NCBI RefSeq assembly: GCF_000428945.1
Contig: NZ_KE386821.1
Span: 183,330-247,329, forward strand
Direction: 5' to 3'
DNA length: 64,000 bases
From: Hamadaea tsunoensis DSM 44101
GTDB lineage: Bacteria; Actinomycetota; Actinomycetes; Mycobacteriales; Micromonosporaceae
Of the stretch, positions 1 through 64,000 are shown one piece after another (the stretch's first letter is position 1; each line of letters starts with the position of its first letter). Under the pieces are notes generated by a model. It saw only the letters and a list, made by a program, of their open reading frames with translations. It searched no databases and was not told where the DNA came from. The position numbers and the translations under genes are program-made.

Positions 1-163
1 CGATGGTGGCGCGGACCTCGGCTTGCGGCGTGACCTGGTCCGGGCGCTGCTTCGCCAGGTAGACGATCGCCGCGACGGTGGCGATGCTGACCGCCATGTA
101 CGCGGCGACCAGCGTCCGCGCCGTACGCAGTGTCGTCGGCCGGGGGTTGTCAGGAAGAGGCAT
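1..163 (-). CDS. Partial gene: membrane-anchored hypothetical protein (N-terminus only)
   Basis: A minus-strand frame starts at ATG 163 and runs off the left edge of the window; 54 codons are visible. The peptide begins MPLPDNPRPTTLRTART, followed by a hydrophobic stretch at about residues 18-40 that ends in YLAKQRPDQ. This looks like a single membrane anchor or uncleaved signal with the rest outside. The gene is divergent from the SARP regulator at 247, leaving about 80 bp for both promoters. I do not recognise the family and the function cannot be judged from this fragment. Confidence 0.55.
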   Translation of the reverse strand, partial: MPLPDNPRPTTLRTARTLVAAYMAVSIATVAAIVYLAKQRPDQVTPQAEVRATI

Positions 164-246
164 GCGAAATGTCCTTCGTGGTGGGAAAGCCCAGTGTGCG
201 TCGGCGGTCCTCACATTCACCTCACACGGTGGTAACGTCGTCCCTT

Positions 247-2961
247 GTGGAGTTCGGGATCCTCGGTCCCGTGCAGGTCAGGGTCGCCGGGCAGGACGCC
301 ACCCCGGCCGGGACACGGCTGCGGCTGCTGCTCGCGATGCTGTTGCTCCAGGCCGGTCTGACGGTTCCGGCGGACACCCTCGTCCAGGCGCTCTGGGAGG
401 ACGACGCGTCGCAGGCCCGGCTGGCCGCCCTGCCCACCTATGTCATGCGGCTGCGCCGGGCGGTGGGCGTACAGGTCGCCGCCCGCATCGTCACCCAACC
501 CGGCGGGTACGCGATCACGGTCGCCCCCGACGAGCTGGACCTGCACCGGTTCCAGAAGCACTGGGACGAGGGCCGGGCGCAGGCCGCGCGCGGTGACCTG
601 GCCGGCGCGCGGACGAGTCTTTCGGCCGCGGTGCGGCTGTGGCGCGGCGAACCGCTGGCCACGCTGCCGGCCGGCAGGGTCGTGGCGAACGAGGTCGAGA
701 AGCTCGCCGGCCGCCGGGTCGCCGCGTACCGGGACCTGTTCGAGGTGAGCCTGAAGCTCGGCCGGGCCGCCGAACTGCTGCCCGACATCGCCGCGCTGGC
801 CGCCGCGTACCCGTTCGACGAGGAGCTGCGCGGCTACTGGATGCTGGCGCTGTATCGCGGTGGCCGGACCGCCGAGGCGTTGCGCGTCTTCGCCCAGACC
901 CGCGCGATGCTGGCCGACGAGCTCGGCGTCGAGCCCGGCAAGGCGTTGCAGGACCTGCACCAGCGCATGCTGACCGGCGATACCGAGCCGCGCCGGGAAC
1001 CGGCCGTGCCCCGGCAGCTGCCCGCCGGCCTGCGGGGTTTCGTCGGGCGCGCCCGGGAGCTGGCCGAACTGGAGAAGCTGGCCGGCGACGACGCCGGGGT
1101 CATCGCGATCTCCGCGATCGGCGGCACCGCGGGCGTCGGCAAGACCACGCTGGCCGTCCACTTCGCGTACCAGGTCGCCGACCGGTTTCCGGACGGGCAG
1201 CTGTTCGCCGACCTGCGCGGGTTCGACCCGTCCGGCGTACCCGCCGACGCGGCGACCGTCGCGTCCGGGTTCCTGCTGGCGATGGGCGTACCGGCCGAGC
1301 AGATCCCCGCCGACCTCGACGCGCGCCTGGCGCTGTACCGGACCAGGCTGGCCGGCACGCGTACCCTCGTCGTGCTGGACAACGCGCGCGACGCGGAGCA
1401 GGTGCGCCCGCTGCTGCCCGGTGGCGCGGGGTGCCTGGTGGTGGTCACCAGCCGGGCCCGGATGCCGGGCCTGATCGCGCGGGAGGGCGCGGCGCCGCTG
1501 CCGCTCGACGTCCTCGACGAACACGACGGCCTGCGGTTGCTGGCGCAGCGCCTGGGCGACCGGGTCGCGGCCGAGCCCGCCGCGGCCGCCGCGCTGGTCC
1601 GCCAGTGCGCGGGCCTCCCGCTGGCGATCGGCGTGGTCGCCGCGCACGCGGCGCTGCGGCCCGGCCGCACGCTGGCGGCGATCCTCCAGGAGCTGCGCAC
1701 CCACGGCCTGGACCAGCTCGCCGACGTGCGCACCGTCCTGTCGTGGTCCTACCGCGCGTTGCCCGACCGCGCCGCGCACCTCTTCCGCCTGCTGGCCCTG
1801 CACCCTGTCAACGACATCAGCGAGTACGCGGCGGCGGCGCTGACCGGAACCTCGGTGGTGCTCGCGCGGGGCGCGCTGGCGGAACTGGCCGACGCGCACC
1901 TGGTCACCGAGTACGCGCCCGGCCGGTATACGCAGCACGACCTGCTGCGCGCCTACGCGGCGGAGCTGATGGCGGCGGACCCGGCGGCGATCTCGCGTCT
2001 CGTCGACCACTACCTGGCCCATGCCGGGCGGGCGGCGAAGCTGTCGTACGGCAGCGACAACAGTTTCCGGCCCGTCGCGTTGCCGGCGCCGCCCGGCGGC
2101 GCCGAACCCGTCGACGACCGCCCGTCGGCGATGGAGTGGTACGCACGTGAGCACGTCGCCGCCATCGCGACGATCGCGCTCGCGCCGCCGGACCGGGCCT
2201 GGAGCCTGGCCGCGATGCTCGTCGGCTACCTGCACCGGGCCGGGCGGTGGGAGCAGTGGGAGGCGGTCTCCGAAGCCGCCCTGGCCGCGGCGCTGCGCAC
2301 GGGCGACCTGTCCGGCCAGGCGCACGCGCTGCGCTGGCTCGGCGAGGTACGCCGTTCCCAGGACGACCAGGACGCCGCGCTCCTGCGGCTGGAGCAGGCG
2401 CTGGCGCTGTTCGAGCGGACCGGCGACCACAAGCTCCAGGGGGAGACCCTGGCCGACATCGCGATGACCCACGGCGAGCGGCACGCGTACGCCGACGCGG
2501 TGGCGGTGTCGCGGCGGGCGCTGGAGCTGTTCGCCGGTCACGACGACGCGATGGGCCAGGCCCGGGCGCTCAACCAGATCGGCTGGTACCTGGCCCAGGA
2601 CGGCGATTACGCGGCGGCGGTCGGGTACTGCCGGCGGGCGCTGGACCTGGCCCGGGCCTTCGGCGATCCGCGGGCCGAGGCGGCCACCTTGGACAGCATC
2701 GGCTTCGGCTACCACCACCTGGGCGCGTACCGGGAGGCGATCGCCTACTTCGAGGAGTCGGGCGGCATCCGCCGGGCTCTGGGCGACTATTTCCTGGAAG
2801 CGGAGACCCTGACCCACGTCGGCGACAGCCGGCTGGCGCTCGGCGAACCGGCGGCGGCCCGGCGGGCGTGGCAGCAGTCCCTCGACATCCTGACCGAGCT
2901 CGGCCACCGCGACGCGGCCGGCGTACGCGCGCGGCTGGCGGCGCTGCGCCCGGACGAGTGA
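247..2961 (+). CDS. AfsR/SARP-family transcriptional regulator with NB-ARC and TPR domains
   Basis: About 904 aa. The N-terminus (VEFGILGPVQVRV) is the typical start of the OmpR-type winged helix of SARP proteins. It is followed by a BTAD domain (about residues 90-240), an NB-ARC ATPase with a Walker A motif GTAGVGKTT near residue 292 and a hydrophobic Walker B (TLVVLDNARD), and C-terminal TPR repeats from about residue 690. I chose GTG 247 because the conserved SARP start lies there; the frame stays open upstream and ATG 169 is an alternative. Large SARPs of this kind usually activate secondary metabolism after sensing ATP state or a partner protein. No biosynthetic cluster adjoins it and its target is unknown. 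It is convergent with the gene ending at 2973, only 11 bp away. Confidence 0.9.
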   Translation: MEFGILGPVQVRVAGQDATPAGTRLRLLLAMLLLQAGLTVPADTLVQALWEDDASQARLAALPTYVMRLRRAVGVQVAARIVTQPGGYAITVAPDELDLHRFQKHWDEGRAQAARGDLAGARTSLSAAVRLWRGEPLATLPAGRVVANEVEKLAGRRVAAYRDLFEVSLKLGRAAELLPDIAALAAAYPFDEELRGYWMLALYRGGRTAEALRVFAQTRAMLADELGVEPGKALQDLHQRMLTGDTEPRREPAVPRQLPAGLRGFVGRARELAELEKLAGDDAGVIAISAIGGTAGVGKTTLAVHFAYQVADRFPDGQLFADLRGFDPSGVPADAATVASGFLLAMGVPAEQIPADLDARLALYRTRLAGTRTLVVLDNARDAEQVRPLLPGGAGCLVVVTSRARMPGLIAREGAAPLPLDVLDEHDGLRLLAQRLGDRVAAEPAAAAALVRQCAGLPLAIGVVAAHAALRPGRTLAAILQELRTHGLDQLADVRTVLSWSYRALPDRAAHLFRLLALHPVNDISEYAAAALTGTSVVLARGALAELADAHLVTEYAPGRYTQHDLLRAYAAELMAADPAAISRLVDHYLAHAGRAAKLSYGSDNSFRPVALPAPPGGAEPVDDRPSAMEWYAREHVAAIATIALAPPDRAWSLAAMLVGYLHRAGRWEQWEAVSEAALAAALRTGDLSGQAHALRWLGEVRRSQDDQDAALLRLEQALALFERTGDHKLQGETLADIAMTHGERHAYADAVAVSRRALELFAGHDDAMGQARALNQIGWYLAQDGDYAAAVGYCRRALDLARAFGDPRAEAATLDSIGFGYHHLGAYREAIAYFEESGGIRRALGDYFLEAETLTHVGDSRLALGEPAAARRAWQQSLDILTELGHRDAAGVRARLAALRPDE

Positions 2962-2972
2962 CGCCCGGGACC

Positions 2973-3443
2973 TCAGAGGGCGGCCGCGGCGGCGAAGGTG
3001 GTGATCGCCGCTGCGAGGATCAGGCTGTGCAGGATCATGTGTTCCAGGTTCGGCCGGGGCCGGTCGCCGATGCGCGGCAGCACGATGATCGTCTGCGCGT
3101 ACGTGCGGCTGTGCAGTTCGGACCACGTGACACCGGTGCCGGCGGTCGCCCAGGGCGCGGTACGGCCGGCCAGGTAGGGCATCCACCAGAGGATCAGCCC
3201 GCCCGCCACGATGAGCGCCTCCAGGGCTCCGGCGGCGTACCCGAACGCGGGGGAGGAGATCGCGGCGGCCAGGGCGAGCAGGACGGCGGGCAGGGTCATG
3301 ACGGGCGCGTTGGCCAGGATCTCGGTGCGCTGCTCGGCCCGCCGGGCGTCGCGGACGTTGTTGAGCGGGTAGAGGTCGACCAGCGTGGTGACCACGAAGT
3401 ACGCCACCGCGGCGAGGATGAGGATCAGTGCGGCTGCCAGCAT
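2973..3443 (-). CDS. Four-helix small integral membrane protein
   Basis: 156 aa with about four hydrophobic segments (residues 1-22, 48-66, 70-92 and 138-156) and a conserved-looking polar loop between the last two. A good ribosome site (GGAGG) precedes ATG 3443. It is divergent from the TetR regulator at 3536, and the 92-bp gap holds two TetR-type operators, so it is very probably the target of that repressor. The overall size and topology resemble small DUF1772-like membrane proteins, but I cannot assign it firmly. Its role is unknown; control by a drug-type TetR would suit a protective or export-associated function. Confidence 0.75.
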   Translation of the reverse strand: MLAAALILILAAVAYFVVTTLVDLYPLNNVRDARRAEQRTEILANAPVMTLPAVLLALAAAISSPAFGYAAGALEALIVAGGLILWWMPYLAGRTAPWATAGTGVTWSELHSRTYAQTIIVLPRIGDRPRPNLEHMILHSLILAAAITTFAAAAAL

Positions 3444-3465
3444 TTCGTGCCTCCGGAAGACGGAT

Positions 3466-3480
3466 GTTTACGGTGTAAGC
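3466..3480. promoter_or_regulatory. Candidate TetR operator 1 (GTTTACGGTGTAAGC)
   Basis: Imperfect dyad GTTTAC-GGT-GTAAGC, one mismatch away from the perfect site 35 bp downstream. It lies 23 bp from the start of the membrane-protein gene and is placed to block that promoter. Confidence 0.7.
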
Positions 3481-3500
3481 ATGCGGTCGGACCGAGTATT

Positions 3501-3515
3501 GCTTACGCTGTAAGC
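3501..3515. promoter_or_regulatory. Candidate TetR operator 2 (GCTTACGCTGTAAGC)
   Basis: Perfect 6-bp inverted repeat GCTTAC/GTAAGC around a 3-bp centre, 21 bp upstream of the TetR start codon. This is the expected position for autorepression. Together with the site at 3466-3480 it would control both divergent genes. Confidence 0.75.
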
Positions 3516-3535
3516 ATCGTCAAGGGAGATCAGGG

Positions 3536-4192
3536 ATGAGCGACCGACCCAGCGGCGCCAAGGCCGGACTGACCAGGGAGAAGGTGCTCGACGCCGCGCT
3601 GGACTACATCGACGCCCACGGCCTGCCGGCGCTGTCCATGCGCAAGCTCGGCGCCCAGCTCGGGGTCGAGGCGATGTCGCTCTACCGGCACGTGCCCAAC
3701 AAGGACGCGCTCCTTGACGGACTCGTCGACCGGGTCATGCAGACCGCCTTCGGCGACCTCGGCGAACCGGTCGGCGGCTGGGCGCCCTGGGTACGCGACT
3801 TCGCGCACGCGCTGCGGTCGGCGCTGCTCGCCCATCCCGGAGTGCTGCCGCTGGCGGCGACCCGGCCGGTGAACTCGCCGGAGGCGCTGCGGATGTCGGA
3901 GCGGTGGCTGGCCGCGATGCGTACCGCGGGACTGCCGTTGGGGACGGCGCTCGACCTGGTGAACGTCATCGCCACGTTCACGATCGGGCACACCCTGGCG
4001 GAGGTCGGCCAGACGCCCGGGCACGAGGGCACCGAACCCGACCTCGACCAGCGCGCCGGCGAACTGGACCCGGCGGAGTTCCCGAACCTGACCGAGGTGA
4101 TCGCGACCCGGGCCGGCCTCGACTTCGACAGCCGCTTCACGCAGGCGATCGACATCATCGTGGCGGGGTACGCCGCCCAGGCCGGGGTCTGA
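3536..4192 (+). CDS. TetR/AcrR-family transcriptional repressor
   Basis: 218 aa. The N-terminal helix-turn-helix (about residues 15-65) contains the classic segment LGVEAMSLYRHVPNKDALL. The C-terminal part resembles the ligand-binding domain of TetR itself (TetR_C type), with long helices and LAHPGVLPL. ATG 3536 follows an AGGGAGATCAGGG ribosome site. It is divergent from the small membrane protein, with two matching dyads between them, so it most likely represses itself and that gene until a small ligand binds. The ligand is unknown. Confidence 0.92.
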   Translation: MSDRPSGAKAGLTREKVLDAALDYIDAHGLPALSMRKLGAQLGVEAMSLYRHVPNKDALLDGLVDRVMQTAFGDLGEPVGGWAPWVRDFAHALRSALLAHPGVLPLAATRPVNSPEALRMSERWLAAMRTAGLPLGTALDLVNVIATFTIGHTLAEVGQTPGHEGTEPDLDQRAGELDPAEFPNLTEVIATRAGLDFDSRFTQAIDIIVAGYAAQAGV

Positions 4193-4276
4193 GCCATCCG
4201 GGGGCTCGCGGAGTCCGTTGCCTGAGCCTTTCGGGACCGGGGCGCGATCCGTCGCGGCCGAGAATCCCGGCGCGGG

Positions 4277-4654
4277 TCAACCGGCGAAGCGGCCCCAGGC
4301 TACGAAGATCGCCATCGCGAGGTAGACGACGTCGGGAGTGATCGTGGCGCGTTCGCCCCGGCGCAGGCGCATGACGACGGCTCCGACGAAGAGCGCGGCC
4401 ACGCACGTCGCCGTCACCGGCACCATGACCGGTGCGATGTCCAGGACGGCCGGCAGGATGAGCCCGAACACCGCCAGCAGTTCAAGACTGCCGATGATCC
4501 GCAGGGCGGTGGGGCTGAAGTCGAGGACCCATTGCCCCGCGTGCCCGCCCAACGCGGCGATCTTCTCCCGTGGAAAGATCATCTTCGAGGTGCTGATCAG
4601 AAGGACGGCGGCGAGGATTCCAGTGATGATCCACAAGGTGACGTTCATGGCCAT
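4277..4654 (-). CDS. DoxX-like family membrane protein
   Basis: About 125 aa if started at ATG 4654 (MAMNVTLW); ATG 4648 is also possible, and the frame extends to 4708 without a good ribosome site. There are four hydrophobic helices, a short loop with KMIFPREKIAALGG, and the segment ALRIIGSLELLAVFGLILP, which is typical of DoxX_2 proteins. DoxX proteins are small membrane partners of redox systems. The gene is divergent from an ECF41 sigma factor, a class often found beside small redox or membrane genes, so joint regulation is plausible. It is convergent with the TetR gene that ends at 4192. Confidence 0.8.
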   Translation of the reverse strand: MAMNVTLWIITGILAAVLLISTSKMIFPREKIAALGGHAGQWVLDFSPTALRIIGSLELLAVFGLILPAVLDIAPVMVPVTATCVAALFVGAVVMRLRRGERATITPDVVYLAMAIFVAWGRFAG

Positions 4655-4718
4655 GGAGATGCCGCCCACGCGTACGCCGTGACGTCCCGTCCCGGTGACG
4701 TGGAACACCGGGCGCGGA

Positions 4719-4745
4719 TGTCACACCGCGGCCGTGGCCGGCATC
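4719..4745 (+). promoter_or_regulatory. Candidate ECF41-type autoregulated promoter
   Basis: TGTCACA at 4719-4725, a 16-nt spacer, then CATC at 4742-4745. The reported ECF41 target promoter is TGTCACA-N16-CGTC, so this differs at one base of the -10 element. It lies directly upstream of the ECF41 sigma gene, as expected for self-activation. The match is by eye and from memory of the published consensus. Confidence 0.6.
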
Positions 4746-4773
4746 GGATGGCAGGAGGAGAGGGGAGCCACCG

Positions 4774-5655
4774 ATGAACGAGAGCACCGACGCCTTCGTC
4801 GCGCACCGCAACCTGCTGTTCACCGTCGCGTACGAGATGCTCGGATCGGCGGCCGACGCCGAAGACGTCCTGCAGGAGACCTGGCTGCGCTGGTCGGGCG
4901 TCGACTTCGCCACCGTCGAGGACCCGCGCGCGTACCTGGTGCGGATCACGACCCGGCAGTCCCTCATGCGGCTGCGTACGCTGCGCCGGCGCAAGGAGTC
5001 CTATGTCGGCACGTGGCTGCCCGAACCGCTGGTGACCACGGCCGACGTGGCCGACGACGTCGAACTCGCCGAGAGCGTCTCGATGGCGATGCTGCTGGTC
5101 CTGGAGACCCTGACGCCGACCGAGCGGGCCGTGTTCGTCCTGCGCGACGTGTTCGACCTCGGGTACGAGGAGATCGCCGCGGCCGTCGACAAGACCCCGG
5201 CCGCCGTACGCCAGATCGCGCACCGGGCCCGCTCGCACGTCGCCGCCCGGCGACCGCGGGGATCGGTGTCGGCGGCGCAGTCCCGTGGTGTCGTCGACGC
5301 GTTCCGCGCGGCCACCGAGACCGGCGACCTCCAGGGGCTGCTCGACCTCCTCGCCCCCGACGTCGTCCTGCTCGGCGACGGCGGCGGGGTCAAGTCGGCG
5401 ATCCCCCGGCCCGTGCGCGGCGCGGACAAGGTCGCCCGGGTCCTGATCGGCGGCCTGGCGCGGCTCGACCAGACGATGACGACCCGGGCCGTCCAGATCA
5501 ACGGCTCACCGGCGGCGCTGCTGCTGCTCGACGGCGAACTCGACACCGTGCTGGCGGTCAGCGTCCACGACGGACGGATCACCGGACTCTACGGCGTACG
5601 CAATCCGGCGAAACTGTCCCGTGTGGATGGAGAGACCGCGATGAGCCGTCGGTGA
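4774..5655 (+). CDS. ECF41-family RNA polymerase sigma factor (SigJ-like)
   Basis: 293 aa. The sigma-70 region 2 (about residues 8-75, with LGSAADAEDVLQETWLRW) and region 4 (about 105-160, with LTPTERAVFVLRDVFDLGYE) are followed by a SnoaL/NTF2-like C-terminal extension of about 110 residues. Family-specific marks are the WLPEPL linker (about residue 74), a DGGG motif (about 204) and a final NPAKL, close to the NPDKL of ECF41. In this family the fused C-terminal domain replaces an anti-sigma factor and tunes activity. ATG 4774 follows a strong AGGAGGAGAGG site. The upstream region carries a matching promoter, and the DoxX gene on the other side is a likely co-regulated neighbour. Confidence 0.92.
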   Translation: MNESTDAFVAHRNLLFTVAYEMLGSAADAEDVLQETWLRWSGVDFATVEDPRAYLVRITTRQSLMRLRTLRRRKESYVGTWLPEPLVTTADVADDVELAESVSMAMLLVLETLTPTERAVFVLRDVFDLGYEEIAAAVDKTPAAVRQIAHRARSHVAARRPRGSVSAAQSRGVVDAFRAATETGDLQGLLDLLAPDVVLLGDGGGVKSAIPRPVRGADKVARVLIGGLARLDQTMTTRAVQINGSPAALLLLDGELDTVLAVSVHDGRITGLYGVRNPAKLSRVDGETAMSRR

Positions 5656-5672
5656 TCTGAGATCATCGCCTG

Positions 5673-6746
5673 ATGACGATCACGCCGACCCTCCGCGCGA
5701 CCGTGAACCTTCCCGCGGACCGGTTCCAGGTGACGACGGTCGACCGGCGTACGCGCCTCCTCGTCCCCGGCGACGACGCGCTGCGCGTCTACGATCTCGG
5801 CGCCCTGGCGGACGGCCGCAGCGAACCCGAGGCTGAGTTCCCGGCGCCCTGGCCGCACCGGGCCGGCGGGCCCGCGGCGGTCAGCCCGGACCTGGAGTTC
5901 GCGGTGTTCCCGGGAGTACACGCCCTGCGCGCGGTCGACAGGTTCGGCGGCACACGCTGGGAACTGTCGCACTCCTGCTGGCAGGCCTCGTGCGTGAAGA
6001 TCCACGCCGAGTACGCCGACTATGCGGGCGTGCCGGACCACAAGTACCCCGACAGCGGATCGGCGTGGGTCGGCGCTGACGGTTCGATCGTCTGGGCGCA
6101 CGTGCGGGGGCCGCTCGCAGGCGACGAGCTGCACGAAGACTTCGATCCGTTCGACGACGCCGACGAACGGTGGCTGGTGCTGTCGGCGGCGGACGGGCGC
6201 GTACTCGGCTCGGTCCGGACGGAGACCGCCGCGCACGGATCCCGTCACCTGCCACATGATGATGCGCGGGCGATGGCGCTCGGCATCGGCGAGGGCCAGG
6301 ACGGGGCGCCGTTGTTCCTGGGACGGTTCGACGGCGAAACGCTGACCGCCGAACGTATCGGTGCTGATGAGTTCATCGGTCTCGCGGTCGCGCCGAGCGG
6401 CCGGGTTCTGATCAGCGTCGGGCACTCCCGCCGCGGGGAGCTCAACATCCACGAACTCCCCGGCGGCGCGGTGATCGGCAGCTTCTTCGCCGAGCTGGTC
6501 ACCGGTCGGGAGGACCACCGCTGGGACCTGTACGGCCTCGGGTTCGTCGACGGCGACCGGCTCGTGGCGGCCACCAGCGAGGCCGGTTACGCCGAGAGCG
6601 GCGGGCGGCACTGGCTGCTGGACACCCGGCGGCTGACGTTGGCGGAGATCGACTATCCGGAACCGGTCACCGGACGGCCGATCGGTCTCGGCGACGGAAC
6701 CTGGATCACGGTGGCAGGTACGCGCCTGCGGATCTGGACCGTCTGA
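5673..6746 (+). CDS. Hypothetical protein, probable beta-propeller-like fold
   Basis: 357 aa with no signal peptide and no membrane segment. The sequence is made of repeated short strands with motifs such as LRVYDLG, FAVFPGVHALRAVDRFGG, WLVLSAADGRVLG and LLIS-type strands ending RIWTV, which suggests a WD/YVTN-like beta-propeller. No catalytic motif was recognised. It follows the sigma factor by 17 bp on the same strand, so co-transcription is possible although a link in function is not evident. It is convergent with the VOC gene ending at 6842. Function unknown. Confidence 0.75.
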   Translation: MTITPTLRATVNLPADRFQVTTVDRRTRLLVPGDDALRVYDLGALADGRSEPEAEFPAPWPHRAGGPAAVSPDLEFAVFPGVHALRAVDRFGGTRWELSHSCWQASCVKIHAEYADYAGVPDHKYPDSGSAWVGADGSIVWAHVRGPLAGDELHEDFDPFDDADERWLVLSAADGRVLGSVRTETAAHGSRHLPHDDARAMALGIGEGQDGAPLFLGRFDGETLTAERIGADEFIGLAVAPSGRVLISVGHSRRGELNIHELPGGAVIGSFFAELVTGREDHRWDLYGLGFVDGDRLVAATSEAGYAESGGRHWLLDTRRLTLAEIDYPEPVTGRPIGLGDGTWITVAGTRLRIWTV

Positions 6747-6841
6747 AGCGCGACCTCACGATGGTGGACGGGGCCGTGGTTCGGCTCGGCCACACGTGTG
6801 TGCGCCGAACGTGATCGAGGGCGCCCGCGTCCCGTCAGGAA

Positions 6842-7273
6842 TCAGGCGAACATCGCCGCGACCTGGGCGGCCAGCTCCTCCGCGGGCACGTCGCGCAGGT
6901 GCTGGTTGACCGCCCAGCGGTGGCCGGACGGGTCGAGGAACTGCGCCGTGCGGTCGCCCCAGAACGCGTCGTGGGGCGGCTCGAACTCGGTCGCTCCGGC
7001 GGCGATCGCCCGCGCGTGCACGGCATCGACGTCGGCCACCGGCAGATGGAACGCCGCCGGGGTGCCGCCCATCGTGGCGGGCGTACGCAGGCCGCGATCG
7101 GGCCATTCGCCGGCGACCGCGAGCACGGTGTCGCCGATCAGCAGTTCGACGGTCAGCGGCCGGCCGTCGGGCAGAGGAAGGCGGCTGGTTTCCTTGGCGC
7201 CGAGTACTTCGGCGTACCAGGCGGCCGCGGTGTCGGGATCGTTCACCACGAGATGTACGGCGAGCTGTGTCAT
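6842..7273 (-). CDS. VOC-superfamily (glyoxalase/bleomycin-resistance-like, PhnB-type) protein
   Basis: 143 aa from ATG 7273 (MTQLAVHLVVND); a start at 7288 is possible. It shows the paired beta-alpha-beta-beta-beta modules of the VOC fold: AAWYAEVLGA in the first, AAFHLPVADVDAVHARAIAAGA in the second. The closing FWGDRTAQFLDPSGHRW is characteristic of PhnB-like members. The metal position usually Glu before DPFGH is not obvious, so it may bind rather than convert a ligand. Possible roles are small-molecule binding or resistance. It is divergent from a TetR regulator at 7339, which probably controls it. Confidence 0.85.
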   Translation of the reverse strand: MTQLAVHLVVNDPDTAAAWYAEVLGAKETSRLPLPDGRPLTVELLIGDTVLAVAGEWPDRGLRTPATMGGTPAAFHLPVADVDAVHARAIAAGATEFEPPHDAFWGDRTAQFLDPSGHRWAVNQHLRDVPAEELAAQVAAMFA

Positions 7274-7290
7274 GCGCCGACCATACATGC

Positions 7291-7312
7291 TGTCTGGTCA
7301 CCGTGTCTAGAC
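7291..7312. promoter_or_regulatory. Candidate operator between VOC gene and TetR gene
   Basis: GTCT at 7292-7295 and AGAC at 7309-7312 form an outer dyad, and GTCTAGAC at 7305-7312 is itself a perfect palindrome. It lies in the 65-bp gap between two divergent starts, where a TetR protein would act on both promoters. The dyad is less clear than those at 3501 and 9317. Confidence 0.4.
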
Positions 7313-7338
7313 GATCCGTGCGGTACGCTGCGTCCGTG

Positions 7339-7962
7339 ATGGCGCGACGTGATGAGAACCAACCGAGCGGTGCTGAGCTGCGCGTACGCATTCTCGACGC
7401 AGCCAGGGAACTGCTGAAGGAGCGCAGCTTCGACGCGCTCAGCGTGGCCGAGATCATCACCGCCGCCGGGGTTTCCCGGGCCAGCTTCTACTTCTACTTC
7501 GCGAGCAAGCAGGCGGTCCTGGCCGAGCTTGTCCGCCGGGCCGTCGGCGCGGGACACGAGGCCGCCGAGCCGTGGGTGCAGGCCTCGGCCGGCCCGCGGG
7601 AGACGCTGCGGGCGGGCATCGAAGGAGGCGCCGATCTGTGGCTGTCCAACGCGGCCGTCCTGCGGGCGATCGTCGAGAGCTGGGGATCCGACCCGCAGCT
7701 CCGTGAGCTGTGGCTGGCCCTGATGGGAACGTTCACCGACGCCACGATCGGCCGGATCGAGGCCGACCGGGCCGCTGATCCGGCGATGGCGGCGCGGCTC
7801 GAAGGCGTCGACGTTCCCGCGCTCGCCGCCACCCTGACGTGGACCGGCGAGCGCCTGTACTACCTCGCCGCCTGCGGGGTGCCGCCGTTCGACGACCGGA
7901 AGGTCCTGGTCGACACCCTGATGCACCTCTGGCTGTCGGCGCTCTACGCCATGGACAGCTGA
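7339..7962 (+). CDS. TetR/AcrR-family regulator (EthR-like)
   Basis: 207 aa from ATG 7339. The frame is open back to 7267, but conserved TetR homology begins near ELRVRILDAARELL. The helix-turn-helix is at about residues 12-60, including VAEIITAAGVSRASFYFYF. The C-terminal domain is rich in Trp and Leu (DLWLSNAAVLRAIVESWG, LTWTGERLYYLA) and resembles EthR-type ligand-binding domains. It is divergent from the VOC gene and probably represses it and itself. The ligand cannot be inferred. Confidence 0.88.
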   Translation: MARRDENQPSGAELRVRILDAARELLKERSFDALSVAEIITAAGVSRASFYFYFASKQAVLAELVRRAVGAGHEAAEPWVQASAGPRETLRAGIEGGADLWLSNAAVLRAIVESWGSDPQLRELWLALMGTFTDATIGRIEADRAADPAMAARLEGVDVPALAATLTWTGERLYYLAACGVPPFDDRKVLVDTLMHLWLSALYAMDS

Positions 7963-8077
7963 TTTTGGGCTCTTCACCTGCATATGTGGGTCGATGACGG
8001 TGAGGGTTCGCGTACCGCCGATGGTTCTTCGGGGCTGATCGGTGGATGATCGGATCGAGATCATGATCAATTTATGG
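7963..8077. other. Spacer before inverted-repeat element
   Basis: About 115 bp after the TetR stop, more AT-rich than its surroundings. It contains GCATATGTGG and GATCATGATC-type words that echo the motifs inside the neighbouring element. No gene or clear terminator was seen. Confidence 0.4.
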
Positions 8078-8254
8078 CCCGGGTTCGTCGATCTCACCTC
8101 CGCTCCTCGCGCGGGAGACCGCTCCGGCCTCTCCGCTTCGCTCCGAGGCCTCCACTGCCAGGTAGGTGGGGCGGCGCATCGCCCGCCGCCCTTCGGGCAC
8201 GGGTTCACCCCGACACGCGCCGTCCTGTGCCACCCAGACTTTGTCGCGACTGTC
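8078..8254 (+). repeat. Left arm of large imperfect inverted repeat
   Basis: Begins CCCGGGTTCGTCGATC and ends near TTTGTCGCGACTGTC. The first 44 bases match the reverse complement of 8606-8649 at 43 positions. Further conserved blocks (TCCACTGCCAGGT and CTTTGTCGCGAC) recur in the same order, separated by diverged stretches. Both arms are 177 nt, so the alignment needs no gaps overall. An 81-codon frame at 8042-8287 runs through it, but I do not call it a gene. Confidence 0.8.
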
Positions 8255-8282
8255 CGATATGGAGCCGTGGCGTGTCCGGCGG

Positions 8283-8335
8283 CTTGATCATGTGATGTCA
8301 TTCCGGCGGCCGGACCGTCCTGGCCTTGATCATGT
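8283..8335 (+). repeat. Two direct copies of CTTGATCATGT
   Basis: Copies at 8283-8293 and 8325-8335, each followed by GATGT. A third direct copy starts the hairpin arm at 8367 and an inverted copy ends the other arm (8422-8432). The last two are also linked to TATATGTCG. These short words are AT-rich compared with the flanks and are confined to the centre of the inverted-repeat element. Confidence 0.75.
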
Positions 8336-8364
8336 GATGTGTATATGTCGAAGTGGATGGCCAA

Positions 8365-8434
8365 GCCTTGATCATGTAACTCATATATGTCGTAGCGGCC
8401 GTATTTCGACATATATGAGCGACATGATCAAGGC
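8365..8434. repeat. Long hairpin with TATATG-containing 28-nt arms
   Basis: Left arm 8365-8392 (GCCTTGATCATGT, two bases, CTCATATATGTCG) and right arm 8407-8434 pair at 26 of 28 positions around a 14-nt loop (8393-8406). Only the central AA/CG bases fail to pair. This is far beyond chance, AT-rich inside a GC-rich region, and has no U-run, so it is not a simple intrinsic terminator. Confidence 0.85.
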
Positions 8435-8472
8435 CTATATGCGCACGCCCGGTTCCGGCCTGATGGGGGCGA

Positions 8473-8649
8473 GACGGTCGCGACAAAGGCCGGACCGAGA
8501 CGGGGCTGCAGGGGCTGGGGGAAACCGCAACGGAACCGCGGTGGATGATGCGTCGCACCGGAAACCTGGCAGTGGAGTCCCCGGAGCGCAGCGATAGGGG
8601 CGCAACGGTCTCCCGCGCGAGGAGCGGAGGTGAGATCGATGAACCCGGG
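8473..8649 (-). repeat. Right arm of large imperfect inverted repeat
   Basis: Reverse-complement partner of 8078-8254, 177 nt long, with the outer end CCCGGG at 8644-8649. When read on the minus strand its frame gives the peptide blocks PGFIDLTSAPRAGDR, LRGLHCQV and FVATV. These match PGFVDLTSAPRAGDR, LRGLHCQV and FVATV of the left arm. It ends 45 bp from the stop of the next TetR gene. Confidence 0.8.
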
Positions 8650-8693
8650 ACAAGAACATCTTGAGTTTGATCTTGACTGCATCCTGGTGGTCG

Positions 8694-9281
8694 TCACCGG
8701 GCGGGGCGGACGAGCAGGCCGTCGCGGGCGATGGCGATCATGCGCTGCCGGGCGGCCGGATCCGCGTGGCCGCGTTCGCGGGCCAGGCAGCCGGCGACGA
8801 GCGCCTGGATGTCGGCGACGTCGACGTCGGGGCGTACGGCTCCGGCCCGCTGCGCGGCCGTGAGCAGCCGGCCGAGCGCGCCCATGAAGTCGTATTCGGA
8901 CCGGGCGGCGGCCGCGACGATGTCGAATCCCCCGCCGACCAGCGCTTCGGCGAGTGCCTGGTCGACCGCGCCCTCCTGCGCCAGGTACGCGAAATAGGCG
9001 AAGAACGCCGCCGCCGGATCCATGGTCTCGGCCAGCGTCCGGGCCGTGCCGACGCACCGCTCGATGCGGTCCAGCACGATCGCCTGGAACAGCGCGTCCT
9101 TGGTGGGGAAGTGCCGGCTGACGGTCCCCGTGCCCACACCTGCGCGGCGGGCGATCTCCTGGACCGACACTCCGGGCCCCTCGCTGCTGAAGGCGGCTGC
9201 TGCGGCCTCCAGTACGAGCTGCCGGTTGCGCCTGGCGTCGGCGCGCAACGGCCGTTCGCTCTGAGCGGCGGGGTCACTCAT
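8694..9281 (-). CDS. TetR/AcrR-family transcriptional repressor
   Basis: 195 aa from ATG 9281 (MSDPAAQSERPL). The helix-turn-helix at about residues 15-60 includes VSVQEIARRAGVGTGTVSRHFPTKDALF, split here for length as VSVQEIARRAGVG and TVSRHFPTK. The C-terminal domain (AFFAYFAYLAQEGAVDQAL) is of the SbtR-like type seen next to dehydrogenase genes. It is divergent from the short-chain dehydrogenase at 9378, with two near-identical 16-bp palindromes between them, so autorepression and control of that enzyme are very likely. Confidence 0.92.
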   Translation of the reverse strand: MSDPAAQSERPLRADARRNRQLVLEAAAAAFSSEGPGVSVQEIARRAGVGTGTVSRHFPTKDALFQAIVLDRIERCVGTARTLAETMDPAAAFFAYFAYLAQEGAVDQALAEALVGGGFDIVAAAARSEYDFMGALGRLLTAAQRAGAVRPDVDVADIQALVAGCLARERGHADPAARQRMIAIARDGLLVRPAR

Positions 9282-9316
9282 CGACAGGGCTCGCTTTCTT
9301 ATGGGCGATTGACAAG

Positions 9317-9332
9317 CGGGACGGCCGTCCCG
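9317..9332. promoter_or_regulatory. Perfect 16-bp palindromic operator CGGGACGGCCGTCCCG
   Basis: Exact inverted repeat in the 96-bp gap between the divergent TetR and dehydrogenase genes, 36 bp from the TetR start. Its sequence and symmetry match those expected for a TetR dimer site. Confidence 0.8.
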
Positions 9333-9344
9333 TATTTTTCGAAA

Positions 9345-9360
9345 CGGGACGGCTATCCCG
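9345..9360. promoter_or_regulatory. Second operator copy CGGGACGGCTATCCCG
   Basis: Same half-sites as 9317-9332 (CGGGA/TCCCG), with two changed bases in the centre, centred 28 bp away and 18 bp from the dehydrogenase start. This pair suggests two dimers bound on nearby helix faces. Confidence 0.75.
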
Positions 9361-9377
9361 ATTATAGAGGGGGAAGC

Positions 9378-10340
9378 ATGAGCACACGATGGAGCGCCGA
9401 CGACGTGCCCGACCAGGGCGGCCGAACGGTCGTGATCACCGGCGCCAATACCGGGATCGGCTTCGAAACGGCCGCCGTACTCGCGGCGCGCGGAGCCACG
9501 GTCATCCTGGCCTGCCGCGATGCCGGCAGGGCCGAGACCGCAGCCGGCAGGCTCCGCTCGGCCGTGCCGGGCGCGCGCATCGAGACGTTGCGGCTGGACC
9601 TGGCCTCGCTCGCCGCCGTACGCGACGCGGCCGAGCAGTTCCGTGCCGGCCACTCCAGGCTGGACCTGCTGATCAACAACGCCGGAGTGATCCATCCGGG
9701 ATACGCCCGGACCGAGGATGGCTTCGAACTGCACTTCGGCACCAATCACCTGGGCCACTTCGCCTTCACCGGGCTGTTGCTGGACCGGCTGCTGGCCACC
9801 CCCGGCTCCCGCGTCGTCACCGTCAGCAGCAGCGGCCACCGGCGCGGCGACATCCACCTCGCCGACCTCACTCTCCAACAGGGATACGGACTCAACGCCG
9901 GCTACGGGCAGTCGAAGCTCGCCAACGTGATGTTCACCTATGCGTTGCAACGGAAGCTGGCGGCGGCCGGTGCCGCGACCCTCGCGGTCGCCGCGCATCC
10001 GGGGAACGCGTACACCGAGGTGGGGCGGCACATGCCGGGATGGGTACGCGTCGCGCTGAGTCCCCGGCTGCGACTGGTCAACTGGTGGCTCCTGCAGAGC
10101 GCCGGCGGCGGTGCCCTGCCTACACTGCGAGCCGCCACCGATCCCCAGGCGACCGGCGGGACGTATTACGGACCGTCAGGACCGGGCGAGTTCACCGGCT
10201 CGCCCGCACTCGTCGCGTCCAGCCCCCGCTCGTACGATGTCGACCTGCAGCGACGCCTCTGGGCGGAGTCCGAACGGCTCACCGGTGTCCGGTACGAGCT
10301 GGCGGCGGCACACGGTGAACCGGCGGCAGCCGACCGCTAG
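9378..10340 (+). CDS. Short-chain dehydrogenase/reductase (retinol-dehydrogenase-like)
   Basis: 320 aa from ATG 9378, preceded by AGAGGGGGAAGC. The Rossmann glycine motif TGANTGIG is at about residues 20-27, NNAG near residue 100, the catalytic Ser in VVTVSSSGH near 155, and YGQSK (the YxxxK pair) near 175. The overall pattern (LRLDLASLAAVRDAAEQF, HPGNAYTEVGR) matches the protochlorophyllide-reductase/retinol-dehydrogenase branch of SDRs, which reduce small carbonyls with NADP(H). The substrate is unknown. It is divergent from its probable TetR repressor. Confidence 0.92.
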   Translation: MSTRWSADDVPDQGGRTVVITGANTGIGFETAAVLAARGATVILACRDAGRAETAAGRLRSAVPGARIETLRLDLASLAAVRDAAEQFRAGHSRLDLLINNAGVIHPGYARTEDGFELHFGTNHLGHFAFTGLLLDRLLATPGSRVVTVSSSGHRRGDIHLADLTLQQGYGLNAGYGQSKLANVMFTYALQRKLAAAGAATLAVAAHPGNAYTEVGRHMPGWVRVALSPRLRLVNWWLLQSAGGGALPTLRAATDPQATGGTYYGPSGPGEFTGSPALVASSPRSYDVDLQRRLWAESERLTGVRYELAAAHGEPAAADR

Positions 10341-10520
10341 CGGCGCCCGCCGAACCGCCAGTTGTGCACCTCGACCTCCGCGTACCGGGTGGGGGTCAGG
10401 ATCGACCGGGCGGCGGTCGGGTCGGGTGCCTGGACGAGCGCCGCGGTGCCCAGCCAGGCCGAGCCGTCGTCGGACAGCAGCGGACCGTACGCGATCAGCC
10501 CCGAACGGTCGGCCGGGACG
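10337..10520 (-). pseudogene. YCII-related protein remnant (N-terminal part missing)
   Basis: On the minus strand the last 59 codons read as a YCII-domain tail: LIAYGPLLSDDGSAWLGTA, then DPTAARSILTPTRYAEVEVH and a closing WRFGGRR. Upstream the same frame stays open to 10984 but is clearly the antisense of another coding sequence, so the real 5' half is gone. YCII domains are about 95 residues long. The loss meets the broken oxidoreductase gene at about 10520-10549, which suggests one deletion that removed both 5' ends of a divergent pair. Confidence 0.7.
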
Positions 10521-10548
10521 GTGTCGTCCACCGGCCCGGAACCGAAGC

Positions 10549-11035
10549 CGAGGTGACCGCCGGCCAGCGGGTGCTGGTCAACGGCGCGGGTGGTGGGGTC
10601 GGCGGCTTCGTCACGCAGGTCATCGCCACCGCCAGCACGCGCAGCCTCCCGGCCGTCCGCGCCTTCGGGGCGGACCAGATCGTCGACTACACCGCCGGTC
10701 CCGTCGCCGATGCTCTCGACCGGCCGGTGGACACCCTGCTCAATCTCGTTCCCCTCGACCCGGCCGCCGCCGCGGCACTGGCCGCCACGGTCCGGCCGGG
10801 CGGCCGCGCCGTCTCGGTCGCCAGCCCCGTCGAGCCGCCCACCGGCGCCGGCGTCACCGCGCTGCACATGGTCGCCCGCAACGACGTGGCCGATCTGGCG
10901 GCGCTCGCCGCCCTCGTCGAGGCCGGTGAGATCAGGCTCGACGTCAGCGCCTCGTACCCGCTGTCCGAGCTTGCCGAGGTCCACCGCCGCAGCGAGGCGG
11001 GCCTCGTCCGCGGCAAGGTCGTCATCATCCCCTGA
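10549..11035 (+). pseudogene. Zinc-type alcohol dehydrogenase/quinone oxidoreductase remnant
   Basis: The plus-strand frame contains only the cofactor-binding and C-terminal part of an MDR enzyme: VTAGQRVLVNGAGGGVGGF, then ADQIVDYTAG, LNLVPLD and a final GLVRGKVVIIP. About 130 N-terminal residues, including the start and substrate lobe, are absent. The Rossmann unit also looks shortened, because the usual helix and second strand between GGGVG and the ATAS-like segment are missing. Codon bias is still normal, so decay is recent. The upstream sequence in this frame is antisense of the YCII remnant. Confidence 0.75.
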
Positions 11036-11116
11036 GCCGGGTACGCGTCCACATCGGCGAGTACGCGCGGTCTACGCTGCCCCGAGATGCGACACGGCGT
11101 ACGGGGGAGGGGCGGC

Positions 11117-11536
11117 ATGGCCACGGTTCGGGTCGAGGCGACGATCAAGGTGCCCGCGCGGGCTGCCTGGGACGCCGTCGCGGACGTCGGTGCGGTGCAC
11201 GAACGCCTGCTCCCCGGCCGGGTCGCGAGCGCCCGCCTCGACGGTGGTGTTCGCATCCTGACGATGCCCGACGGTTCGGAGATCCGCGAGTTGATCATCT
11301 CGGTCGACCACGAACTCCGGCGCCTCGCGTACGCGGTGGTGGAAGGGCAGAAGCTGCCGCTCACGTACCACCACGCTTCCTTCGAGGTGTACGCCGAAGG
11401 GGACGGGTGCCGGCTGGTCTGGTCGACCGATCTCCTCCCCGACGGGCTCGCGGAAGCGGTGCGGGCGCGTACGGAACGAGGGATCGTCGAGATCAAACAG
11501 AACCTGGAAGCCGCCTCCCTTGCGGGATGTCCCTGA
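11117..11536 (+). CDS. SRPBCC-family (polyketide cyclase/dehydrase-like) protein
   Basis: 139 aa from ATG 11117 after GGGGGAGGGGCGGC; an ATG at 11087 is in frame but lacks a good site. It starts MATVRVEATIKVPARAAWDAV, the usual SRPBCC helix-grip start, with strands such as GVRILTMPDGSEIRELI and a long C-terminal helix (TERGIVEIKQNLEAA). Such proteins bind or modify hydrophobic small molecules. No partner gene is obvious and the ligand is unknown. Confidence 0.85.
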   Translation: MATVRVEATIKVPARAAWDAVADVGAVHERLLPGRVASARLDGGVRILTMPDGSEIRELIISVDHELRRLAYAVVEGQKLPLTYHHASFEVYAEGDGCRLVWSTDLLPDGLAEAVRARTERGIVEIKQNLEAASLAGCP

Positions 11537-11605
11537 GTCGACCGTCATGAAATGCGGGGACATCTCCCCGATGGCCGGCCGGCGCCCGGCTGACACGATC
11601 TTGAT

Positions 11606-13069
11606 ATGCGACGTCGAACCTTCTTCACGCTGGCCGCCGTCCCTGCTCTCCTGACCGCCTGTGGCCCCGGAGACCTGAGCGGCGGGCCGGAACCCCAGGC
11701 GAAGCTGTCCTTCCGCAACCGGCTGCGCATCCCGCCCCTGGCGCCCTCCACCGTGGACAAGGACGGCGTACGCCGGTTCGAGCTGACGATGCAGCGGGGC
11801 CGGACCGAGCTGCTGCCCGGCAAGCCGACCGACACCTACGGCTTCAACGGCTCCTACCTCGGCCCCACCGTACGCGCGCGGCGCGGCGAGACCGTCCGCA
11901 TGGTCGTACGCAACGAGCTCGGTGAGCAGAGCACCGTCCATTGGCACGGTATGCGGCTGCCCGCCCGGATGGACGGCGGCCCGCATCTGCCGATCGCGCC
12001 CGGGGCGACGTGGAGTCCGCAATGGACGATCACCCAGCCCGCCGCGACCTCGTGGTACCACCCGCATCCGCACGGCGCGACCGCGATGCACGTCTACCGT
12101 GGACTGGCCGGCCTCTTCCTGCTCGACGAGCCCGGCGGGCCCACGCTGCCGTCCGCGTACGGGGTGGACGACGTGCCGCTCATCCTGCAGGACAAGAACC
12201 TGGCGGCGGACGGTTCGCTCGCGGGCGACCCGCTCAAGGGCACCTTCGGCATTCTCGGCAACACGGTGCTCGTCAACGGCACCTACGATCCGTACCTGGC
12301 CGTCGAGAGCCGGCGCGTACGGTTGCGGATTCTCAACGGCTCCAACGCCCGCATGTACGACATCCGGTTCGCCGACCGCCGCCGTTTCCACGTGATCGCC
12401 AACGACGCCGGCCTGCTCAACGCCCCGGTCGAGGTCGACCAGGTGTCCCTCAGTCCCGGTGAGCGGGCCGAGATCGTGGCGGAGTTCGCCCCCGGCGAGC
12501 AGGTGGTGCTGCGCAGCATCGGCGGCTCCGCCGACATCGACGCAGGAGACCTCGACCTGCTGAAGATCGTGGCGGCGAAGCAACTGAAGGCGTCACCGCC
12601 ACTGCCGGACCGGCTGGCCGACCGGCACATCGACGTGCCGGCGGGGGCGAAGGTCCGCCGGTTCAAGCTCAACGGCCACGACTCCATCAACGGCCAGGAG
12701 ATGGACATGACCCGCATCGACGAGGTCGTCGCGGCCGGCGCCCGCGAGATCTGGGAGATCGTGAACAACGTCTACTCGCACAACTTCCACATCCACGAGG
12801 TCGCCTTCCGGGTGCTCGACGTCGACGGCGCGCCGCCGCCCGCGTACGCGACCGGGCCCAAGGACACGGTGTTCGTACCGGGGAAGTCGACGGTCCGGCT
12901 GGCGGTCGAGTTCGGCCAGGACACCGACCCGAACTGGCCGTACATGTACCACTGCCACATCCTGCGGCACGAGGATTCGGGCATGATGGGCCAGTTCGTC
13001 GTCGTCCCGCCGGGTACCGAGTCCGTCGTTCCCCGGGTCCTCGGCGCGCATGCGGGACACAGCATGTGA
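11606..13069 (+). CDS. Secreted multicopper oxidase (CueO/bilirubin-oxidase-like lipoprotein)
   Basis: 487 aa. The N-terminus MRRRTFFTL...LLTAC carries twin arginines and a lipobox Cys at 19, so Tat export followed by lipid anchoring is likely. All four copper-ligand blocks are present: HWHG (about residue 112), WYHPHPHG (about 149), HNFHIHEVAF (about 392) and YHCHILRHEDSGMM (about 447), giving type 1, 2 and 3 sites. The Met after the last block is the usual type 1 axial ligand. These enzymes oxidise Cu(I) or phenolics with reduction of O2 to water. ATG 11606 lacks a strong ribosome site. No copper regulator is adjacent. Confidence 0.93.
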   Translation: MRRRTFFTLAAVPALLTACGPGDLSGGPEPQAKLSFRNRLRIPPLAPSTVDKDGVRRFELTMQRGRTELLPGKPTDTYGFNGSYLGPTVRARRGETVRMVVRNELGEQSTVHWHGMRLPARMDGGPHLPIAPGATWSPQWTITQPAATSWYHPHPHGATAMHVYRGLAGLFLLDEPGGPTLPSAYGVDDVPLILQDKNLAADGSLAGDPLKGTFGILGNTVLVNGTYDPYLAVESRRVRLRILNGSNARMYDIRFADRRRFHVIANDAGLLNAPVEVDQVSLSPGERAEIVAEFAPGEQVVLRSIGGSADIDAGDLDLLKIVAAKQLKASPPLPDRLADRHIDVPAGAKVRRFKLNGHDSINGQEMDMTRIDEVVAAGAREIWEIVNNVYSHNFHIHEVAFRVLDVDGAPPPAYATGPKDTVFVPGKSTVRLAVEFGQDTDPNWPYMYHCHILRHEDSGMMGQFVVVPPGTESVVPRVLGAHAGHSM

Positions 13070-13132
13070 GTGGAAGCCCGTTGCGGTGGCCGGTTACAGT
13101 TCCGGACGCCGACATCGGATCCGGGGGGCCGC

Positions 13133-14482
13133 ATGCCATCGATCGTCCTCGTGCTCCTCATACCGTTCTACCTCGTAGGCCTGGCCTTTTTCCTCGCACC
13201 GGTCGGGCCGTCCCGGCTGGCCTGGCTGAGCACGCCGGACAGCACCGACGAGGACCGGTGGCGGCTGCGGGCGTACCTGGTGGCTCGGCGGCGGATGTGC
13301 ACGGCCGGGGTCATGGCGGCGGGTACCGCGAGCATCGTGGCGTCGGTGGGACAGCAGCGGCTGTCGTTCTCCTTCGTCCAGCTGCTCATCGGTTGGCTGG
13401 CCGGTGCGATCGCGGTCGAGGTGTGGTACCGGCGCGATCTGCGGTCCGACGAGCGCGTACCTCTGCCCTACTGGTGGCGGTTCCTGCCGTGGGCGGTCGG
13501 CGCGGCGGCCGCGGTGTCCACTGTGGTCGCGGGGCGGATCCGCAGCGCGGCCACCGATCCGTCGGCGATCACGGGATGGGGGCTCGCGGCGGTCGCGGCC
13601 GTCCTCGTCGTCATCCTCGCGACCTGGTTCGTCGCCGGGCGTACGCCGCGGGGCCTGTCCGGGGTCCGGTGGCGCTACGTCACCGTCGAATCGGTACGCG
13701 GCCTGACCGTCGCCGGCTGCGCGCTGGCGCTGGTCTGCCTCGTTCCGATGTGGCTGGCGGCGGTGCCCGGCCCCTACGAGGAGCCGCCGACCGGTGGGTG
13801 GGCCTGGCTCGCCCTGGCCGCGTTCCTGTTCCCGTTGATCCTGCCGCTGCCGCCGGTACGCCTGGTCCTGCGCATCGTCGCGGGTGTGACCGCGTTCGTC
13901 CTCGTGCTCGGCGTGCCGCTCGCATGGGCGTGGCCCACCCGGGCCGCCCAAGACCCTCCCTTCACGGCGGAGCAGCTGCGACCGGTCGCGCATCTGCGGG
14001 TGGTGACCGGCGACGGGCTGCCCGGCGCCCTGACCGACCTCGGTCTGCTGGACGTGTGGCCGTCGCGTGTCGACGCCTTCGGCGCCGACACCGAGACCTT
14101 CATCGGCCGGATCGACATCGCCCGCGCCCTGCCGCCGGGGGACTACCTGGAACTCCTGGTCATCGATCGGCGGACGGGGCGGGTGGCACCGATCCAGGAC
14201 GGGGACGGCGGCGGTTGGTTCGGGAACTGGAGCACGGTTCTCGCCGACCGCTATCCGTGGCTGTCGGAGCTGCGTCCCCGGACCAGCGTCTCCGGCGGCA
14301 TGGTCGACAACGCCGAAGGTGTGTCCCTGGGCCGCCGCGACGGATCGGGGCCGTTGTGGTTCTCCAGCGGTCCCTTCGGCCGTCCCGGCACGTATGCGGC
14401 GGACCAGCTGGAACTCGTGCTCGTCTACGTACGCTCCGACGAGTACATCTACTGGGCGACGCGCGTACCCGTGAGCAGCTGA
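13133..14482 (+). CDS. Polytopic membrane protein with extracytoplasmic domain, unknown function
   Basis: 449 aa from ATG 13133 (MPSIVLVLLIPFYLVGLAFF) after GGGGGGCC. About eight hydrophobic segments fill residues 1-285. The remaining roughly 160 residues are soluble, mixed alpha/beta, with PGDYLELLVIDR and ELVLVYVRSDEYIYWATRVP, and would face outside if the topology is even-numbered. No family was recognised. It follows the oxidase by 63 bp on the same strand, so read-through is possible. Confidence 0.75.
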   Translation: MPSIVLVLLIPFYLVGLAFFLAPVGPSRLAWLSTPDSTDEDRWRLRAYLVARRRMCTAGVMAAGTASIVASVGQQRLSFSFVQLLIGWLAGAIAVEVWYRRDLRSDERVPLPYWWRFLPWAVGAAAAVSTVVAGRIRSAATDPSAITGWGLAAVAAVLVVILATWFVAGRTPRGLSGVRWRYVTVESVRGLTVAGCALALVCLVPMWLAAVPGPYEEPPTGGWAWLALAAFLFPLILPLPPVRLVLRIVAGVTAFVLVLGVPLAWAWPTRAAQDPPFTAEQLRPVAHLRVVTGDGLPGALTDLGLLDVWPSRVDAFGADTETFIGRIDIARALPPGDYLELLVIDRRTGRVAPIQDGDGGGWFGNWSTVLADRYPWLSELRPRTSVSGGMVDNAEGVSLGRRDGSGPLWFSSGPFGRPGTYAADQLELVLVYVRSDEYIYWATRVPVSS

Positions 14483-14563
14483 CCGGGGCGCCACAACAGT
14501 TCCACAACAGCGGGCGCGTACACCTGGGGCACGGGCATCGGGCCCGGCGAAGAAGGAGTGGAC

Positions 14564-15085
14564 GTGCGTGAGGAACGTGGGCGGCTGGCCCTGGCGATGA
14601 CGGCCGCGGTGGCGATGGCGGCAGGCGCCCTCGTGGTGACCGGTGTGGCGGCGGTCGCCGGCACGGATTGCGCCGGCACTCGCGATGTGCTGGTCACCAG
14701 CCTCGCCACGGCCGAGGGCACGCAGCGCGACGGTCTGACCCGGCTGACGCTGACCGTGGTCAGCCGTGGTTGCGCGTTGCCGGGCTCGGTCGGCTACGCG
14801 CTGAAGCCGGTGACGACCGACGACAAGGATCTGACCTATCGCGGCGGGACGCTCACCTTCGCCGAGGGCGACCTGAAGGATCAGGCGCTGACCGTCGACG
14901 TCCGCGCCGACGACGTGGTCGAGCCGGACGAGCAGTTCGCGGTGGTGCTGACCGAGCTGCGCGGCGCGACGCGGGCCTGCGACACGATGGCGGTCGTCAC
15001 GGTCGTCAACGACGACCCCGGCAAGTACATCCCGCCGACCATCACGCCCAGCATCCTGCCCTGCGAGCTGCACAGCTCGCGGTAG
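14564..15085 (+). CDS. Secreted protein with a Calx-beta-like domain
   Basis: 173 aa. GTG 14564 is chosen because AAGGAG lies 5 nt upstream; GTG 14558 is in frame two codons earlier. A signal peptide spans about residues 1-33 (MTAAVAMAAGALVVTG core, AVAG end). The mature part shows the Calx-beta pattern of beta strands with GGTLTFAEGDLKDQ, DDVVEPDEQFAVVLTEL and VVTVVNDDPG. Two cysteines pairs (TDCAGT, SRGCAL, RACDT, LPCEL) suggest disulfides. Calx-beta domains bind Ca2+ and mediate adhesion in larger proteins; a single free domain is unusual. It is convergent with the SARP gene. Confidence 0.8.
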   Translation: MREERGRLALAMTAAVAMAAGALVVTGVAAVAGTDCAGTRDVLVTSLATAEGTQRDGLTRLTLTVVSRGCALPGSVGYALKPVTTDDKDLTYRGGTLTFAEGDLKDQALTVDVRADDVVEPDEQFAVVLTELRGATRACDTMAVVTVVNDDPGKYIPPTITPSILPCELHSSR

Positions 15086-15131
15086 GTCAGACCAGGCAGG
15101 CCAGCGCGTCGGCCTCCGCGTCCGCGCCGGC

Positions 15132-18095
15132 CTAGCGGAACAGGGCGGCCGCCGCGCTCCACCGGGCCTTCGCCCCGTCCAGGTCCGAGCGTCTGCGCTC
15201 CAGATCTCCGGCCGTACGCAGAGTCGTCGCGTACTCGAAGGCGTCGGGTACGCGTGCCCGCAGTGCGAGCGCCTCGTCGAGCAGCCGCCCGGCGGTGCCG
15301 AGGTCGCCGCCGGCCATGTTCGCCGCGGCGAGGTTGGTCAGGGCGGTGGCGAGCAGGTGCTCGTCGGCGAGGTCGCGGCTGATCGCGCACTGCTCGGTGA
15401 ACAGCGCGACGGCGTCGCCGGACCGGTGCTGGCGCAGGGCGATCGTGCCGAGCTGGCCGAGCGTACCGGCCTGGTAGCGCCGGTTGCCGGTGGTGCGCCG
15501 CAGTTCCAGCGCCCGTTCGAAGCAGTCGCGGGCCGCGTCGTCGTCGCCGCGGATGGCGTGGGTCTCGCCCAGGCCATGCCAGACGGCCGAGGCCAGCCGC
15601 AGGTCACCGTCGGCGTCGGCGATCGCGAGCCCCTGTTCGAGATGGGCGAGGCTGTCCGCGGTACGCCCCACGCGGGCGTGCAGGTGTCCCAGGTTGTTGT
15701 GCGCCAGCAGCATGCCGAGCCGGTGCCCGGCGGCCGTGTGGACGGCGAGCGCCCGCTCGCAGGCCTCGATCGCGGCGTCGTAGCGGTGCAGCCGGCCGAG
15801 CGCGGCGGCGATGTTGTTGTGCACGTGCCCGAGTCCGCGCTGGTCGCCGGTCTCGGTGAGGACGCCGAGCGCGGCCCGCAGGTGGACGAGGGCCTCCTCG
15901 TAGCGGTGGGCCGCCGTGCAGGCGACGCCGAGCCCGCTGAGCATGAGGCCCTCCGCGACGCGGTCGCCCCGGCCGGCCACGGCGGCGTACCCGCGCTGGT
16001 AGACCTCGACGCGGTCGCCGGTCCGGCCCCGGGACTCGAAGTACCCCGCGACCAGGTACGCCATCTGCCACGCGTGATCGGCGTGGCCGGTGCGGGCCGC
16101 GTACGCGATGACGGGCACGAGGTTCGCGTGTTCGCCGTCGAGGTACGCGAGCACGGCCTCGGGCGTCGCCGCGAACGGTGCCGTGAACTCCCCGCCCGGC
16201 GCCGGTACGCGGTCGCGCGCCGGGTCGAGCACGGCGTTGGCGGCGTACACGAGGTGCCGGTACCAGTCGAGCAGCCGCCGTCCGGTCGCCTCGCGATCGG
16301 CTTCTGCGTCCTGAGTGGACAGTTCGGTCGCGTACACGCGGATGAGGTCGTGCATGGCGTAGCGGCCGGAGGAGACCTCGGTGAGCAAGTGCGCGGAGGC
16401 CAGCTCGTCGAGGTCGCGGCGGGCGTGCCCGGCGCCGCGGCCGGCGAGGGCGGCGGTGAGCCCGGCGCCGACCGTGCGGCCCGGATGCAGCCCGGCCAGG
16501 CGGAACAGCCGGGCGGCCGGTTCGCTGAGCGAGTCGTACACGGTGGTGAGGACCTTGCGGACCGACCGGCTGTCGCCGTCGGCGGCGAGCAGGTCGAGGC
16601 GGTCGTCGCCGGACAGGTCGGCCACGAGGTCGACGATGAGCCGGCGCGGCCGGGCGGCGAGCCGGGCCGCCGCGAGGCGCAGCGCGAGCGGCATGCCGGC
16701 GCAGAGTTCGGCGAGGCGGCGGGCGGCGTCGGGCTCCTGCGCGACCCGCTGCTCGCCGAGGACGCGGCGCAGCAGTGCAGCCGATGCGTCGGCGGGCAGC
16801 GCGTCGAGCTCGACCTGGTGGACCTCGTGATGGGCGCCGAGCGCGGTCAGCCGCCGCCGGGTGGTGACCACGAGCAGGCTCGCCGGCCCCGGTGGGACGA
16901 GGGGCAGCACGTGGTCGGCGGTGCCGGCGTCGTCCAGCAGCAGCAGCGTCCGCCGGTCGGCCAGCAGCGTCCGGTAGAGGCCGAGCTGCTCCCCGTGGGT
17001 GACCGGCATCCGATCGGCCGGTACGCCCAGGACGCGGAGCACGGCGGCGAGCGCGTCGCCGGGGGTGAGGGAGGCGTCGGGGTCCTCGCCGCGCAGGTCG
17101 AGGAAGATCTGCCCGTCGGGGAAGCCGGCGGCGACCCGCCGGGTCCACTGCGCGGCGAGGGCGGTCTTGCCGATGCCGGGCGGCCCGCAGATGATCACGA
17201 CGCGCTGGTCGGTGCCGCCCGCGGCGGCCCAGCGGTCGAGTCGATCCAACTCGCCGTCCCGGCCGGTGAAGTGGCCGACCGGCGGCGGAAGCTGCGCGGG
17301 CACGACCGCCGTCCGCAGTGGACGTTCGACGGTTTCCGCACCGCGTTCCTCACCGCGCAGGATCCGGGCGTGCAGTGCGCGCAGCCGCGGATCGGGGTCG
17401 ATGCCCACCTCGTCCGCGAGGCGTACGCGCAGCTGCTGGTAGCGGTCCAGCGCGTCGGCGCGCCGGCCGCTGCGGTTGAGGGCCAGCATCAGCAGCTCCA
17501 CGAGGCGTTCGCGGGCCGGCTCGGCGGCGGTCAGCCGCTCCAGTTCCGGCACGGCCGGCCCGTGCTCGCCCAGCGTCAGGCGGTCGGCCCACATCTCCTC
17601 GTACGCGCGCAGCCGCAGCTCCCGCAGGCGTACCACCTCGGCCTCGGCCCAGTCGCGGACGGCCGCGTCGGCGAGGACGTCACCGCGCCACAGGGCGAGC
17701 CCGGCGGTGAGCGTACCGGCCGCGCGGGCGACGTCGCCGGCCTCCCGCTGCTCGCAGGCGAGGCGTACGGCCTCTTCGAAGGCGTACACGTCGACCTCCG
17801 CCGCCGGTACGCGCAGCAGGTAACCCGGCTCCCGGGTGAGCAGGACATCCGGCAGGCCGGCGCGCTCGAACGCCTGCCGGATCCGGGAGACGTGACTGTG
17901 CAGGCTGCGCAGGGCCGTACGCGGCGGATCGTCGCCCCACAGCGCGTCGGTCAGCCGGTCGCTGGAGACCACCGAACCCGCGTGCAGCACCAGCAGCCCG
18001 GCCAGGGTGCGCTGGACCCGGCCGACCAGCTCGGCAGTACCCGCCGGACCGGTGATCCGGACCGGACCCAGCACCCCGAAACGGGTCCGGCTCAC
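15132..18095 (-). CDS. AfsR/SARP-family transcriptional regulator with NB-ARC and TPR domains
   Basis: 987 aa from GTG 18095 (VSRTRFGVLGPVRI); the frame is open to 18158 but SARP homology starts here. The winged helix is at about residues 1-95, BTAD at about 100-245 (LWRGDVLADAAVRDWAEAE), NB-ARC Walker A GPPGIGKTAL near residue 300 and Walker B TLLLLDDAG, a winged-helix region around 470-560, and TPR repeats from about 720 to the end (HNNIAAALGRLHRYDAAIEA, HNNLGHLHARVGR). It is divergent from a small secreted protein at 18226 that may be its target. It is the second large SARP in the window. No secondary-metabolite genes adjoin it. Confidence 0.92.
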   Translation of the reverse strand: MSRTRFGVLGPVRITGPAGTAELVGRVQRTLAGLLVLHAGSVVSSDRLTDALWGDDPPRTALRSLHSHVSRIRQAFERAGLPDVLLTREPGYLLRVPAAEVDVYAFEEAVRLACEQREAGDVARAAGTLTAGLALWRGDVLADAAVRDWAEAEVVRLRELRLRAYEEMWADRLTLGEHGPAVPELERLTAAEPARERLVELLMLALNRSGRRADALDRYQQLRVRLADEVGIDPDPRLRALHARILRGEERGAETVERPLRTAVVPAQLPPPVGHFTGRDGELDRLDRWAAAGGTDQRVVIICGPPGIGKTALAAQWTRRVAAGFPDGQIFLDLRGEDPDASLTPGDALAAVLRVLGVPADRMPVTHGEQLGLYRTLLADRRTLLLLDDAGTADHVLPLVPPGPASLLVVTTRRRLTALGAHHEVHQVELDALPADASAALLRRVLGEQRVAQEPDAARRLAELCAGMPLALRLAAARLAARPRRLIVDLVADLSGDDRLDLLAADGDSRSVRKVLTTVYDSLSEPAARLFRLAGLHPGRTVGAGLTAALAGRGAGHARRDLDELASAHLLTEVSSGRYAMHDLIRVYATELSTQDAEADREATGRRLLDWYRHLVYAANAVLDPARDRVPAPGGEFTAPFAATPEAVLAYLDGEHANLVPVIAYAARTGHADHAWQMAYLVAGYFESRGRTGDRVEVYQRGYAAVAGRGDRVAEGLMLSGLGVACTAAHRYEEALVHLRAALGVLTETGDQRGLGHVHNNIAAALGRLHRYDAAIEACERALAVHTAAGHRLGMLLAHNNLGHLHARVGRTADSLAHLEQGLAIADADGDLRLASAVWHGLGETHAIRGDDDAARDCFERALELRRTTGNRRYQAGTLGQLGTIALRQHRSGDAVALFTEQCAISRDLADEHLLATALTNLAAANMAGGDLGTAGRLLDEALALRARVPDAFEYATTLRTAGDLERRRSDLDGAKARWSAAAALFR

Positions 18096-18225
18096 CGGCG
18101 ACGCCCCCCACAAGCGATACACAACGCGGCCACAACAGGTGCCGTCCACAGTAGCCACATGATCGCGGAGGGGCCCGGTTCAGCCGGACATCCGACGATC
18201 CGTCCATCGTTGTGGAGGAGTTCCC

Positions 18226-18816
18226 ATGAAGAAGCTACGTCTCGCCCTGGCCGCCCTCGTGGTCGCCGGCGCGGCGCTGGCCGTCGCGCCCGCGTCACCG
18301 GCGGCGGCCAGCCCCTCGATCGAGTGCTACACGATCGTCGACGACTACGGACAGGTGCACTACCACTGCTACGTGGTCGGCGCCCTGGAGGAGATCTGCT
18401 TCTGCAAGACCTGCCCGTGGATCGTCGACATCCGCGAGCAGATCGTGCTGCCGGAGTTCGACGAGCAGATCCTGACCGCCGTCGACCTGCTCAGCCAGGC
18501 CGCGTACGCCGCGGATCCGCGTACCGGGGCGGCCCTGCACGACCGGGCCGTCGCGCAGTTCACGGCCGCCGCCCAGTCCCTGAAGGGCACGCCGGTGACC
18601 GCCGGGTTCGTCGGCTACCACGACATCACGACCGGCAAGGACGTGGCGACCCGGACAGCCTGGCTCGCCGCCGCCAGCCAGGATCTCGCCGACGGGGTGA
18701 CCCTGCTGGAGAAGTCGTTCGGCAGCGGCGACTCGGCCGCCCTGGTCCGCGCGGCCACCGCTCAGTTCGACGAGGCGTTCCAGGAGATCAACCAGAAGGC
18801 GGCCATCGGCGGCTGA
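18226..18816 (+). CDS. Secreted hypothetical protein, Cys-rich N-terminus
   Basis: 196 aa. A Sec signal peptide spans residues 1-28 (MKKLRLALAALVVAG, cleavage near PAAA-SPS). The mature N-terminus has six Cys in about 35 residues (ECYTIV, HYHCYV, ICFCKTCPW), including a CFCKTC cluster, then a helical region rich in Ala and Gln. It could bind metal or form disulfides. ATG 18226 follows GTGGAGGAGTTCCC. It is divergent from the SARP at 18095 across 130 bp. I do not recognise the family. Confidence 0.8.
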   Translation: MKKLRLALAALVVAGAALAVAPASPAAASPSIECYTIVDDYGQVHYHCYVVGALEEICFCKTCPWIVDIREQIVLPEFDEQILTAVDLLSQAAYAADPRTGAALHDRAVAQFTAAAQSLKGTPVTAGFVGYHDITTGKDVATRTAWLAAASQDLADGVTLLEKSFGSGDSAALVRAATAQFDEAFQEINQKAAIGG

Positions 18817-18841
18817 CCGGTACGCACAGGGTGAAATGGTT

Positions 18842-18871
18842 GCCGCCAGGGCGTTCTTCAGCCCTGGCGGC
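18842..18871 (+). terminator. Strong hairpin terminator
   Basis: Perfect 11-bp arms GCCGCCAGGGC and GCCCTGGCGGC around an 8-nt loop, 26 bp after the secreted-protein stop. There is no T-run, as is common for high-GC terminators. Confidence 0.8.
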
Positions 18872-19068
18872 CATCGGCATGGAGTGACTCGGCACGGCCC
18901 TTTTCTCGTTGGTCCGATCTCGCCGGGGGCGGCGGCGACCGCTGGCGGCTCCCGTTGCACCGCCGAAGAGGCGGCGCATCTGCTACAACTCCTATGGGAT
19001 TAGTAGACATTCGCGCCGCGTTGATCTATCGTTGCGGCAACTGATCCACTGGTTCGCCACGGATCGCC
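18872..19068. other. Promoter region of the riboswitch-controlled operon
   Basis: About 200 bp without a gene. The less GC-rich stretch CTCCTATGGGATTAGTAGAC (about 18990-19009) is the best place for a promoter or activator site, some 60 bp before the aptamer. No confident -10/-35 pair can be assigned. Confidence 0.4.
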
Positions 19069-19150
19069 TGTGTTACGAGCGCCAACGTTCAGCCCCGGCT
19101 TGTTGGCCGGCAACCCTCCACCGCGGCGGGGTGCCCCGGGTGACGACACG
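19069..19150 (+). promoter_or_regulatory. SAM-IV-type riboswitch aptamer
   Basis: The segment contains CAGCCCCGGCTTG, TTGGCCGGCAACCCTCC, ACCGCGGCGGGGTGCC and CCGGGTGACGAC in order. This closely follows the actinobacterial SAM-IV consensus as I remember it (GCCAGCGUCAAGCCCCGGCU, then UGGCCGGCAACCCUCC, then CGCGGUGGGGUGCCCCGGGU). A closing stem pairs 19069-19074 with 19145-19150. SAM-IV binds S-adenosylmethionine and normally turns sulfur-assimilation genes off. It lies 55 nt upstream of the first gene of the operon. Confidence 0.88.
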
Positions 19151-19171
19151 ACCGCACAACGACTGTGCGGT
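19151..19171 (+). promoter_or_regulatory. Expression-platform hairpin after the aptamer
   Basis: ACCGCACA (19151-19158) and TGTGCGGT (19164-19171) are perfectly complementary with loop ACGAC. The GCACA part can instead pair with TGTGC at 19205-19209, which contains the GTG start codon of the first gene. This allows a model in which SAM binding decides whether the start codon is masked. Confidence 0.5.
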
Positions 19172-19205
19172 AAGACGGTGTAAGACTCACGAAAAGAGCA
19201 CGACT

Positions 19206-19811
19206 GTGCCCATCTCTGCCCAACGGCGCGTGGAAGCCCTCGCGCAATCTATAACCTTCGATGAGTTTGTGGCAACGTCCCGCAACTTCACCGCGGAGTT
19301 CCGGGAGAACTACGCCGGCACCCGACTCGACGACCGCGATCGCGCCGTCCTGGAACGGATCGCCGAACCGATCGAGGTGCTCGCGATCGTCGAGGACTGG
19401 TGCCCGGACGTCGCGGCCAATCTGCCGATCCTGGCCCGTATCGCGGACGACAGCGGAAAGATCCGGCTGCGCGTACTCGTGCGGGACGACGCCAGCCGGG
19501 ACGTCGCCGACGCGTACCCCTACGAAGGTCGCAGCCACGTCCCGACCTATGTCTTCAGCAGCGGGGCCGGCGACGAACTCGGCGTCGTGGTCGAGCGGAC
19601 CCCCGTGATCCGCGAACGGGTCGAGGAGTATCTCGTGTCGTTCTTCGACGCGCATCCCCAACTGGACCGCTCGACCTTCCCGGCCGGCCTCACCGACGAG
19701 CTGAAGGCCGAACTGGTCGCCCTGCGGTTGCAGCACGCGCTGCGCGGACCGGAACGGGCCAGCTTCGTCGAGGTGATCGGCGAACTCGCCGCCCACGCGA
19801 CCGCCGCCTGA
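19206..19811 (+). CDS. Thioredoxin-family protein, first gene of sulfur operon
   Basis: 201 aa from GTG 19206 with AAAAGAG as ribosome site. The core is a thioredoxin fold with EDWCPDVAANLPILARIA: the motif at residues 65-68 is WCPD, so only one active-site Cys is present and the usual second Cys is Asp. The later SHVPTYVFSS supplies the cis-Pro strand. This resembles the Thioredoxin_9 group found beside sulfur and arsenical genes. A single-Cys site suggests a carrier or reductase that works with another thiol rather than a classic thioredoxin. It is separated from the substrate-binding protein gene by 72 bp. Confidence 0.85.
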   Translation: MPISAQRRVEALAQSITFDEFVATSRNFTAEFRENYAGTRLDDRDRAVLERIAEPIEVLAIVEDWCPDVAANLPILARIADDSGKIRLRVLVRDDASRDVADAYPYEGRSHVPTYVFSSGAGDELGVVVERTPVIRERVEEYLVSFFDAHPQLDRSTFPAGLTDELKAELVALRLQHALRGPERASFVEVIGELAAHATAA

Positions 19812-19883
19812 CTTCCCCCCGTCCGACCTTCCCCCATCTGTCACTTCCTGTCTGACATCACCTGTAAGGAGCGGCACCCCTTC

Positions 19884-21545
19884 ATGCGTACCTTCCGTAG
19901 ATCCCTGCGCTCCAGAGCCTGGGGCGTGGCCCTGACCGCGTCGGTCCTGGCGGGCCTGTCGGCCTGCGCCGGGGCGGACCCGGGCGACTCGGCCGCGTCC
20001 GGTACCACGACGCCGGTCAGCGGCGGCACTCTCACCTTCGCCGTGAACACCGACGGATCCTGCCTGGACCCGCACCAGAGCCCGGCCGACGTGGACGGCC
20101 TGTTCGCCCGGCCGATCGTGGACTCGCTGGTGTCCCTCAGCGCCGACGGCTCGCTGCATCCGTGGCTGGCCACCGAATGGTCGGTCTCGGCCGACCAGCT
20201 GACCTACTCGTTCACCCTCCGCGGAGACGTGACCTTCAGCGACGGCGAGAAGCTCGACGGCGCGGCGGTCAAGGCGAACCTGGACCACATCGTCAACCCG
20301 GCGACCAAGTCGCAGCTGGCGGCGGGCACCATCGCCACCTACAACGGCACGACGGTCGTCGACGCCACCCACATCCAGGTGCACTTCAAGGCGCCGAACT
20401 CCGCGTTCCTGCCGACCCTCGCCTCGGCGTACCTGGGGATCGAGGCTCCCCAGACGCTGACCAAGGCGCCGGCGGACCTGTGCACCCACATCGTCGGCAG
20501 CGGCCCCTTCGTGAGCGCGGACGGCTACAGCAAGGGCAAGGGCATCGAGTACGCCCGCAACGACGCCTACAACTGGGCGCCGCAGACCGCCCAGCACAGC
20601 GGAGCGGCGTACCTGAGCAGGTTGAGCATCCGGATCGTCCCCGAGGACGCGTCCCGCTACGGGGCGCTGACCAGCGGCCAGCTCGACGCGATCGCCAGCG
20701 TGCCGCCGGTCAACGTGGCCCAGCTGAAGAAGACCCCCGGTTTCCAGGTGCAGTCCGCGGCGGCGCCCGGCGGCAACTACAACTACTACCCGAACACGGT
20801 CAAGGGCGTCTTCGCCGACGTCAACGTCCGCAAGGCGTTCCGCGAGGGCATCGACTGGCAGACGATCGTCGACAAGCTCTACTTCGGACAGTTCCAGCCG
20901 GCCAAGGGTCCGATCTCACCGGCGACCGTCGGCTACGACAAGTCGATCGAGGCGGCGTACGCGTACAACGCCGAGGACGCCGGCAAGCTGCTCGACGCGG
21001 CCGGCTGGACGGGCCGCGACAGCGCGGGCTACCGCACGAAGGACGGCAAGCGGCTGACCGTCGTCCACCCGTTCCTCAAGGCGTACGCCCGGGAGCAGCG
21101 CGACACGCTGGCCGACCAGATCCAGGCGGCGGCCAAGCTGATCGGCATCGAGGTCGTCGACACCAACCCCGACATCGGCACCTTCTTCGCCAACCTCGGC
21201 ACCGGCGCCTACGACCTGATCGACTTCAGCTGGCAGCGGTCCTCACCGGACTCCCTGCGTACGCTGTTCGGCACGGAGAACCTGCCCAAGGGCGGCTTCG
21301 GCACGAACGCGGCGGGCGTGAGCGATCCGGCGATCGACAAGGACTTCCTCGACGCGCTGGCCACCACCGACCTCGTGAAGCAGGGCGCGCTCTACGGCGA
21401 CGCCCAGCACCGGGTCACCGACGCCGTCGCGGTCTTCCCGGTGTACGTGTTCAACTACCTGCTCGGTTCGAGCTCGAAGGTCCAGGGCGTGACCTTCGAG
21501 CCGCAGGCGTTCCCGACGTTCTACGACGCCTGGAAGCGTCCGTGA
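19884..21545 (+). CDS. ABC transporter substrate-binding lipoprotein (peptide/nickel family 5)
   Basis: 553 aa. Lipobox LSAC with Cys28 after a Sec signal. The mature protein has the family 5 pattern: GGTLTFAVNTDGSCLDPHQS at the start, TYSFTLRGDVTFSDGEKLDG near residue 110, and IVGSGPFV near 205. Family members bind oligopeptides, nickel, glutathione or other small amphiphiles outside the membrane and deliver them to the permeases. The next gene starts inside the stop codon (4-nt overlap). In this operon the ligand is probably a sulfur-containing peptide or sulfide-type compound, an inference from the riboswitch and the enzymes downstream. Confidence 0.93.
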   Translation: MRTFRRSLRSRAWGVALTASVLAGLSACAGADPGDSAASGTTTPVSGGTLTFAVNTDGSCLDPHQSPADVDGLFARPIVDSLVSLSADGSLHPWLATEWSVSADQLTYSFTLRGDVTFSDGEKLDGAAVKANLDHIVNPATKSQLAAGTIATYNGTTVVDATHIQVHFKAPNSAFLPTLASAYLGIEAPQTLTKAPADLCTHIVGSGPFVSADGYSKGKGIEYARNDAYNWAPQTAQHSGAAYLSRLSIRIVPEDASRYGALTSGQLDAIASVPPVNVAQLKKTPGFQVQSAAAPGGNYNYYPNTVKGVFADVNVRKAFREGIDWQTIVDKLYFGQFQPAKGPISPATVGYDKSIEAAYAYNAEDAGKLLDAAGWTGRDSAGYRTKDGKRLTVVHPFLKAYAREQRDTLADQIQAAAKLIGIEVVDTNPDIGTFFANLGTGAYDLIDFSWQRSSPDSLRTLFGTENLPKGGFGTNAAGVSDPAIDKDFLDALATTDLVKQGALYGDAQHRVTDAVAVFPVYVFNYLLGSSSKVQGVTFEPQAFPTFYDAWKRP

Positions 21546-22558
21546 CCGTCATACCGGCCGCCGGCACGCGCAACCGGAGCGGCCTGCGCGCCGCCTCCGC
21601 CCGCGTGCCGGCGGCCGCCCTCCTGCGCCGGGCGGGGGCCGCGGTCGTCGTGCTCTGGGGTGCCGTGACGATTACCTTCGCGGCGCTGCATCTCATTCCC
21701 GGCGGCATCGTCGATGCGATCATCGGCCAGTCCCGGGTCAGCCCGGAGATCCGCGCCCAGATCGTCAAGGACTACGCCCTGGACAAGCCGCTCTACGTCC
21801 AGTACGCGGAGTACTTCGGCCACCTGCTGCGCGGCGACCTGGGGCACTCCTACAACCAGGGTGTGCCCGTCGCGACGGCGATCGGCCAGCAGGCCGGGTC
21901 GACGTTCGCGCTGCTGCTCGGCGGCATCGGATTCGCCCTCGTGGCTGCGGTGGTCGTGGCGGTGGCGACCGCCAACCGGCCCCGGTGGATCCGGGGAACG
22001 GCGGCCACGGCCGAGATCGTCAGCGTGGCGGTCCCGTCCTTCTGGCTCGGCATCCTGCTGCTGACCGTGTTCTCCTTCCAGCTGCACTGGTTCCCGGCGA
22101 TCGGCGCCGGCGGCCTCAGCGGCCTGGTACTGCCGGCGATCGCGCTCGGCCTCGCGCCGGCCGCGATGCTCAGCCAGGTCCTGCGGCAGGGGCTGGAACG
22201 CGTACTCGACGAGCCGTTCATCACCACCGCCCGGGCCCGGGGTGTCCGGTCGGCGGGCGTGCTGCTGCGCCACGCGCTGCGCCACGCGGTGATGCCGGTC
22301 ATCACCCTGACCGGCTGGCTCATCGGCGCGTTCGTCAGCGGCGCCGTCGTGATCGAGAGCGTCTTCTCCCGGCAGGGACTCGGGCAGATGACGGTCGCCG
22401 CGATCGCCCAGCGGGACTTTCCCCTGGTCTCGGCGATTGTGCTGATCTCGGCGCTGGTGTACGTCGTCGTCAACTTCGTCGTCGACGCGGTCTACCCGCT
22501 GCTGGACCCGCGCCTGCGCAGGCCCGAGGCGGCCGCACCGCGGGAAAGGAGCGAGTGA
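21542..22558 (+). CDS. ABC transporter permease, DppB type
   Basis: 338 aa from GTG 21542. It has six predicted membrane helices with the typical start LLRRAGAAVVVLWGAVTITF, the DppB signature LIPGG and DLGHSY in the periplasmic loop, and the EAA-like cytoplasmic loop EPFITTARARGVRSAGVLLR near residue 225. It forms the channel together with the next gene. It overlaps the preceding gene by 4 nt and shares one base with the next. Confidence 0.93.
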   Translation: MTVIPAAGTRNRSGLRAASARVPAAALLRRAGAAVVVLWGAVTITFAALHLIPGGIVDAIIGQSRVSPEIRAQIVKDYALDKPLYVQYAEYFGHLLRGDLGHSYNQGVPVATAIGQQAGSTFALLLGGIGFALVAAVVVAVATANRPRWIRGTAATAEIVSVAVPSFWLGILLLTVFSFQLHWFPAIGAGGLSGLVLPAIALGLAPAAMLSQVLRQGLERVLDEPFITTARARGVRSAGVLLRHALRHAVMPVITLTGWLIGAFVSGAVVIESVFSRQGLGQMTVAAIAQRDFPLVSAIVLISALVYVVVNFVVDAVYPLLDPRLRRPEAAAPRERSE

Positions 22559-23448
22559 TGGCCCCGACCGTCGACGGCGAAGCCCGCGTACGCGCCTCGT
22601 GGCCGGTCCGCGGAATCCGGGGGAGCGGGCTCAACCTGGCCCGGTGGCGGCCCGGCGTCGCACTGAGCTTCGCGTTCATCGCGGTGCTGATCCTGGCCGC
22701 GCTCTGGCCGCACCTGTTCTCCTCGACCGACCCCAACGCGGCCGACATCCAGCACACGCTGGAGGCGCCGAGCGCCCAGCACTGGTTCGGCACCGATCAG
22801 AACGGCCGGGACATCTTCGCCCGGCTGGTCACCGGCGCCCGGCTGTCGCTGCTGATCGGGCTGGCCGCCTCCGTGCTCGCCCTCGTGGGCGGTTCGCTCA
22901 TCGGCGTCCTGGCCGCGCAGGGCGGGCGGCTGGTGAACACGGTCGTCAACCGGTTGCTCGACATCTTCCTGTCGATACCGGGGCTGCTGCTGGTGCTGCT
23001 GCTCATCGCGGTGCTCGGCCCCGGCGTACGCAACGCGATCATCGGACTGGCCGTCATCACCACCCCGGGCTACGCGCGCGTCGTACGCGGCGAGGTGATC
23101 CGGATCCGCGGCGCGGTCCACCTCGAAGCGGCCCGCGCGCTGGGCTGGTCGCGCCCGCAGGTCGTCGTGCGCCACCTGGTACCCAACGCGCTCGGCCCGG
23201 TCCTGGTCCTGGCCACCATCGGGGTCGGCGCGGCCATCGGGACGGGGTCGTCGCTGAGCTTCCTCGGCCTCGGCCCGCAGGCGCCGACCGCGGAGTGGGG
23301 CGCGATGTTGTCCAGCAGCCGCGCGTACTTCACCGTCGCGTGGTGGCCGGCCATCTTCCCGGGACTGGCGATCACCTTCACCGTCCTCGCGATCACCGTC
23401 GCCGGGCAATTCCTGCAACTGCGCGTCGAAGGGCGTACCCGGTCATGA
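22558..23448 (+). CDS. ABC transporter permease, DppC type
   Basis: 296 aa from ATG 22558. An N-terminal cytoplasmic tail is followed by six helices. DppC hallmarks are HWFGTDQNGRDIFARLV near residue 78, SIPGLLLVLLLIAVLG in the middle, and the EAA loop LEAARALGWSRPQVVVRHLV near residue 190. It is the partner of the DppB-type permease. Its stop overlaps the ATPase start by 4 nt. Confidence 0.93.
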   Translation: MAPTVDGEARVRASWPVRGIRGSGLNLARWRPGVALSFAFIAVLILAALWPHLFSSTDPNAADIQHTLEAPSAQHWFGTDQNGRDIFARLVTGARLSLLIGLAASVLALVGGSLIGVLAAQGGRLVNTVVNRLLDIFLSIPGLLLVLLLIAVLGPGVRNAIIGLAVITTPGYARVVRGEVIRIRGAVHLEAARALGWSRPQVVVRHLVPNALGPVLVLATIGVGAAIGTGSSLSFLGLGPQAPTAEWGAMLSSSRAYFTVAWWPAIFPGLAITFTVLAITVAGQFLQLRVEGRTRS

Positions 23449-25121
23449 CCACGGCTGAGCCGGCGCCACACCTCGTGGACGTCGAGAACCTGCACGTCAC
23501 ATTCGGATCGGGCCGTTCGGCGGTGTACGCGGTCCGCGGGGTCTCCTTCACCGTCGACGCCGGCCAGAGCGTAGCCGTCGTCGGGGAGTCCGGCTCGGGC
23601 AAGAGCGTCACCGCCCGCAGCCTGATCGGCCTGGCGGGCCGGGGTTCCGCCGTCCGGGCCGACCGGCTGCGCATCGAGGGCACCGATGCGCGGGCGCTCC
23701 CCGAAGGCAGGTGGCGCCAACTGCGGGGAAAGCACGTCGGTTTCGTCCTGCAGGACGCGCTGGGGTCCCTCGACCCGGCCCGTCGCGTGGGCGCCGAGGT
23801 CGGCGAGACGCTGCTCGCCCACCGCACGGTCGCCCGGTCGGCCGTCCCCGGGAAGGTCGTCGACCTGCTGCGCCAGGTCGGCGTCCCGTCCCCCGAGGCG
23901 CGCGCCAGCCAGTTTCCGCACCAGCTGTCGGGCGGCCTGCGCCAGCGGGCCCTCATCGCCTCGGCGATCGCGGCCGATCCCGCGCTGCTCATCGCCGACG
24001 AGCCGACGACCGCGCTGGACGTCACGGTGCAGGCGCAGATCCTGCAACTGCTCGCCCAGCGCAAGGCCACCGGGATCGCGCTGCTGCTGATCAGCCACGA
24101 CCTCGCCGTCGTATCCACTGTGGCCGATCACGTCCTGGTCATGAAGGACGGCGTGTTCGTGGAGCAGGGCCCCACCCGGCAGGTCCTCGACGACCCGCAA
24201 CATCCCTACACCCGCCAACTGCTGGCCGCCGTCCCGGTCGCCCACGCGCGCGGCACCCGGCTGTCCCCACGGGCGGGCTTCACCGCCCAGCCCCGGCCGG
24301 TCGCGGGCCAGGAGGTCGTCCTCGAAGCCAAGAACCTGGTCAAAACCTTCCAGGTGCCCGGCCAGGGCTCGCTCACCGCCGTCGACGACGTCTCCTTGCA
24401 GCTGTACGCGGGTGAGACCCTCGGCATCGTCGGCGAGTCGGGTTCGGGGAAGAGCACCACGGCCCGGCTGCTGCTCGACCTCGACCGCCCGGACTCCGGC
24501 ACGGTGGACGTCGACGGTACGCGCTGGAGCCGGCTCGACGCCCGTGCGCAACGCGTCCTGCGGCAGCGGATCCAGGTGGTGTACCAGGATCCGCTCAGCT
24601 CCTTCGATCCGCGGTACCCGGTCGAGCGGATCGTCGCCGAGCCGCTGGCGGTCGCCGGGCAGCCGCGTACGGGGCGGCGTGCACGAGTCCTCGAACTGCT
24701 CGACCAGGTCGGGCTCACCGCGGACGTGCTCGACCGCCGGCCGGCGCAGCTGTCGGGGGGACAGCGGCAGCGGGTCGCGATCGCCCGGGCGCTGGCACCG
24801 CGGCCGCGGGTCATCGTGTGCGACGAACCGGTGTCCGCGCTCGACGTGTCCATCCAGGCCCAGGTGCTCGACCTGCTGGCCGACCTGCAGGCGGAGTTGG
24901 GGATCTCCTACGTGTTCATCTCCCACCACCTCGGTGTGATCTACCACGTCAGCGATCGAGTGCTCGTGATGAAGGACGGCAAAGTGGTCGAGTCCGGAGA
25001 CGTCGAACAGATCTTCCACCACCCCCGGCACGCGTACACCAGGAATCTGCTCGCGGCGGTGCCGACGCTGGAAGGCGCGGCCCTGCGGCCGCGCGCCGCC
25101 GAGCCGCAGGTGACCCGATGA
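23445..25121 (+). CDS. Fused double ABC ATPase (DppD-DppF type)
   Basis: 558 aa with two complete nucleotide-binding domains. First: Walker A GESGSGKSVT near residue 46, signature LSGGLRQR near 161, Walker B LLIADEPTTALD near 181. Second: Walker A GESGSGKSTT near 329, signature LSGGQRQR near 435, Walker B VIVCDEPVSALD near 455. Each ends in the HPYTRQLL/HAYTRNLL tail typical of oligopeptide transporters. Fusion of the two ATPases is common in actinobacteria and in glutathione-type importers. It completes a full importer with the three genes before it. Confidence 0.94.
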   Translation: MTTAEPAPHLVDVENLHVTFGSGRSAVYAVRGVSFTVDAGQSVAVVGESGSGKSVTARSLIGLAGRGSAVRADRLRIEGTDARALPEGRWRQLRGKHVGFVLQDALGSLDPARRVGAEVGETLLAHRTVARSAVPGKVVDLLRQVGVPSPEARASQFPHQLSGGLRQRALIASAIAADPALLIADEPTTALDVTVQAQILQLLAQRKATGIALLLISHDLAVVSTVADHVLVMKDGVFVEQGPTRQVLDDPQHPYTRQLLAAVPVAHARGTRLSPRAGFTAQPRPVAGQEVVLEAKNLVKTFQVPGQGSLTAVDDVSLQLYAGETLGIVGESGSGKSTTARLLLDLDRPDSGTVDVDGTRWSRLDARAQRVLRQRIQVVYQDPLSSFDPRYPVERIVAEPLAVAGQPRTGRRARVLELLDQVGLTADVLDRRPAQLSGGQRQRVAIARALAPRPRVIVCDEPVSALDVSIQAQVLDLLADLQAELGISYVFISHHLGVIYHVSDRVLVMKDGKVVESGDVEQIFHHPRHAYTRNLLAAVPTLEGAALRPRAAEPQVTR

Positions 25122-26230
25122 CGGAGACGGTGGACGTGGTGGTCGTCGGCGGGGGAGCCATGGGCTCGGCGGCGGCCTGGCAGCTGGCCCGGCGCGGCCT
25201 GGACGTGGTGCTGCTGGAGCAGTTCGAGGCCGGCCACGCCCGGGGCGCCTCGCACGGCACGTCGCGGATCTTCCGACTGTCCTATCCGGACCCGGTGTAC
25301 ATCGGGCTCGCGCGGGAGGCGCAGCGGACGTGGCAGGAGCTCGAAGACCTGACCGGTACGCGCCTGCTGACGGTGACGGGCGGCGTGGACCACGGCGACC
25401 ACCCGCATCTGCGGCTGCTGGCAGACGGCCTCGCCGCGGCGGGAGTGGCGCACACCCGGCTCACCCCGGCGGAGGCGGCCGAACGCTGGCCCGGGATCCG
25501 GTTCGACACCGAGGCGCTGTTCCATCCTGACAGCGGGCGGTTGCACGCCGACCGGTCGGTCGCGGCGCTGCAGGCGGCGGCCGGCAAGGCGGGCGCGCTC
25601 GTGCGGCACTCGACCCCGGTCACGTCGATCGAGGTGCTCGGCGAGGACGCCGTCCTCGTGCGCACCGACGGCGGCGACTACCGCGCCCGCCGGGTCGTCG
25701 CGGCGGTCAACGCCTGGGCGGCCAAGCTCGTCGGCGGGCTCGTGCCGCTGCCGCCGCTGCGCGTCACCCAGGAGCAGCCCGCCCACTTCCACGCCCGCCT
25801 TCCCGAGGACGGCTGGCCGAGCTTCGGCCACCTGTTCGCCGAAGGCTCGGCCGACGCGAGCGCGTTCCACGGCGGGATCTACGGGCTCGCGGCACCGGGT
25901 GACGGCATCAAGGTCGGCTTCCACGGCGTCGGCCCCGAGGTCGACCCCGACCACCGCGACTTCCTGCCCGAACCCGGCCAGCTGGCAGCCCTGCGGGAGT
26001 ACGCGCGGCGCTGGCTGCCCGGCGTGGACGCCGACCGGGCCGACCCCATCAGCTGCACCTACACCACGACCCCTGACACCCACTTCGTACTGGACCGCCT
26101 CGGTCCCGTCGTCGTGGCGACCGGCTTCTCGGGGCACGGCTTCAAGTTCGTGCCCGCCGTCGGACGGGTTCTCGCCGACCTCGCGATCGACGGGACCCGC
26201 CCGGACCGGCGATTCGGGTTCGCCCGATGA
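25118..26230 (+). CDS. FAD-dependent oxidase of the sarcosine/N-methyltryptophan oxidase family
   Basis: 370 aa from ATG 25118. N-terminal FAD-binding motif GGGAMGSAAAW near residue 11, then EQFEAGHARGASHGTSRIFR, a conserved block of monomeric sarcosine oxidases. The C-terminal SCTYTTTPDTHFVLDRL holds Cys313 at the position that carries covalent FAD in this family, followed by GFSGHGFKFVPAVGR. These enzymes oxidise secondary amines or amino acids to give H2O2. Within this operon it may demethylate or deaminate the sulfur substrate or a product. The exact substrate is unknown. It overlaps the ATPase gene by 4 nt. Confidence 0.9.
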   Translation: MTETVDVVVVGGGAMGSAAAWQLARRGLDVVLLEQFEAGHARGASHGTSRIFRLSYPDPVYIGLAREAQRTWQELEDLTGTRLLTVTGGVDHGDHPHLRLLADGLAAAGVAHTRLTPAEAAERWPGIRFDTEALFHPDSGRLHADRSVAALQAAAGKAGALVRHSTPVTSIEVLGEDAVLVRTDGGDYRARRVVAAVNAWAAKLVGGLVPLPPLRVTQEQPAHFHARLPEDGWPSFGHLFAEGSADASAFHGGIYGLAAPGDGIKVGFHGVGPEVDPDHRDFLPEPGQLAALREYARRWLPGVDADRADPISCTYTTTPDTHFVLDRLGPVVVATGFSGHGFKFVPAVGRVLADLAIDGTRPDRRFGFAR

Positions 26231-26312
26231 CCGTGTCGCCGTCTTCTTCGCCGGCCGTCCTGCCGGGCGTCCCGCAGTGCCTGTACCGAACCATCGCCGC
26301 TGGAGGAAACCC

Positions 26313-27509
26313 GTGAGCACAACACCTTTGGCCGTCCTCGACCTCGTCCCGCGCAGCAGCGGAGACGGCGTCGCCGCCGCGGTACGCAACGCCGTCGACC
26401 TCGCCCGGCAGGCCGAGCGGTTCGGCTACCACCGCTACTGGTTCGCCGAGCACCACCTCAACCCGGGAGTCCTCGGCGCTTCCCCGGCCCTGTCGATCTC
26501 ACTGATCGGGGCGGCGACCAGCACCATCCGGCTCGGTTCGGCCGGAGTCCAGCTCGGACACCGCCAGCCGCTGGCGGTCGTCGAGGAGTTCGGTCTGCTC
26601 GACGCCGTCCACCCGGGCCGGCTCGACCTCGGCCTCGGCCGCTCGATCGGGCGCCAGAAACCGGCCGACCCGCCCGGCGACGCCACGGCAGCCCCGGCTC
26701 CGGTGGCGGTCGCCGCGTCGGCGTACGCCGCGAACCGGGGCGGCGCTGAGCACGCCGTCGAGCAGCGCGCCGACAACGGCCTGCTGCTGCCCAAGCAGTA
26801 CGACTTCAGCAAGCTCATCGCGACCTCCGGCGCGAAGATCGCCGCGCTGCTGGACCTGCTGCAGCAGCCGGGCGCGTACACGCCCGACTACGACTCCCAG
26901 ATCAGCGACATCCTCGCCTTCCTGGCCGGCACGTACGTCTCGCCCGGCGGGGTGGCGGTCCACGCGTACCCGGGCGAGGGCGCGGCGGTGCAGGTGTGGA
27001 TCCTCGGCGCCTCCGGAGGTTCCAGCGCGACCGTGGCCGGTGCCCGGGGGCTTCGGTTCGCGGCCAGCTACCACCACAGCCCGAGCACCGTCCTCGACGC
27101 CGTCACCGCGTACCGGGCGGCGTTCGTGCCGTCGGCGGACCTGGCGCAGCCGCACATCTCGGTGTCCGCGGACGTGGTCGTAGGGGAGACCGACGAGCAG
27201 GCGGCCGTCCTCGCCGCCGGCTACCCGCTGTGGGTACGCAGCATCCGCACCGGCGCGGGCGCGATCGCGTTCCCGACGCCGGAGGAGGCCGCCCGGCACG
27301 AGTGGAGCGACGAGGACCGCGAACTCGTCCGCGACCGGGTCGACACCCAGCTCGTCGGCTCGCCCGCGACCGTCGCGGACAAGCTTGAGCAGCTGCGGGA
27401 CGCGACCGGCGCCCACGAGCTGGCGATCACCACCATCACCCACCAGCACGCCGACCGGGTGCGCTCCTACCAGCTGCTCGCCGACGAGTGGGCCCGGCGA
27501 GGCAACTGA
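26313..27509 (+). CDS. Luciferase-like (LLM) flavin-dependent oxidoreductase, MsnO8-like
   Basis: 398 aa from GTG 26313 after TGGAGGAAAC. The N-terminus LAVLDLVPRSSG and RYWFAEHHLNPGV are hallmarks of the bacterial luciferase-like group close to alkanal monooxygenase. A low-complexity insertion (about residues 125-170) is followed by the TIM-barrel C-terminal strands VWILGASGGSSATVAGARGL and the final FMN-phosphate region. These enzymes use FMNH2 and O2 to split C-S, C-N or oxidise aldehydes. An 82-bp gap separates it from the oxidase gene. Confidence 0.87.
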   Translation: MSTTPLAVLDLVPRSSGDGVAAAVRNAVDLARQAERFGYHRYWFAEHHLNPGVLGASPALSISLIGAATSTIRLGSAGVQLGHRQPLAVVEEFGLLDAVHPGRLDLGLGRSIGRQKPADPPGDATAAPAPVAVAASAYAANRGGAEHAVEQRADNGLLLPKQYDFSKLIATSGAKIAALLDLLQQPGAYTPDYDSQISDILAFLAGTYVSPGGVAVHAYPGEGAAVQVWILGASGGSSATVAGARGLRFAASYHHSPSTVLDAVTAYRAAFVPSADLAQPHISVSADVVVGETDEQAAVLAAGYPLWVRSIRTGAGAIAFPTPEEAARHEWSDEDRELVRDRVDTQLVGSPATVADKLEQLRDATGAHELAITTITHQHADRVRSYQLLADEWARRGN

Positions 27510-27532
27510 CCTATGTGGACGGAGAGTAGCCG

Positions 27533-28243
27533 ATGACGACCGCCGAAGCCGGCGTACACCTGCTGGACCAGGCCGCCTGGGCCTCGCTGACCGGCCCGCA
27601 CGCCCACTTCGCCGAGGGCACCGGGCGGGCGCTGCGCTACCCCGCCGACGTCTCACCGATCATGGCCGTTCCGCCGGTCCAGGACGAGCAGGTCTGGGCG
27701 GACCTGCACCGGCTCGCCGGTCCGGGCGCGCTCGTCCTGCTCGCGGGGGACCTGTCGGAGCGGCCGGACGGCTGGGGGTCGGAGTTCGAGGGCGACGGGC
27801 TCCAGCTGGTCGCGACCGACGCACTGCGATCGCGGCCGTCCGACGAGGTCGTCACGCTCGGTGCCGCCGACGTGCCGCAGATGCTGGACCTGGTCGCCCG
27901 GACCCGGCCCGGGCCCTTCGAGGCCAAGACCTACCAGCTGGGAACCTACCTCGGCGTCCGGCGCGACGGCGTACTCGTCGCGATGGCCGGCGAGCGCCTG
28001 CATCCGCCGGGCTGGACCGAGATCAGCGCGGTCTGCACCGATCCCGCTCATCGCGGTCGGGGCCTCGCGACGACCCTCGTCCGCGCGGTCGCCCACAACA
28101 TCCGCCAACGCGGCGAGATCCCGTTCATGCACGCATCGGCCGACAACGTCAACGCCGTCCGGCTCTACCGGTCGATCGGATTCGAGATCCGCCGGCAGGT
28201 CCGGTTCTCGGCGTTGCGCAGCCCCGAAGGAGAGACATCGTGA
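27533..28243 (+). CDS. GNAT-family N-acetyltransferase
   Basis: 236 aa. The C-terminal half is the GNAT fold: beta-4 strand LVAMAGERL, then EISAVCTDPAHRGRGLATTL with the acetyl-CoA loop RGRGLA near residues 175-180, and the last helix SADNVNAVRLYRSIGFE. This is the FR47-like subgroup. The N-terminal half may be a degenerate second GNAT domain. In sulfur-salvage operons of Bacillus (yxe and ytm types) an acetyltransferase acts on the S-substituted cysteine before the flavin monooxygenase. The same order of activities is plausible here but inferred. Its stop overlaps the next start by 4 nt. Confidence 0.88.
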   Translation: MTTAEAGVHLLDQAAWASLTGPHAHFAEGTGRALRYPADVSPIMAVPPVQDEQVWADLHRLAGPGALVLLAGDLSERPDGWGSEFEGDGLQLVATDALRSRPSDEVVTLGAADVPQMLDLVARTRPGPFEAKTYQLGTYLGVRRDGVLVAMAGERLHPPGWTEISAVCTDPAHRGRGLATTLVRAVAHNIRQRGEIPFMHASADNVNAVRLYRSIGFEIRRQVRFSALRSPEGETS

Positions 28244-29445
28244 CCGAGCTTCATCTCGCCGTCGCCCTGGACGGCGCCGGCTGGCATCCCGCCGCCTGGC
28301 GCAGCCCGGCCGCCCGCCCGCGGGAGCTGCTGACCGCCGCATACTGGAAGGACCTGGTCGCGCAGGCGCAACGGGGCCTGCTCGACTTCGTGACGATCGA
28401 CGACTCGCTCACCCTCCAGTCCGGCGACCACTTCGCCGCCGACGACCGGACCGACCAGGTCCGGGGGCGCCTGGACGCGGCCCTCGTCGCGGCCCGCGTC
28501 GCGCCCGCTTCGGAGTACATCGGCATCGTGCCGACCGTGACCGCGACGCACACCGAGCCGTTCCACGTGTCCAAGGCCATCGCGACGCTCGACTACGTCA
28601 GCACGGGCCGGGCGGGGGTCCAGATCCGGGTCGGCGGCCTGGGCGGCGAGGCGGCGCTCTTCGGCCGCCGGCAACTGCCCACCCTGGACCTCGAAGCGCT
28701 CCAGCGGCCGGAGATCCAGCAGCTCATCGCCGAGCGGTTCGACGAGGCCGCCGACTTCATCGAGGTGCTGCGCCGGCTGTGGGACAGCTGGGAGGACGAC
28801 GCCGAGATCCGCGACGCGGCCACCGACCGGTTCGTCGACCGCGACAAGCTGCACCACATCGATTTCGAGGGCCAGTGGTTCTCGGTACGCGGACCCTCGA
28901 TCACGCCGCGGCCGCCGCAGGGGCAGCTGCTGGTCAGCGTACTGGCGCACGCCACGGTGCCCTACCGGCTGGCCGCGCGGCAGGCGGACGTCGTCTTCGT
29001 CACCCCACACGACACCGCGTCCGCGCAGGAGATCCTCGCCGAGCTCCGGCACGAGACCGCCGCGGCCGGGCGGGCGGACGATCTCCGCGTCTTCGCCGAT
29101 CTGGTGGTCTTCCTCGACACCGACGCCGCCACGGCCGCCGGCCGCAAGGACGAGCTCGACGACCTCGCCGGAGCCGCGCTGTTCTCCGACGCCCGCATCC
29201 TCGCCGGCACGGCCGAGAGCCTGGCCGACCACATCGAGGAACTCCACCACCTCGGCTACGCCGGCGTACGCCTGCGGCCGGGAGTCCTGCCGACCGACCT
29301 CACCGCGATCACCGAATCGCTCGTGCCGCAGTTGCAGCGCCGCGGGCTGTTCCGGACCGCGTACGAAGGCACGACCCTGCGCGGCCGGCTGGGCCTCACC
29401 CGTCCCGCCAGCCGCTACCTCCTCACGAACGGAGCGGCGCGATGA
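28240..29445 (+). CDS. LLM flavin-dependent monooxygenase (NtaA/SnaA/DszA-like), copy 1
   Basis: 401 aa from GTG 28240. TIM-barrel LLM sequence with LLDFVTIDDSL, YIGIVPTVTATHTEPFHVSKAI in two pieces, TGRAGVQIRVGG and RLWDSWEDDAEIRD, the last of which is typical of the nitrilotriacetate/dibenzothiophene-sulfone monooxygenase group. It is FMNH2-dependent and probably needs a reductase supplied elsewhere, because none is in the operon. It is translationally coupled to both neighbours by 4-nt overlaps. Confidence 0.88.
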   Translation: MTELHLAVALDGAGWHPAAWRSPAARPRELLTAAYWKDLVAQAQRGLLDFVTIDDSLTLQSGDHFAADDRTDQVRGRLDAALVAARVAPASEYIGIVPTVTATHTEPFHVSKAIATLDYVSTGRAGVQIRVGGLGGEAALFGRRQLPTLDLEALQRPEIQQLIAERFDEAADFIEVLRRLWDSWEDDAEIRDAATDRFVDRDKLHHIDFEGQWFSVRGPSITPRPPQGQLLVSVLAHATVPYRLAARQADVVFVTPHDTASAQEILAELRHETAAAGRADDLRVFADLVVFLDTDAATAAGRKDELDDLAGAALFSDARILAGTAESLADHIEELHHLGYAGVRLRPGVLPTDLTAITESLVPQLQRRGLFRTAYEGTTLRGRLGLTRPASRYLLTNGAAR

Positions 29446-30806
29446 CCCGACCCAGAAAGCAGATCATCCTCGGCGCCTACCTCGGCGGCGTCAACCACCA
29501 GACCGTGTGGTCGGACCCGGCCGCCGGCAGCCAGATCGACTTCGCGTCCTTCCGGCACGCCGCCCAGACCGCCGAGCGGGGGAAGTTCGACTTCTTCTTC
29601 CTCGCCGAGGGACTGGCCCTGCGAGAACGGCAGGGGCAGATCTTCGACCAGGACGTCCTCGGGCGGCCGGACACCCTGACCGTCCTCGCCGGGCTGGCCG
29701 AGGTGACCGAGCATCTCGGCCTCGTCGGCACCCTGAACGCGACCTTCAACGAGCCCTACGAACTGGCCCGGCAACTGGCCACCCTGGACCACCTGTCGGG
29801 CGGGCGTACCGGGTGGAACATCGTCACCTCCTCCGACGCCTTCACCGGGCAGAACTTCCGCCGGGGCGGCTTCCTGGCCCGAGAGGAGCGCTACACGCGC
29901 GCCGAGGAGTTCCTCAGCCTCGCCCGGCAGCTCTGGGACTCCTGGGCCGAGGACGACATCGTCGCCGACAAGGAGTCCGGCCGGTTCCTGCGCCGGGGCG
30001 ACGCGGGCGCCTTCGCGTTCCAGGGCCGGCAGTTCGACGTCAGCGGCCGGTTCACCGTGCCCCGCAGCCCGCAGGGCCAGCCGGTGATCCTGCAGGCGGG
30101 CGTGTCCGCCGAAGGCCGGGAGTTCGCCGCGGGCGGCGGCCCGGACGCGATCTTCTCGCCCTACCACACCCTCGCCGAGGCGCAGCCGTTCTACCGCGAC
30201 ATCCAGGAGCGCTCGGCCCGGCACGGCAAGCCGGACGGGTCGGTGAAGGTCCTGCCCGGCGCGGCGTTCGTCCTGGGCGACACCGAGGCCGAGGCGGTCG
30301 AGCGCCACCGCGAGATCGCCCGTACGCAGATCAGTGGCCGCGGCGCGCAGATCCTCCTCGAAACCGTGTGGAACCGCGACCTGTCCGGCTACGACCCCGA
30401 CGGCCCCCTTCCCGACGTGGACCCCGATCCCGAAGGGGCGCCCGTCATCCAGGGCCGGGCCCGCATCCACCAGAACCCGTTCGACACCGTCGCCCGGTGG
30501 CGGGCCGTCGCGGCGGACAACAAGTACTCGCTGCGTCAGCTGGCGATCCACGTGTTCGGGCACGTGGAGTTCGTCGGAACACCGGCCCAGGTGGCCGAAC
30601 GCCTCGACTCGTTCGTCCAGAACGACGGGTCCGACGGCTTCATCCTCGGCTCGCACCTGACCCCCACCGGTCTCGACGAGTTCGTCGACAAGGTCGTGCC
30701 TCTCCTGCAGGAGCGGGGCGCGCTGCGTACCGAGTACGACGGGTCGACGTTGCGTGACAACCTGCGCATTCCCGCGCCGGTCGAACGTCAGGCAGCGGTG
30801 GTGTAG
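29442..30806 (+). CDS. LLM flavin-dependent monooxygenase (NtaA/SnaA/DmoA family), copy 2
   Basis: 454 aa from ATG 29442. It has the full NtaA-family pattern: AYLGGVNHQTVWSDP, KFDFFFLAEGLALRE, TLDHLSGGRTGWNIVTS, RRGGFLAREERYTRAEEFL in shortened pieces, QLWDSWAEDD and PVILQAGVSAEGREFAA. Members oxidise dimethyl sulfide, nitrilotriacetate, pristinamycin or S-substituted cysteine derivatives. It is the last gene of the operon, followed by a strong terminator. Its closeness to Bacillus YxeK/YtnJ-type enzymes supports an organosulfur substrate, but this is inference. Confidence 0.9.
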   Translation: MTRPRKQIILGAYLGGVNHQTVWSDPAAGSQIDFASFRHAAQTAERGKFDFFFLAEGLALRERQGQIFDQDVLGRPDTLTVLAGLAEVTEHLGLVGTLNATFNEPYELARQLATLDHLSGGRTGWNIVTSSDAFTGQNFRRGGFLAREERYTRAEEFLSLARQLWDSWAEDDIVADKESGRFLRRGDAGAFAFQGRQFDVSGRFTVPRSPQGQPVILQAGVSAEGREFAAGGGPDAIFSPYHTLAEAQPFYRDIQERSARHGKPDGSVKVLPGAAFVLGDTEAEAVERHREIARTQISGRGAQILLETVWNRDLSGYDPDGPLPDVDPDPEGAPVIQGRARIHQNPFDTVARWRAVAADNKYSLRQLAIHVFGHVEFVGTPAQVAERLDSFVQNDGSDGFILGSHLTPTGLDEFVDKVVPLLQERGALRTEYDGSTLRDNLRIPAPVERQAAVV

Positions 30807-30813
30807 GCCGCCT

Positions 30814-30853
30814 CGGCGGATCGGGCGGCCGCCGCCGGTCGCCCGATCCGCCG
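30814..30853 (+). terminator. Operon terminator hairpin
   Basis: Perfect 14-bp arms CGGCGGATCGGGCG and CGCCCGATCCGCCG around a 12-nt loop, 8 bp after the last stop of the sulfur operon. Confidence 0.88.
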
Positions 30854-30944
30854 GCAAGTTCGCGGATTCGTGGGGTCACAGCGCACCTGCCCGAGGACAC
30901 GATGAGCTGTCCAACGTGGTCACTTCACGACCTGAGGAGGAAAC

Positions 30945-32015
30945 GTGGGTCTCACCCCCGACCGCGCCCCCCGGATCTCGCGCCGCGGTCTCGTTCTCGG
31001 CGGTGCCGCGGCTGGCGGCGGACTGCTCGCGAGCGTGTGGCTGCCGGCCGCCGCGTACGCCGGTCCGGCCGTCTACAACCCGTTCAGCGCCTATCCGATC
31101 ACCGGGCCCTGGGATCCGCCGAACCACAACGGCGTCGACTTCGGGATGGCGGTGGGCACGTCGCTGCCCGCGTGCGGGGCCGGGACCATCGAGAACATCC
31201 CCTACAACGGCACCGGCGGTCACACCGTCACCATCCACCTGGGCGGCGGTTACCGCAGCCAGTACATGCACCTGTCGAGGTTCCTGCTCGCCACCGGGAC
31301 GGCCGTGTCCGCGGGGACGATCGTCGGGCTGTCCGGCGGCGCGGCCGGAGCCGACGGCGCGGGCAACTCGACGGGACCGCACCTGCACTGGCACCTCATC
31401 GATCCCAGCGGCGTACGCCTCAACCCCCTCGCGTACGCGGGTGGCGCGTCGACCTCGTCGGAGGGAGCCATCCTGCAGAAGATCGGCAACGCGGGCGGCT
31501 ACACCGGGCCCATGGACGGCGTACCGGGCGCCAACACCTGGATCGGAGTGCAGACGGTGATGCGCGGCTACGGCTACTCGGGGCCCATCGACGGCGTACC
31601 GGGGACGAACACCTACGCGGCCCTGCAGCGGCTGGCCCAGAAGGGCGGCTACAGCGGGCCGGTGGACGGGGCGCTCGGCGTCAACTCGTGGAAGGGCCTG
31701 CAGACCGTGCTGCGCAGGTTCGGCTACACCGGGCCGATCGACGGCGTGCCCGGAGCGAACACCTACGCGGCCCTGCAGCGGCTGGCCAAGCTGGGCGGCT
31801 ACACCGGCCCCGTCGACGGGGCGCTCGGGGTGAACTCGTGGAAGGGCGTACAGAAGGTCCTGTCCGGGTTCGGCTACGCCGGGCCGATCGACGGCGCACC
31901 CGGTGTCAACACGTACGCGGCGCTGCAGCGCATGGCGACCCTGGGCGGCTACACCGGACCGGTCGACGGGCTGCCCGGTCCGAACACCTGGGCGGCGCTC
32001 GGCCGGCTGGTGTGA
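30945..32015 (+). CDS. Secreted M23-family peptidase with seven short wall-binding-type repeats
   Basis: 356 aa from GTG 30945 after GAGGAGGAAAC. A Tat-type signal (SRRGLVLGGAAAGGG) ends near AYAG (about residue 40). The M23 domain covers about residues 50-165, with HNGVDFGMAVG (zinc His62 and Asp66) and HLHWH (about 146-150), all metal ligands visible. From about residue 184 there are seven repeats of roughly 25 aa with the frame GGYTGPVDGxxGxNTWAALQ. They resemble short peptidoglycan-binding repeats of phage lysins. It probably cuts peptidoglycan cross-links outside the cell. It could serve in wall remodelling or attack on other bacteria. Confidence 0.9.
   Translation: MGLTPDRAPRISRRGLVLGGAAAGGGLLASVWLPAAAYAGPAVYNPFSAYPITGPWDPPNHNGVDFGMAVGTSLPACGAGTIENIPYNGTGGHTVTIHLGGGYRSQYMHLSRFLLATGTAVSAGTIVGLSGGAAGADGAGNSTGPHLHWHLIDPSGVRLNPLAYAGGASTSSEGAILQKIGNAGGYTGPMDGVPGANTWIGVQTVMRGYGYSGPIDGVPGTNTYAALQRLAQKGGYSGPVDGALGVNSWKGLQTVLRRFGYTGPIDGVPGANTYAALQRLAKLGGYTGPVDGALGVNSWKGVQKVLSGFGYAGPIDGAPGVNTYAALQRMATLGGYTGPVDGLPGPNTWAALGRLV
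31495..32013 (+). repeat. Tandem repeat array encoding seven 25-aa modules
   Basis: Seven in-frame units of about 75 bp. They alternate between two forms (PIDGVPG...NTYAALQRLA and PVDGALG...NSWKGLQ), so the DNA shows a 150-bp super-period: CTACGCGGCCCTGCAGCGGC recurs at 31610 and 31760. This indicates duplication of two-repeat blocks. Confidence 0.88.
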
Positions 32016-32031
32016 TCTCCGGTTCCTCCCA

Positions 32032-32055
32032 CCCGTTCCCGCGTACGCGGACGGG
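32032..32055 (+). terminator. Possible terminator after the peptidase gene
   Basis: CCCGT-TC-CCGCG-TA-CGCGG-ACGGG folds as a short, very stable hairpin with a 2-nt bulge, 17 bp after the peptidase stop. A 2-nt loop is sterically tight, so confidence is limited. Confidence 0.4.
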
Positions 32056-32181
32056 CTGAGCTTCCGGCCTGTCGGCCGCGCCCGGGCTGAAGTACATTGA
32101 TCGCGCGCTTTGTCCGGGTCGGGCCGGTGAAGCATGAAGCAGCCGTTCGCGCCCAGGGGCAGACGGCCACTGGGAGGCGCG

Positions 32182-33423
32182 ATGGTGGGGCGCAACGCGC
32201 GGTGGCGGGTCGCTGACCTGCCGACGACCAAGGTCGGCGTGGAGCGGGTGTTCACCTACTTCATCGCCGGCGTGCGGTTGGGGACGATCGCCCAGATGGT
32301 GCCCGCCGTCCGGGTGGGCGCCGCGGCCGCGCCCCATCACGTCGCCTATCTCGCCTGCTGGCTGGCCGCGGCCAGCGCGTCGATCGCGGTGTCCGTCGTG
32401 ACGCTGGCCCGCCGCCGCCCCGTCGGTGCGGCGGCGGCCACGGCCGATTTCGCGCTGGCCTGCCTCCTGCTCGTCTTCGCGCCGTACGTGGTGCTGCCGG
32501 GCGCGCGCTTCGGCACCTGGGTCGCCTTCGAGCCGGGGTACGCGCTGTCGGTGATCATCACGGCCAGCGGCGTACGCAGCCTCGTCCTGTGGGCGGGCGG
32601 ACTGGTAGGCGTCGTCGTCTGCTACGCGGTGTACCTCGGCAACGTGGCGACCGGGATGGTCACGACCGCCATGGGCAACGAACTGACCTTCGTCGTGTAC
32701 GCGGTGGTGGCACGGATGCTGTTCAACTACATCCGCCGCATCGCCCACGACGCCGACGCCTCCCGTGCTCTCGCCGCCGAGCTGGCCCGGCGCGAAGAGG
32801 AGCGCCGGGCCCGGGTGCTGATGCACAACGGCGTCGCCATCATGCAGCTGCTCGCCCACCCCGGTCTCGGCGGGTCGCAGTCCGGCCTGGTGGATCAGGC
32901 CGAAGTGGAGCTGCAGCGGATGCGTGCCTACCTGCGCGGCGCGACCTCGCCGGAGGCGGCGTCCCGGGAGGGGCCGGACGAAGGCGGCGGCCAGCTGCGG
33001 CTGGCCGAGCTGGTGGCGCGGGTGTGCGATCGTTTCGCCGATCTGCGCATAGATCCCCTGCTGGATCTCGGTAAAGCCGTCCGGGTGCCGGTCGAGGAGG
33101 CGACGGCCGTCGAACGGGCGCTGGAGAGCCTGCTGCTCAACGTCCGCGCGTACGCGAAGGCGGAGAATGTCGTCGTCCACCTCGACCAGGACGGCGGGGG
33201 AGTGTGGGCGCTGACGGTGAGCGACGACGGCGTCGGGTTCGATCCCGCGTCGGTGGCGCTGGGGGTCGGATTGCGTGACGTCGTGGTCGGGGAGCTGGGG
33301 CAGCGCGGGCTCGGGGTCGTGATCACCTCGGCGCCCGGCGAGGGGACGACCGTGACGATCAGCCGGCGGATCCCGCCACCGGGACGGCGCGACGGACTCG
33401 GTCTCGTGGCGGACGCCCGATGA
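32182..33423 (+). CDS. Sensor histidine kinase (NarL/DesK-type partner), atypical H-box
   Basis: 413 aa from ATG 32182 after GGGAGG; ATG 32134 is in frame 16 codons upstream. Six or so membrane helices fill about residues 20-185. A cytoplasmic helix RREEERRARVLMHNGVAIMQ carries the putative phospho-acceptor His215. In this family the next residue is normally Asp or Glu (HD), here it is Asn216. The ATPase part keeps an N-box-like RALESLLLNVRAYAK and the G1 box SDDGVGFDP near residue 348. It overlaps the response regulator gene by 4 nt. The signal is unknown. Confidence 0.85.
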   Translation: MVGRNARWRVADLPTTKVGVERVFTYFIAGVRLGTIAQMVPAVRVGAAAAPHHVAYLACWLAAASASIAVSVVTLARRRPVGAAAATADFALACLLLVFAPYVVLPGARFGTWVAFEPGYALSVIITASGVRSLVLWAGGLVGVVVCYAVYLGNVATGMVTTAMGNELTFVVYAVVARMLFNYIRRIAHDADASRALAAELARREEERRARVLMHNGVAIMQLLAHPGLGGSQSGLVDQAEVELQRMRAYLRGATSPEAASREGPDEGGGQLRLAELVARVCDRFADLRIDPLLDLGKAVRVPVEEATAVERALESLLLNVRAYAKAENVVVHLDQDGGGVWALTVSDDGVGFDPASVALGVGLRDVVVGELGQRGLGVVITSAPGEGTTVTISRRIPPPGRRDGLGLVADAR

Positions 33424-34115
33424 GGCCGAGGGTCGCGGTGGTCGACGACGCGTCGGTGATCCGGGCTTCGCTGGCGCTGCTCATGACCGACCTCGAGGTC
33501 GTGCTGGCGGCGGCCACGGTGGAGGAGCTCGTGCGGGCCGGCCCCGCGGTGGACCTGGTGCTGCTCGACCTGCATCTGGTCAATCAGGAGCAGCAACCGG
33601 ACGTCCGGCAGGGCATCGCCGCCATCCGTGCCCTGACCGCGCGCGGCTACCGGATCTGCGTCTACAGCCAGGAGGAGCGCAGGTTCGTCCTGGCGGCGTG
33701 CATCGCCGCCGGCGCGAGCGGCATCGTCTCCAAGGCCGTGCCGACGGACCGGGCCCAGCAGCTGTTCCTGGAGGTCGCCGCGGGTGGAACCGCCGTGTCG
33801 CAGTCCGTGGTCGGCATCCTGGAGGTCCTCGTCCGGCGGGACTGCATCACCGTGCTCAGCGAACGCCAGCGCCAGATCCTGCACGGCCGGGCCCGTGGAC
33901 TGACCTACGCCCAGGTGGCCAGGCAGCTGTTCGTCAGCGAGTCCACCCTGCGCGGCTACTGGCAGGACCTCACGAAGTCGCTGTCGGAGTCCCTGCGCGA
34001 TCTGACCGCCGCCGAGATCGAGCGCGCCCTCGGTCTGGCCCCCGGCGACCTGCTGGAATTCTGGTCGGGAGACGACACCGACGCCGCCGACTGGTGGCGT
34101 GTCCATCGCCCGTGA
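33420..34115 (+). CDS. LuxR/NarL-family response regulator
   Basis: 231 aa. The receiver domain has the acidic pair VVDD (residues 9-10), phospho-acceptor Asp50 in LLDLHL, Ser83 and Lys at about 105 (VSKAV). The HTH domain at about residues 140-200 contains LSERQRQILHGRARGLTYAQVA in two pieces and VSESTLRGYW. The C-terminal tail (LEFWSGDDTDAADWW) extends past the usual end. It is coupled to the sensor kinase by an ATGA overlap. Targets could include the peptidase upstream, but no site is recognised. Confidence 0.9.
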   Translation: MRPRVAVVDDASVIRASLALLMTDLEVVLAAATVEELVRAGPAVDLVLLDLHLVNQEQQPDVRQGIAAIRALTARGYRICVYSQEERRFVLAACIAAGASGIVSKAVPTDRAQQLFLEVAAGGTAVSQSVVGILEVLVRRDCITVLSERQRQILHGRARGLTYAQVARQLFVSESTLRGYWQDLTKSLSESLRDLTAAEIERALGLAPGDLLEFWSGDDTDAADWWRVHRP

Positions 34116-34452
34116 CGGCATCCGCCGGCTGAACGCCGCGGAACCGCGGAATGAATGTCACATTGTCGTCGACTGAGCATTGCGTGCGCGCCGCCCGGCG
34201 TACATCAGTGACGCGGGCGTCGATGATTCGCGACGCCGGGCGGCGCTCATTCCATGGTCTTTGTCGGTAGTCGGGGCCCCCATTCGGGTACGTTTCTCTT
34301 CCGGCCTCGCGAGCGTCGCCGCCTTATCCAGGAATTTTGCCGCGATCATGAAATTCTGCGGATTCGTGGGGTATCGGCGGAGCCGAGGATCGGGATAATA
34401 CGGCGGCTCTCGTAAGGCGTGGCGATACGTTAATCGCGGGAATGTCGCGGAG
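34116..34452. other. Convergent intergenic region with a large hairpin
   Basis: 337 bp between the response regulator and the ArsR-type gene, which read towards each other. Besides the hairpin at 34188-34246 it is less GC-rich near 34320-34440 (GAAATTCTGCGG, GGATAATACGG, CGATACGTTAATCG), but no open frame with a ribosome site was found. Confidence 0.5.
34188..34246. terminator. Bidirectional terminator candidate
   Basis: Perfect 14-bp arms GCGCCGCCCGGCGT (34188-34201) and ACGCCGGGCGGCGC (34233-34246) around a 31-nt loop, located between two convergent genes. Confidence 0.65.
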
Positions 34453-35610
34453 TCAGCGCGGTGTCGGCGCCGGCCCGCTGCCGGTGTCCCCGGCGGGCCG
34501 GGTGAGCAGCCCGTTGAGGCCGTGGAAGATGCGTTCGAGACTGCTGGGAACCAGGCGATAGAGCACGTACGCCCCCTCGCGGCGGGATTCGACCAGCCCG
34601 GCGGCGGCCAGGAGCCGCAGGTGCTTGCTGGCGGCGGCCTGGCTGATCCCCAGCAGCGGGGCGAGTTCCTGGGTGCTGCGCGGTCCTTCCCGGACGAGCC
34701 ACAGGACCCGCAGGCGGGTGCTGTCGTCCAGCCCGCGCAGCAGCGGCAGCAGGTCGGCCAGCGGATCGGGCTGGGCCGGCGGTGCCGCTCCCGCCGCCAC
34801 CGGGTAGATGACGCACACCGTGCCGGGTACGCCGTGGACCACGCACGCGTGCGGCCAGAGGTGGGCGCTGGCGAGCAGGGCCGGCTTCGACTCGTCCGTG
34901 CAGGGGACGGGCAGGTCGAAGGCGGCGCCGGCACAGGTCGTCGCGGCCGAGGCCAGCCGCTCCGACAGCAACGCGAGCAGGCCGCGGGTTCCCGTGCCGT
35001 TGACGGCCAGGCTCGCCGCCGTGGCCGCCTCGACCAGCTGTGGTTCCACGGCGGCCCACTGATGCCGGAAACCGACCCGGTTCCAGTAGTCGTCGAGCAG
35101 GTCCAGCAGGCGGTCGCCGAGCCGGCCGGGATCGGCGAGGCCGACCTGGACGAGCTGGAAGGCCACCGGTCCCAGCCGGGCGCTGTCGCGCAGGATGACC
35201 GCCTGCACCATCGGGTCGTGCAGGTCCTTGCCCTGCGTGCGTTCCACGCCGGCCAGCGCCCGCAGGATCTGCCGGCCGAGCTCGTCGCGGTGCGAGCGCA
35301 GGAGCTCCAGCTCCGCGTCGAACCCCAGCGGGGACCCGCCCAAGGTCGATCCGACCGCGGGCACCAGCACGGCCGCCAGGAAGGCGGCCGCACCGAACCG
35401 GAAGCCCGCGGTCTCCTGTCTCATCGGTGCGGTCATCCGCCGCCGCACCGTACGCAGCCAGTCGTGATGCATCGGGTGGTGCCTGGGCTCGGCCATGGCG
35501 TGGAGTGCTGCCATCGCTTCGACCATCGGAGAACGTGTAGGTGCCAACGAATTCCTGTTTTCCCTTATAGACGCAACGGTGCTCAACGATGCTGTCCCCC
35601 GTATCTGCAT
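34453..35610 (-). CDS. ArsR-family transcriptional regulator with DUF5937-type N-terminal domain
   Basis: About 385 aa if started at ATG 35610 (MQIRGT); ATG 35625 is also in frame and neither has a clear ribosome site. The N-terminal portion with MVEAMAALHAMAEPRHHP and HDWLRTVRRRM matches the DUF5937 layout. The C-terminal winged helix (about residues 300-370) contains LDDSTRLRVLWLVREG, LLGISQAAASKHLRLLAAAG and EGAYVLYRLV. No metal-binding Cys cluster is seen, so it is not a metal sensor. It is divergent from the SagB-like dehydrogenase at 35696 across about 85 bp, so it may control the RiPP cluster. Confidence 0.85.
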   Translation of the reverse strand: MQIRGTASLSTVASIRENRNSLAPTRSPMVEAMAALHAMAEPRHHPMHHDWLRTVRRRMTAPMRQETAGFRFGAAAFLAAVLVPAVGSTLGGSPLGFDAELELLRSHRDELGRQILRALAGVERTQGKDLHDPMVQAVILRDSARLGPVAFQLVQVGLADPGRLGDRLLDLLDDYWNRVGFRHQWAAVEPQLVEAATAASLAVNGTGTRGLLALLSERLASAATTCAGAAFDLPVPCTDESKPALLASAHLWPHACVVHGVPGTVCVIYPVAAGAAPPAQPDPLADLLPLLRGLDDSTRLRVLWLVREGPRSTQELAPLLGISQAAASKHLRLLAAAGLVESRREGAYVLYRLVPSSLERIFHGLNGLLTRPAGDTGSGPAPTPR

Positions 35611-35695
35611 GCCGGACAAAGCCATGTCAACATATCGTCAGGCGGGGATCAATGGATAGCGTGGACCGCCGGCCTGTGGATAAAGGAGCTCTCCT

Positions 35696-37018
35696 GTGAA
35701 TCGTGTCGTGCATCGGTGGACTTCACTGCCGGGTACGCGTTTCGCCCGAGACGCCGAAGGGCACGTGTGGGCGGTCGGAGCGCGCCGGCAGCGACTCGGT
35801 CCGGCGGAGCCCGCCTTGCTCGCGGCGTTGCGGTCGCTGTCCACCGAGGACGGCGACGGCCTGCTCGGACTGCCCGCCCCGCTGGACGTCCTGCACGGCG
35901 GTGGCTGGCTGGGTGTCGAGGTCTCCTGCGACGGCAAGCCGCTGCTCGCCGAGTTCCCGCTGGGCGGCGTACCGCTGCCGGCGCACGTGGATCCGCCGCG
36001 CCCGCCCGGTCCGGCCCGGCTGTCGCGCTTCGCGGTGCTGCGCAGGGACGGCGACGTCTTCGTCATGGAGTCCCCGCGCGCGCGTTCCACGGTACGCATC
36101 GCGTCGGCGGCGGTCCTCGACGTCGTGATCGATCCGGACTCGACCGCCCTGCCGGAGCCGGTACGCGCGGCCGTCCTCGATCGCCTGGCCGCCGCCGGGT
36201 TCCTCGGCGGTCCGGACGAGGAGGCGGACTTCCGGCTGCGCCAGTGGGGCCCGCACGAACTGTGGTTCCACGCCCGCAGCCGGTGGGGCGGCGGCGCGTC
36301 GGCCGACCCGGTCGGGCCGAGCACCTGGGCCCGCGACGTGTTCGCCCCGCTGCCTTCGCAGCACGCCGCGGTCCCGGGGGAGAGCCGGATCGCGCTGGCC
36401 GCCCCGGACCGGCCGGCCACGGCTCTCGGCGCGCTCCTCGACGAGCGCGTGTCCGTCCGTGCCCACGACGACGCCCGTCCGCTCACCCTGGCGGTGTTCG
36501 GCGAGTTCCTGCACCGCTGCGCCCGCGTACGACGGACGATGATCTACGACGACGTCGAGTACACGGCCCGGCCCTATCCGAGTGGCGGGACGGCGTACGA
36601 GCTGGAGATCTATCCCGTGGTACGGCTCGTCGAGGGCCTCGCGCCCGGGCTCTACCGGTACGAGCCGCACGACCATGAGCTGGTGGTGCTGCCCGGCGTC
36701 GACCCCGGGATCTGCGACGAACTGCTCCGGCAGGCGGCCGTGACGGCGATGGCCGCCGAGCCTCCCCAGGTACTCCTCCTGGTGGCGGCCCGGTTCGGCC
36801 GGATGCTGTGGCGCTACGAAGGGATGGGCTACGCGACGACCCTCAAGAACGTCGGCGCGCTCTACCAGACCATGTACCTCGTGGCCACCGAGATGGGTCT
36901 CGGGCCGTGCGCTCTGGGCAACTCCGACCCGCGTTTGCTGGCCCAGGCGGCCGGGCTCGATCCGCTGGTCGAAGGGACGGTCGGCGAGTTCCTGATCGGC
37001 AGCCGGGTCAGGCCGTGA
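35696..37018 (+). CDS. SagB-family flavin dehydrogenase (azoline oxidase type), RiPP cluster
   Basis: 440 aa from GTG 35696 with AAAGGAG upstream. The first about 230 residues form a SagB-type N-terminal region. The C-terminal nitroreductase domain carries RPYPSGGTAYELEIYPVV (FMN-binding loop), LYRYEPHDHELVVL, RYEGMGYATTLKNVGALYQ in pieces and MGLGPCALGNSDP. Such enzymes use FMN to oxidise thiazolines and oxazolines to aromatic azoles. It is transcribed away from the regulator and is convergent with the exporter permease, overlapping it by 11 nt. It is one of five nitroreductase-like modules in the cluster. Confidence 0.9.
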   Translation: MNRVVHRWTSLPGTRFARDAEGHVWAVGARRQRLGPAEPALLAALRSLSTEDGDGLLGLPAPLDVLHGGGWLGVEVSCDGKPLLAEFPLGGVPLPAHVDPPRPPGPARLSRFAVLRRDGDVFVMESPRARSTVRIASAAVLDVVIDPDSTALPEPVRAAVLDRLAAAGFLGGPDEEADFRLRQWGPHELWFHARSRWGGGASADPVGPSTWARDVFAPLPSQHAAVPGESRIALAAPDRPATALGALLDERVSVRAHDDARPLTLAVFGEFLHRCARVRRTMIYDDVEYTARPYPSGGTAYELEIYPVVRLVEGLAPGLYRYEPHDHELVVLPGVDPGICDELLRQAAVTAMAAEPPQVLLLVAARFGRMLWRYEGMGYATTLKNVGALYQTMYLVATEMGLGPCALGNSDPRLLAQAAGLDPLVEGTVGEFLIGSRVRP

Positions 37019-37745
37019 GCCGCCGGCCGGCCCGCCGGTAGAGGATCAGCGCCGCGACCGCGAACAGCAGCCCCCAGTACGCGAGGATGCCGATCCCCTG
37101 GATGTCGGGCGCCTCGCCGGCGAGCGTCCGCCAGCCCAGTTCCGCGTAACGGTAGGTCGGCAGGACCTGGGCGACCGCCCGCATCACCGAGGGCATGAGG
37201 CTGGCGGGGAACCACAACCCGCCGAGCAGTGACAGTGTCATGTAGACGGCGGTGATGACCGGCTGGGCGGCGTCGCCGCCCACGAGGTAGCCGAGCGCGA
37301 CGCCGAGGGCCGCGAAGGGCAGGATGCCGATCACCAGCAGGAGGACCAGTTCCACCCAGCGCAGCGCCGGGAGCGTGACACCGTTGGTGAGCGCGCCCGC
37401 GAGGAAGACCAGCCCGATCGTCGGCAGGGTCGTCAGCATCGCCACGACGACCTTGACGGTGAGGTAGTCCCGTCCACTGAGGGCGGTCAGCCGGAGCTGG
37501 CGCGCCCACCCGATCCGGCGTTCCACGGCGATCCGCGTGCCGATGAACAGCGCCGCGCTGACGGCGCCGAAGGCGGCCATGGACACCATCGAGTACGCGT
37601 TGCCGGTCGTCCCGGCGATCCGCCCGTTCGTGACGCCGACGTGGCTGAACACGAGGTAGATCACCACCGGGAAGCCGACGGTGAACAGCAGGTACATCCG
37701 GTTGCGCCAGACCCGGCGCAGCTCGATGGACAGATAGGTGCTCAT
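37008..37745 (-). CDS. ABC-2 type exporter permease, RiPP cluster
   Basis: 245 aa from ATG 37745 (MSTYLSIELRRVWRNRMYL). Six helices in the ABC-2 pattern: VGFPVVIYLVFSHVGV, then SMVSMAAFGAVSAALFIG, ALSGRDYLTVKVVV, LLLVIGILPFAALGVALG, and a final AYWGLLFAVAALILY. It pairs with the ATPase encoded by the next gene, which it overlaps by 4 nt. Placed inside the RiPP cluster it probably exports the mature peptide or gives self-protection. Confidence 0.9.
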   Translation of the reverse strand: MSTYLSIELRRVWRNRMYLLFTVGFPVVIYLVFSHVGVTNGRIAGTTGNAYSMVSMAAFGAVSAALFIGTRIAVERRIGWARQLRLTALSGRDYLTVKVVVAMLTTLPTIGLVFLAGALTNGVTLPALRWVELVLLLVIGILPFAALGVALGYLVGGDAAQPVITAVYMTLSLLGGLWFPASLMPSVMRAVAQVLPTYRYAELGWRTLAGEAPDIQGIGILAYWGLLFAVAALILYRRAGRRLTA

Positions 37746-38653
37746 CGCACGCCCTCCGTGATCGCAATGAACGCGTCCTCCAGGGTCGCGCCCACCACCT
37801 CGATGCGGGTCGCCCCGGGATTGCGGTCGAGCAGGGTCCGCAGGGCGCGGTCCGAGTCCGTGCAGCGCAGGACGACATGGTCGCCGGAGATGCGGACCTC
37901 GGCCACGCCGGGCAGCGACTCCAGTTCGCCGCGGTCGGCGGGCGACAGCCGGCAGCGGATCTCGCGGGTTCCCACGACCTCGGTCAGGGCGTCCGCCGGG
38001 GCGTCCGCGATCACCTTGCCGCCCGCGATGACCACCACGCGATCGGCGTAGTTCTCGGCCTCGTCGAGGTAGTGCGTGGCGAACAGGAGGGTCCGGCCCA
38101 GGCCGGAGGCAGTCTCGCGGCGTTGCCAGAACTCGCGGCGGGCACTGACGTCCATCGCGACCGTCGGCTCGTCGAGGATCAGCAGCTGCGGATCGGAGCA
38201 CAGGGCCATCGCCAGTTTGACGCGCTGGGCCTGGCCGCCCGAGAGGACGTCGGTCCGGCGGCCCAGGAACTCGGTGACGCCGGCCTCGTGGGCGATCTGC
38301 TCCAGCGGGGCGTGCCGCGGGTAGCAGGCGCACACCAGGCGGATCAGCTCGCCGACGGTCACGTCGGGCAGCAGGCTGCCGGTCTGGAGCATGGCGCCGA
38401 CCGCACCGGAGCGCAACGCGTCCTGCGGTTCCTGGCCGAGCAGGCGGGCGGTGCCGGCGTCGGCCTGCTGCAGGCCGAGAAGGATCTCCAGCAACGTCGT
38501 CTTGCCGGCGCCGTTCGCGCCGAGGAGGGCGACGATCTCGCCGGGTCGCACGGTCAGGTCCACTCCGGACAGTGCGACGACCTCGCCGAAGGCTTTGCGT
38601 ACGCCGGCCGCGCTGAGCGCATCCGCGGACCCCTCCGAGCGTTCATCCCGCAT
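37742..38653 (-). CDS. ABC exporter ATP-binding protein, RiPP cluster
   Basis: 303 aa from ATG 38653; ATG 38671 is also in frame. Walker A GANGAGKTT near residue 49, Q-loop near 90, signature LSGGQAQR near 135, Walker B LLILDEPTVAMD near 157 and switch His in FATHYLDEAE. The roughly 90-residue C-terminal extension (REIRCRLSPADRG, VVLRCTDSDRALRTLL) is typical of drug-resistance type ATPases such as DrrA. It forms a two-component exporter with the permease. It is divergent from the precursor peptide gene. Confidence 0.92.
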   Translation of the reverse strand: MRDERSEGSADALSAAGVRKAFGEVVALSGVDLTVRPGEIVALLGANGAGKTTLLEILLGLQQADAGTARLLGQEPQDALRSGAVGAMLQTGSLLPDVTVGELIRLVCACYPRHAPLEQIAHEAGVTEFLGRRTDVLSGGQAQRVKLAMALCSDPQLLILDEPTVAMDVSARREFWQRRETASGLGRTLLFATHYLDEAENYADRVVVIAGGKVIADAPADALTEVVGTREIRCRLSPADRGELESLPGVAEVRISGDHVVLRCTDSDRALRTLLDRNPGATRIEVVGATLEDAFIAITEGVR

Positions 38654-38671
38654 CGCCCCGTGTCTCCTCAT

Positions 38672-39058
38672 CGATAGCGGTACACCCCGTTGCCGCGGCG
38701 AAGACTATCACGCGATCCCTTTCGGACAAGGCTTCGCGGCCGGCGGCTCGCGGCGGTCGTGTCATAGCCGACAGGCGCCGGTCCGACGCCTGTCGTAGAT
38801 CAATTAACCGCATCGCGAATTCCGTGAATCGCTTGCCGGATCGCGAATGCGAAATGGTTATCAGGTATGGGTGAACTGCGTCAGGGATGCCACGAATCCG
38901 CTGCTCGGGAGACTGCGCGAATCCCCAGATCGATACCAGCGGCCAATGTGGATCTTCCTTGATCGTTCATAAGTTGTTCTCGTCCGGCCAGTCCGGCCAG
39001 ACCGTGTCGATCCCATATCCGGCCGGCAGTCCGGCCGGGCCGACCAAAGGAGGGGCAC
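38672..39058. promoter_or_regulatory. Control region between exporter genes and precursor peptide gene
   Basis: About 390 bp without a gene, less GC-rich than its flanks (for example CAATTAACCGCATCGCG and GTTCATAAGTTGTTC). It holds a 9-bp-arm hairpin (CGACAGGCG at 38769-38777 with CGCCTGTCG at 38787-38795), repeats of ATCGCGAAT at about 38815-38855, and a GC-rich hairpin next to the precursor ribosome site. It should contain the divergent promoters of the RiPP operon and the exporter. Confidence 0.55.
39019..39038 (+). promoter_or_regulatory. Leader hairpin just upstream of the precursor ribosome site
   Basis: CCGGCCGG (39019-39026) and CCGGCCGG (39031-39038) pair perfectly around the loop CAGT. 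It ends 7 nt before the AAAGGAGGGG ribosome site of the precursor gene. It may stabilise the 5' end of the mRNA or affect start-site access. Confidence 0.5.
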
Positions 39059-39229
39059 ATGCCCACGCAGGACCTTGAATTGATGGACCTCGACCTCGAC
39101 CTGGAGATCGTCGAGATCTCGTCCGTGCGCGACGCGGTCGCGCTGCCGGAGTCGGGCGCCTCGTCCGGCACCAGCAGCTGCGGCTCGTCCTCGTGCTGCG
39201 GCAGCTGCTCCTGCTGCTGCTGCCTGTAA
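39059..39229 (+). CDS. RiPP precursor peptide, thiopeptide/azole type (56 aa)
   Basis: ATG 39059 follows the excellent site AAAGGAGGGG. The 56-aa product has an acidic leader (MPTQDLELMDLDLDLEIVEI, then SSVRDAVALPESGAS). Such LDLEIxEI leaders are typical of thiopeptide precursors. The core, about residues 36-56, consists almost only of Ser, Cys and Gly: Cys at 41, 46, 47, 50 and 52-55, Ser at 36, 39, 40, 43-45, 49 and 51, Thr38, Gly at 37, 42 and 48, and a terminal Leu56. Cys would give thiazoles, and Ser/Thr dehydro-residues or a central pyridine. The exact cleavage site is not known. It is the first gene of the operon and is followed by an attenuator-like hairpin. Confidence 0.9.
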   Translation: MPTQDLELMDLDLDLEIVEISSVRDAVALPESGASSGTSSCGSSSCCGSCSCCCCL

Positions 39230-39243
39230 CACCCACCGGGGCA

Positions 39244-39284
39244 GCCTGCCCGCCGCGCCAGGCCTAGTGGCGCGGCAGGCAGGC
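39244..39284 (+). terminator. Attenuator hairpin between precursor and biosynthetic genes
   Basis: Arms 39244-39259 (GCCTGCCCGCCGCGCC) and 39269-39284 (GGCGCGGCAGGCAGGC) pair at 15 of 16 positions around a 9-nt loop, followed by CGCTCTTTCC. Partial termination here would make more precursor mRNA than enzyme mRNA, a common arrangement in RiPP operons. Confidence 0.78.
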
Positions 39285-39326
39285 CGCTCTTTCCATAGTG
39301 GCAGGTCCGGACGGAAGGGATGCGCG

Positions 39327-41867
39327 GTGGTGGACGTCGAATTCGCGCCGTACGCGCTGGTGCGGTTCAACCCGATCGCCGGCCCCGCGCCGGTCGGCCG
39401 CCACCACGCCGTGTTCGACGAGATCGACCGCCTCGCCGTGGAGCGGCGGCGGCTGACTCCGGCCGTCCTGGAGCGCTTGTACGCGCTGGCCGCCGAAGTC
39501 CCCGACGACGTCCGCCTCCAGGTGGTGCTGCCGTCGTCGCGAGCCGTGTTCAACGACCGCGACCCGCGCGTGCCGCCCGAGCGGCTCGCCGCCGAGGTGC
39601 CCGACCTCGTGCGGTGGCACGAGCTGCGGCGCGCCGAGCGGGAGCGGCTGGACGAGGCGGAGGCCCTCGTCGCGGCGGTGCTCACCGAGGAGCGCGATCT
39701 CCTGCGGGCGGTGCTCGGCCACGAAGACTTCCTGCGCGCCGCCGCGATCTCCAGCCCGGATCTGGCCCGCAGCGCCGCCCGTTACGCCGCCACACCGCCG
39801 GCGCAGCAGCCCAAGCGGGTCCGCAAGTCCGAGCCGAAGCTGATCCGGTACGCCTTGCGCGCGATCGCCAAGACGAGCCCGTTCAGCCACTACACGGTCA
39901 TCGGCATGGGCCGCTGGCGACCGGGCGCGCCACCGGATCCGGCCGACCGTGCGGTGCGGGTCGAACCGAGCCTGCTCCTGCTGCTGCGGTTGCTGGACGC
40001 CGCGACCGCCGATCCGGCCGCGCTGCCCGTCTCCGTGCGGCTGGCGGAGGGGGTCGTGCGGACCGACGCGGGATTCGAGTTCGAGGTCATGCGCGACGAC
40101 CCGCAGCGCTCCCGCGTCTACCGCACCCGCCGGTCGAGGGTGTGCGTCCCGGCATCGGGTGCCACGCGCTACCTCGTCGACGGCGTCGGCAGCGGGGCCC
40201 GTCCCGTGCAGGAGCTGGCCGCGGCCCTCGCCCAGCGTTCCGGGCAGCCGGTCGCCACCGCGTACGCGTACATCGGGCGGTTGCTGTCGGCCGGGCTGCT
40301 GACCGTGGATCTGCGCGTCGACCAGCACGCGTCTGATCCGGCCCTGCGACTGGCCGAGGACCTCCGGGCACTGGGCGCGCCGGCCGCCGTGGAGCTGGCC
40401 GAGTGCGTGGCCGGGCTGCATCGGCGTACCGTGGCCGTGGCGGGCATGGAATCCGGTGACCGACCGGCGGCGATCGACGCCCTGCGCGCCGCATGGGACG
40501 CCGCCTTCGCCCGCTACGGCACGAGCTCCCTCACCGACAGCCCGTTGTACGAGGACGTGGCCCTGGCCGGGAGCGTCGACGTCGACCCCCGACGCTGGGC
40601 GGCCGTCCGCGACGATCTGCGGTCGCTGATCCCCGCGCTGGAACCGCTCAACATGGACCACCCCGGTCAGGCGCTGATGACGCTGAAGGTGGTCGACAAG
40701 CTCGGGCCGGGCGGCTCCTGCGCCTACCCGGAGTTCGTCGCCATGCTGCCCGACGTCTTCACCACCGAGCAGGTCACGCTGGCCGCGATGCTCGCCGAGA
40801 TCGGCGGCCGCGATCCCGGGCTCGACGAGCTGCTGGCCGTGCGCGAGCGGTACCTGCACCAGGTCGCCACCGCCGACGGGCCGGAGGTCGTCCTCAGCCC
40901 CGAGTTCGTCGCCGGCATGGCCGCCGGCGTCCCGCGGCGATTCCGGCGCGAGCACGCTTCGTTCAGCGTCTTCGTGCAGGCCGTGTCGGAGAAGGACGCC
41001 GTCGTGGACCGTGCGGCCGTCAACGCCGTCCTCGACGGCAACGGCGGGTTCCTGTCGAGGTTCCTCGAACTCGACGACGACGGCATCACCGCCACCCTGC
41101 GCGAGCATCTGCGGCGTACGCTGCCGGCCGGGGCGACCGAGCTGCGTCCAGTGCAAGGCTTCAACGCCAACGTGCACCCGGCCCTGCTGGACCGGCAGTT
41201 CCGCACGTTCGACGGGGCCGACGGCATCGATCCGGGCACGTTGCGCGTACGCCACGATCCGGTCGAGGGCCGGCTGGTACTGGAGGACGCCGACGGCCGG
41301 CGGGTCCTGCCGAAGTACCTCGGCTTCCTCGTGCCCTACCTGTTGCCGTGGGAGCTGACCGGCCTGTATCTGCTCAGTGCGCCGAGCCAGCTGCGGATCG
41401 ACGCCGCGGGCGAACTCGAGCGGCGGCTCGGCGAGGCGGATCGCACCGGCATCCGGGCCTACCCCCGGGTCCGGTACGGCTCGCTCATCCTCAGCCGCCG
41501 CCGGTGGATCGTGCCGGCGCCGCTGCTGCCGGTGCAAGGCCCCGCCGAGTCCGACGCCTGGTTCCTGGCCCGCTTCGACGCCTTCCGGGCCGCGCACGGC
41601 ATACCCGCCCGCGTCTTCGTCGCCCGGCTGGGCACGGCGCCGGACGGCGGTGAGGCCGACGCCCTCGGCCGCCCCAAGCCGATGTACGCCGACCTGCGCT
41701 CCCCGCTGCATCTGCGCTGCCTGCCGGCATGGGTGGCCGACGCGCCGACACTGCGGATCGAGGAAGCGACGCCCGATCCGGCCGCACCGCCGGCCGATCC
41801 GCTGACCGGCCGGCGCGCGACGGAGTACCTGATCGAGTGCAGCCAGACCGAAGGCGGTGACCGGTGA
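39327..41867 (+). CDS. LanB-type dehydratase, glutamylation domain (thiopeptide dehydratase N-part)
   Basis: 846 aa from GTG 39327; GTG 39330 is equally possible. It matches the Lant_dehydr_N region: LVRFNPIAGPAP at the start, RYALRAIAKTSPFSHYTVIG near residue 180, SSLTDSPLYEDVALAG near 405, LNMDHPGQALM near 440, FNANVHPALLD near 615, and SPLHLRCLPAW near the end. It lacks the SpaB_C elimination domain, which is separate in this cluster, as in thiopeptide systems. In that class the enzyme glutamylates core Ser and Thr with Glu-tRNA. It overlaps the next gene by 4 nt. Confidence 0.9.
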   Translation: MVDVEFAPYALVRFNPIAGPAPVGRHHAVFDEIDRLAVERRRLTPAVLERLYALAAEVPDDVRLQVVLPSSRAVFNDRDPRVPPERLAAEVPDLVRWHELRRAERERLDEAEALVAAVLTEERDLLRAVLGHEDFLRAAAISSPDLARSAARYAATPPAQQPKRVRKSEPKLIRYALRAIAKTSPFSHYTVIGMGRWRPGAPPDPADRAVRVEPSLLLLLRLLDAATADPAALPVSVRLAEGVVRTDAGFEFEVMRDDPQRSRVYRTRRSRVCVPASGATRYLVDGVGSGARPVQELAAALAQRSGQPVATAYAYIGRLLSAGLLTVDLRVDQHASDPALRLAEDLRALGAPAAVELAECVAGLHRRTVAVAGMESGDRPAAIDALRAAWDAAFARYGTSSLTDSPLYEDVALAGSVDVDPRRWAAVRDDLRSLIPALEPLNMDHPGQALMTLKVVDKLGPGGSCAYPEFVAMLPDVFTTEQVTLAAMLAEIGGRDPGLDELLAVRERYLHQVATADGPEVVLSPEFVAGMAAGVPRRFRREHASFSVFVQAVSEKDAVVDRAAVNAVLDGNGGFLSRFLELDDDGITATLREHLRRTLPAGATELRPVQGFNANVHPALLDRQFRTFDGADGIDPGTLRVRHDPVEGRLVLEDADGRRVLPKYLGFLVPYLLPWELTGLYLLSAPSQLRIDAAGELERRLGEADRTGIRAYPRVRYGSLILSRRRWIVPAPLLPVQGPAESDAWFLARFDAFRAAHGIPARVFVARLGTAPDGGEADALGRPKPMYADLRSPLHLRCLPAWVADAPTLRIEEATPDPAAPPADPLTGRRATEYLIECSQTEGGDR

Positions 41868-42985
41868 TCCGAGCCCTGGTGGCCAGCCACCACGACGCCG
41901 ACAAGCGGGCGCTCCTGCGGGACTGCCTCGTCCCGCTGGCCCGCGGCGTACCCGGTGCCTTCCTCGAACGGCACTGGCTGCGCGGTCCGCACGTCCGTCT
42001 CGCCGTCCCGGCCGGTACGCCGGAGGCGCCGCTGCTGGCAGACGTGGCCGGATACCTGCGGCGGAACCCGTCGCGCCAGCCGGTCGACCCCGTGGCGTAC
42101 GCGCGGCTGAGCCGGGAACTGGGCCGCTCCGAACTCGTCGCGGGACCCTACGAGCCGGTGCGGGCCGACAACACGGCGGTCATGGAGGACTACCCCGAAC
42201 AGGATTCCGTGGCGCTGCTGGGCGAGGCCGGATTCGCGCTCAAGCGCCGGATCCTGGCCCGCGCGGTCGAACCGCTCGCGCACGGCCTCGAAGCACTCGA
42301 CCGGGGACGGCACCGGGTCGTCGTGGCCATGGGCGCGCTGATCGCCAACGCCACCCGGTGGCCGATCGGCGGCCTGGCGACCGGCCAGCTGAGCTACCGG
42401 TCCCATCTGGAGGACTTCCTCGCGAACAACGACGCCGACGGCCAGGTACGCACTCTGCTCGCGGCCCGCTTCGCGGCGAACGAGGACTCGTTGCGGGCAG
42501 CCTTCCGGGCGCAGGTGTCGGCCACCGACCACGGCCGGTACACCGGTGACGATCCCTATCCGCGGGCCTGGTCCGAAGCGTTCGACGACGTGTGGCCGGC
42601 GCTGCTGGAGGCCTCGCAGGCGGGCGAGGTCACCGAGGACGTCGGTCCCGGATACCTCAGCGCGGCCCGGGAATTCGACGAGCGGACCGAGCGGCAGTGG
42701 CGCTTCGGACCCGACCGGCCGAGCAGCGACTTCCACCACGAACTGGGCAAGCTGCGCGACCTTCCCGAACGGGTGCACGTCAGCGAGTTCGCCGCGTACC
42801 GGTTCGTCACCAATCAGGTCACGCGGTGGCTGCCGCTGCTGGGGATCTCACCCGTCGAGCGGTACTTCGCGTCCTTCGCGGTGTGCGAGCTGACCGAGCA
42901 GGAGTTCGGCGTGAGCTGGCGTGATCAGCTGGCCGCGATCCGGCGGGATCCCCACGCCCGCATCAGCGAAGGCAACCCGACATGA
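41864..42985 (+). CDS. SpaB_C-like protein: glutamate elimination or pyridine synthase
   Basis: 373 aa from GTG 41864. The block AFLERHWLRGPHVRLAVP near residue 35 is the diagnostic (R/E)HWxxGPHxRL of the SpaB_C/thiopeptide family. The rest is helical, with VVVAMGALIANATRWPIGGL in the middle and AAYRFVTNQVTRWLPLLGIS near residue 310. In thiopeptide pathways two such stand-alone proteins exist: one eliminates glutamate to form dehydroalanine, the other performs the [4+2] cycloaddition. This more divergent copy could be the cyclase, while the domain at 46253 looks more canonical. The assignment is uncertain. It overlaps both neighbours by 4 nt. Confidence 0.78.
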   Translation: MIRALVASHHDADKRALLRDCLVPLARGVPGAFLERHWLRGPHVRLAVPAGTPEAPLLADVAGYLRRNPSRQPVDPVAYARLSRELGRSELVAGPYEPVRADNTAVMEDYPEQDSVALLGEAGFALKRRILARAVEPLAHGLEALDRGRHRVVVAMGALIANATRWPIGGLATGQLSYRSHLEDFLANNDADGQVRTLLAARFAANEDSLRAAFRAQVSATDHGRYTGDDPYPRAWSEAFDDVWPALLEASQAGEVTEDVGPGYLSAAREFDERTERQWRFGPDRPSSDFHHELGKLRDLPERVHVSEFAAYRFVTNQVTRWLPLLGISPVERYFASFAVCELTEQEFGVSWRDQLAAIRRDPHARISEGNPT

Positions 42986-44463
42986 GTATCGTCCTGCGCC
43001 CCGGCGCCGCCGTGTACGCCGTCGACGAGGGCCTGCTGTTCAGCGGCTGGTCCAGCGGCGGCCTGATGTCCTGTTCGGCGGGTGTGGTGAAGCTCTGGCG
43101 GACGGTCGAGCCGATGCTGCGCGCGGGGGCGGACCCCGATGCGTTGCGCGGACGCCTGCCCGAGAAGGCCGGTGCGGTGTTCGACCAGATCCTCGGCACC
43201 CTGACGGCGCACGACATGCTCATGTCGCTGCCGAACGTCGCCGTGCCGCCGTACCTCGCCTGCATCGCACCCGATCCGGTGGCCGCGGCCCGGGTGGCCG
43301 CGTCGGTACGCCTCCGGCTGACGGGCGCTGCCGCCGACGTCTCCGGAGTCGGGCCGGCGCTCACCCGGGCCGGTCTGCACATCGATACCCTCCGCGCGGA
43401 TGCGGAGCGAGAAGACGGTCCGGCCGCCGGGGAGAGTCCCGTGTGGACCGTCTACGTCGGCGGGCCCGCAGGCGCGGCCGGTGCGGATGTCGCCGTCCTC
43501 GTCCTGAACGACGTGCTCCTGGTCGGCACCGCCGACGTCCTGGCCGACCCGACCGTGGCCCACCATCTGAAGGCGGACCCGATCGTCGTCCACCACCTGA
43601 AGGCGCAGGCCGCAGCGAGCCCGGCCGGCGCGGGAGCGGCGGAGACAGCGGGGACGGCGGAATCGGGGGCCGGTGCGGACCAGCCGGGGCCGGGCGAGTG
43701 GGCGATGGCGCGCGCTGTGGTGGTGGAGCGGGTCCTGCGCCTGTGCGCCGGGCTCACCCCGCCGCCGGTGATCATCCGCGGCGGCACGGCCCTGCCGATC
43801 ACGGAGACGCCTGAGCCCGAACCCGGCGACCTGCCGCAGCTGCCGCTGGCCCAGCAACGGGTTCGGCTGGCCGGGCAGGAAGCCGTGGGGGCGGGCGCGG
43901 ACCAGACCGCCGCGGCCGGGGACGCGCGGCGGGCGGCGATGCGGGCATGGACCGGGACCCTCGCCGCGGACGGCTGGTCGGTCGGCCCGATCGGCGCGGC
44001 CGGCGGCGATCCGCTGGACCTCTGGACGGACGCGGTCGGCCGGATCCTCGTGGCCCAGGCCGGCCGGCCGACCGAACCGGCGCCGCCGGACCTGCCCAGA
44101 TCGGTGCGCTGGCGGCGTTCGATAGCCCGCCGCGACGGGCGCGAACCGACTGTCTCCTGTGGAGTGACAAGCGTCGGCGCGGCGATCGCGGTGGCCTCGT
44201 CGGCACAGCGCGAATCGTGGGGCTACGGAGCCGATCGGGCGAGCGCCGTCGAGCACGCGCTGCGCGGTCTGCTGGTCGATGCGCCGCCGCCGGGCCGGAT
44301 CTCGGTCAGCCACGACGCCGAAACGGTGCGGGCACTGGAGCCGCTGCTCGGCGACCGGCGCCGGGTGGCGGAGGCGATACCCGGCCTGCGGTTCGAAATG
44401 TGCGAAGAGGTGGGCGCAACCGCAGACGGCGACATTCTCGCGGGAAGGATCGGGATCGCGTGA
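42982..44463 (+). CDS. TOMM leader-binding E1-like (Ocin-ThiF-like) protein
   Basis: 493 aa from ATG 42982. It begins LRPGAAVYAVDEGLLFSGWS, which resembles the winged-helix RiPP recognition element that binds precursor leaders, followed by LWRTVEPMLRAGAD. The middle has a Rossmann-like region (VYVGGPAGAAGADVAVLVLN) but no ATP-binding ThiF motif. An Ala/Gly-rich linker (about residues 205-235) leads to a C-terminal region with VSCGVTSVGAAIAVASS. It probably presents the precursor to the YcaO protein encoded next. It is the F-protein counterpart of known thiopeptide clusters. Confidence 0.72.
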   Translation: MSIVLRPGAAVYAVDEGLLFSGWSSGGLMSCSAGVVKLWRTVEPMLRAGADPDALRGRLPEKAGAVFDQILGTLTAHDMLMSLPNVAVPPYLACIAPDPVAAARVAASVRLRLTGAAADVSGVGPALTRAGLHIDTLRADAEREDGPAAGESPVWTVYVGGPAGAAGADVAVLVLNDVLLVGTADVLADPTVAHHLKADPIVVHHLKAQAAASPAGAGAAETAGTAESGAGADQPGPGEWAMARAVVVERVLRLCAGLTPPPVIIRGGTALPITETPEPEPGDLPQLPLAQQRVRLAGQEAVGAGADQTAAAGDARRAAMRAWTGTLAADGWSVGPIGAAGGDPLDLWTDAVGRILVAQAGRPTEPAPPDLPRSVRWRRSIARRDGREPTVSCGVTSVGAAIAVASSAQRESWGYGADRASAVEHALRGLLVDAPPPGRISVSHDAETVRALEPLLGDRRRVAEAIPGLRFEMCEEVGATADGDILAGRIGIA

Positions 44464-46256
44464 GCACCGACGTCATGTCCGCCGCCCCGGTGGTGGCCGA
44501 CGATCCCACGCTGGACCTGGCGGGCCTGGTGGAACGGCAGCGCGCCGCGCACGCCGACGGCCGGCCGTTCCTGCCGGTCCGGTTCAAGGGCGCCGCCATC
44601 GAGATAGGACCGCTCGTGCGTCCCGGCGTACCCGGCTGCGTGGCGTGTGCCGAGGAACGGCACCGGTCGGTCGCGTCGACCCCGCCGATGCACGCGTACC
44701 TGGCGCAGGAACCGAGCCGGCTCACTTCCGAGACCCACTGGAGTGTGCTGGCGGCCGAGTTGGTCGCGGCCCGGCTGGCCGGTGGCGCCGACGACGACGT
44801 CATCCAGGTCGTCTCCGCGGCGCGCGGCGAGATCCAGCTGCACCGCCTCACCCCGGTGCCCGACTGCGAGGTCTGCTCGGTGCTGCCCGACGACAGCGCC
44901 GATCTCGCCCGCTGGTCCTGGACCACCCAGCGGTCGGCCGAGCCGGAACGGCTGCGGGTCAAGCCACTGCTGCCGCTGTCCGACCTCGCCCACATGCATG
45001 ACCACCGCTACGGGCCGGTGGCGCACGTCTACCGCGACCCCATCGCGCCGATGGCGTTCACCGGCGTGGAGCTGGCCACCCTGCGCCACCGGCCCCGGAT
45101 GTACGCCTTCGGCCGGTCACGGGACTTCGAGAGCTCCCGCCGGGTCGGCTTCCTCGAAGCGGTGGAGCGGGAGTCCGGCTCCTGGCCGTCGGCGCGGCGT
45201 ACCAGTGTGGTCGGCAGCTACCGTTCCCTCGCCGACGTCGCCCTCGATCCGGCGCTGCTCGGCCTGACCGATCCGGCGTACGACGGGCATCGGCATTCGC
45301 TGCTGACGCCGTACTCGCCCGACGCGCAGACCAGCTGGGTCTGGGGGCACGACGTGGCGTCCGGCACGCCTGTCCTGGTGCCTGAGCACGTGGCGTACTA
45401 CGGCGTTCCGGGTCGCCCCGGGCGGGCCCGTTTCCTCTACGAGTGCTCCAGCGGCTGCGCGGTCGGCGGCTGCCTGGAGGAGGCCGTCCTGTACGCGTGC
45501 CTGGAGACCATCGAACGCGACGCGTTCCTGCTGGCCTGGTATTCGCAGACCCCGGGGACACCGCTCGACCCCGGCGGCGTGGTCGACCCCGACGGCTGCG
45601 ACCTGCTCGACGTGCTGGCCGGCGAGGGCTACGAGACACGGCTGTTCGACATCACCAGCGATGTCGGCGTACCCGTCGTCTGGGCGCTCGCCCTCGACCC
45701 GGCGAACCCCGACGGGGCGAGCCTGTCGGCGGCGGCCGCCCATCCCGATCCGGAGCGGGCGATCACCGGGGCGCTGGTCGAGGTCGCCGCGATGGCCGTG
45801 CTGGGCAACCGGCGTACCGACCATCCGTCGGCCGAGGACCGCCGAGCGATGCTGGCCGACCCCACGCGGGTGGTGTCCCTGGACGATCACGTCGCCCTCT
45901 ACACGCTGCCCGCCTCGCTGGACCGCTTGGCCTGGCAGCTGGAGGCCGGGCCGCCGGTCGACGCGGCGACGCATTTCGGGGACTGGCGCAGCCGCTGGAT
46001 CCGCCCCGACCTGACCGACACCATGCGGCTCGTGACCGGCGCGATGGCGGCCGCCGGACTGCCGCCGATCATCGTCCGCCAGACGACGGCCCGCGATCAT
46101 CGGCTCGGTGTCGAGGTGGTCAAGGCGATCGCGCCCGGCGCGCTGGCGATGACCTTCGGCCACGTCCACCACCGTACGCGTGGCCTGCCGCGCCTGGACG
46201 CCGCGCGGGCGCGTACCGGCGTCGACGGCCCGATCCTGCCGCACCCGTTCCCATGA
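44460..46256 (+). CDS. YcaO cyclodehydratase fused to a partial E1-like domain
   Basis: 598 aa from GTG 44460. About residues 1-170 resemble the C-terminal half of the E1-like partner: GPLVRPGVPGCVACAEERH with paired CxxC motifs (CVAC near 60 and CEVC near 140) that may bind zinc. From about 190 the YcaO domain follows, with SSGCAVGGCLEEAVLYACLE and ETIERDAFLLAWY (ATP and Mg ligands), RQTTARDHRLGVEVVKAIAP, and the C-terminal PHPFP, the PxPxP tail needed by azoline-forming YcaO enzymes. It uses ATP to convert Cys (and Ser/Thr) to azolines. It is overlapped by 4 nt on both sides. Confidence 0.92.
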   Translation: MSTDVMSAAPVVADDPTLDLAGLVERQRAAHADGRPFLPVRFKGAAIEIGPLVRPGVPGCVACAEERHRSVASTPPMHAYLAQEPSRLTSETHWSVLAAELVAARLAGGADDDVIQVVSAARGEIQLHRLTPVPDCEVCSVLPDDSADLARWSWTTQRSAEPERLRVKPLLPLSDLAHMHDHRYGPVAHVYRDPIAPMAFTGVELATLRHRPRMYAFGRSRDFESSRRVGFLEAVERESGSWPSARRTSVVGSYRSLADVALDPALLGLTDPAYDGHRHSLLTPYSPDAQTSWVWGHDVASGTPVLVPEHVAYYGVPGRPGRARFLYECSSGCAVGGCLEEAVLYACLETIERDAFLLAWYSQTPGTPLDPGGVVDPDGCDLLDVLAGEGYETRLFDITSDVGVPVVWALALDPANPDGASLSAAAAHPDPERAITGALVEVAAMAVLGNRRTDHPSAEDRRAMLADPTRVVSLDDHVALYTLPASLDRLAWQLEAGPPVDAATHFGDWRSRWIRPDLTDTMRLVTGAMAAAGLPPIIVRQTTARDHRLGVEVVKAIAPGALAMTFGHVHHRTRGLPRLDAARARTGVDGPILPHPFP

Positions 46257-47860
46257 GCTGGACGTCGTTGCACGCCTTCGCCCACGGCGGCCGGGAGCAC
46301 ACCGACACGTTCCTGGCCGAGTGCGTCGCACCGGAGGCCGACCGGCTGACGGCGGCCGGGGAGTGTCGCGGGTGGTTCTTCATCCGCTACTGGCAGGGCG
46401 GCCCGCACGTCCGCGTCCGGCTCCGCGACGCCACACCGTCCGCTGTGGACGAACTCGCCCTGCGGATGGAGTCGTGGCTTCTGGACCATCCCGAGCCCGC
46501 GCTCGAACCGGCGGCCTACTACGGCACGCGTACGCCGGATGCGGCCTGGCACAAGCACGGCGAGGTCACCCGGGAAGCCTACGAGCCGGAGCTGGACCGG
46601 TACGGCGGTCCGAGCGCGATGGCGGCGGCCGAGGACCTGTTCGTCGTGTCCACCAGGGTGGCTCTGACGGCGTTGCGGCAGCCGCGGCTGGGGGTGGCCT
46701 ACAACCTGCTGGCCGCGTTCGGCGCGGCGGTCTGCGACGGGCCGGCCGCCGAGGCGACCATGTTCCGCCGGTACGTCCTCAGCGCCCGGTTCAACACCGA
46801 GGACCCGTCGGACGTCGACGTGCGGACGATCCGCGGGCGGGCCGAGTCGGACTTCCAGGCCCGTCGCGAGTCGTACCTGTCGTCGCGGGCCAAGGTGCGC
46901 TCCGCCGTGGGACAGGACGCCGCCCGGACCGGGTACCTCGGACTGTGGCACGCGTCCGCCACCGCGTACGCCGAACGCCTGCGGCACCTGGAGGCGGCGG
47001 GGGAGCTGGGCGGGGTCGGATCGGTGTGGACGATCCTGCTGAGCCAGCTGCACATGCTGCACAACCGGATGGGCGTGGAACTCGCCGAGGAGTACCACCT
47101 GTCGTGGCTGGCGTCGCTGGCGGCCGTCCAGGCGAGCATGGGGGAGGGCTTCCACGACGGGGGGCTCGACACGCCCGCCCGCCGGTACCACGAGGCGGCC
47201 AAGTACTTTCCCGCCACGCTGCCCGCGCAGCTGCCGCGATCGGACGTGCCGCCGGCCTACGTTCCCCGGACTCCGGTGTTCGATCTCCCGGCGGCCGGCC
47301 CGCTCGACCGGCCGGTGGGGGAGACGCTCCTGGCGCGACGGTCCACACTGGCCGGTTACCACGGTCCGGTGTCCCTCGACGACCTCGCGACGCTCCTGGC
47401 GTACTCGGGGGGCGACCGGTATCCGAGCGCCGGCATCGTCCGTCCGACCCGGCTGCTCGTCGTGCCGACCCAGGTGCCGGGGCTGGAGCCGGCGGTCTAT
47501 CACCACGATCCCGACGGGCACCGCCTGCGGCGGGTCGCGCCGTTCGTCGGGCTGGCCGGCACGTCGCCCTATCTGGACCCGGGCGAGGTGGTGGCGCTCG
47601 ATCCCGCGCGCGTACCCCTGTGGCTGGTCGTCGTGGGCGACATCCCGGCCATCACGGCGCGCTACGGCCTGCGCGGCTACCGCTTCCTCCTGCTGGAGGC
47701 CGGTCACTTGGCGCAGAACGTGCTGCTCGTCGCGACGGCGCTGGGGCTGCGCTCGGTGCCGATGGGCGCCTTCCACGACGACGCCCTGGCGCAGGCACTC
47801 GACCTCGACGGGATCGGCGACGTCCCGCTGTACCTCATCCCGATCGGCGGCCGGTCGTGA
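46253..47860 (+). CDS. Fusion: SpaB_C/thiopeptide domain plus SagB-like dehydrogenase
   Basis: 535 aa from ATG 46253. Residues 1-300 form a canonical thiopeptide-type SpaB_C domain: GWFFIRYWQGGPHVRVRL near 40, YEPELDRYGGPSAMAAAEDL near 110, and QLHMLHNRMGV near 265. Residues about 340-535 are a nitroreductase/SagB domain: TLLARRSTLAGYHGPVS, YSGGDRYPSAGIVRPTRL, AVYHHDPDGHRLRRV, FLLLEAGHLAQNVLLVATAL and LRSVPMGAFHDD. The first half may eliminate glutamate or build the central ring, the second may oxidise azolines or the ring. I do not recall this fusion from characterised thiopeptide clusters. Confidence 0.88.
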   Translation: MSWTSLHAFAHGGREHTDTFLAECVAPEADRLTAAGECRGWFFIRYWQGGPHVRVRLRDATPSAVDELALRMESWLLDHPEPALEPAAYYGTRTPDAAWHKHGEVTREAYEPELDRYGGPSAMAAAEDLFVVSTRVALTALRQPRLGVAYNLLAAFGAAVCDGPAAEATMFRRYVLSARFNTEDPSDVDVRTIRGRAESDFQARRESYLSSRAKVRSAVGQDAARTGYLGLWHASATAYAERLRHLEAAGELGGVGSVWTILLSQLHMLHNRMGVELAEEYHLSWLASLAAVQASMGEGFHDGGLDTPARRYHEAAKYFPATLPAQLPRSDVPPAYVPRTPVFDLPAAGPLDRPVGETLLARRSTLAGYHGPVSLDDLATLLAYSGGDRYPSAGIVRPTRLLVVPTQVPGLEPAVYHHDPDGHRLRRVAPFVGLAGTSPYLDPGEVVALDPARVPLWLVVVGDIPAITARYGLRGYRFLLLEAGHLAQNVLLVATALGLRSVPMGAFHDDALAQALDLDGIGDVPLYLIPIGGRS

Positions 47861-49002
47861 TCGTCTATCGGGGCGCCGAGGTGTTCGACGGGCACGACGT
47901 GTCCGTCACCGACGTGGGCGTCGCCGACGGCGGCATCGTCGCGATGGGCGCCGGTCTCGACGGCGAGCGCCTGGTCGACCTCACCGGGTTCGGTCTCCTG
48001 CCCGGATTCGTGGACTGCCATGTCCACGTGACCGTCAGCTCGATGGATCCCGGAGTGCTGCTGCGGACACCGGCCAGCTACCGGATCCTCAGCGCGGCCC
48101 GCAACCTCCGGCGTACGCTGGCCGCCGGGGTCACGACCGCGCGGGACGCCGACGGCGCGGACGCGGGGCTGCGCCAGGCGATCGACGACGGGCTGATCCC
48201 CGGTCCCCGTCTGCGGATTGCGATCACGATGCTGAGCCAGACCGGCGGCCGGGGCGACTATCGCACGGCGTCGGGCGTACCGCTGCCCGCGTTCCCGGAC
48301 GACCGTCCCCCCGGCGTGGTCGACGGGGTGGAGCAGATGCGGCGCGCTGTACGCGGTCTCGTCGCCGCCGGTGCCGACGTCATCAAGATCGCCGTCAGCG
48401 GCAGCGCGCTGGGCACCGACGCCGATCGGGCTCAGCTGCGCGACGATGAGATCGCCGAAGCCGTCGCCGAGGCGAGCGCGGCCGGACTGCCCGTCATGGC
48501 CCACGCGCACAGCGCGGAAGGTGCGTTGCGGGCGATCCGCCACGGCGTGCACTCGATCGAACACGGCAGCGGGCTGAGCGACGAAGCGATCGCCGAGATG
48601 GCCGACCGGGGTACCTGGCTCGTGCCCACCCTCGCCGCGGGCCGCGCGACCGGCGACACGGAGTACGCCGACCGGCACGTCGAGGCGTTCCGGCGGGCCC
48701 GGGCGGCGGGCGTGCGGATCGCGATGGGCTCGGACTCCGGGCTGGTCGCGCACGGGCAGAACCTGACCGAGCTCACCGCCCTCGTCGAGGCGGGCATGTC
48801 GCCCTGCGAAGCTCTGACCACCGCCACGTACGCCGGTGCGCGCCTGCTGCACCTCGACGAACGGATCGGGACGCTGGCGCCGAAGCGGCAAGCGGATCTG
48901 GTCGTCGTCGCCGGCGGCGTCTTTCCCGTCGAGACCATCGCGCGGCGCATCGTGGCGGTCCTGCGCGACGGCCGGGTGGTGGCAGGGCGGTTGCCGTCAT
49001 GA
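47857..49002 (+). CDS. Metal-dependent amidohydrolase in the RiPP operon
   Basis: 381 aa from GTG 47857. The full amidohydrolase set is present: GFVDCHVHV (His55 and His57), VIKIAVSG (the carboxylated Lys, about 177), MAHAHS (His about 216), SIEHGSG (His about 236) and GSDSG (Asp about 292). The composite beta domain begins YRGAEVFDGHDV and ends RQADLVVVAGGVFP. It resembles Xaa-Pro dipeptidase/imidazolonepropionase-like members. Within the cluster it could trim the leader or a C-terminal extension, or open an amide, as amidohydrolases do in bottromycin biosynthesis. Its substrate is inferred only from position. Confidence 0.85.
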   Translation: MIVYRGAEVFDGHDVSVTDVGVADGGIVAMGAGLDGERLVDLTGFGLLPGFVDCHVHVTVSSMDPGVLLRTPASYRILSAARNLRRTLAAGVTTARDADGADAGLRQAIDDGLIPGPRLRIAITMLSQTGGRGDYRTASGVPLPAFPDDRPPGVVDGVEQMRRAVRGLVAAGADVIKIAVSGSALGTDADRAQLRDDEIAEAVAEASAAGLPVMAHAHSAEGALRAIRHGVHSIEHGSGLSDEAIAEMADRGTWLVPTLAAGRATGDTEYADRHVEAFRRARAAGVRIAMGSDSGLVAHGQNLTELTALVEAGMSPCEALTTATYAGARLLHLDERIGTLAPKRQADLVVVAGGVFPVETIARRIVAVLRDGRVVAGRLPS

Positions 49003-49382
49003 TCCCCGTCCTCGCCGTCGGCGCCGTCGGGCACGCCATCGCGGCCAAGCTCACCGCCGAGTCCTACGACGTCGCGGTGATCCTGACCGACGCCGTGACC
49101 GCCGACGTCGAGCAGCTCGCGTGGCGCTGCCTCAGCGCGGGAACCCCGGTCCTCATCACTGTGCTGACGGGCGCCCGCCTCACCGTGGGGCCGCTGCATT
49201 TGCCGGACGGTCCGGGCGTGCCGTCGACGGGGTCGGGCGCGGGCGCGCCGGCCGGCGTACTGACGCAGCACATCGAGCTGGCCGCGGAGGTCACCCGCTG
49301 GTATCTGCGGCACGCCCACACCGAAGCGCTGAGCGTGGACCTGGTCGGCGTCGGTCTCCGGCGTTCGAGCGGGGAGCCGTGA
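48999..49382 (+). CDS. Small Rossmann/E1-like fragment protein, RiPP cluster
   Basis: 127 aa from ATG 48999. LAVGAVGHAIAAKLTAE resembles a nucleotide-binding start, and VAVILTDAVTADVEQLAWRC with TPVLITVLTGARLTVGPLHL resembles the last strands of the E1-like TOMM partner. The usual CxxC after GPLxxP is replaced by a Gly/Ser-rich stretch. It looks like a detached piece of an Ocin-ThiF protein kept as its own gene. Overlaps on both sides (4 nt and 1 nt) argue that it is translated. Confidence 0.65.
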   Translation: MIPVLAVGAVGHAIAAKLTAESYDVAVILTDAVTADVEQLAWRCLSAGTPVLITVLTGARLTVGPLHLPDGPGVPSTGSGAGAPAGVLTQHIELAAEVTRWYLRHAHTEALSVDLVGVGLRRSSGEP

Positions 49383-50809
49383 TGCCCCGGCTGACCGGTG
49401 CCACCACCGCCGACTCGCTGGCGGAGGCCGCCCGCACGGATCCGCATCTCGGCGTACCGGCGCGTCCGGCGCTGCGGCCCGGGATGCACTGGGAGTTCGG
49501 CGAACGTGCGGTCACCGTCGACACCGGTACGCGCCAGCTGCAACTGAGCGGACCGCGGATCTCGGCGGCGCTCGCCGCGCTCACGGCCCGCCTCGACGGG
49601 ACGAGCGACCACGATCTTCTGGCGACCCTGTGCGGGCTCGCTCCGTCGGCCGTCGAGAAGCTGCTGGGAGTGCTCGCCGTGCACGGGCTCCTCCAGGAGG
49701 GGCCGTCCGTCCCCGATCCGCGTACGGACGGGGGGTCGTGGCTGTATCTCAGCCGGGGGGTCGCGGCGACCGGCGTACACGCCGATGCGTCGGGTGCGCT
49801 GGACGTGCTGGAAAGTACGCCGGTCTGGGGTGTCGACAGTGATCTGCTGACGGCGGCCCGCACCGTGGCCGACGCGGCCTGGGTGATCGTCGGCGGCACA
49901 CCCGACCGCGCCGTGTGGCGGGACCATCTGCGGGCGGGCCGGACCGTCGTTCCCGTCGTGCGGGCGGCGGACGCTGTCACGATCGGACCGGTGCTGGAGC
50001 CCGGCAACCGGCGGCCCTGCCTGTCGTGTGTCGCCGAGGCGCTGCCGGCCGACGACGACGGCGGCACGGCATCGGCCCTGGCGGACGTCCTGGTGGCGAT
50101 GGAGGTCGCGCAGACCGTCGGCCGCTTCGGGCGTACGCTCACGAACGTCACGGCCGTCCGGCACGACCTGCGCGCGTGGCGCACGGACCTTGTCCCGGTG
50201 GCCTGCCGCGGCCATGGTTCCACTGTGGACCAGGTCATCCGCGACTACGAGGCGGCGGCCGGGCTGCCCGCCCGCCGGTGGCTCGACCCGGCCCTGCACC
50301 GTGGCCACTACCGGCCCGGCGCGCTGGCCGCGCAGACCGCCTTCCCGCGCGCGCCCGGGCCCGGCCGGCCCGCGCTCGATCCGATCGGCGCGGCGCTGCG
50401 CCGGGCGGTCGGCCTGCGTGCCACGGCACCGCCCGACCGTTACGCGCCGTCCGCAGGCAACCTGGGCATCATCATCGGGTACGCCGCCGACGCGAACGGG
50501 ATCCACCAGTACGACCCGTACGCGCACGAGTGGGTGACGCTGGAGAAGACCGGCCCGCCGATCGATGACACGGTGGTCGACGGGACGGCGATCGTGCTGG
50601 CCGCCGACATCGGGCGGTCGCTGCCGAAGTACGGGCTGAAGGCCTACCGGCTGGCGTGGCTGGAGGCGGGCGCGGCCATGGGCCAGCTCGCGATCGCCGC
50701 GACGGCACAAGGCCTGCGGATGGCGGCCCTGACCGAGTGGCCCGACGCCGGCTGGGAAGAGCGGCTGGGACCGGGGTTCCTCGTGTGCGCGATGGCGGTC
50801 GTGTCATGA
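49382..50809 (+). CDS. Fusion: E1-like/leader-binding domain plus SagB dehydrogenase
   Basis: 475 aa from ATG 49382. The N-terminal half (about residues 1-230) has LRPGMHWEFGERAVTVDTG (recognition-element-like), VLAVHGLLQEGP, and TIGPVLEPGNRRPCLSC, the typical E1-like end with one CxxC. The C-terminal half (about 330-475) is a nitroreductase: RYAPSAGNLGIIIGYA, QYDPYAHEWVTL, and KAYRLAWLEAGAAMGQLAIA. Substrate recognition and oxidation seem joined in one chain. It is the second unusual SagB fusion in the operon. Confidence 0.85.
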   Translation: MPRLTGATTADSLAEAARTDPHLGVPARPALRPGMHWEFGERAVTVDTGTRQLQLSGPRISAALAALTARLDGTSDHDLLATLCGLAPSAVEKLLGVLAVHGLLQEGPSVPDPRTDGGSWLYLSRGVAATGVHADASGALDVLESTPVWGVDSDLLTAARTVADAAWVIVGGTPDRAVWRDHLRAGRTVVPVVRAADAVTIGPVLEPGNRRPCLSCVAEALPADDDGGTASALADVLVAMEVAQTVGRFGRTLTNVTAVRHDLRAWRTDLVPVACRGHGSTVDQVIRDYEAAAGLPARRWLDPALHRGHYRPGALAAQTAFPRAPGPGRPALDPIGAALRRAVGLRATAPPDRYAPSAGNLGIIIGYAADANGIHQYDPYAHEWVTLEKTGPPIDDTVVDGTAIVLAADIGRSLPKYGLKAYRLAWLEAGAAMGQLAIAATAQGLRMAALTEWPDAGWEERLGPGFLVCAMAVVS

Positions 50810-51342
50810 CGACGCAGGCCGCACTTCCCCTTGACGTCCTGGCATACGTGCGGTCGGCCCGGTCGTCGTGGCCCGCGCCGGTCTCCTTGCCGTGGGTGGT
50901 GGATCCCGAGGTACTGGAATCGCGGCGCTCACGGCGGTCGTGGTCCGGCCCGCTCGCCCCGGTGTCGGTCGCCGCCGCGCTCGAAGCCGCCCGGCTGCTC
51001 GACGCGGCGTTGTGGCCCGGCGAGGAACCGCTCGGCGCCACCGTCGTCACCCCCGACGAGGGCATGCTCATGCAGGTCGACCTGGCCGCGGCACCCGCGC
51101 TCGTGCTGTGGCACGGGGACGTCGAGGCGGCCATCGCCGCTCACGGCGGCGCCGGATACCGGCTCCTGCTGACCCGGGGCGGCGCCGCGGCCGCCACGTT
51201 CCTTCTGCACATCCAGCAGCACGGTGGAGTCGGCTGTCTCACCGACGGTCTCCTGCCACCGCTGCGCGACGACGTCCCGCCCGCCGGCCGCCTCGCCCTC
51301 ATCGGCGCCGCGTTCGGCGTACCCGCCGAGGAGGAAGATTGA
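50806..51342 (+). CDS. Short nitroreductase/SagB-like protein
   Basis: 178 aa from ATG 50806. SRRSRRSWSGPLAPVSVAAA matches the R-x-S entry of SagB domains and GGAGYRLLLTRGGAAAATFL matches the helix that normally contains the FMN-proximal residues, followed by GVGCLTDGLLPP. It is shorter than a full SagB domain, with no obvious N-terminal part. It could form a heterodimer with one of the other nitroreductases, whose dimer interface is shared in this fold. Confidence 0.7.
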   Translation: MTTQAALPLDVLAYVRSARSSWPAPVSLPWVVDPEVLESRRSRRSWSGPLAPVSVAAALEAARLLDAALWPGEEPLGATVVTPDEGMLMQVDLAAAPALVLWHGDVEAAIAAHGGAGYRLLLTRGGAAAATFLLHIQQHGGVGCLTDGLLPPLRDDVPPAGRLALIGAAFGVPAEEED

Positions 51343-52760
51343 GCCGCCGCGTACGCCTGCGCCCCGGAGTGCACGCCGCGCCTGTTCCGGGCGGGCTGAG
51401 CATCGCCGGGCTGGGCCGCACGACCGTGGTCGCCGCCGACCCCGCCGAGTGGGACGCGCTGTTCCCGCGCCTGCACGCCGGATCGCCGGTCGGCCCGTCG
51501 ACCCTTGTGGACCGGCTGGAAGAACTGGGCCTGCTGCTCGATCCCGGCGACCGCCCGGCCGAGGCCGACCGCTTCCCCCGCGTACTCAGCTACCTGGAGG
51601 CGCACGCCGTCTCGCCCTACGACTCCTTCCGGCGGCTGCGCTCGGCGGTCGCGTACTTCCCGGGCGGCGACGGGCTCGTGCTGGACGCGGTACGCCGAAC
51701 CCTGGAACAGGCCGGCGTCGGCCGCCTGGTGGCCACGGATCCCCGGCCGGACGCGTCCATCGTGATCACCGTGGACACGTCGGAGCCACCGGACGCGCCG
51801 TGGATCGGCATCTGGCTCGCGGGCGAGCACGCCCTCGTCGGCGCGACGCTGCCGGATGCGCTGCGCCGCATCCGATTCGAGGTCGACCGGGCACCGGTGT
51901 CGCCCGTGGTCGCCACGCTCGCCGGCAATCTCGCCGGACTGGCCGCCCTGCGGGTGATCGCCGGACTGGACGACCCCGCGGCGCGTCGCGACGTCCAGCT
52001 CATCCGGACCGACGGGCTGAAGGTCACGGCGCATCCGACCGCCGCAGTCGCCGCCGAATGGGCCGAGCTGCCGGCGGACTTCGCGGTCGACGCCTTCGTC
52101 CCGCTGTATCCCGGGGCGGTTCCGCCGGTCCCGATCGCCTGCGACCCGGTGACCGGCGCGCTTCCCGCACCCATGCTGGTTCCCGCCGACGGCTCGACCG
52201 CGGCCGTGGCGAGCTGTGGCGTGGCGTACGGCGCCGGTCCCGATCCGGCCGCTGCGCTGCGGCGGGCGTTCGTCGCCGCCGCGCGTACGCTGGTTCCGTT
52301 GCCGGACAACGATTCCGTCGCCGCGGCCGGAACGTCGCCGGCGGAGTTCTGGCGCGACGCGGTCCTGCGGTGCATCGCGCGCTGGGAGGAGTCCGGCCGC
52401 CTGGACCGTCTCGCGGCGATCACCGGCCTGCACCCGCGTACGCCGGTGCCGGAGGCGGAGGTCGTCACCTATCGCGTCGCCGGCGGCCGCGACGTGTTCG
52501 CCACGACCGTCCGGATCGGCGGCCGGCTGGCGGCACTGGACTGCTCCCTGGACGCGCAGTCGAGTGTGGACGGTGCCACGGCCCATGCCCTCCTGGCCCC
52601 GGGCGTCGCCGTCGACTATGCCGTACCCCGCGATCCCGGCGAATTCGACGCCCGTGCGCTGCTCGGCGACGACGTGACCGGCCGATGGTGGCGGGGCGAA
52701 CCGCTCCTCGACGACGACGTCCTCACCGGCGTCGTCGCGTTCCGGAAGGACCTGCCGTGA
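51339..52760 (+). CDS. Second TOMM leader-binding/Ocin-ThiF-like protein (TTG start)
   Basis: 473 aa. The likely start is TTG 51339, which overlaps the previous stop by 4 nt; no ATG or GTG lies near. It begins SRRVRLRPGVHAAPVPGG, again like a recognition-element start, with PSTLVDRLEELGLLLDPG. A Rossmann-like stretch (IVITVDTSEPPDAPWIGIWL) and VVATLAGNLAGLAALRVIAG follow. The C-terminal part has VASCGVAYGAGPDPAAALRR, similar to the end of the protein at 42982. No catalytic residues were recognised. It is likely a second precursor-binding partner. Confidence 0.7.
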   Translation: MSRRVRLRPGVHAAPVPGGLSIAGLGRTTVVAADPAEWDALFPRLHAGSPVGPSTLVDRLEELGLLLDPGDRPAEADRFPRVLSYLEAHAVSPYDSFRRLRSAVAYFPGGDGLVLDAVRRTLEQAGVGRLVATDPRPDASIVITVDTSEPPDAPWIGIWLAGEHALVGATLPDALRRIRFEVDRAPVSPVVATLAGNLAGLAALRVIAGLDDPAARRDVQLIRTDGLKVTAHPTAAVAAEWAELPADFAVDAFVPLYPGAVPPVPIACDPVTGALPAPMLVPADGSTAAVASCGVAYGAGPDPAAALRRAFVAAARTLVPLPDNDSVAAAGTSPAEFWRDAVLRCIARWEESGRLDRLAAITGLHPRTPVPEAEVVTYRVAGGRDVFATTVRIGGRLAALDCSLDAQSSVDGATAHALLAPGVAVDYAVPRDPGEFDARALLGDDVTGRWWRGEPLLDDDVLTGVVAFRKDLP

Positions 52761-54211
52761 CCGCGTTCGACCTCGAAGCCTTCGCCCGCCTCCAGGCCCG
52801 GCCGAGCGAGATCTTCCGCCGGCCCGTGCGGCCGCTGCCGCCCCCGCCGCCGATCCGCTACTCGGCCGCGCCGTGCGTACCGCTGCCGATCGGCCGCCCG
52901 CGTACGCTGGCCGCGGTGCGCTACCCCCGCGCGCGCCCGGCCGCGCCGACCGGGCTGGACGGATTGGCGGACCTTCTCACGTCGGCCTTGGGGTTCCAGC
53001 GATACGAGCCGGCCAACAACTACAACGCACATCGGGCGTACCCCTCGGCGCAGAGCCTGTTCCCGGTCGAAGCCTTCGTGGTACGCGGACCGCGGGCCTG
53101 GCACTACGACGCGGCCCGCCACGCGCTACGGCCGGTGGGGGAGACGGCGGACGGCGACCCGGCCGGAGCCGGCGCGATGATCGCAGTCCTCGGCCGGCCG
53201 GGGCAGCTGCCGGACTACTACCGGGAGCTGCGCTGGGCGCTGACGCTGTGCGAAGCCGGTCACGCGGTCCAGGCCACCGCGGCCGTCGCCCAGGCTCTGG
53301 GGTACGCCGCCGGGGTGCACACCGACTTCGACGACGCCGCGCTGCTTAGCGCGATCGGGGCCGGACCCGCGGACGGATGGCTGCCGGCGGCCCTCATCGG
53401 CCCCCTGTCCACCCCGCCGGCCGACTCCTCGACACGCATCGGCTCGGCCCCGTCCGGCGGTGTCCCGCTGCCGGACGACACCGTGCTCGCCGAGGACCCC
53501 GTCCTGCACGCCGACCGCCTCGCCTGGCCCGCCTCTCACTCGCTCGGCAGCGACGATCCCGGATCCGATCCCCGTCCCAAGGCTGGATCCGACGCCGCGT
53601 CCGAGATGGGCGACGAGACGGGGGCGAGTTGGGACCACGTCCTGTTCACCCGATCGGCCGGGCACAGCCGCGGCGGCTTCACGGCCTCGCCCGCAACACT
53701 GCCCCGGCAGGCGCTGACCTCCGCGCTGGCCGCCTGCCGCCACGCGGCCCGTCAGGACTGGAGCGGCCTGGGCGTACGCCTGTGCCTGGCCGTCGAGCGC
53801 GTCGAGGCCCTCGCCGACGGCCTGTACGCCTGGTCCCCCGAGGCCGGTGACCTGACCCTGCTCGCGCCCGGCGCCCACCTCGGCGCGGTGCAGTCGGCGT
53901 ACCTCTATCCGTCGACGGTCATGCGGGTCGACACGTGCAACGTCGCGATCATGTTCCTCGCCGACTACCCGTCCCTCATCGGGTCGCACGGTGCGCGCGG
54001 GCTGCGGTTGAGCCAGCTCGCCGTCGGGGCGCTCGCGCAGGCGGCCGGCCTGGCCATGGCGGCGCACGGCGCGTTTCTGCGTCCGGCCCGCAGCTTCGAC
54101 CCCGATCGGCTGGGTGAGCTGGCCGACGCCAAGGACGGCGAGACGGTGGCCTATCTCGCGTTGTGCGGTCAGGCCAGGCTGGACGATCTCCTGCTCGACC
54201 TGCGGGTCTGA
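52757..54211 (+). CDS. Tandem nitroreductase/SagB-like dehydrogenase, last RiPP gene
   Basis: 484 aa from GTG 52757. The first half has RYEPANNYNAHRAYPSAQSL and FPVEAFVVRG followed by WHYDAARHALRPV, a SagB-type FMN loop. After a Pro/Ser-rich linker (about residues 215-290) the second half repeats the pattern with SAGHSRGGFTASPATLPRQA, LYAWSPEAGDLTLLAPGAH and HGARGLRLSQLAVGALAQAA. Double nitroreductase proteins occur in TOMM clusters, where one half may be structural. It closes the operon and is followed by a strong hairpin. Confidence 0.82.
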   Translation: MTAFDLEAFARLQARPSEIFRRPVRPLPPPPPIRYSAAPCVPLPIGRPRTLAAVRYPRARPAAPTGLDGLADLLTSALGFQRYEPANNYNAHRAYPSAQSLFPVEAFVVRGPRAWHYDAARHALRPVGETADGDPAGAGAMIAVLGRPGQLPDYYRELRWALTLCEAGHAVQATAAVAQALGYAAGVHTDFDDAALLSAIGAGPADGWLPAALIGPLSTPPADSSTRIGSAPSGGVPLPDDTVLAEDPVLHADRLAWPASHSLGSDDPGSDPRPKAGSDAASEMGDETGASWDHVLFTRSAGHSRGGFTASPATLPRQALTSALAACRHAARQDWSGLGVRLCLAVERVEALADGLYAWSPEAGDLTLLAPGAHLGAVQSAYLYPSTVMRVDTCNVAIMFLADYPSLIGSHGARGLRLSQLAVGALAQAAGLAMAAHGAFLRPARSFDPDRLGELADAKDGETVAYLALCGQARLDDLLLDLRV

Positions 54212-54300
54212 TCGCTCCGTAGTCTGACTCGCGAGCTGGCGGACCGTCCTGACGAACGGCACCCTGGATCTTGACCGGCCGCCGCTCTCCGGACATCGGC

Positions 54301-54328
54301 GCGGCCGCCCGCATCGGCAGGCGGCCGC
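54301..54328. terminator. Bidirectional terminator after the RiPP operon
   Basis: Perfect 9-bp arms GCGGCCGCC (54301-54309) and GGCGGCCGC (54320-54328) around a 10-nt loop, between the convergent RiPP operon and the secreted-protein gene. Confidence 0.7.
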
Positions 54329-54361
54329 TGAGCGATCCGGGTCGTTCTCCCGGCCGGCCGG

Positions 54362-54817
54362 CTACGAGGTGAACGGGTTGTCCCGGTACTCCTCTTCGCA
54401 CTTGAGCGTGGCACCGAGGTCGACGCAGACCTGCAGACCGGCCTTCATGATGTCGCCGCTGGTGTTCAGCTCCTTGTTGTCGTACGGGCCCCATGCGTCG
54501 CTCTCACAGGTGCCGTCGTCCTCGTGCCAAGCGCCGTTGGCCCACGAGCCGTTGCGGAGCAGGGCCCGCGCCCGGCCGATGACGCGGAAGCCGTCGCCGG
54601 GGCAGGTGTCGTTGATGACCCAGTTGTTGTAGGTCACCGACCGCGCCGCGGTGAAGTTGAGGTCCGCGTACGTCGAGCCGCCCGAGTCGCCGCCGGACGG
54701 GTACGTCTGCACGTGAACGTAGATGTGCCCGTCCTCGGCCATCGCGGGGATCGGGGCGGCGATCAGCATCGCGGCCGAAACGACCGCGACGCCGAAGGTC
54801 TTGAAGGGAATGCGCAT
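54362..54817 (-). CDS. Small secreted protein, unknown function
   Basis: 151 aa from ATG 54817 with GAGGAG 7 nt upstream. A Sec signal covers residues 1-28 (MRIPFKTFGVAVVSAAMLI, cleavage at AMA-ED). The mature part of about 122 residues has four Cys (NDTCPG, DGTCES, LQVCVD, LKCEEE), probably two disulfides, and an N-terminal beta-rich region (HIYVHVQTYPSGG). No family was recognised. It converges on the end of the RiPP operon but has its own promoter region. Confidence 0.78.
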   Translation of the reverse strand: MRIPFKTFGVAVVSAAMLIAAPIPAMAEDGHIYVHVQTYPSGGDSGGSTYADLNFTAARSVTYNNWVINDTCPGDGFRVIGRARALLRNGSWANGAWHEDDGTCESDAWGPYDNKELNTSGDIMKAGLQVCVDLGATLKCEEEYRDNPFTS

Positions 54818-54947
54818 GTCAGAGCTCCTCTTCGCTGGCGGTGTGACGTTGCCTGCACGGAGGCTGATCCAAACATCGCTCAATACAGATGGGATACATA
54901 TTTCGTCTACGGCGGCATGCGTAGACGTCCCTGGTCCCGTCTGGTGT

Positions 54948-55829
54948 TCAGGGCCGGGCGGCGGCGTACAGGATGTCGCGTACGCCGGGCAGTGACTCCT
55001 GGTCCTCTCGCCAGACCAGCCGCAGGCTGAGGTTGGGGAGGGGGAGGGCGAGCTGGACCAGGGCGCCGGAGCGGAGGCTGTCGGCGACGGCGAACCGGGG
55101 CAGCAGCGAGATTCCGAGTCCGTGCTCGGCCCACGCGCGCATCACCGGTACGCCGCCGACCTTGACCCGTTGGGGTCCGGCGCCGAGGATCTTGTTCCCG
55201 GCCAGCCAGAACGAGCACTCCGGCACGTTGACCAGGAGCCGCTCGTGCTGGAGGTCCTCGGGAGCCAGCGTGCCCCGGCCGGCGAGGGGATGGGTGGGCG
55301 CGGACACCAGCGCGAGGGGGACCGGGTCGAGGTCGATGAAGGCGAGCGGTTCGGCGGGGGCGGGGAAGCCGAGCCCGCCGATGTCGTCGCCGGAATCCAG
55401 CAGCAGGGCGGCTTCGAGCCGGCCCTCGATCACATCGGTCAGCAGGCCGTCGCGGGCGCGGTCGGAGTGGATCTCAAGGTCGATGTCGGGCCGGCGTTCG
55501 GCGAACCGGGCGAACACCTGGGGGACATGCGAACCGGCGAGGGTCTCCAGCGCGCCGAGCCGCAGCCGCCGCCGCTCGCCCCGGACGTCGCGGGTGGCCC
55601 GTTCGGCCTGGTCGAGCAGGGACCGGGCCCATCCTTGCAGCCGTTGGCCGGCCGGGGTGAGCCGCATGCCCTTGGGGCCGCGTACGAACAGGGCCACACC
55701 GAGGGCTTCCTCGAGGATGCGGATCTGCTGGGAGACCGACGAGGGGGCGAGGTCCAGCGCGACGGCGGCGTCGGTCACGGTTCGGTGCCGGACGACGGCC
55801 TCGAAGGTCCTGAGTTGGCGTAGCTCCAC
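54948..55829 (-). CDS. LysR-family transcriptional regulator
   Basis: 293 aa from ATG 55829. N-terminal helix-turn-helix MELRQLRTFEAVVRHRTVTD with ALDLAPSSVSQQIRILEEAL and LTPAGQRLQGWARSLLDQ. The effector domain begins RLRLGALETLAGSHVPQVF and includes LVSAPTHPLAGRG and WAEHGLGISLLPRFAV. It is divergent from the MFS exporter at 55961, with a 25-bp palindrome 19 bp from its own start, so control of the exporter and of itself is likely. Confidence 0.93.
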   Translation of the reverse strand: MELRQLRTFEAVVRHRTVTDAAVALDLAPSSVSQQIRILEEALGVALFVRGPKGMRLTPAGQRLQGWARSLLDQAERATRDVRGERRRLRLGALETLAGSHVPQVFARFAERRPDIDLEIHSDRARDGLLTDVIEGRLEAALLLDSGDDIGGLGFPAPAEPLAFIDLDPVPLALVSAPTHPLAGRGTLAPEDLQHERLLVNVPECSFWLAGNKILGAGPQRVKVGGVPVMRAWAEHGLGISLLPRFAVADSLRSGALVQLALPLPNLSLRLVWREDQESLPGVRDILYAAARP

Positions 55830-55847
55830 ACCGGGCGGAACAGCTCG

Positions 55848-55872
55848 GAGCGTTCGGGAATTCCGAATGCTC
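55848..55872. promoter_or_regulatory. LysR operator candidate
   Basis: Dyad with 10-bp arms GAGCGTTCGG (55848-55857) and CCGAATGCTC (55863-55872), 9 of 10 matched, around GAATT. It lies between the divergent LysR and MFS genes. Confidence 0.72.
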
Positions 55873-55960
55873 CGTGCGGCTGCGGCGGTGGAGCCGTCGG
55901 CCTGGGGAAACGCACAGTGGTGGCGTCCTTTCCACCGTCATCCCGGAGAGTCGCCCAGTC

Positions 55961-57331
55961 ATGACCGTCTTGAGTTCATCCGCGCCGCCGTCGGCGCTTC
56001 TCCGTACGCCGCGGGGGCGCTCCGGCGTCCTGGCGGGCATCTCGCTGGGCTACTTCATGGTGCTGCTGGACATGACGGTGCTGGCCGTCGCCGAGCCCGA
56101 TCTGGCGGCGTCGCTCGGCACCTCGATGGCCGGACTGCAGTGGGCGACCGTCGGCTACACCGTGGCGTTCGCCGCGCTTTTGCTGTCCTCGGGGGCGGCG
56201 GCGGACCGATTCGGCGCCGAGCGGCTCTTCCGGGGCGGGATCGCGGTCTTCACGCTGGCGTCCTTGCTCAGCGCGTTCGCCCCCGGGCTGTGGGCGCTCG
56301 TCCTGCTGCGCGCCCTGTCGGGGATCGCGGCGGCGGCGTGCGTACCCGCCTCGATGGCGATGATCGCCCAGCTCTACCCGGAACCGGCGGCCCGGGCGCG
56401 TGCGGTCTCGACCTGGGCCGCCGTCAGTGGTGCGGCCGTCGCGGCCGGTCCGATCGCGGGCGGCGCACTGGTCGGCGCGGCCGGATGGCGGTCGATCTTC
56501 CTCATCAACGTGCCCATCGGCCTCGCGGTCCTGGTGCTCACGCTGGGCCGGGCGGTGGCCTGCCCGCGCGGCGACCGCCGGATCGACTGGGCCGCCCAGT
56601 TGGCGGCCGCCGCGGTGCTGGCCCTCTTCACGGACACGCTCATCGCCGCCGGTTCGCGGGCGTGGGCTCACGCCGCGTGGTCGTCGGTGGGGCTGGTGGC
56701 GGCGGCGCTGGCATTCCGGTGGCGGGAACGCCGCAGCCCGGCGCCGGTCCTCAACCGGGTCCTGCTGCGGTCGGTCCGGGTACGCGCCGGCCTTCTGGCG
56801 GCCGCGGCGGTGAACTTCACGTTGACCGGGGGCCTGTTCGTGCTGCCGCTGCTGTTGCAGCAGGAGCGGCACCTGGATCCGCTGCGGGCCGGGCTGGCGT
56901 TCCTGCCGCTGACGGTTCCCTTCGCGGTCAATCCGCCGTTCACGGGCAGGATCGTGGCCCGGGTGGGTCCACGCCGTCCGATCCTGGCCGGCTTGGCCCT
57001 GCTGACCGCCGGAGGAGCGGTGCTGGCCGCAGTGGTCTTCGCCGGCGGCGGTTACCCGTGGCTCGCGGTGGGCCTCCTGCTGACCGGGTTCGGCGTCTCC
57101 TACGCGTTGCCGGCGCTCGTCGCGGCCCTGGTCGGCGTCGCTCCCGCGGGCACGGCCGGCGCGGTGGGCGGCCTGCTCAACGCCGTACGCCAAGTCGGCG
57201 CCACCCTCGGCGTCGCCGTGATGGGTGCCGCAGTGGCCGCGGGCACGGGATGGGCACTGCTGGTGTCGGCCGCGGTGTGCGGGGTCGCCTGGTCCGTCTT
57301 CGCTCTCGCGCGCCGTGAAGAGGCCGACTGA
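55961..57331 (+). CDS. MFS drug exporter, DHA2 (14-helix) type
   Basis: 456 aa from ATG 55961. Motif A-like GAAADRFGAERLFRGG follows helix 2, with SLGYFMVLLDMTVLAVAEPD at helix 1, typical of DHA2 proton/drug antiporters. Motif C is seen in GAAVAAGPIAGGALV near residue 155. Helices continue to residue about 450, consistent with 13-14 segments. Substrates are unknown. Its LysR neighbour probably controls it. Confidence 0.9.
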   Translation: MTVLSSSAPPSALLRTPRGRSGVLAGISLGYFMVLLDMTVLAVAEPDLAASLGTSMAGLQWATVGYTVAFAALLLSSGAAADRFGAERLFRGGIAVFTLASLLSAFAPGLWALVLLRALSGIAAAACVPASMAMIAQLYPEPAARARAVSTWAAVSGAAVAAGPIAGGALVGAAGWRSIFLINVPIGLAVLVLTLGRAVACPRGDRRIDWAAQLAAAAVLALFTDTLIAAGSRAWAHAAWSSVGLVAAALAFRWRERRSPAPVLNRVLLRSVRVRAGLLAAAAVNFTLTGGLFVLPLLLQQERHLDPLRAGLAFLPLTVPFAVNPPFTGRIVARVGPRRPILAGLALLTAGGAVLAAVVFAGGGYPWLAVGLLLTGFGVSYALPALVAALVGVAPAGTAGAVGGLLNAVRQVGATLGVAVMGAAVAAGTGWALLVSAAVCGVAWSVFALARREEAD

Positions 57332-57650
57332 TGCCGTACTGGCCGTGAACCTTCGGACGGGTCGGGTACCACCTCTCCGAGGCGTACCCGAAACCGGGCA
57401 TCGCCGCGTGGCGAACTCGCCCGGCTCGACTTCGGACACAACTGGCGCAGCGGCGGGCGCGGCCCTTCCGCGGTCCGTCAACGACCCTCCGCGGTACGTC
57501 AACAAATCGTCAAGAACGACGGCGGCGGCGCCAAGAACGCGTCAGGGCGTCTGTGCCGGTGCGGCGTACCGGAGTTGACTCCGAGGAGGCGGCCGGTCAT
57601 CGGCCGCGCCCGCGGCCGGGAGGCGGCCGTACGCAGACATCGGAGCAGAC
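57332..57650. other. Intergenic region with hairpin and direct repeats
   Basis: 319 bp. TCGGGTAC (57362-57369) pairs with GTACCCGA (57384-57391) as a likely terminator for the exporter gene. Two near-identical 16-mers, TCCGCGGTCCGTCAAC (57467-57482) and TCCGCGGTACGTCAAC (57488-57503), are 21 bp apart. No open frame is supported. Confidence 0.6.
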
Positions 57651-58097
57651 GTGAACTCCACGCGGGTGGCCAAACCCCACTGGCCGCTGCTGATCGCATC
57701 GGAGAAGGCCGACGACCACGAGGTGCCGGGCGGCATCCTCGTCGGCGCCGGCGCGCTCGTGATCATCGTGGCCGGTTTCGTGGCCTCGGCGATCCCGCAA
57801 AGTGCTGGGAACCTCCGTTATGGCGTACTCGTCGCCGCGGTGCTCGGCTTCGCGGCGTTGTGCCGTCGCTGGAGCGTCGCGATCGCCGTGGCCGGCATCG
57901 GTTTCCTGGTGTTCGACGGATTCCTGGTCAACCAGCTGGGTGTGCTGTCGTGGCATGGCTGGGCGGACGCCGGGCGCATCGCGGCGCTCGGCGCGGCGCT
58001 GATCTTCGGACGGCTCGCGGGCGACATCGGATCGGCCCCCCGGGCCTCGGCCCCTCAGAAGGCCGGCAATCCACGGCCGGATTCGATCAGATCATAG
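57651..58097 (+). CDS. Small integral membrane protein
   Basis: 148 aa from GTG 57651 with CGGAG upstream. Four hydrophobic segments at about residues 28-45, 55-70, 72-92 and 105-120, within GGILVGAGALVIIVAGFVAS, GVLVAAVLGFAALCRRW and SVAIAVAGIGFLVFDGFLV. Such small proteins with a NQLGVLSWHG loop are frequent in actinomycetes, but their role is not known. Its end overlaps the convergent hydrolase gene by 6 nt. Confidence 0.75.
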   Translation: MNSTRVAKPHWPLLIASEKADDHEVPGGILVGAGALVIIVAGFVASAIPQSAGNLRYGVLVAAVLGFAALCRRWSVAIAVAGIGFLVFDGFLVNQLGVLSWHGWADAGRIAALGAALIFGRLAGDIGSAPRASAPQKAGNPRPDSIRS

Positions 58098-58883
58098 GTC
58101 CGCGCTGGTGAGGTCGGCGAGTTCGCGGATGGTCTGGGCGACCGCGGGGGAGTCCTTGCTGAGGATCTTGCTGTGGTTACTGGCGACCTTGGCGCTGATC
58201 CTGAGGTGGGGGTTGGCGGCGAGCAGTGGTTCGAGGACCGTCCGGCCCTGCTCCATCTCGCCGTCCTTGCTGCCGAGGCTGTCGCCGGTGGCCATGACGA
58301 ACCAGACGGGACGCGTCAGCCGTTGCAGGACCGGCCCGCTGGCGGCGGCGATCTCGTTGAGTTCGATGTTCACGTCGGCGTGCTGGTCGGCCGACATCTT
58401 GGCGGCCAGGCCGAGCCGGGCGGCGATCGGGAAGAACAGGCGCATGCGGCGGAACAGCTTGCGGATGCGCTCGTGGCCTTCCGTTCCGGTCAGCCCGACC
58501 GGGAACGCGTCCACGATCACCGAACCCTGTACGCGATCGGGGTGCCGGTCGGTCCAGTGCCAGGCCAGAATGCCGCCGTACGACCAGCCGGCGAGCAGTG
58601 GCCGCTGCACGCCGCGTGCGATGAGGACGGCGTCGAGGTCGCGCAGCGCGGCCTCGAACGAATAGTCGCGCGAGCGCTGGGACTTGCCACGGGCCCGTTC
58701 GTCGTAGGTGATGTGGCGGAAGCCGGGGCCGAGTTCGGCGATGACGCGACGCCAGTGCGACTGATCGGCGTACGCGCCGTTGAGGTAGACCACCGGACGG
58801 CCGGTTCCGCCGGTGTCGGACACGTACAGTTCGGTGTCGTCGACGGCCAGCATGCCGGTCCAGGGGGATGGGGTGACGGTCAT
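58092..58883 (-). CDS. Alpha/beta-fold hydrolase
   Basis: 263 aa. The nucleophile elbow GWSYGG (Ser near residue 98) and the oxyanion strand VVYLNGAYADQSHWRRVI are clear. The catalytic His is probably in VASNHSKIL near residue 242. The acid may be the Asp in MATGDSLG near 209. The size fits epoxide-hydrolase or haloperoxidase-like members. The substrate is unknown. It follows the DUF1048 gene by 23 bp in the PadR-led operon. Confidence 0.88.
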   Translation of the reverse strand: MTVTPSPWTGMLAVDDTELYVSDTGGTGRPVVYLNGAYADQSHWRRVIAELGPGFRHITYDERARGKSQRSRDYSFEAALRDLDAVLIARGVQRPLLAGWSYGGILAWHWTDRHPDRVQGSVIVDAFPVGLTGTEGHERIRKLFRRMRLFFPIAARLGLAAKMSADQHADVNIELNEIAAASGPVLQRLTRPVWFVMATGDSLGSKDGEMEQGRTVLEPLLAANPHLRISAKVASNHSKILSKDSPAVAQTIRELADLTSADL

Positions 58884-58906
58884 GAGGGTTCCTTCTTCCG
58901 GTCTCT

Positions 58907-59263
58907 TCAGCGCTGCGCGGTCTCTTCGGCGGCGGCGCGGTCGATCTCCCTGGTCAGCCGGTCCCGTTCGCGGATGATCCAGTGGCCCTTGGGGTAGTTC
59001 TGGACGAACGTCTCGATGAACTCCACCGGGTCCTCGCCGACGATCGCGCGGATCGGGGTTCCGCTGGCCGCGCCCTGTTCGAACAGGTCGATGAGGTCGC
59101 CGTACATGGCGGTTCCGTCACCGCCGGTGCCGAAGTAGTTGAGGTAGCGCTCCAGCGCATCGAGCGCGGTCCGATAAGCGGGGGGCAGTTGCCGGGAGCG
59201 TGCCTTGTACTCGCGCCACTGCTTCTTGCCGCCGACCACGGTGGCGATGAACTTCGAAATCAT
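58907..59263 (-). CDS. DUF1048-family protein
   Basis: 118 aa. Helical, with KKQWREYKARSRQLPPAYRT and YLNYFGTGGDGTAMYGDLID followed by IVGEDPVEFIETFVQNYPKG. These match DUF1048, a small alpha-helical family commonly encoded right after PadR regulators. It overlaps the PadR stop by 4 nt. The molecular role is unknown; the fixed pairing suggests a co-factor or modulator of the regulator. Confidence 0.85.
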   Translation of the reverse strand: MISKFIATVVGGKKQWREYKARSRQLPPAYRTALDALERYLNYFGTGGDGTAMYGDLIDLFEQGAASGTPIRAIVGEDPVEFIETFVQNYPKGHWIIRERDRLTREIDRAAAEETAQR

Positions 59264-59595
59264 GGTCTCTTGTCTCCTTCACGGAGCCGTCCGAGCCGGT
59301 CGGCCAGGAAATCCCAGGTACGCCAGAACTCGTCGAGGTACGCGCGCCCGTGCTCGTTGAGCGAGTACACCTTGCGTGGCGGCCCCTTTTCGGAGGGGAC
59401 CTTCTCCACGTCGACCAGGCCCTTCTGCTCGACGCGGACCAGCAAGGCGTAGACGGTGCCCTCGGCGATGTCGGCGAAGCCCTGGTCCCGCAGCCACGCC
59501 GTGATCTCGTAGCCGTACGCGGGCCGCAGTGAGAGCACCGCGAGCACGATGCCTTCCAGCGTGCCCTTGAGCATCTCCGTCGTCTGCCTGGCCAC
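59260..59595 (-). CDS. PadR-family transcriptional regulator
   Basis: 111 aa. Winged helix with MLKGTLEGIVLAVLSLRPAY, GYEITAWLRDQGFADIAEGT, VYALLVRVEQKGLVDVEK and the wing GPPRKVYSLNEHGRAYLDEF. The short C-terminal helix makes it a PadR-s2 protein, which acts as a dimer and loses DNA binding upon ligand entry. It heads an operon with DUF1048 and a hydrolase, and probably controls it through the repeats just upstream. Confidence 0.92.
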   Translation of the reverse strand: MARQTTEMLKGTLEGIVLAVLSLRPAYGYEITAWLRDQGFADIAEGTVYALLVRVEQKGLVDVEKVPSEKGPPRKVYSLNEHGRAYLDEFWRTWDFLADRLGRLREGDKRP

Positions 59596-59621
59596 GGGCC
59601 TGCCTTCGCTACTCAGTGTCG

Positions 59622-59651
59622 CTGACTACCGGTATATAGTAGCACTGACTA
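59622..59651. promoter_or_regulatory. PadR promoter with repeated CTGACTA motif
   Basis: CTGACTA occurs at 59622-59628 and 59645-59651, flanking TATATA (59633-59638), which would be the -10 element for the minus-strand operon. A regulator bound at both repeats would cover the promoter. Confidence 0.5.
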
Positions 59652-59701
59652 GTGATGCCGCAAGCCCGCCCGGATCAAGGGGCTCGGTCAGGAAACCGCT
59701 G

Positions 59702-60595
59702 TCACGCCTCGGAACCGGTGCGGGCCGAGGCACCGGCGTCGGCGACCGACTGGTGGCCGCTCCACGCGGCGAGGAACGTGACTCCCTGGGCGGTGGGGCT
59801 GGCGGGTTCCCAGGTGTAGGTGATGATCGTCAGGTCGGGGTCGCCGGGCAGCTGGAGGGCTTCGCCGGTGAGTTCGAGGTCGCCGGCGACCGCGTGGTGG
59901 ACGGTTTTGGTGGCGGTGTGGTGCAGCTTCACGTTGTGGGTGGCCCACCAGGTGCGGAACGGTTCGCTGCGGGTGGACAGTTCGCCGATCAGGTCGGTGA
60001 GGTTGCGGTCGTAGGGGTTGCGTCCGGCATAGGTGCGCAGCGCGGCGGCGCTGTCGGCGGCGACGGTCTCCCACTGGGTGTAGAAGGTCTGCGAGCGGCG
60101 GTCGAGGAACAGGTACCGGGCCATGTTGAAGCTCGTGGCGGTGCCGAGGGCGTCGGCGAACAGCGCGCGGCCGAGCTGGTTGGTGGCCAGGACGTCCATC
60201 CGGCCGTTGCGTGCGTACGCGGGCGCGTTGATCGTGTCGAGGATCCGTTGGACGCCGACGCGGACGGATGTCCGGTTCTGCACCTTACGGGTCCCGCGTA
60301 CGCCGCTGGGGGTGTTGGCGGTTTCGGCGAGGTCGAACAGGTGGGTGCGTTCGGCTTCGTCGAGCTGAAGCGCTCGCGCGAGTGCTTCGAGGACGGTGTG
60401 CGAGACTCCGGTCAGGTTGCCGCGTTCCAGCCGGGTGTAGTAGTCGGTGCTCATCCCGGCGAGCATGGCGACCTCCTCGCGGCGCAGGCCCTTGACCCGC
60501 CGCCGGCCGCCGAACAGCGGGACGCCCGCCTGCTCCGGGGTGAGCCGGTCGCGGCGGGTGGTGAGGAAGTCGCGGACCTCGCTGCGGGTGTCCAT
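59702..60595 (-). CDS. XRE-family regulator with MmyB-like ligand-binding domain
   Basis: 297 aa from ATG 60595 ([18 protein letters not shown]). The helix-turn-helix at about residues 25-85 includes [20 protein letters not shown] and [20 protein letters not shown]. The C-terminal domain has [20 protein letters not shown] and [20 protein letters not shown], as in MmyB-like regulators that bind a fatty-acid-like ligand. It is divergent from the aldo-keto reductase at 60765, which this class usually controls. Confidence 0.92.
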
Positions 60596-60764
60596 GCTCT
60601 CGACCGTACGGCGCCGGAAGCGCGCGGAGGGAGGGTCTGGCATTACCGGGCAGGACCGTCACTGCCTTCCGGACCGGATCTGCGGTTGGCTTGGACGCGT
60701 ACCAGGAAAACGTGCCGGCCACGGGCCCGCGTGGGCTGGGGGCGGCAGGACGGGTGGAGGAATC

Positions 60765-61622
60765 ATGGCAGCGGAGAATCGTCGGATCACGCTCAACAAC
60801 GGCGTCCAGATGCCGATCCTCGGTTTCGGGGTCTTCCAGGTCCCCGATGAGCAGACCGAGCAGGTCGTCACGGACGCCCTGGCGGCCGGCTACCGGGCGA
60901 TCGACACCGCGGCCTCGTACGGCAACGAGGAGGCCGTCGGGCGGGCGATCGCCGCGAGCGGCATCCCGCGGCGGGACCTGTTCGTCACGACCAAGATGTG
61001 GATCCAGCACACCGGCGAGGACACCGCCCGGCGGGAGTTCGACAAGTCGCTGAAGAAGCTGGGACTGGACTATGTGGACCTGTACCTGATCCATCAGCCG
61101 CTGGGCGACTACTACAGCTCCTGGCACGCGATGCAGAAGCTGTACGGCGAAGGCCTGGCCACGGCGATCGGGGTGTCGAACTTCCACCCCGACCGGCTGG
61201 TCGACCTGATCACGCACAACGACATCGTCCCGGCGGTCAACCAGATCGAGACGCACCCGTTCTTCCAGCGCCACGCCGACCAGCGGGTGATGGGCGAGCA
61301 CGGGGTGCAGATCGAGTCGTGGGGGCCGTTCGCCGAGGGCAAGAACGACCTGTTCACCAACCCGGTCCTGACCGGGATCGGCGAGAAGTACGGCAAGTCC
61401 GTGGCCCAGGTCGTCCTGCGCTGGCTGACCCAGCGCGACGTCGTGGTCATCCCCAAGTCGGTACGCCCCGACCGGATGGCGCAGAACCTCGACATCTTCG
61501 ACTTCGAGCTGTCCGACGACGACATGGCCCGGATCGCCGGCCTGGACACCGGCCAGACGGTGTTCTTCGACCACCGCGACCCCGAGATGGTCACCTGGCT
61601 GGGCGGACGGCGCGTCGACTGA
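60765..61622 (+). CDS. Aldo/keto reductase, AKR5-like (2,5-diketo-gluconate reductase type)
   Basis: 285 aa from ATG 60765 after GTGGAGG. Catalytic tetrad visible: Asp and Tyr in [12 protein letters not shown], Lys in VTTKMWIQ, His in [10 protein letters not shown]. The NADPH-binding end [20 protein letters not shown] is present. Reduces small aldehydes or ketones with NADPH. Probably controlled by the divergent MmyB-type regulator, and followed by a second reductase after 82 bp. Confidence 0.92.
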
Positions 61623-61704
61623 TCCGCCCCACCACCGGCCCGCCCGCCACACGAGGCCCGCGACTACGCGAGGCCCGCCCACATGCGAGGAATGAGGAAG
61701 TCTC

Positions 61705-62688
<984 letters not shown>

Positions 62689-62696
62689 CGCCAAGA

Positions 62697-64000
62697 TCAG
62701 GCGGGGCGTACTCCCTGGGCGATGAGTTTGGGGACCATGTAGTCCTCGACGGCCTCGGGGCCGCCGTCCGACCCGTACCCGCTCTGTTTGCGGCCGCCGA
62801 AATAGGTGTCGCGGGCGCCGACGCCGAACCGGTTGACGCTCACCATTCCCGCGTCCAGCAGGGGCGGCAGCCGCAGGGCACGGTCGGCCGACCTCGTGAA
62901 CAGGTACGCGGCGAGCCCGAAAGCGTTGTCGTTGGCCCGGCGTACGACGTCGTCCTCGTCGGTGAAGGTGCTCGTCACGGCGATCGGCCCGAACGGTTCC
63001 TCGTGCATGAGCAGCGCGTCCGCCGGTACGCCGGCCACGAGCGTCGGCCGCCAGTAGTAGCCGGTCGAGTCGTCTCCGGTGCCGCCCGCGACGAGCCGGC
63101 CGCCCCGCTCGAGCGCGTCGTCGACGAGCGGGCCCATCGCGGCGTACCGGCGGTGGTTGGACAGGGGGCCCATGTCGGTCGAGTCGTCCATCGGGTCGCC
63201 GACGCGGGCGCCGTCGAGGGCCGCGGCGTAGCGGGCGACGAACTCGTCGTGGATCTGTTCGTGGACGAAGAACCGGATCGGCGACCCGCACGACTGGCCG
63301 GTGTTGTGCAGCTTCGCGCCGGTCGCGTCGGGGATGAGGGCGTCGAGGTCGGCGTCGTCGAACACGAGGACGGGCGCGTGGCCGCCGAGTTCGAGGGTGA
63401 TCGGCTTGACCTCGTCGGCGGCCTGCCGGGCGAGGATCTTCCCGACCGCGGTCGAGCCGGTGAAGGAGATCTTCCGGATGACCGGCGAGGCGATCAGCCG
63501 CCGTGAGATCGCGTCCGGGTCACCGAACACCATGCTCAGTACGCCGGCCGGCAAGCCCGCGTCGTGCAGCGCCCGGGCGAGGGCGATCGCGCTGGCCGGC
63601 GTCTCCTCGGCCGGTTTGATCACGACCGGGCAGCCGGCGGCCAGGGCGGCGGCGACCTTGCGGCCGGGCACCGTCAGCGGGTAGTTCCACGGCGTGAACG
63701 CGGCGACCGGCCCGACCGGCTCGTGGACCAGCATCGTCCGGCCGTCGCCGGCCGCGGTCGGCAGCACCGCGCCGAACCGGCGGGGCCCGTCGGTGGCCAT
63801 CGATTCGATGATGTCGGCGGTGTAGTCGGCTTCTCCCATGGCGTCGCGCAGGGGTTTGCCGTTCTCCATCGTCATGGCGGTGCCGATCTCCCGGCGCCGT
63901 TCGCGCAGCAGGCCCGCCGCCCGCAGGAGGACGGCGGCCCGCTCGTGCGGCGACCGCGCCCGCCAGGCTGGGAACTCGCGGGCGGCCCCGGCGAGGGCCT
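62697..64000 (-). CDS. NAD(P)-dependent aldehyde dehydrogenase, succinate-semialdehyde type (5' end outside window)
   Basis: About 433 codons are visible; the frame continues without a start beyond the right edge (it reads ALAGAAREFPAWRARSPHER at the edge). Motifs: FTPWNYPLTVPGRK with catalytic Asn, FTGSTAVGK (NAD loop), LELGGHAPVLVFDDAD with catalytic Glu, and NTGQSCGSPIRFFVHEQ with the nucleophile Cys. The block ENGKPLRDAMGEADYTADI fits GabD-type enzymes. These oxidise succinate semialdehyde or related short aldehydes. It is convergent with the reductase, 8 bp away. Confidence 0.9.
   Translation of the reverse strand, partial: ALAGAAREFPAWRARSPHERAAVLLRAAGLLRERRREIGTAMTMENGKPLRDAMGEADYTADIIESMATDGPRRFGAVLPTAAGDGRTMLVHEPVGPVAAFTPWNYPLTVPGRKVAAALAAGCPVVIKPAEETPASAIALARALHDAGLPAGVLSMVFGDPDAISRRLIASPVIRKISFTGSTAVGKILARQAADEVKPITLELGGHAPVLVFDDADLDALIPDATGAKLHNTGQSCGSPIRFFVHEQIHDEFVARYAAALDGARVGDPMDDSTDMGPLSNHRRYAAMGPLVDDALERGGRLVAGGTGDDSTGYYWRPTLVAGVPADALLMHEEPFGPIAVTSTFTDEDDVVRRANDNAFGLAAYLFTRSADRALRLPPLLDAGMVSVNRFGVGARDTYFGGRKQSGYGSDGGPEAVEDYMVPKLIAQGVRPA

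Follow-up and report, generated by a model that had tools for sequence, protein, structure and literature searches.

A predicted lactazole-type thiopeptide cluster with additional oxidation genes and an amidohydrolase gene in Hamadaea tsunoensis

The window analysed here, a stretch of 64,000 nucleotides from Hamadaea tsunoensis DSM 44101, contains a gene cluster which the original prediction had assigned to the thiopeptide class, with an unusual enzyme set and without a match to a known cluster. This raises the question of whether the cluster belongs to a known thiopeptide family, and what its additional enzymes may contribute to the product.

Gene order and class of the cluster

Downstream of the thiopeptide precursor gene g5 (39059..39229) lie the 11 genes g6-g16 (39327-54211), all on the plus strand, with open frames throughout and a 4-bp overlap at 10/10 junctions. 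The first five encode a glutamylation LanB, a pyridine synthase, a D-type protein, a YcaO protein and a SpaB_C-SagB fusion, which is the gene order and fusion of lactazole, and on these grounds the cluster is classed from its sequence as a divergent lactazole-type thiopeptide cluster, part of a large but barely characterised family. The 56 aa precursor matches both Pfam Thiopep_pre (E 4e-13, 49.4 bits, cut-off 23.5) and NCBIfam thiazolyl_B (E 5.6e-12) above their cut-offs, and consists of a leader and a Ser/Cys-rich core. The LanB glutamylation protein g6 (39327..41867, Lant_dehydr_N E 6.3e-28), which is kept in the relatives, gave no Lant_dehydr_C match up to E 0.1, in agreement with the predicted lack of an elimination domain. 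The two predicted SpaB_C-type proteins were recovered as the pyridine synthase g7 (41864..42985, Lant_dehydr_C E 1e-5) and the N-terminal half of the LazF-like g10 (46253..47860, Lant_dehydr_C E 5.6e-41), the C-terminal half of which is a SagB domain, and the LanB dehydratase is thus split between g6 and the SpaB_C half of g10. With 171.7 bits (E 2.5e-50) g7 stays under the equivalog cut-off of 325 of the pyridine synthase model NF045556, as do the pyridine synthases of the lactazole-like relatives, while its family profile matches the PbtD/TbtD structures (E 2.2e-31), placing it in the TbtD/PbtD/LazC family. The LazD-like g8 (42982..44463) was recognised by its position, by tblastn matches to D proteins and by its place in the D-family profile; matches of its family profile to ribosomal protein S11 and an amidotransferase (E 0.003-0.08) were taken as chance. 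The YcaO cyclodehydratase g9 (44460..46256, YcaO E 6.9e-75) has an E1-like N-terminal domain and ends in PHPFP, the PxPxP tail seen previously. A linear azole-containing peptide system, defined as a YcaO system lacking a pyridine synthase, does not fit, since g7 is present.

Lactazole (laz) and lactazole-like clusters, as described, have the same order of precursor, LanB, pyridine synthase, D, YcaO and SpaB_C-SagB genes, a similar leader and a core motif of the G-S-x-S-C type, and in locus L069 the B-C-D-E-F genes likewise occur in this order together with lactazole-like cores. Protein identities between the window and the lactazole-like loci compared are 30-49%, the core in the window is longer and richer in Cys, and g2 and g11-g16 are added; with six or seven genes beyond the compact five-enzyme set, we consider the cluster a variant. 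The view that it resembles no known cluster thus needed correction, because g5-g10 share the gene order and the fusion of lactazole, and the core falls into a group with members in 14 other rows of our collection; no characterised cluster sharing both core and gene order was met in the sequences searched.

Next to the operon, the predicted divergent regulator and ABC exporter (37008-38671) were both confirmed on the minus strand. The ArsR-type regulator with DUF5937, g1 (34453..35625), is included by position only, whereas the ABC-2 permease g3 (37008..37811) and the DrrA-like ABC ATPase g4 (37742..38671) have 35% and 45% identity, respectively, to their counterparts in locus L102 of Kitasatospora aureofaciens CPD02, for the permease at the same place. 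The SagB-type oxidase g2 (35696..37018, plus strand) resembles the cyanobactin oxidase CyaGox (antibiot_sagB E 7.1e-46; PDB 5lq4, E about 3e-50), and is included by position because it is uncoupled from the main operon. No methyltransferase was reported among the 20 scanned proteins of 32-56 kb, consistent with the predicted absence of an L11 methyltransferase. This absence is unsurprising, as lactazole A is described as lacking antibacterial activity (PMC7210931).

A scan for promoters and terminators found nothing. The gap between the precursor and enzyme genes contains a stable hairpin (39226..39305, plus strand; -46.8 kcal/mol, z -3.63, 0/200 shuffles equally stable) without a match in the terminator scan, which possibly sets the ratio of precursor to enzymes. 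This hairpin went unmentioned in the original prediction, as were the amidohydrolase and the second D-type protein described below.

The core peptide and the predicted ring

The leader is predicted to end in ALPESGA and to be followed by the core SSGTSSCGSSSCCGSCSCCCCL, with the start of the core placed by comparison with relatives. Its 8 Cys fit the highly thiazole-rich product that had been proposed. Within the group of 15 collected cores (the window and 14 other rows), two start with Thr, and Ser17 is the only Ser with a heterocyclisable residue before it and Cys or Thr after it in all 15; the same pattern holds for Ser11 in 13/15 and for Ser6 in 10/15. Joining of Ser1 to Ser17 would give a 47-membered ring, with both partner and ring size suggested by the core comparison. 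Known thiopeptide rings had 26 to 35 members according to a 2020 paper. LazC is described as requiring an azole ahead of the 4pi Ser, and the Laz enzymes as tolerating 14- to 62-membered rings.

This flank rule alone cannot choose the ring partner, because Ser6 and Ser11 of the window core likewise satisfy it, and because in lactazole an early Ser satisfies it yet stays unused. Ring closure at Ser11 (29-membered) or Ser6 (14-membered) instead of Ser17 is conceivable though on balance doubtful: each is flanked by C/S/T in the window core, both are kept in 15/15 group cores, and 14-membered rings are described as feasible for Laz enzymes at low efficiency, but in two of the 15 cores the residue ahead of Ser11 is His10, in five the residue behind Ser6 is Ser and not Cys/Thr, and lactazole uses its last fitting Ser. 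The tail of four Cys residues after Ser17 does not explain the additional enzymes, because it is also present in clusters without a detected g13, such as L114.

The additional genes and related loci

The genes following g10 are again all on the plus strand, and start with g11 (47857..49002), a prolidase/carboxypeptidase-like amidohydrolase (Amidohydro_1 E 5.5e-44; PDB matches to Xaa-Pro dipeptidase 2qs8 and Arg carboxypeptidase 3mtw, E 2.6e-48). It carries HxH, K, H, H and D motifs, which we take to be the metal ligands, and its closest kin were found outside RiPP clusters. Bottromycin PurAH is likewise an amidohydrolase within a RiPP cluster, and removes the follower peptide, being termed thiazoline-specific in a cited title (PMC10885120); neither PurAH nor BotAH appeared by name among the 29 PDB matches of g11.

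The small g12 (48999..49382) is tentatively E1-like (E 5.8e-4 against the E1-family profile in an unfiltered search, hhalign probability only 6.6), and shorter than its 210-aa relatives. It is followed by g13 (49379..50809), which combines RRE-like, E1-like and SagB parts according to PDB profile matches and a profile built from other clusters only (E 3e-43), and by its SagB-like partner g14 (50806..51342), recognised (E 2.3e-19) with a profile made from the g14-like proteins that occur in LAP-type clusters. An assignment of g13 residues 271-344 as TAL-effector was rejected as a repeat artefact, as the family profile yields E1, RRE and SagB matches; this profile also matches O-methyltransferase N domains (E 0.015-0.018). 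The second D-type protein g15 (51339..52760) aligns with the g8 family (hhalign probability 99.8) and its family profile matches the PbtF RRE (E 5.8e-6), while g16 (52757..54211) is a double SagB protein (antibiot_sagB E 1.7e-14, two stretches) with 36-39% identity to proteins of L060, L061 and L105. The E1-like proteins and several SagB dehydrogenases of the original prediction are thus present, the former as g9, g13 and weakly g12, the latter as domains in g2, g10, g13 and g16, and in g14 via profile only. An important Lys-Tyr pair is retained in g13 and its kin, and absent from g14 and g16.

Among 92 distinct related loci examined, a similar composite was found only in L102, which comes from another family than the window strain, and this pairing depends on long branches. 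L102 has the divergent exporter, an SSG-type core and B-C-D-E-F genes followed by g12-like, g13-type, g15-like and g16-like genes, whereas g11 and g2 are missing within the 21 kb fetched and the g15-like protein is short (227 aa). At the place of g14 there is a C-terminal extension, only weakly g14-like; it is described as an extension and not as a g13-g14 fusion because 8/500 shuffles score equally high. No fold is claimed for the L102 g13-type protein because its predicted structure is poor (mean pLDDT 50.7). The idea that g13-g14 were simply imported as a LAP module is weakened by the lactazole-like loci L070 and L071, where the g13-type protein carries an additional SagB domain, and by L128, which has split parts. 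Weak multi-stretch matches to the g13 profile (L103, L152, L176, L069/L142, L063, L151, L172 and L147; E 1.9e-11 or weaker) were left uncounted, and no g13 was found in plasmids. The single pyridine synthase query found no relatives in viral contigs or genome contigs, and six distant pyridine synthases in plasmids.

An ordinary lactazole-like g5-g10 set, behind which lie superfluous or degenerating genes from a different RiPP system that leave the product unaffected, would agree with the short g12, with the missing Lys-Tyr pairs and with the description of lactazole A as needing only the five lactazole enzymes, but we regard this as improbable given the coupling of all ten junctions with open frames and the retention of a similar gene set in L102. 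That g5 gives a thiopeptide and g12-g16 produce a separate linear azole peptide is very unlikely: several lactazole-like loci have two precursors, and g12-g14 homologues adjoin YcaO in L087-L096 (genus g311 and others), where YcaO, the 210-aa E1-like protein, g13-type and g14-type genes are consecutive, tblastn matches to g6 or g7 are lacking within the 20 kb fetched, and the product is probably a linear azole peptide, but a pattern search of 34001-56000 gave one precursor-like frame only, and none of the g12-g16 genes encodes a YcaO.

Proposed biosynthesis and its implications

We consider it highly likely that the cluster is a lactazole-type thiopeptide operon that has gained oxidation modules and recruited an amidohydrolase. 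Gene identities by homology, gene order, coupling and conservation of the core pattern were obtained here, while the reaction steps are carried over from lactazole, where the roles of LazB-F were established by reconstitution (PMC7210931). By this analogy g9, with g8 as leader binder, would convert Cys and some Ser to azolines, which SagB domains would oxidise; g6 would glutamylate other Ser, and elimination of glutamate by the SpaB_C half of g10 would give dehydroalanine. Coupling of residue 1 to a second dehydroalanine by g7 would then form the pyridine and close the ring, the leader leaving as an amide. With Ser17 as the probable second residue, the product would have a 47-membered ring, a Cys18-Cys21 tail and a terminal Leu. 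For a product containing 8 thiazoles and one pyridine, an [M+H]+ of 1780.308 was calculated, which would fall by 18.011 with each additional dehydration and by 113.084 upon loss of Leu22. The g12-g13-g14 and g15-g16 proteins would most likely form additional leader-guided dehydrogenase complexes, g11 would most likely trim product or leader, a role is presumed for g2 as well, and g3-g4 would export the product.

Lactazole-like clusters account for 251/508 predicted thiopeptide clusters, about half, and laz was described in 2020 as the only one characterised, with its biological function unknown (PMC7210931). The group of 15 cores yields a sharp and testable prediction of a 47-membered ring, and the operon is a case where several leader-binding dehydrogenases may act on one core. 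Tentatively, there may be a natural group of thiopeptides in several actinobacterial families with 47-membered rings, beyond the range known in 2020. In this strain, several dehydrogenase systems would complete the polythiazole core, together with an amidohydrolase that removes the residue adjoining a thiazole or thiazoline.

Layout of the cluster and its lactazole-type module

The cluster region of the window was re-annotated by codon composition and start sites and then scanned with Pfam and NCBIfam, which recovered all the parts named in the original prediction of a thiopeptide cluster with an unusual enzyme set. In our view the cluster is real and is very probably a divergent thiopeptide operon of the lactazole type, to which oxidation modules have been added and an amidohydrolase recruited. 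The 56-aa precursor g5 (39059-39229) is followed on its 3' side by eleven genes (39327 to 54211), with a 4-bp overlap at each of the ten junctions. The hairpin between the precursor and LanB genes is more stable than 200/200 shuffles (z -3.63), and the matching gap in L102, the cluster of Kitasatospora aureofaciens CPD02, gave z -2.24 with 4/200 shuffles equally stable. The first five genes encode a glutamylation LanB (g6), a pyridine synthase (g7), a D-type protein (g8), a YcaO that has an E1-like N domain and ends in PxPxP (g9) and a SpaB_C-SagB fusion (g10), the counterparts of LazB-F, the roles of which were established by reconstitution according to PMC7210931. This gene order is identical in the Streptomyces-type locus L069, which carries two precursors with cores SWGSCSCQGSSSC... 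and SYGSCSCQGSSSC.... In the tree g7, which is 44-45% identical to its L102 counterpart, pairs with it (94/89), a placement carrying a long-branch warning.

A histidine kinase and a LuxR-type response regulator directly precede the cluster (32134-34115); the L102 exporter likewise neighbours kinase/regulator pairs, with no blast match between these and the window pair. The same window contains two large BTAD/NB-ARC/TPR regulators (130-2961 and 15132-18158). The genome (9.48 Mb, 68 contigs) has a second lactazole-type cluster (L052, G000:C18:43000-62999) with two precursor-like frames, one ending in ASCSCCYVT and the other of the SSG type. Two different precursors per cluster were also seen in L053-L055, L057-L059, L066 and L067, the second ending in SCSCCYVT (core SSAGDGGRASCSCCYVT in L053-L059). 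Loci L062-L065 and L068 are lactazole-like with a hydrophobic core, SASTS[AV]VW[QR]WLGYSSC, and have their D and YcaO regions called as a single frame.

Distribution among related loci

The pyridine-synthase model matched in 95 of 354 genomes of the window's family at E <= 0.001, a count which includes elimination proteins. We compared 20 fetched regions with a further 79 loci that a genome scan supplied (best 80 of 87 relatives); 7 places occur in both sets, leaving 92 distinct loci; many end before 10 kb of flank, and absences apply to the sequence covered. LanB, pyridine synthase, YcaO and SpaB_C matches occur together in 79 of the 92. With tblastn (E <= 1e-4), g11, g12 and g14 matched 0/92 loci, many of which stop short of 10 kb of flank, g13 matched three (L102, plus L060 and L061 via the SagB part only), g15 four and g16 27. 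Profile searches detected g13-type proteins strongly in L102, L070 and L071, and parts of them in L128. The composite of exporter, SSG core, B-C-D-E-F genes, g12-like gene, g13-type gene with extension, and g15-like and g16-like genes recurs in L102 only.

Homologues of g12-g14 also adjoin a YcaO in L087-L096, clusters from genus g311 and others, with no g6 or g7 match within the 20 kb fetched. These loci share a conserved row of YcaO, a 210-aa E1-like protein, g13-type and g14-type proteins, with a membrane protein, and small Cys-rich frames near those of L089, L090 and L093 may be precursors.

The added enzymes

The g13 protein was recovered at E 3e-43 by a profile to which only other clusters contributed sequences, and the g13 family profile matches MusD, TruD, LynD, MccB, the PbtF RRE, CyaGox and McbC, each in the expected stretch. 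A profile of g14-like proteins matched g14 (E 2.3e-19), hhalign identified g15 as a homologue of the g8 family (99.8) and the profile of the g15 family hit the PbtF RRE, g16 has two SagB stretches, and g2 is similar to CyaGox. A Lys-Tyr pair, important in SagB enzymes, is invariant across the g13 alignment (13 rows); at the aligned position g10 has Arg-Tyr, as do 47/72 relatives. The short g12 protein is probably E1-like (profile E 5.8e-4 with filters off, hhalign probability 6.6), and it is 36% identical to a small protein at the same place in L102. The simplest reading is that g13-g14 and g15-g16 would act as extra leader-guided azoline dehydrogenases, and g11 in trimming.

The g11 protein is an amidohydrolase with intact motifs, and its top PDB matches are 9kov (trum-mut), the amide hydrolase LlADH, Xaa-Pro dipeptidase 2qs8 and arginine carboxypeptidase 3mtw. 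In the ten best-context regions around its kin (42-50% identical to g11), no match to other cluster enzymes was found except ABC ATPases. PurAH (PMC10885120) is an amidohydrolase acting in RiPP maturation, a precedent for the role and not evidence of kinship.

Precursor cores and predicted ring size

Precursors were found by pattern search in 67/79 scan loci, and 15 rows (13 distinct cores) starting with [ST]SG were grouped by eye, a group requiring three changes on the tree of 90 rows. Ser17 is preceded by C/S/T and followed by C/T in 15/15 rows, Ser11 fits this pattern in 13 (the exceptions L102 and L113 have His10) and Ser6 in ten, the rows being related, several from one genus, and not 15 independent observations. 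The SSG-type cores of L103 and L108 start with Thr (TSGSSSSDSSSTCGSSSCC), an unexpected residue at position 1 if dehydroalanine has to form there.

In lactazole, according to PMC7210931, Ser1 is joined to Ser12, Ala at 1, 10, 11 or 12 abolishes the product, and oxazole11-Dha12 is suggested as the minimal motif. The early Ser6 of lactazole sits between two thiazoles and fits the flanks, yet is unused, and thus flanks alone do not decide the ring partner. By analogy with lactazole, which uses the last fitting Ser, Ser17 would be the partner in the window core. Counted as 3n-4, the ring has 32 members in lactazole and would have 47 if closed at Ser17; the same paper puts known thiopeptides at 26-35 and in vitro products at 14-62. 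No thiopeptide with a 47-, 44-, 41- or 38-membered ring was found by title in the literature searched, which included few subscription journals.

The combined proposal, that a group of thiopeptides with 47-membered rings exists and that the window core is finished by several dehydrogenase systems and a residue-removing amidohydrolase, is tentative and somewhat doubtful; both this and our higher confidence in the cluster itself are lowered by two findings, namely that a Ser which lactazole leaves unused satisfies the flank rule as well, and that the case for a g13-g14 fusion in L102 is weak. The possible 47-membered ring is the boldest claim open to testing.
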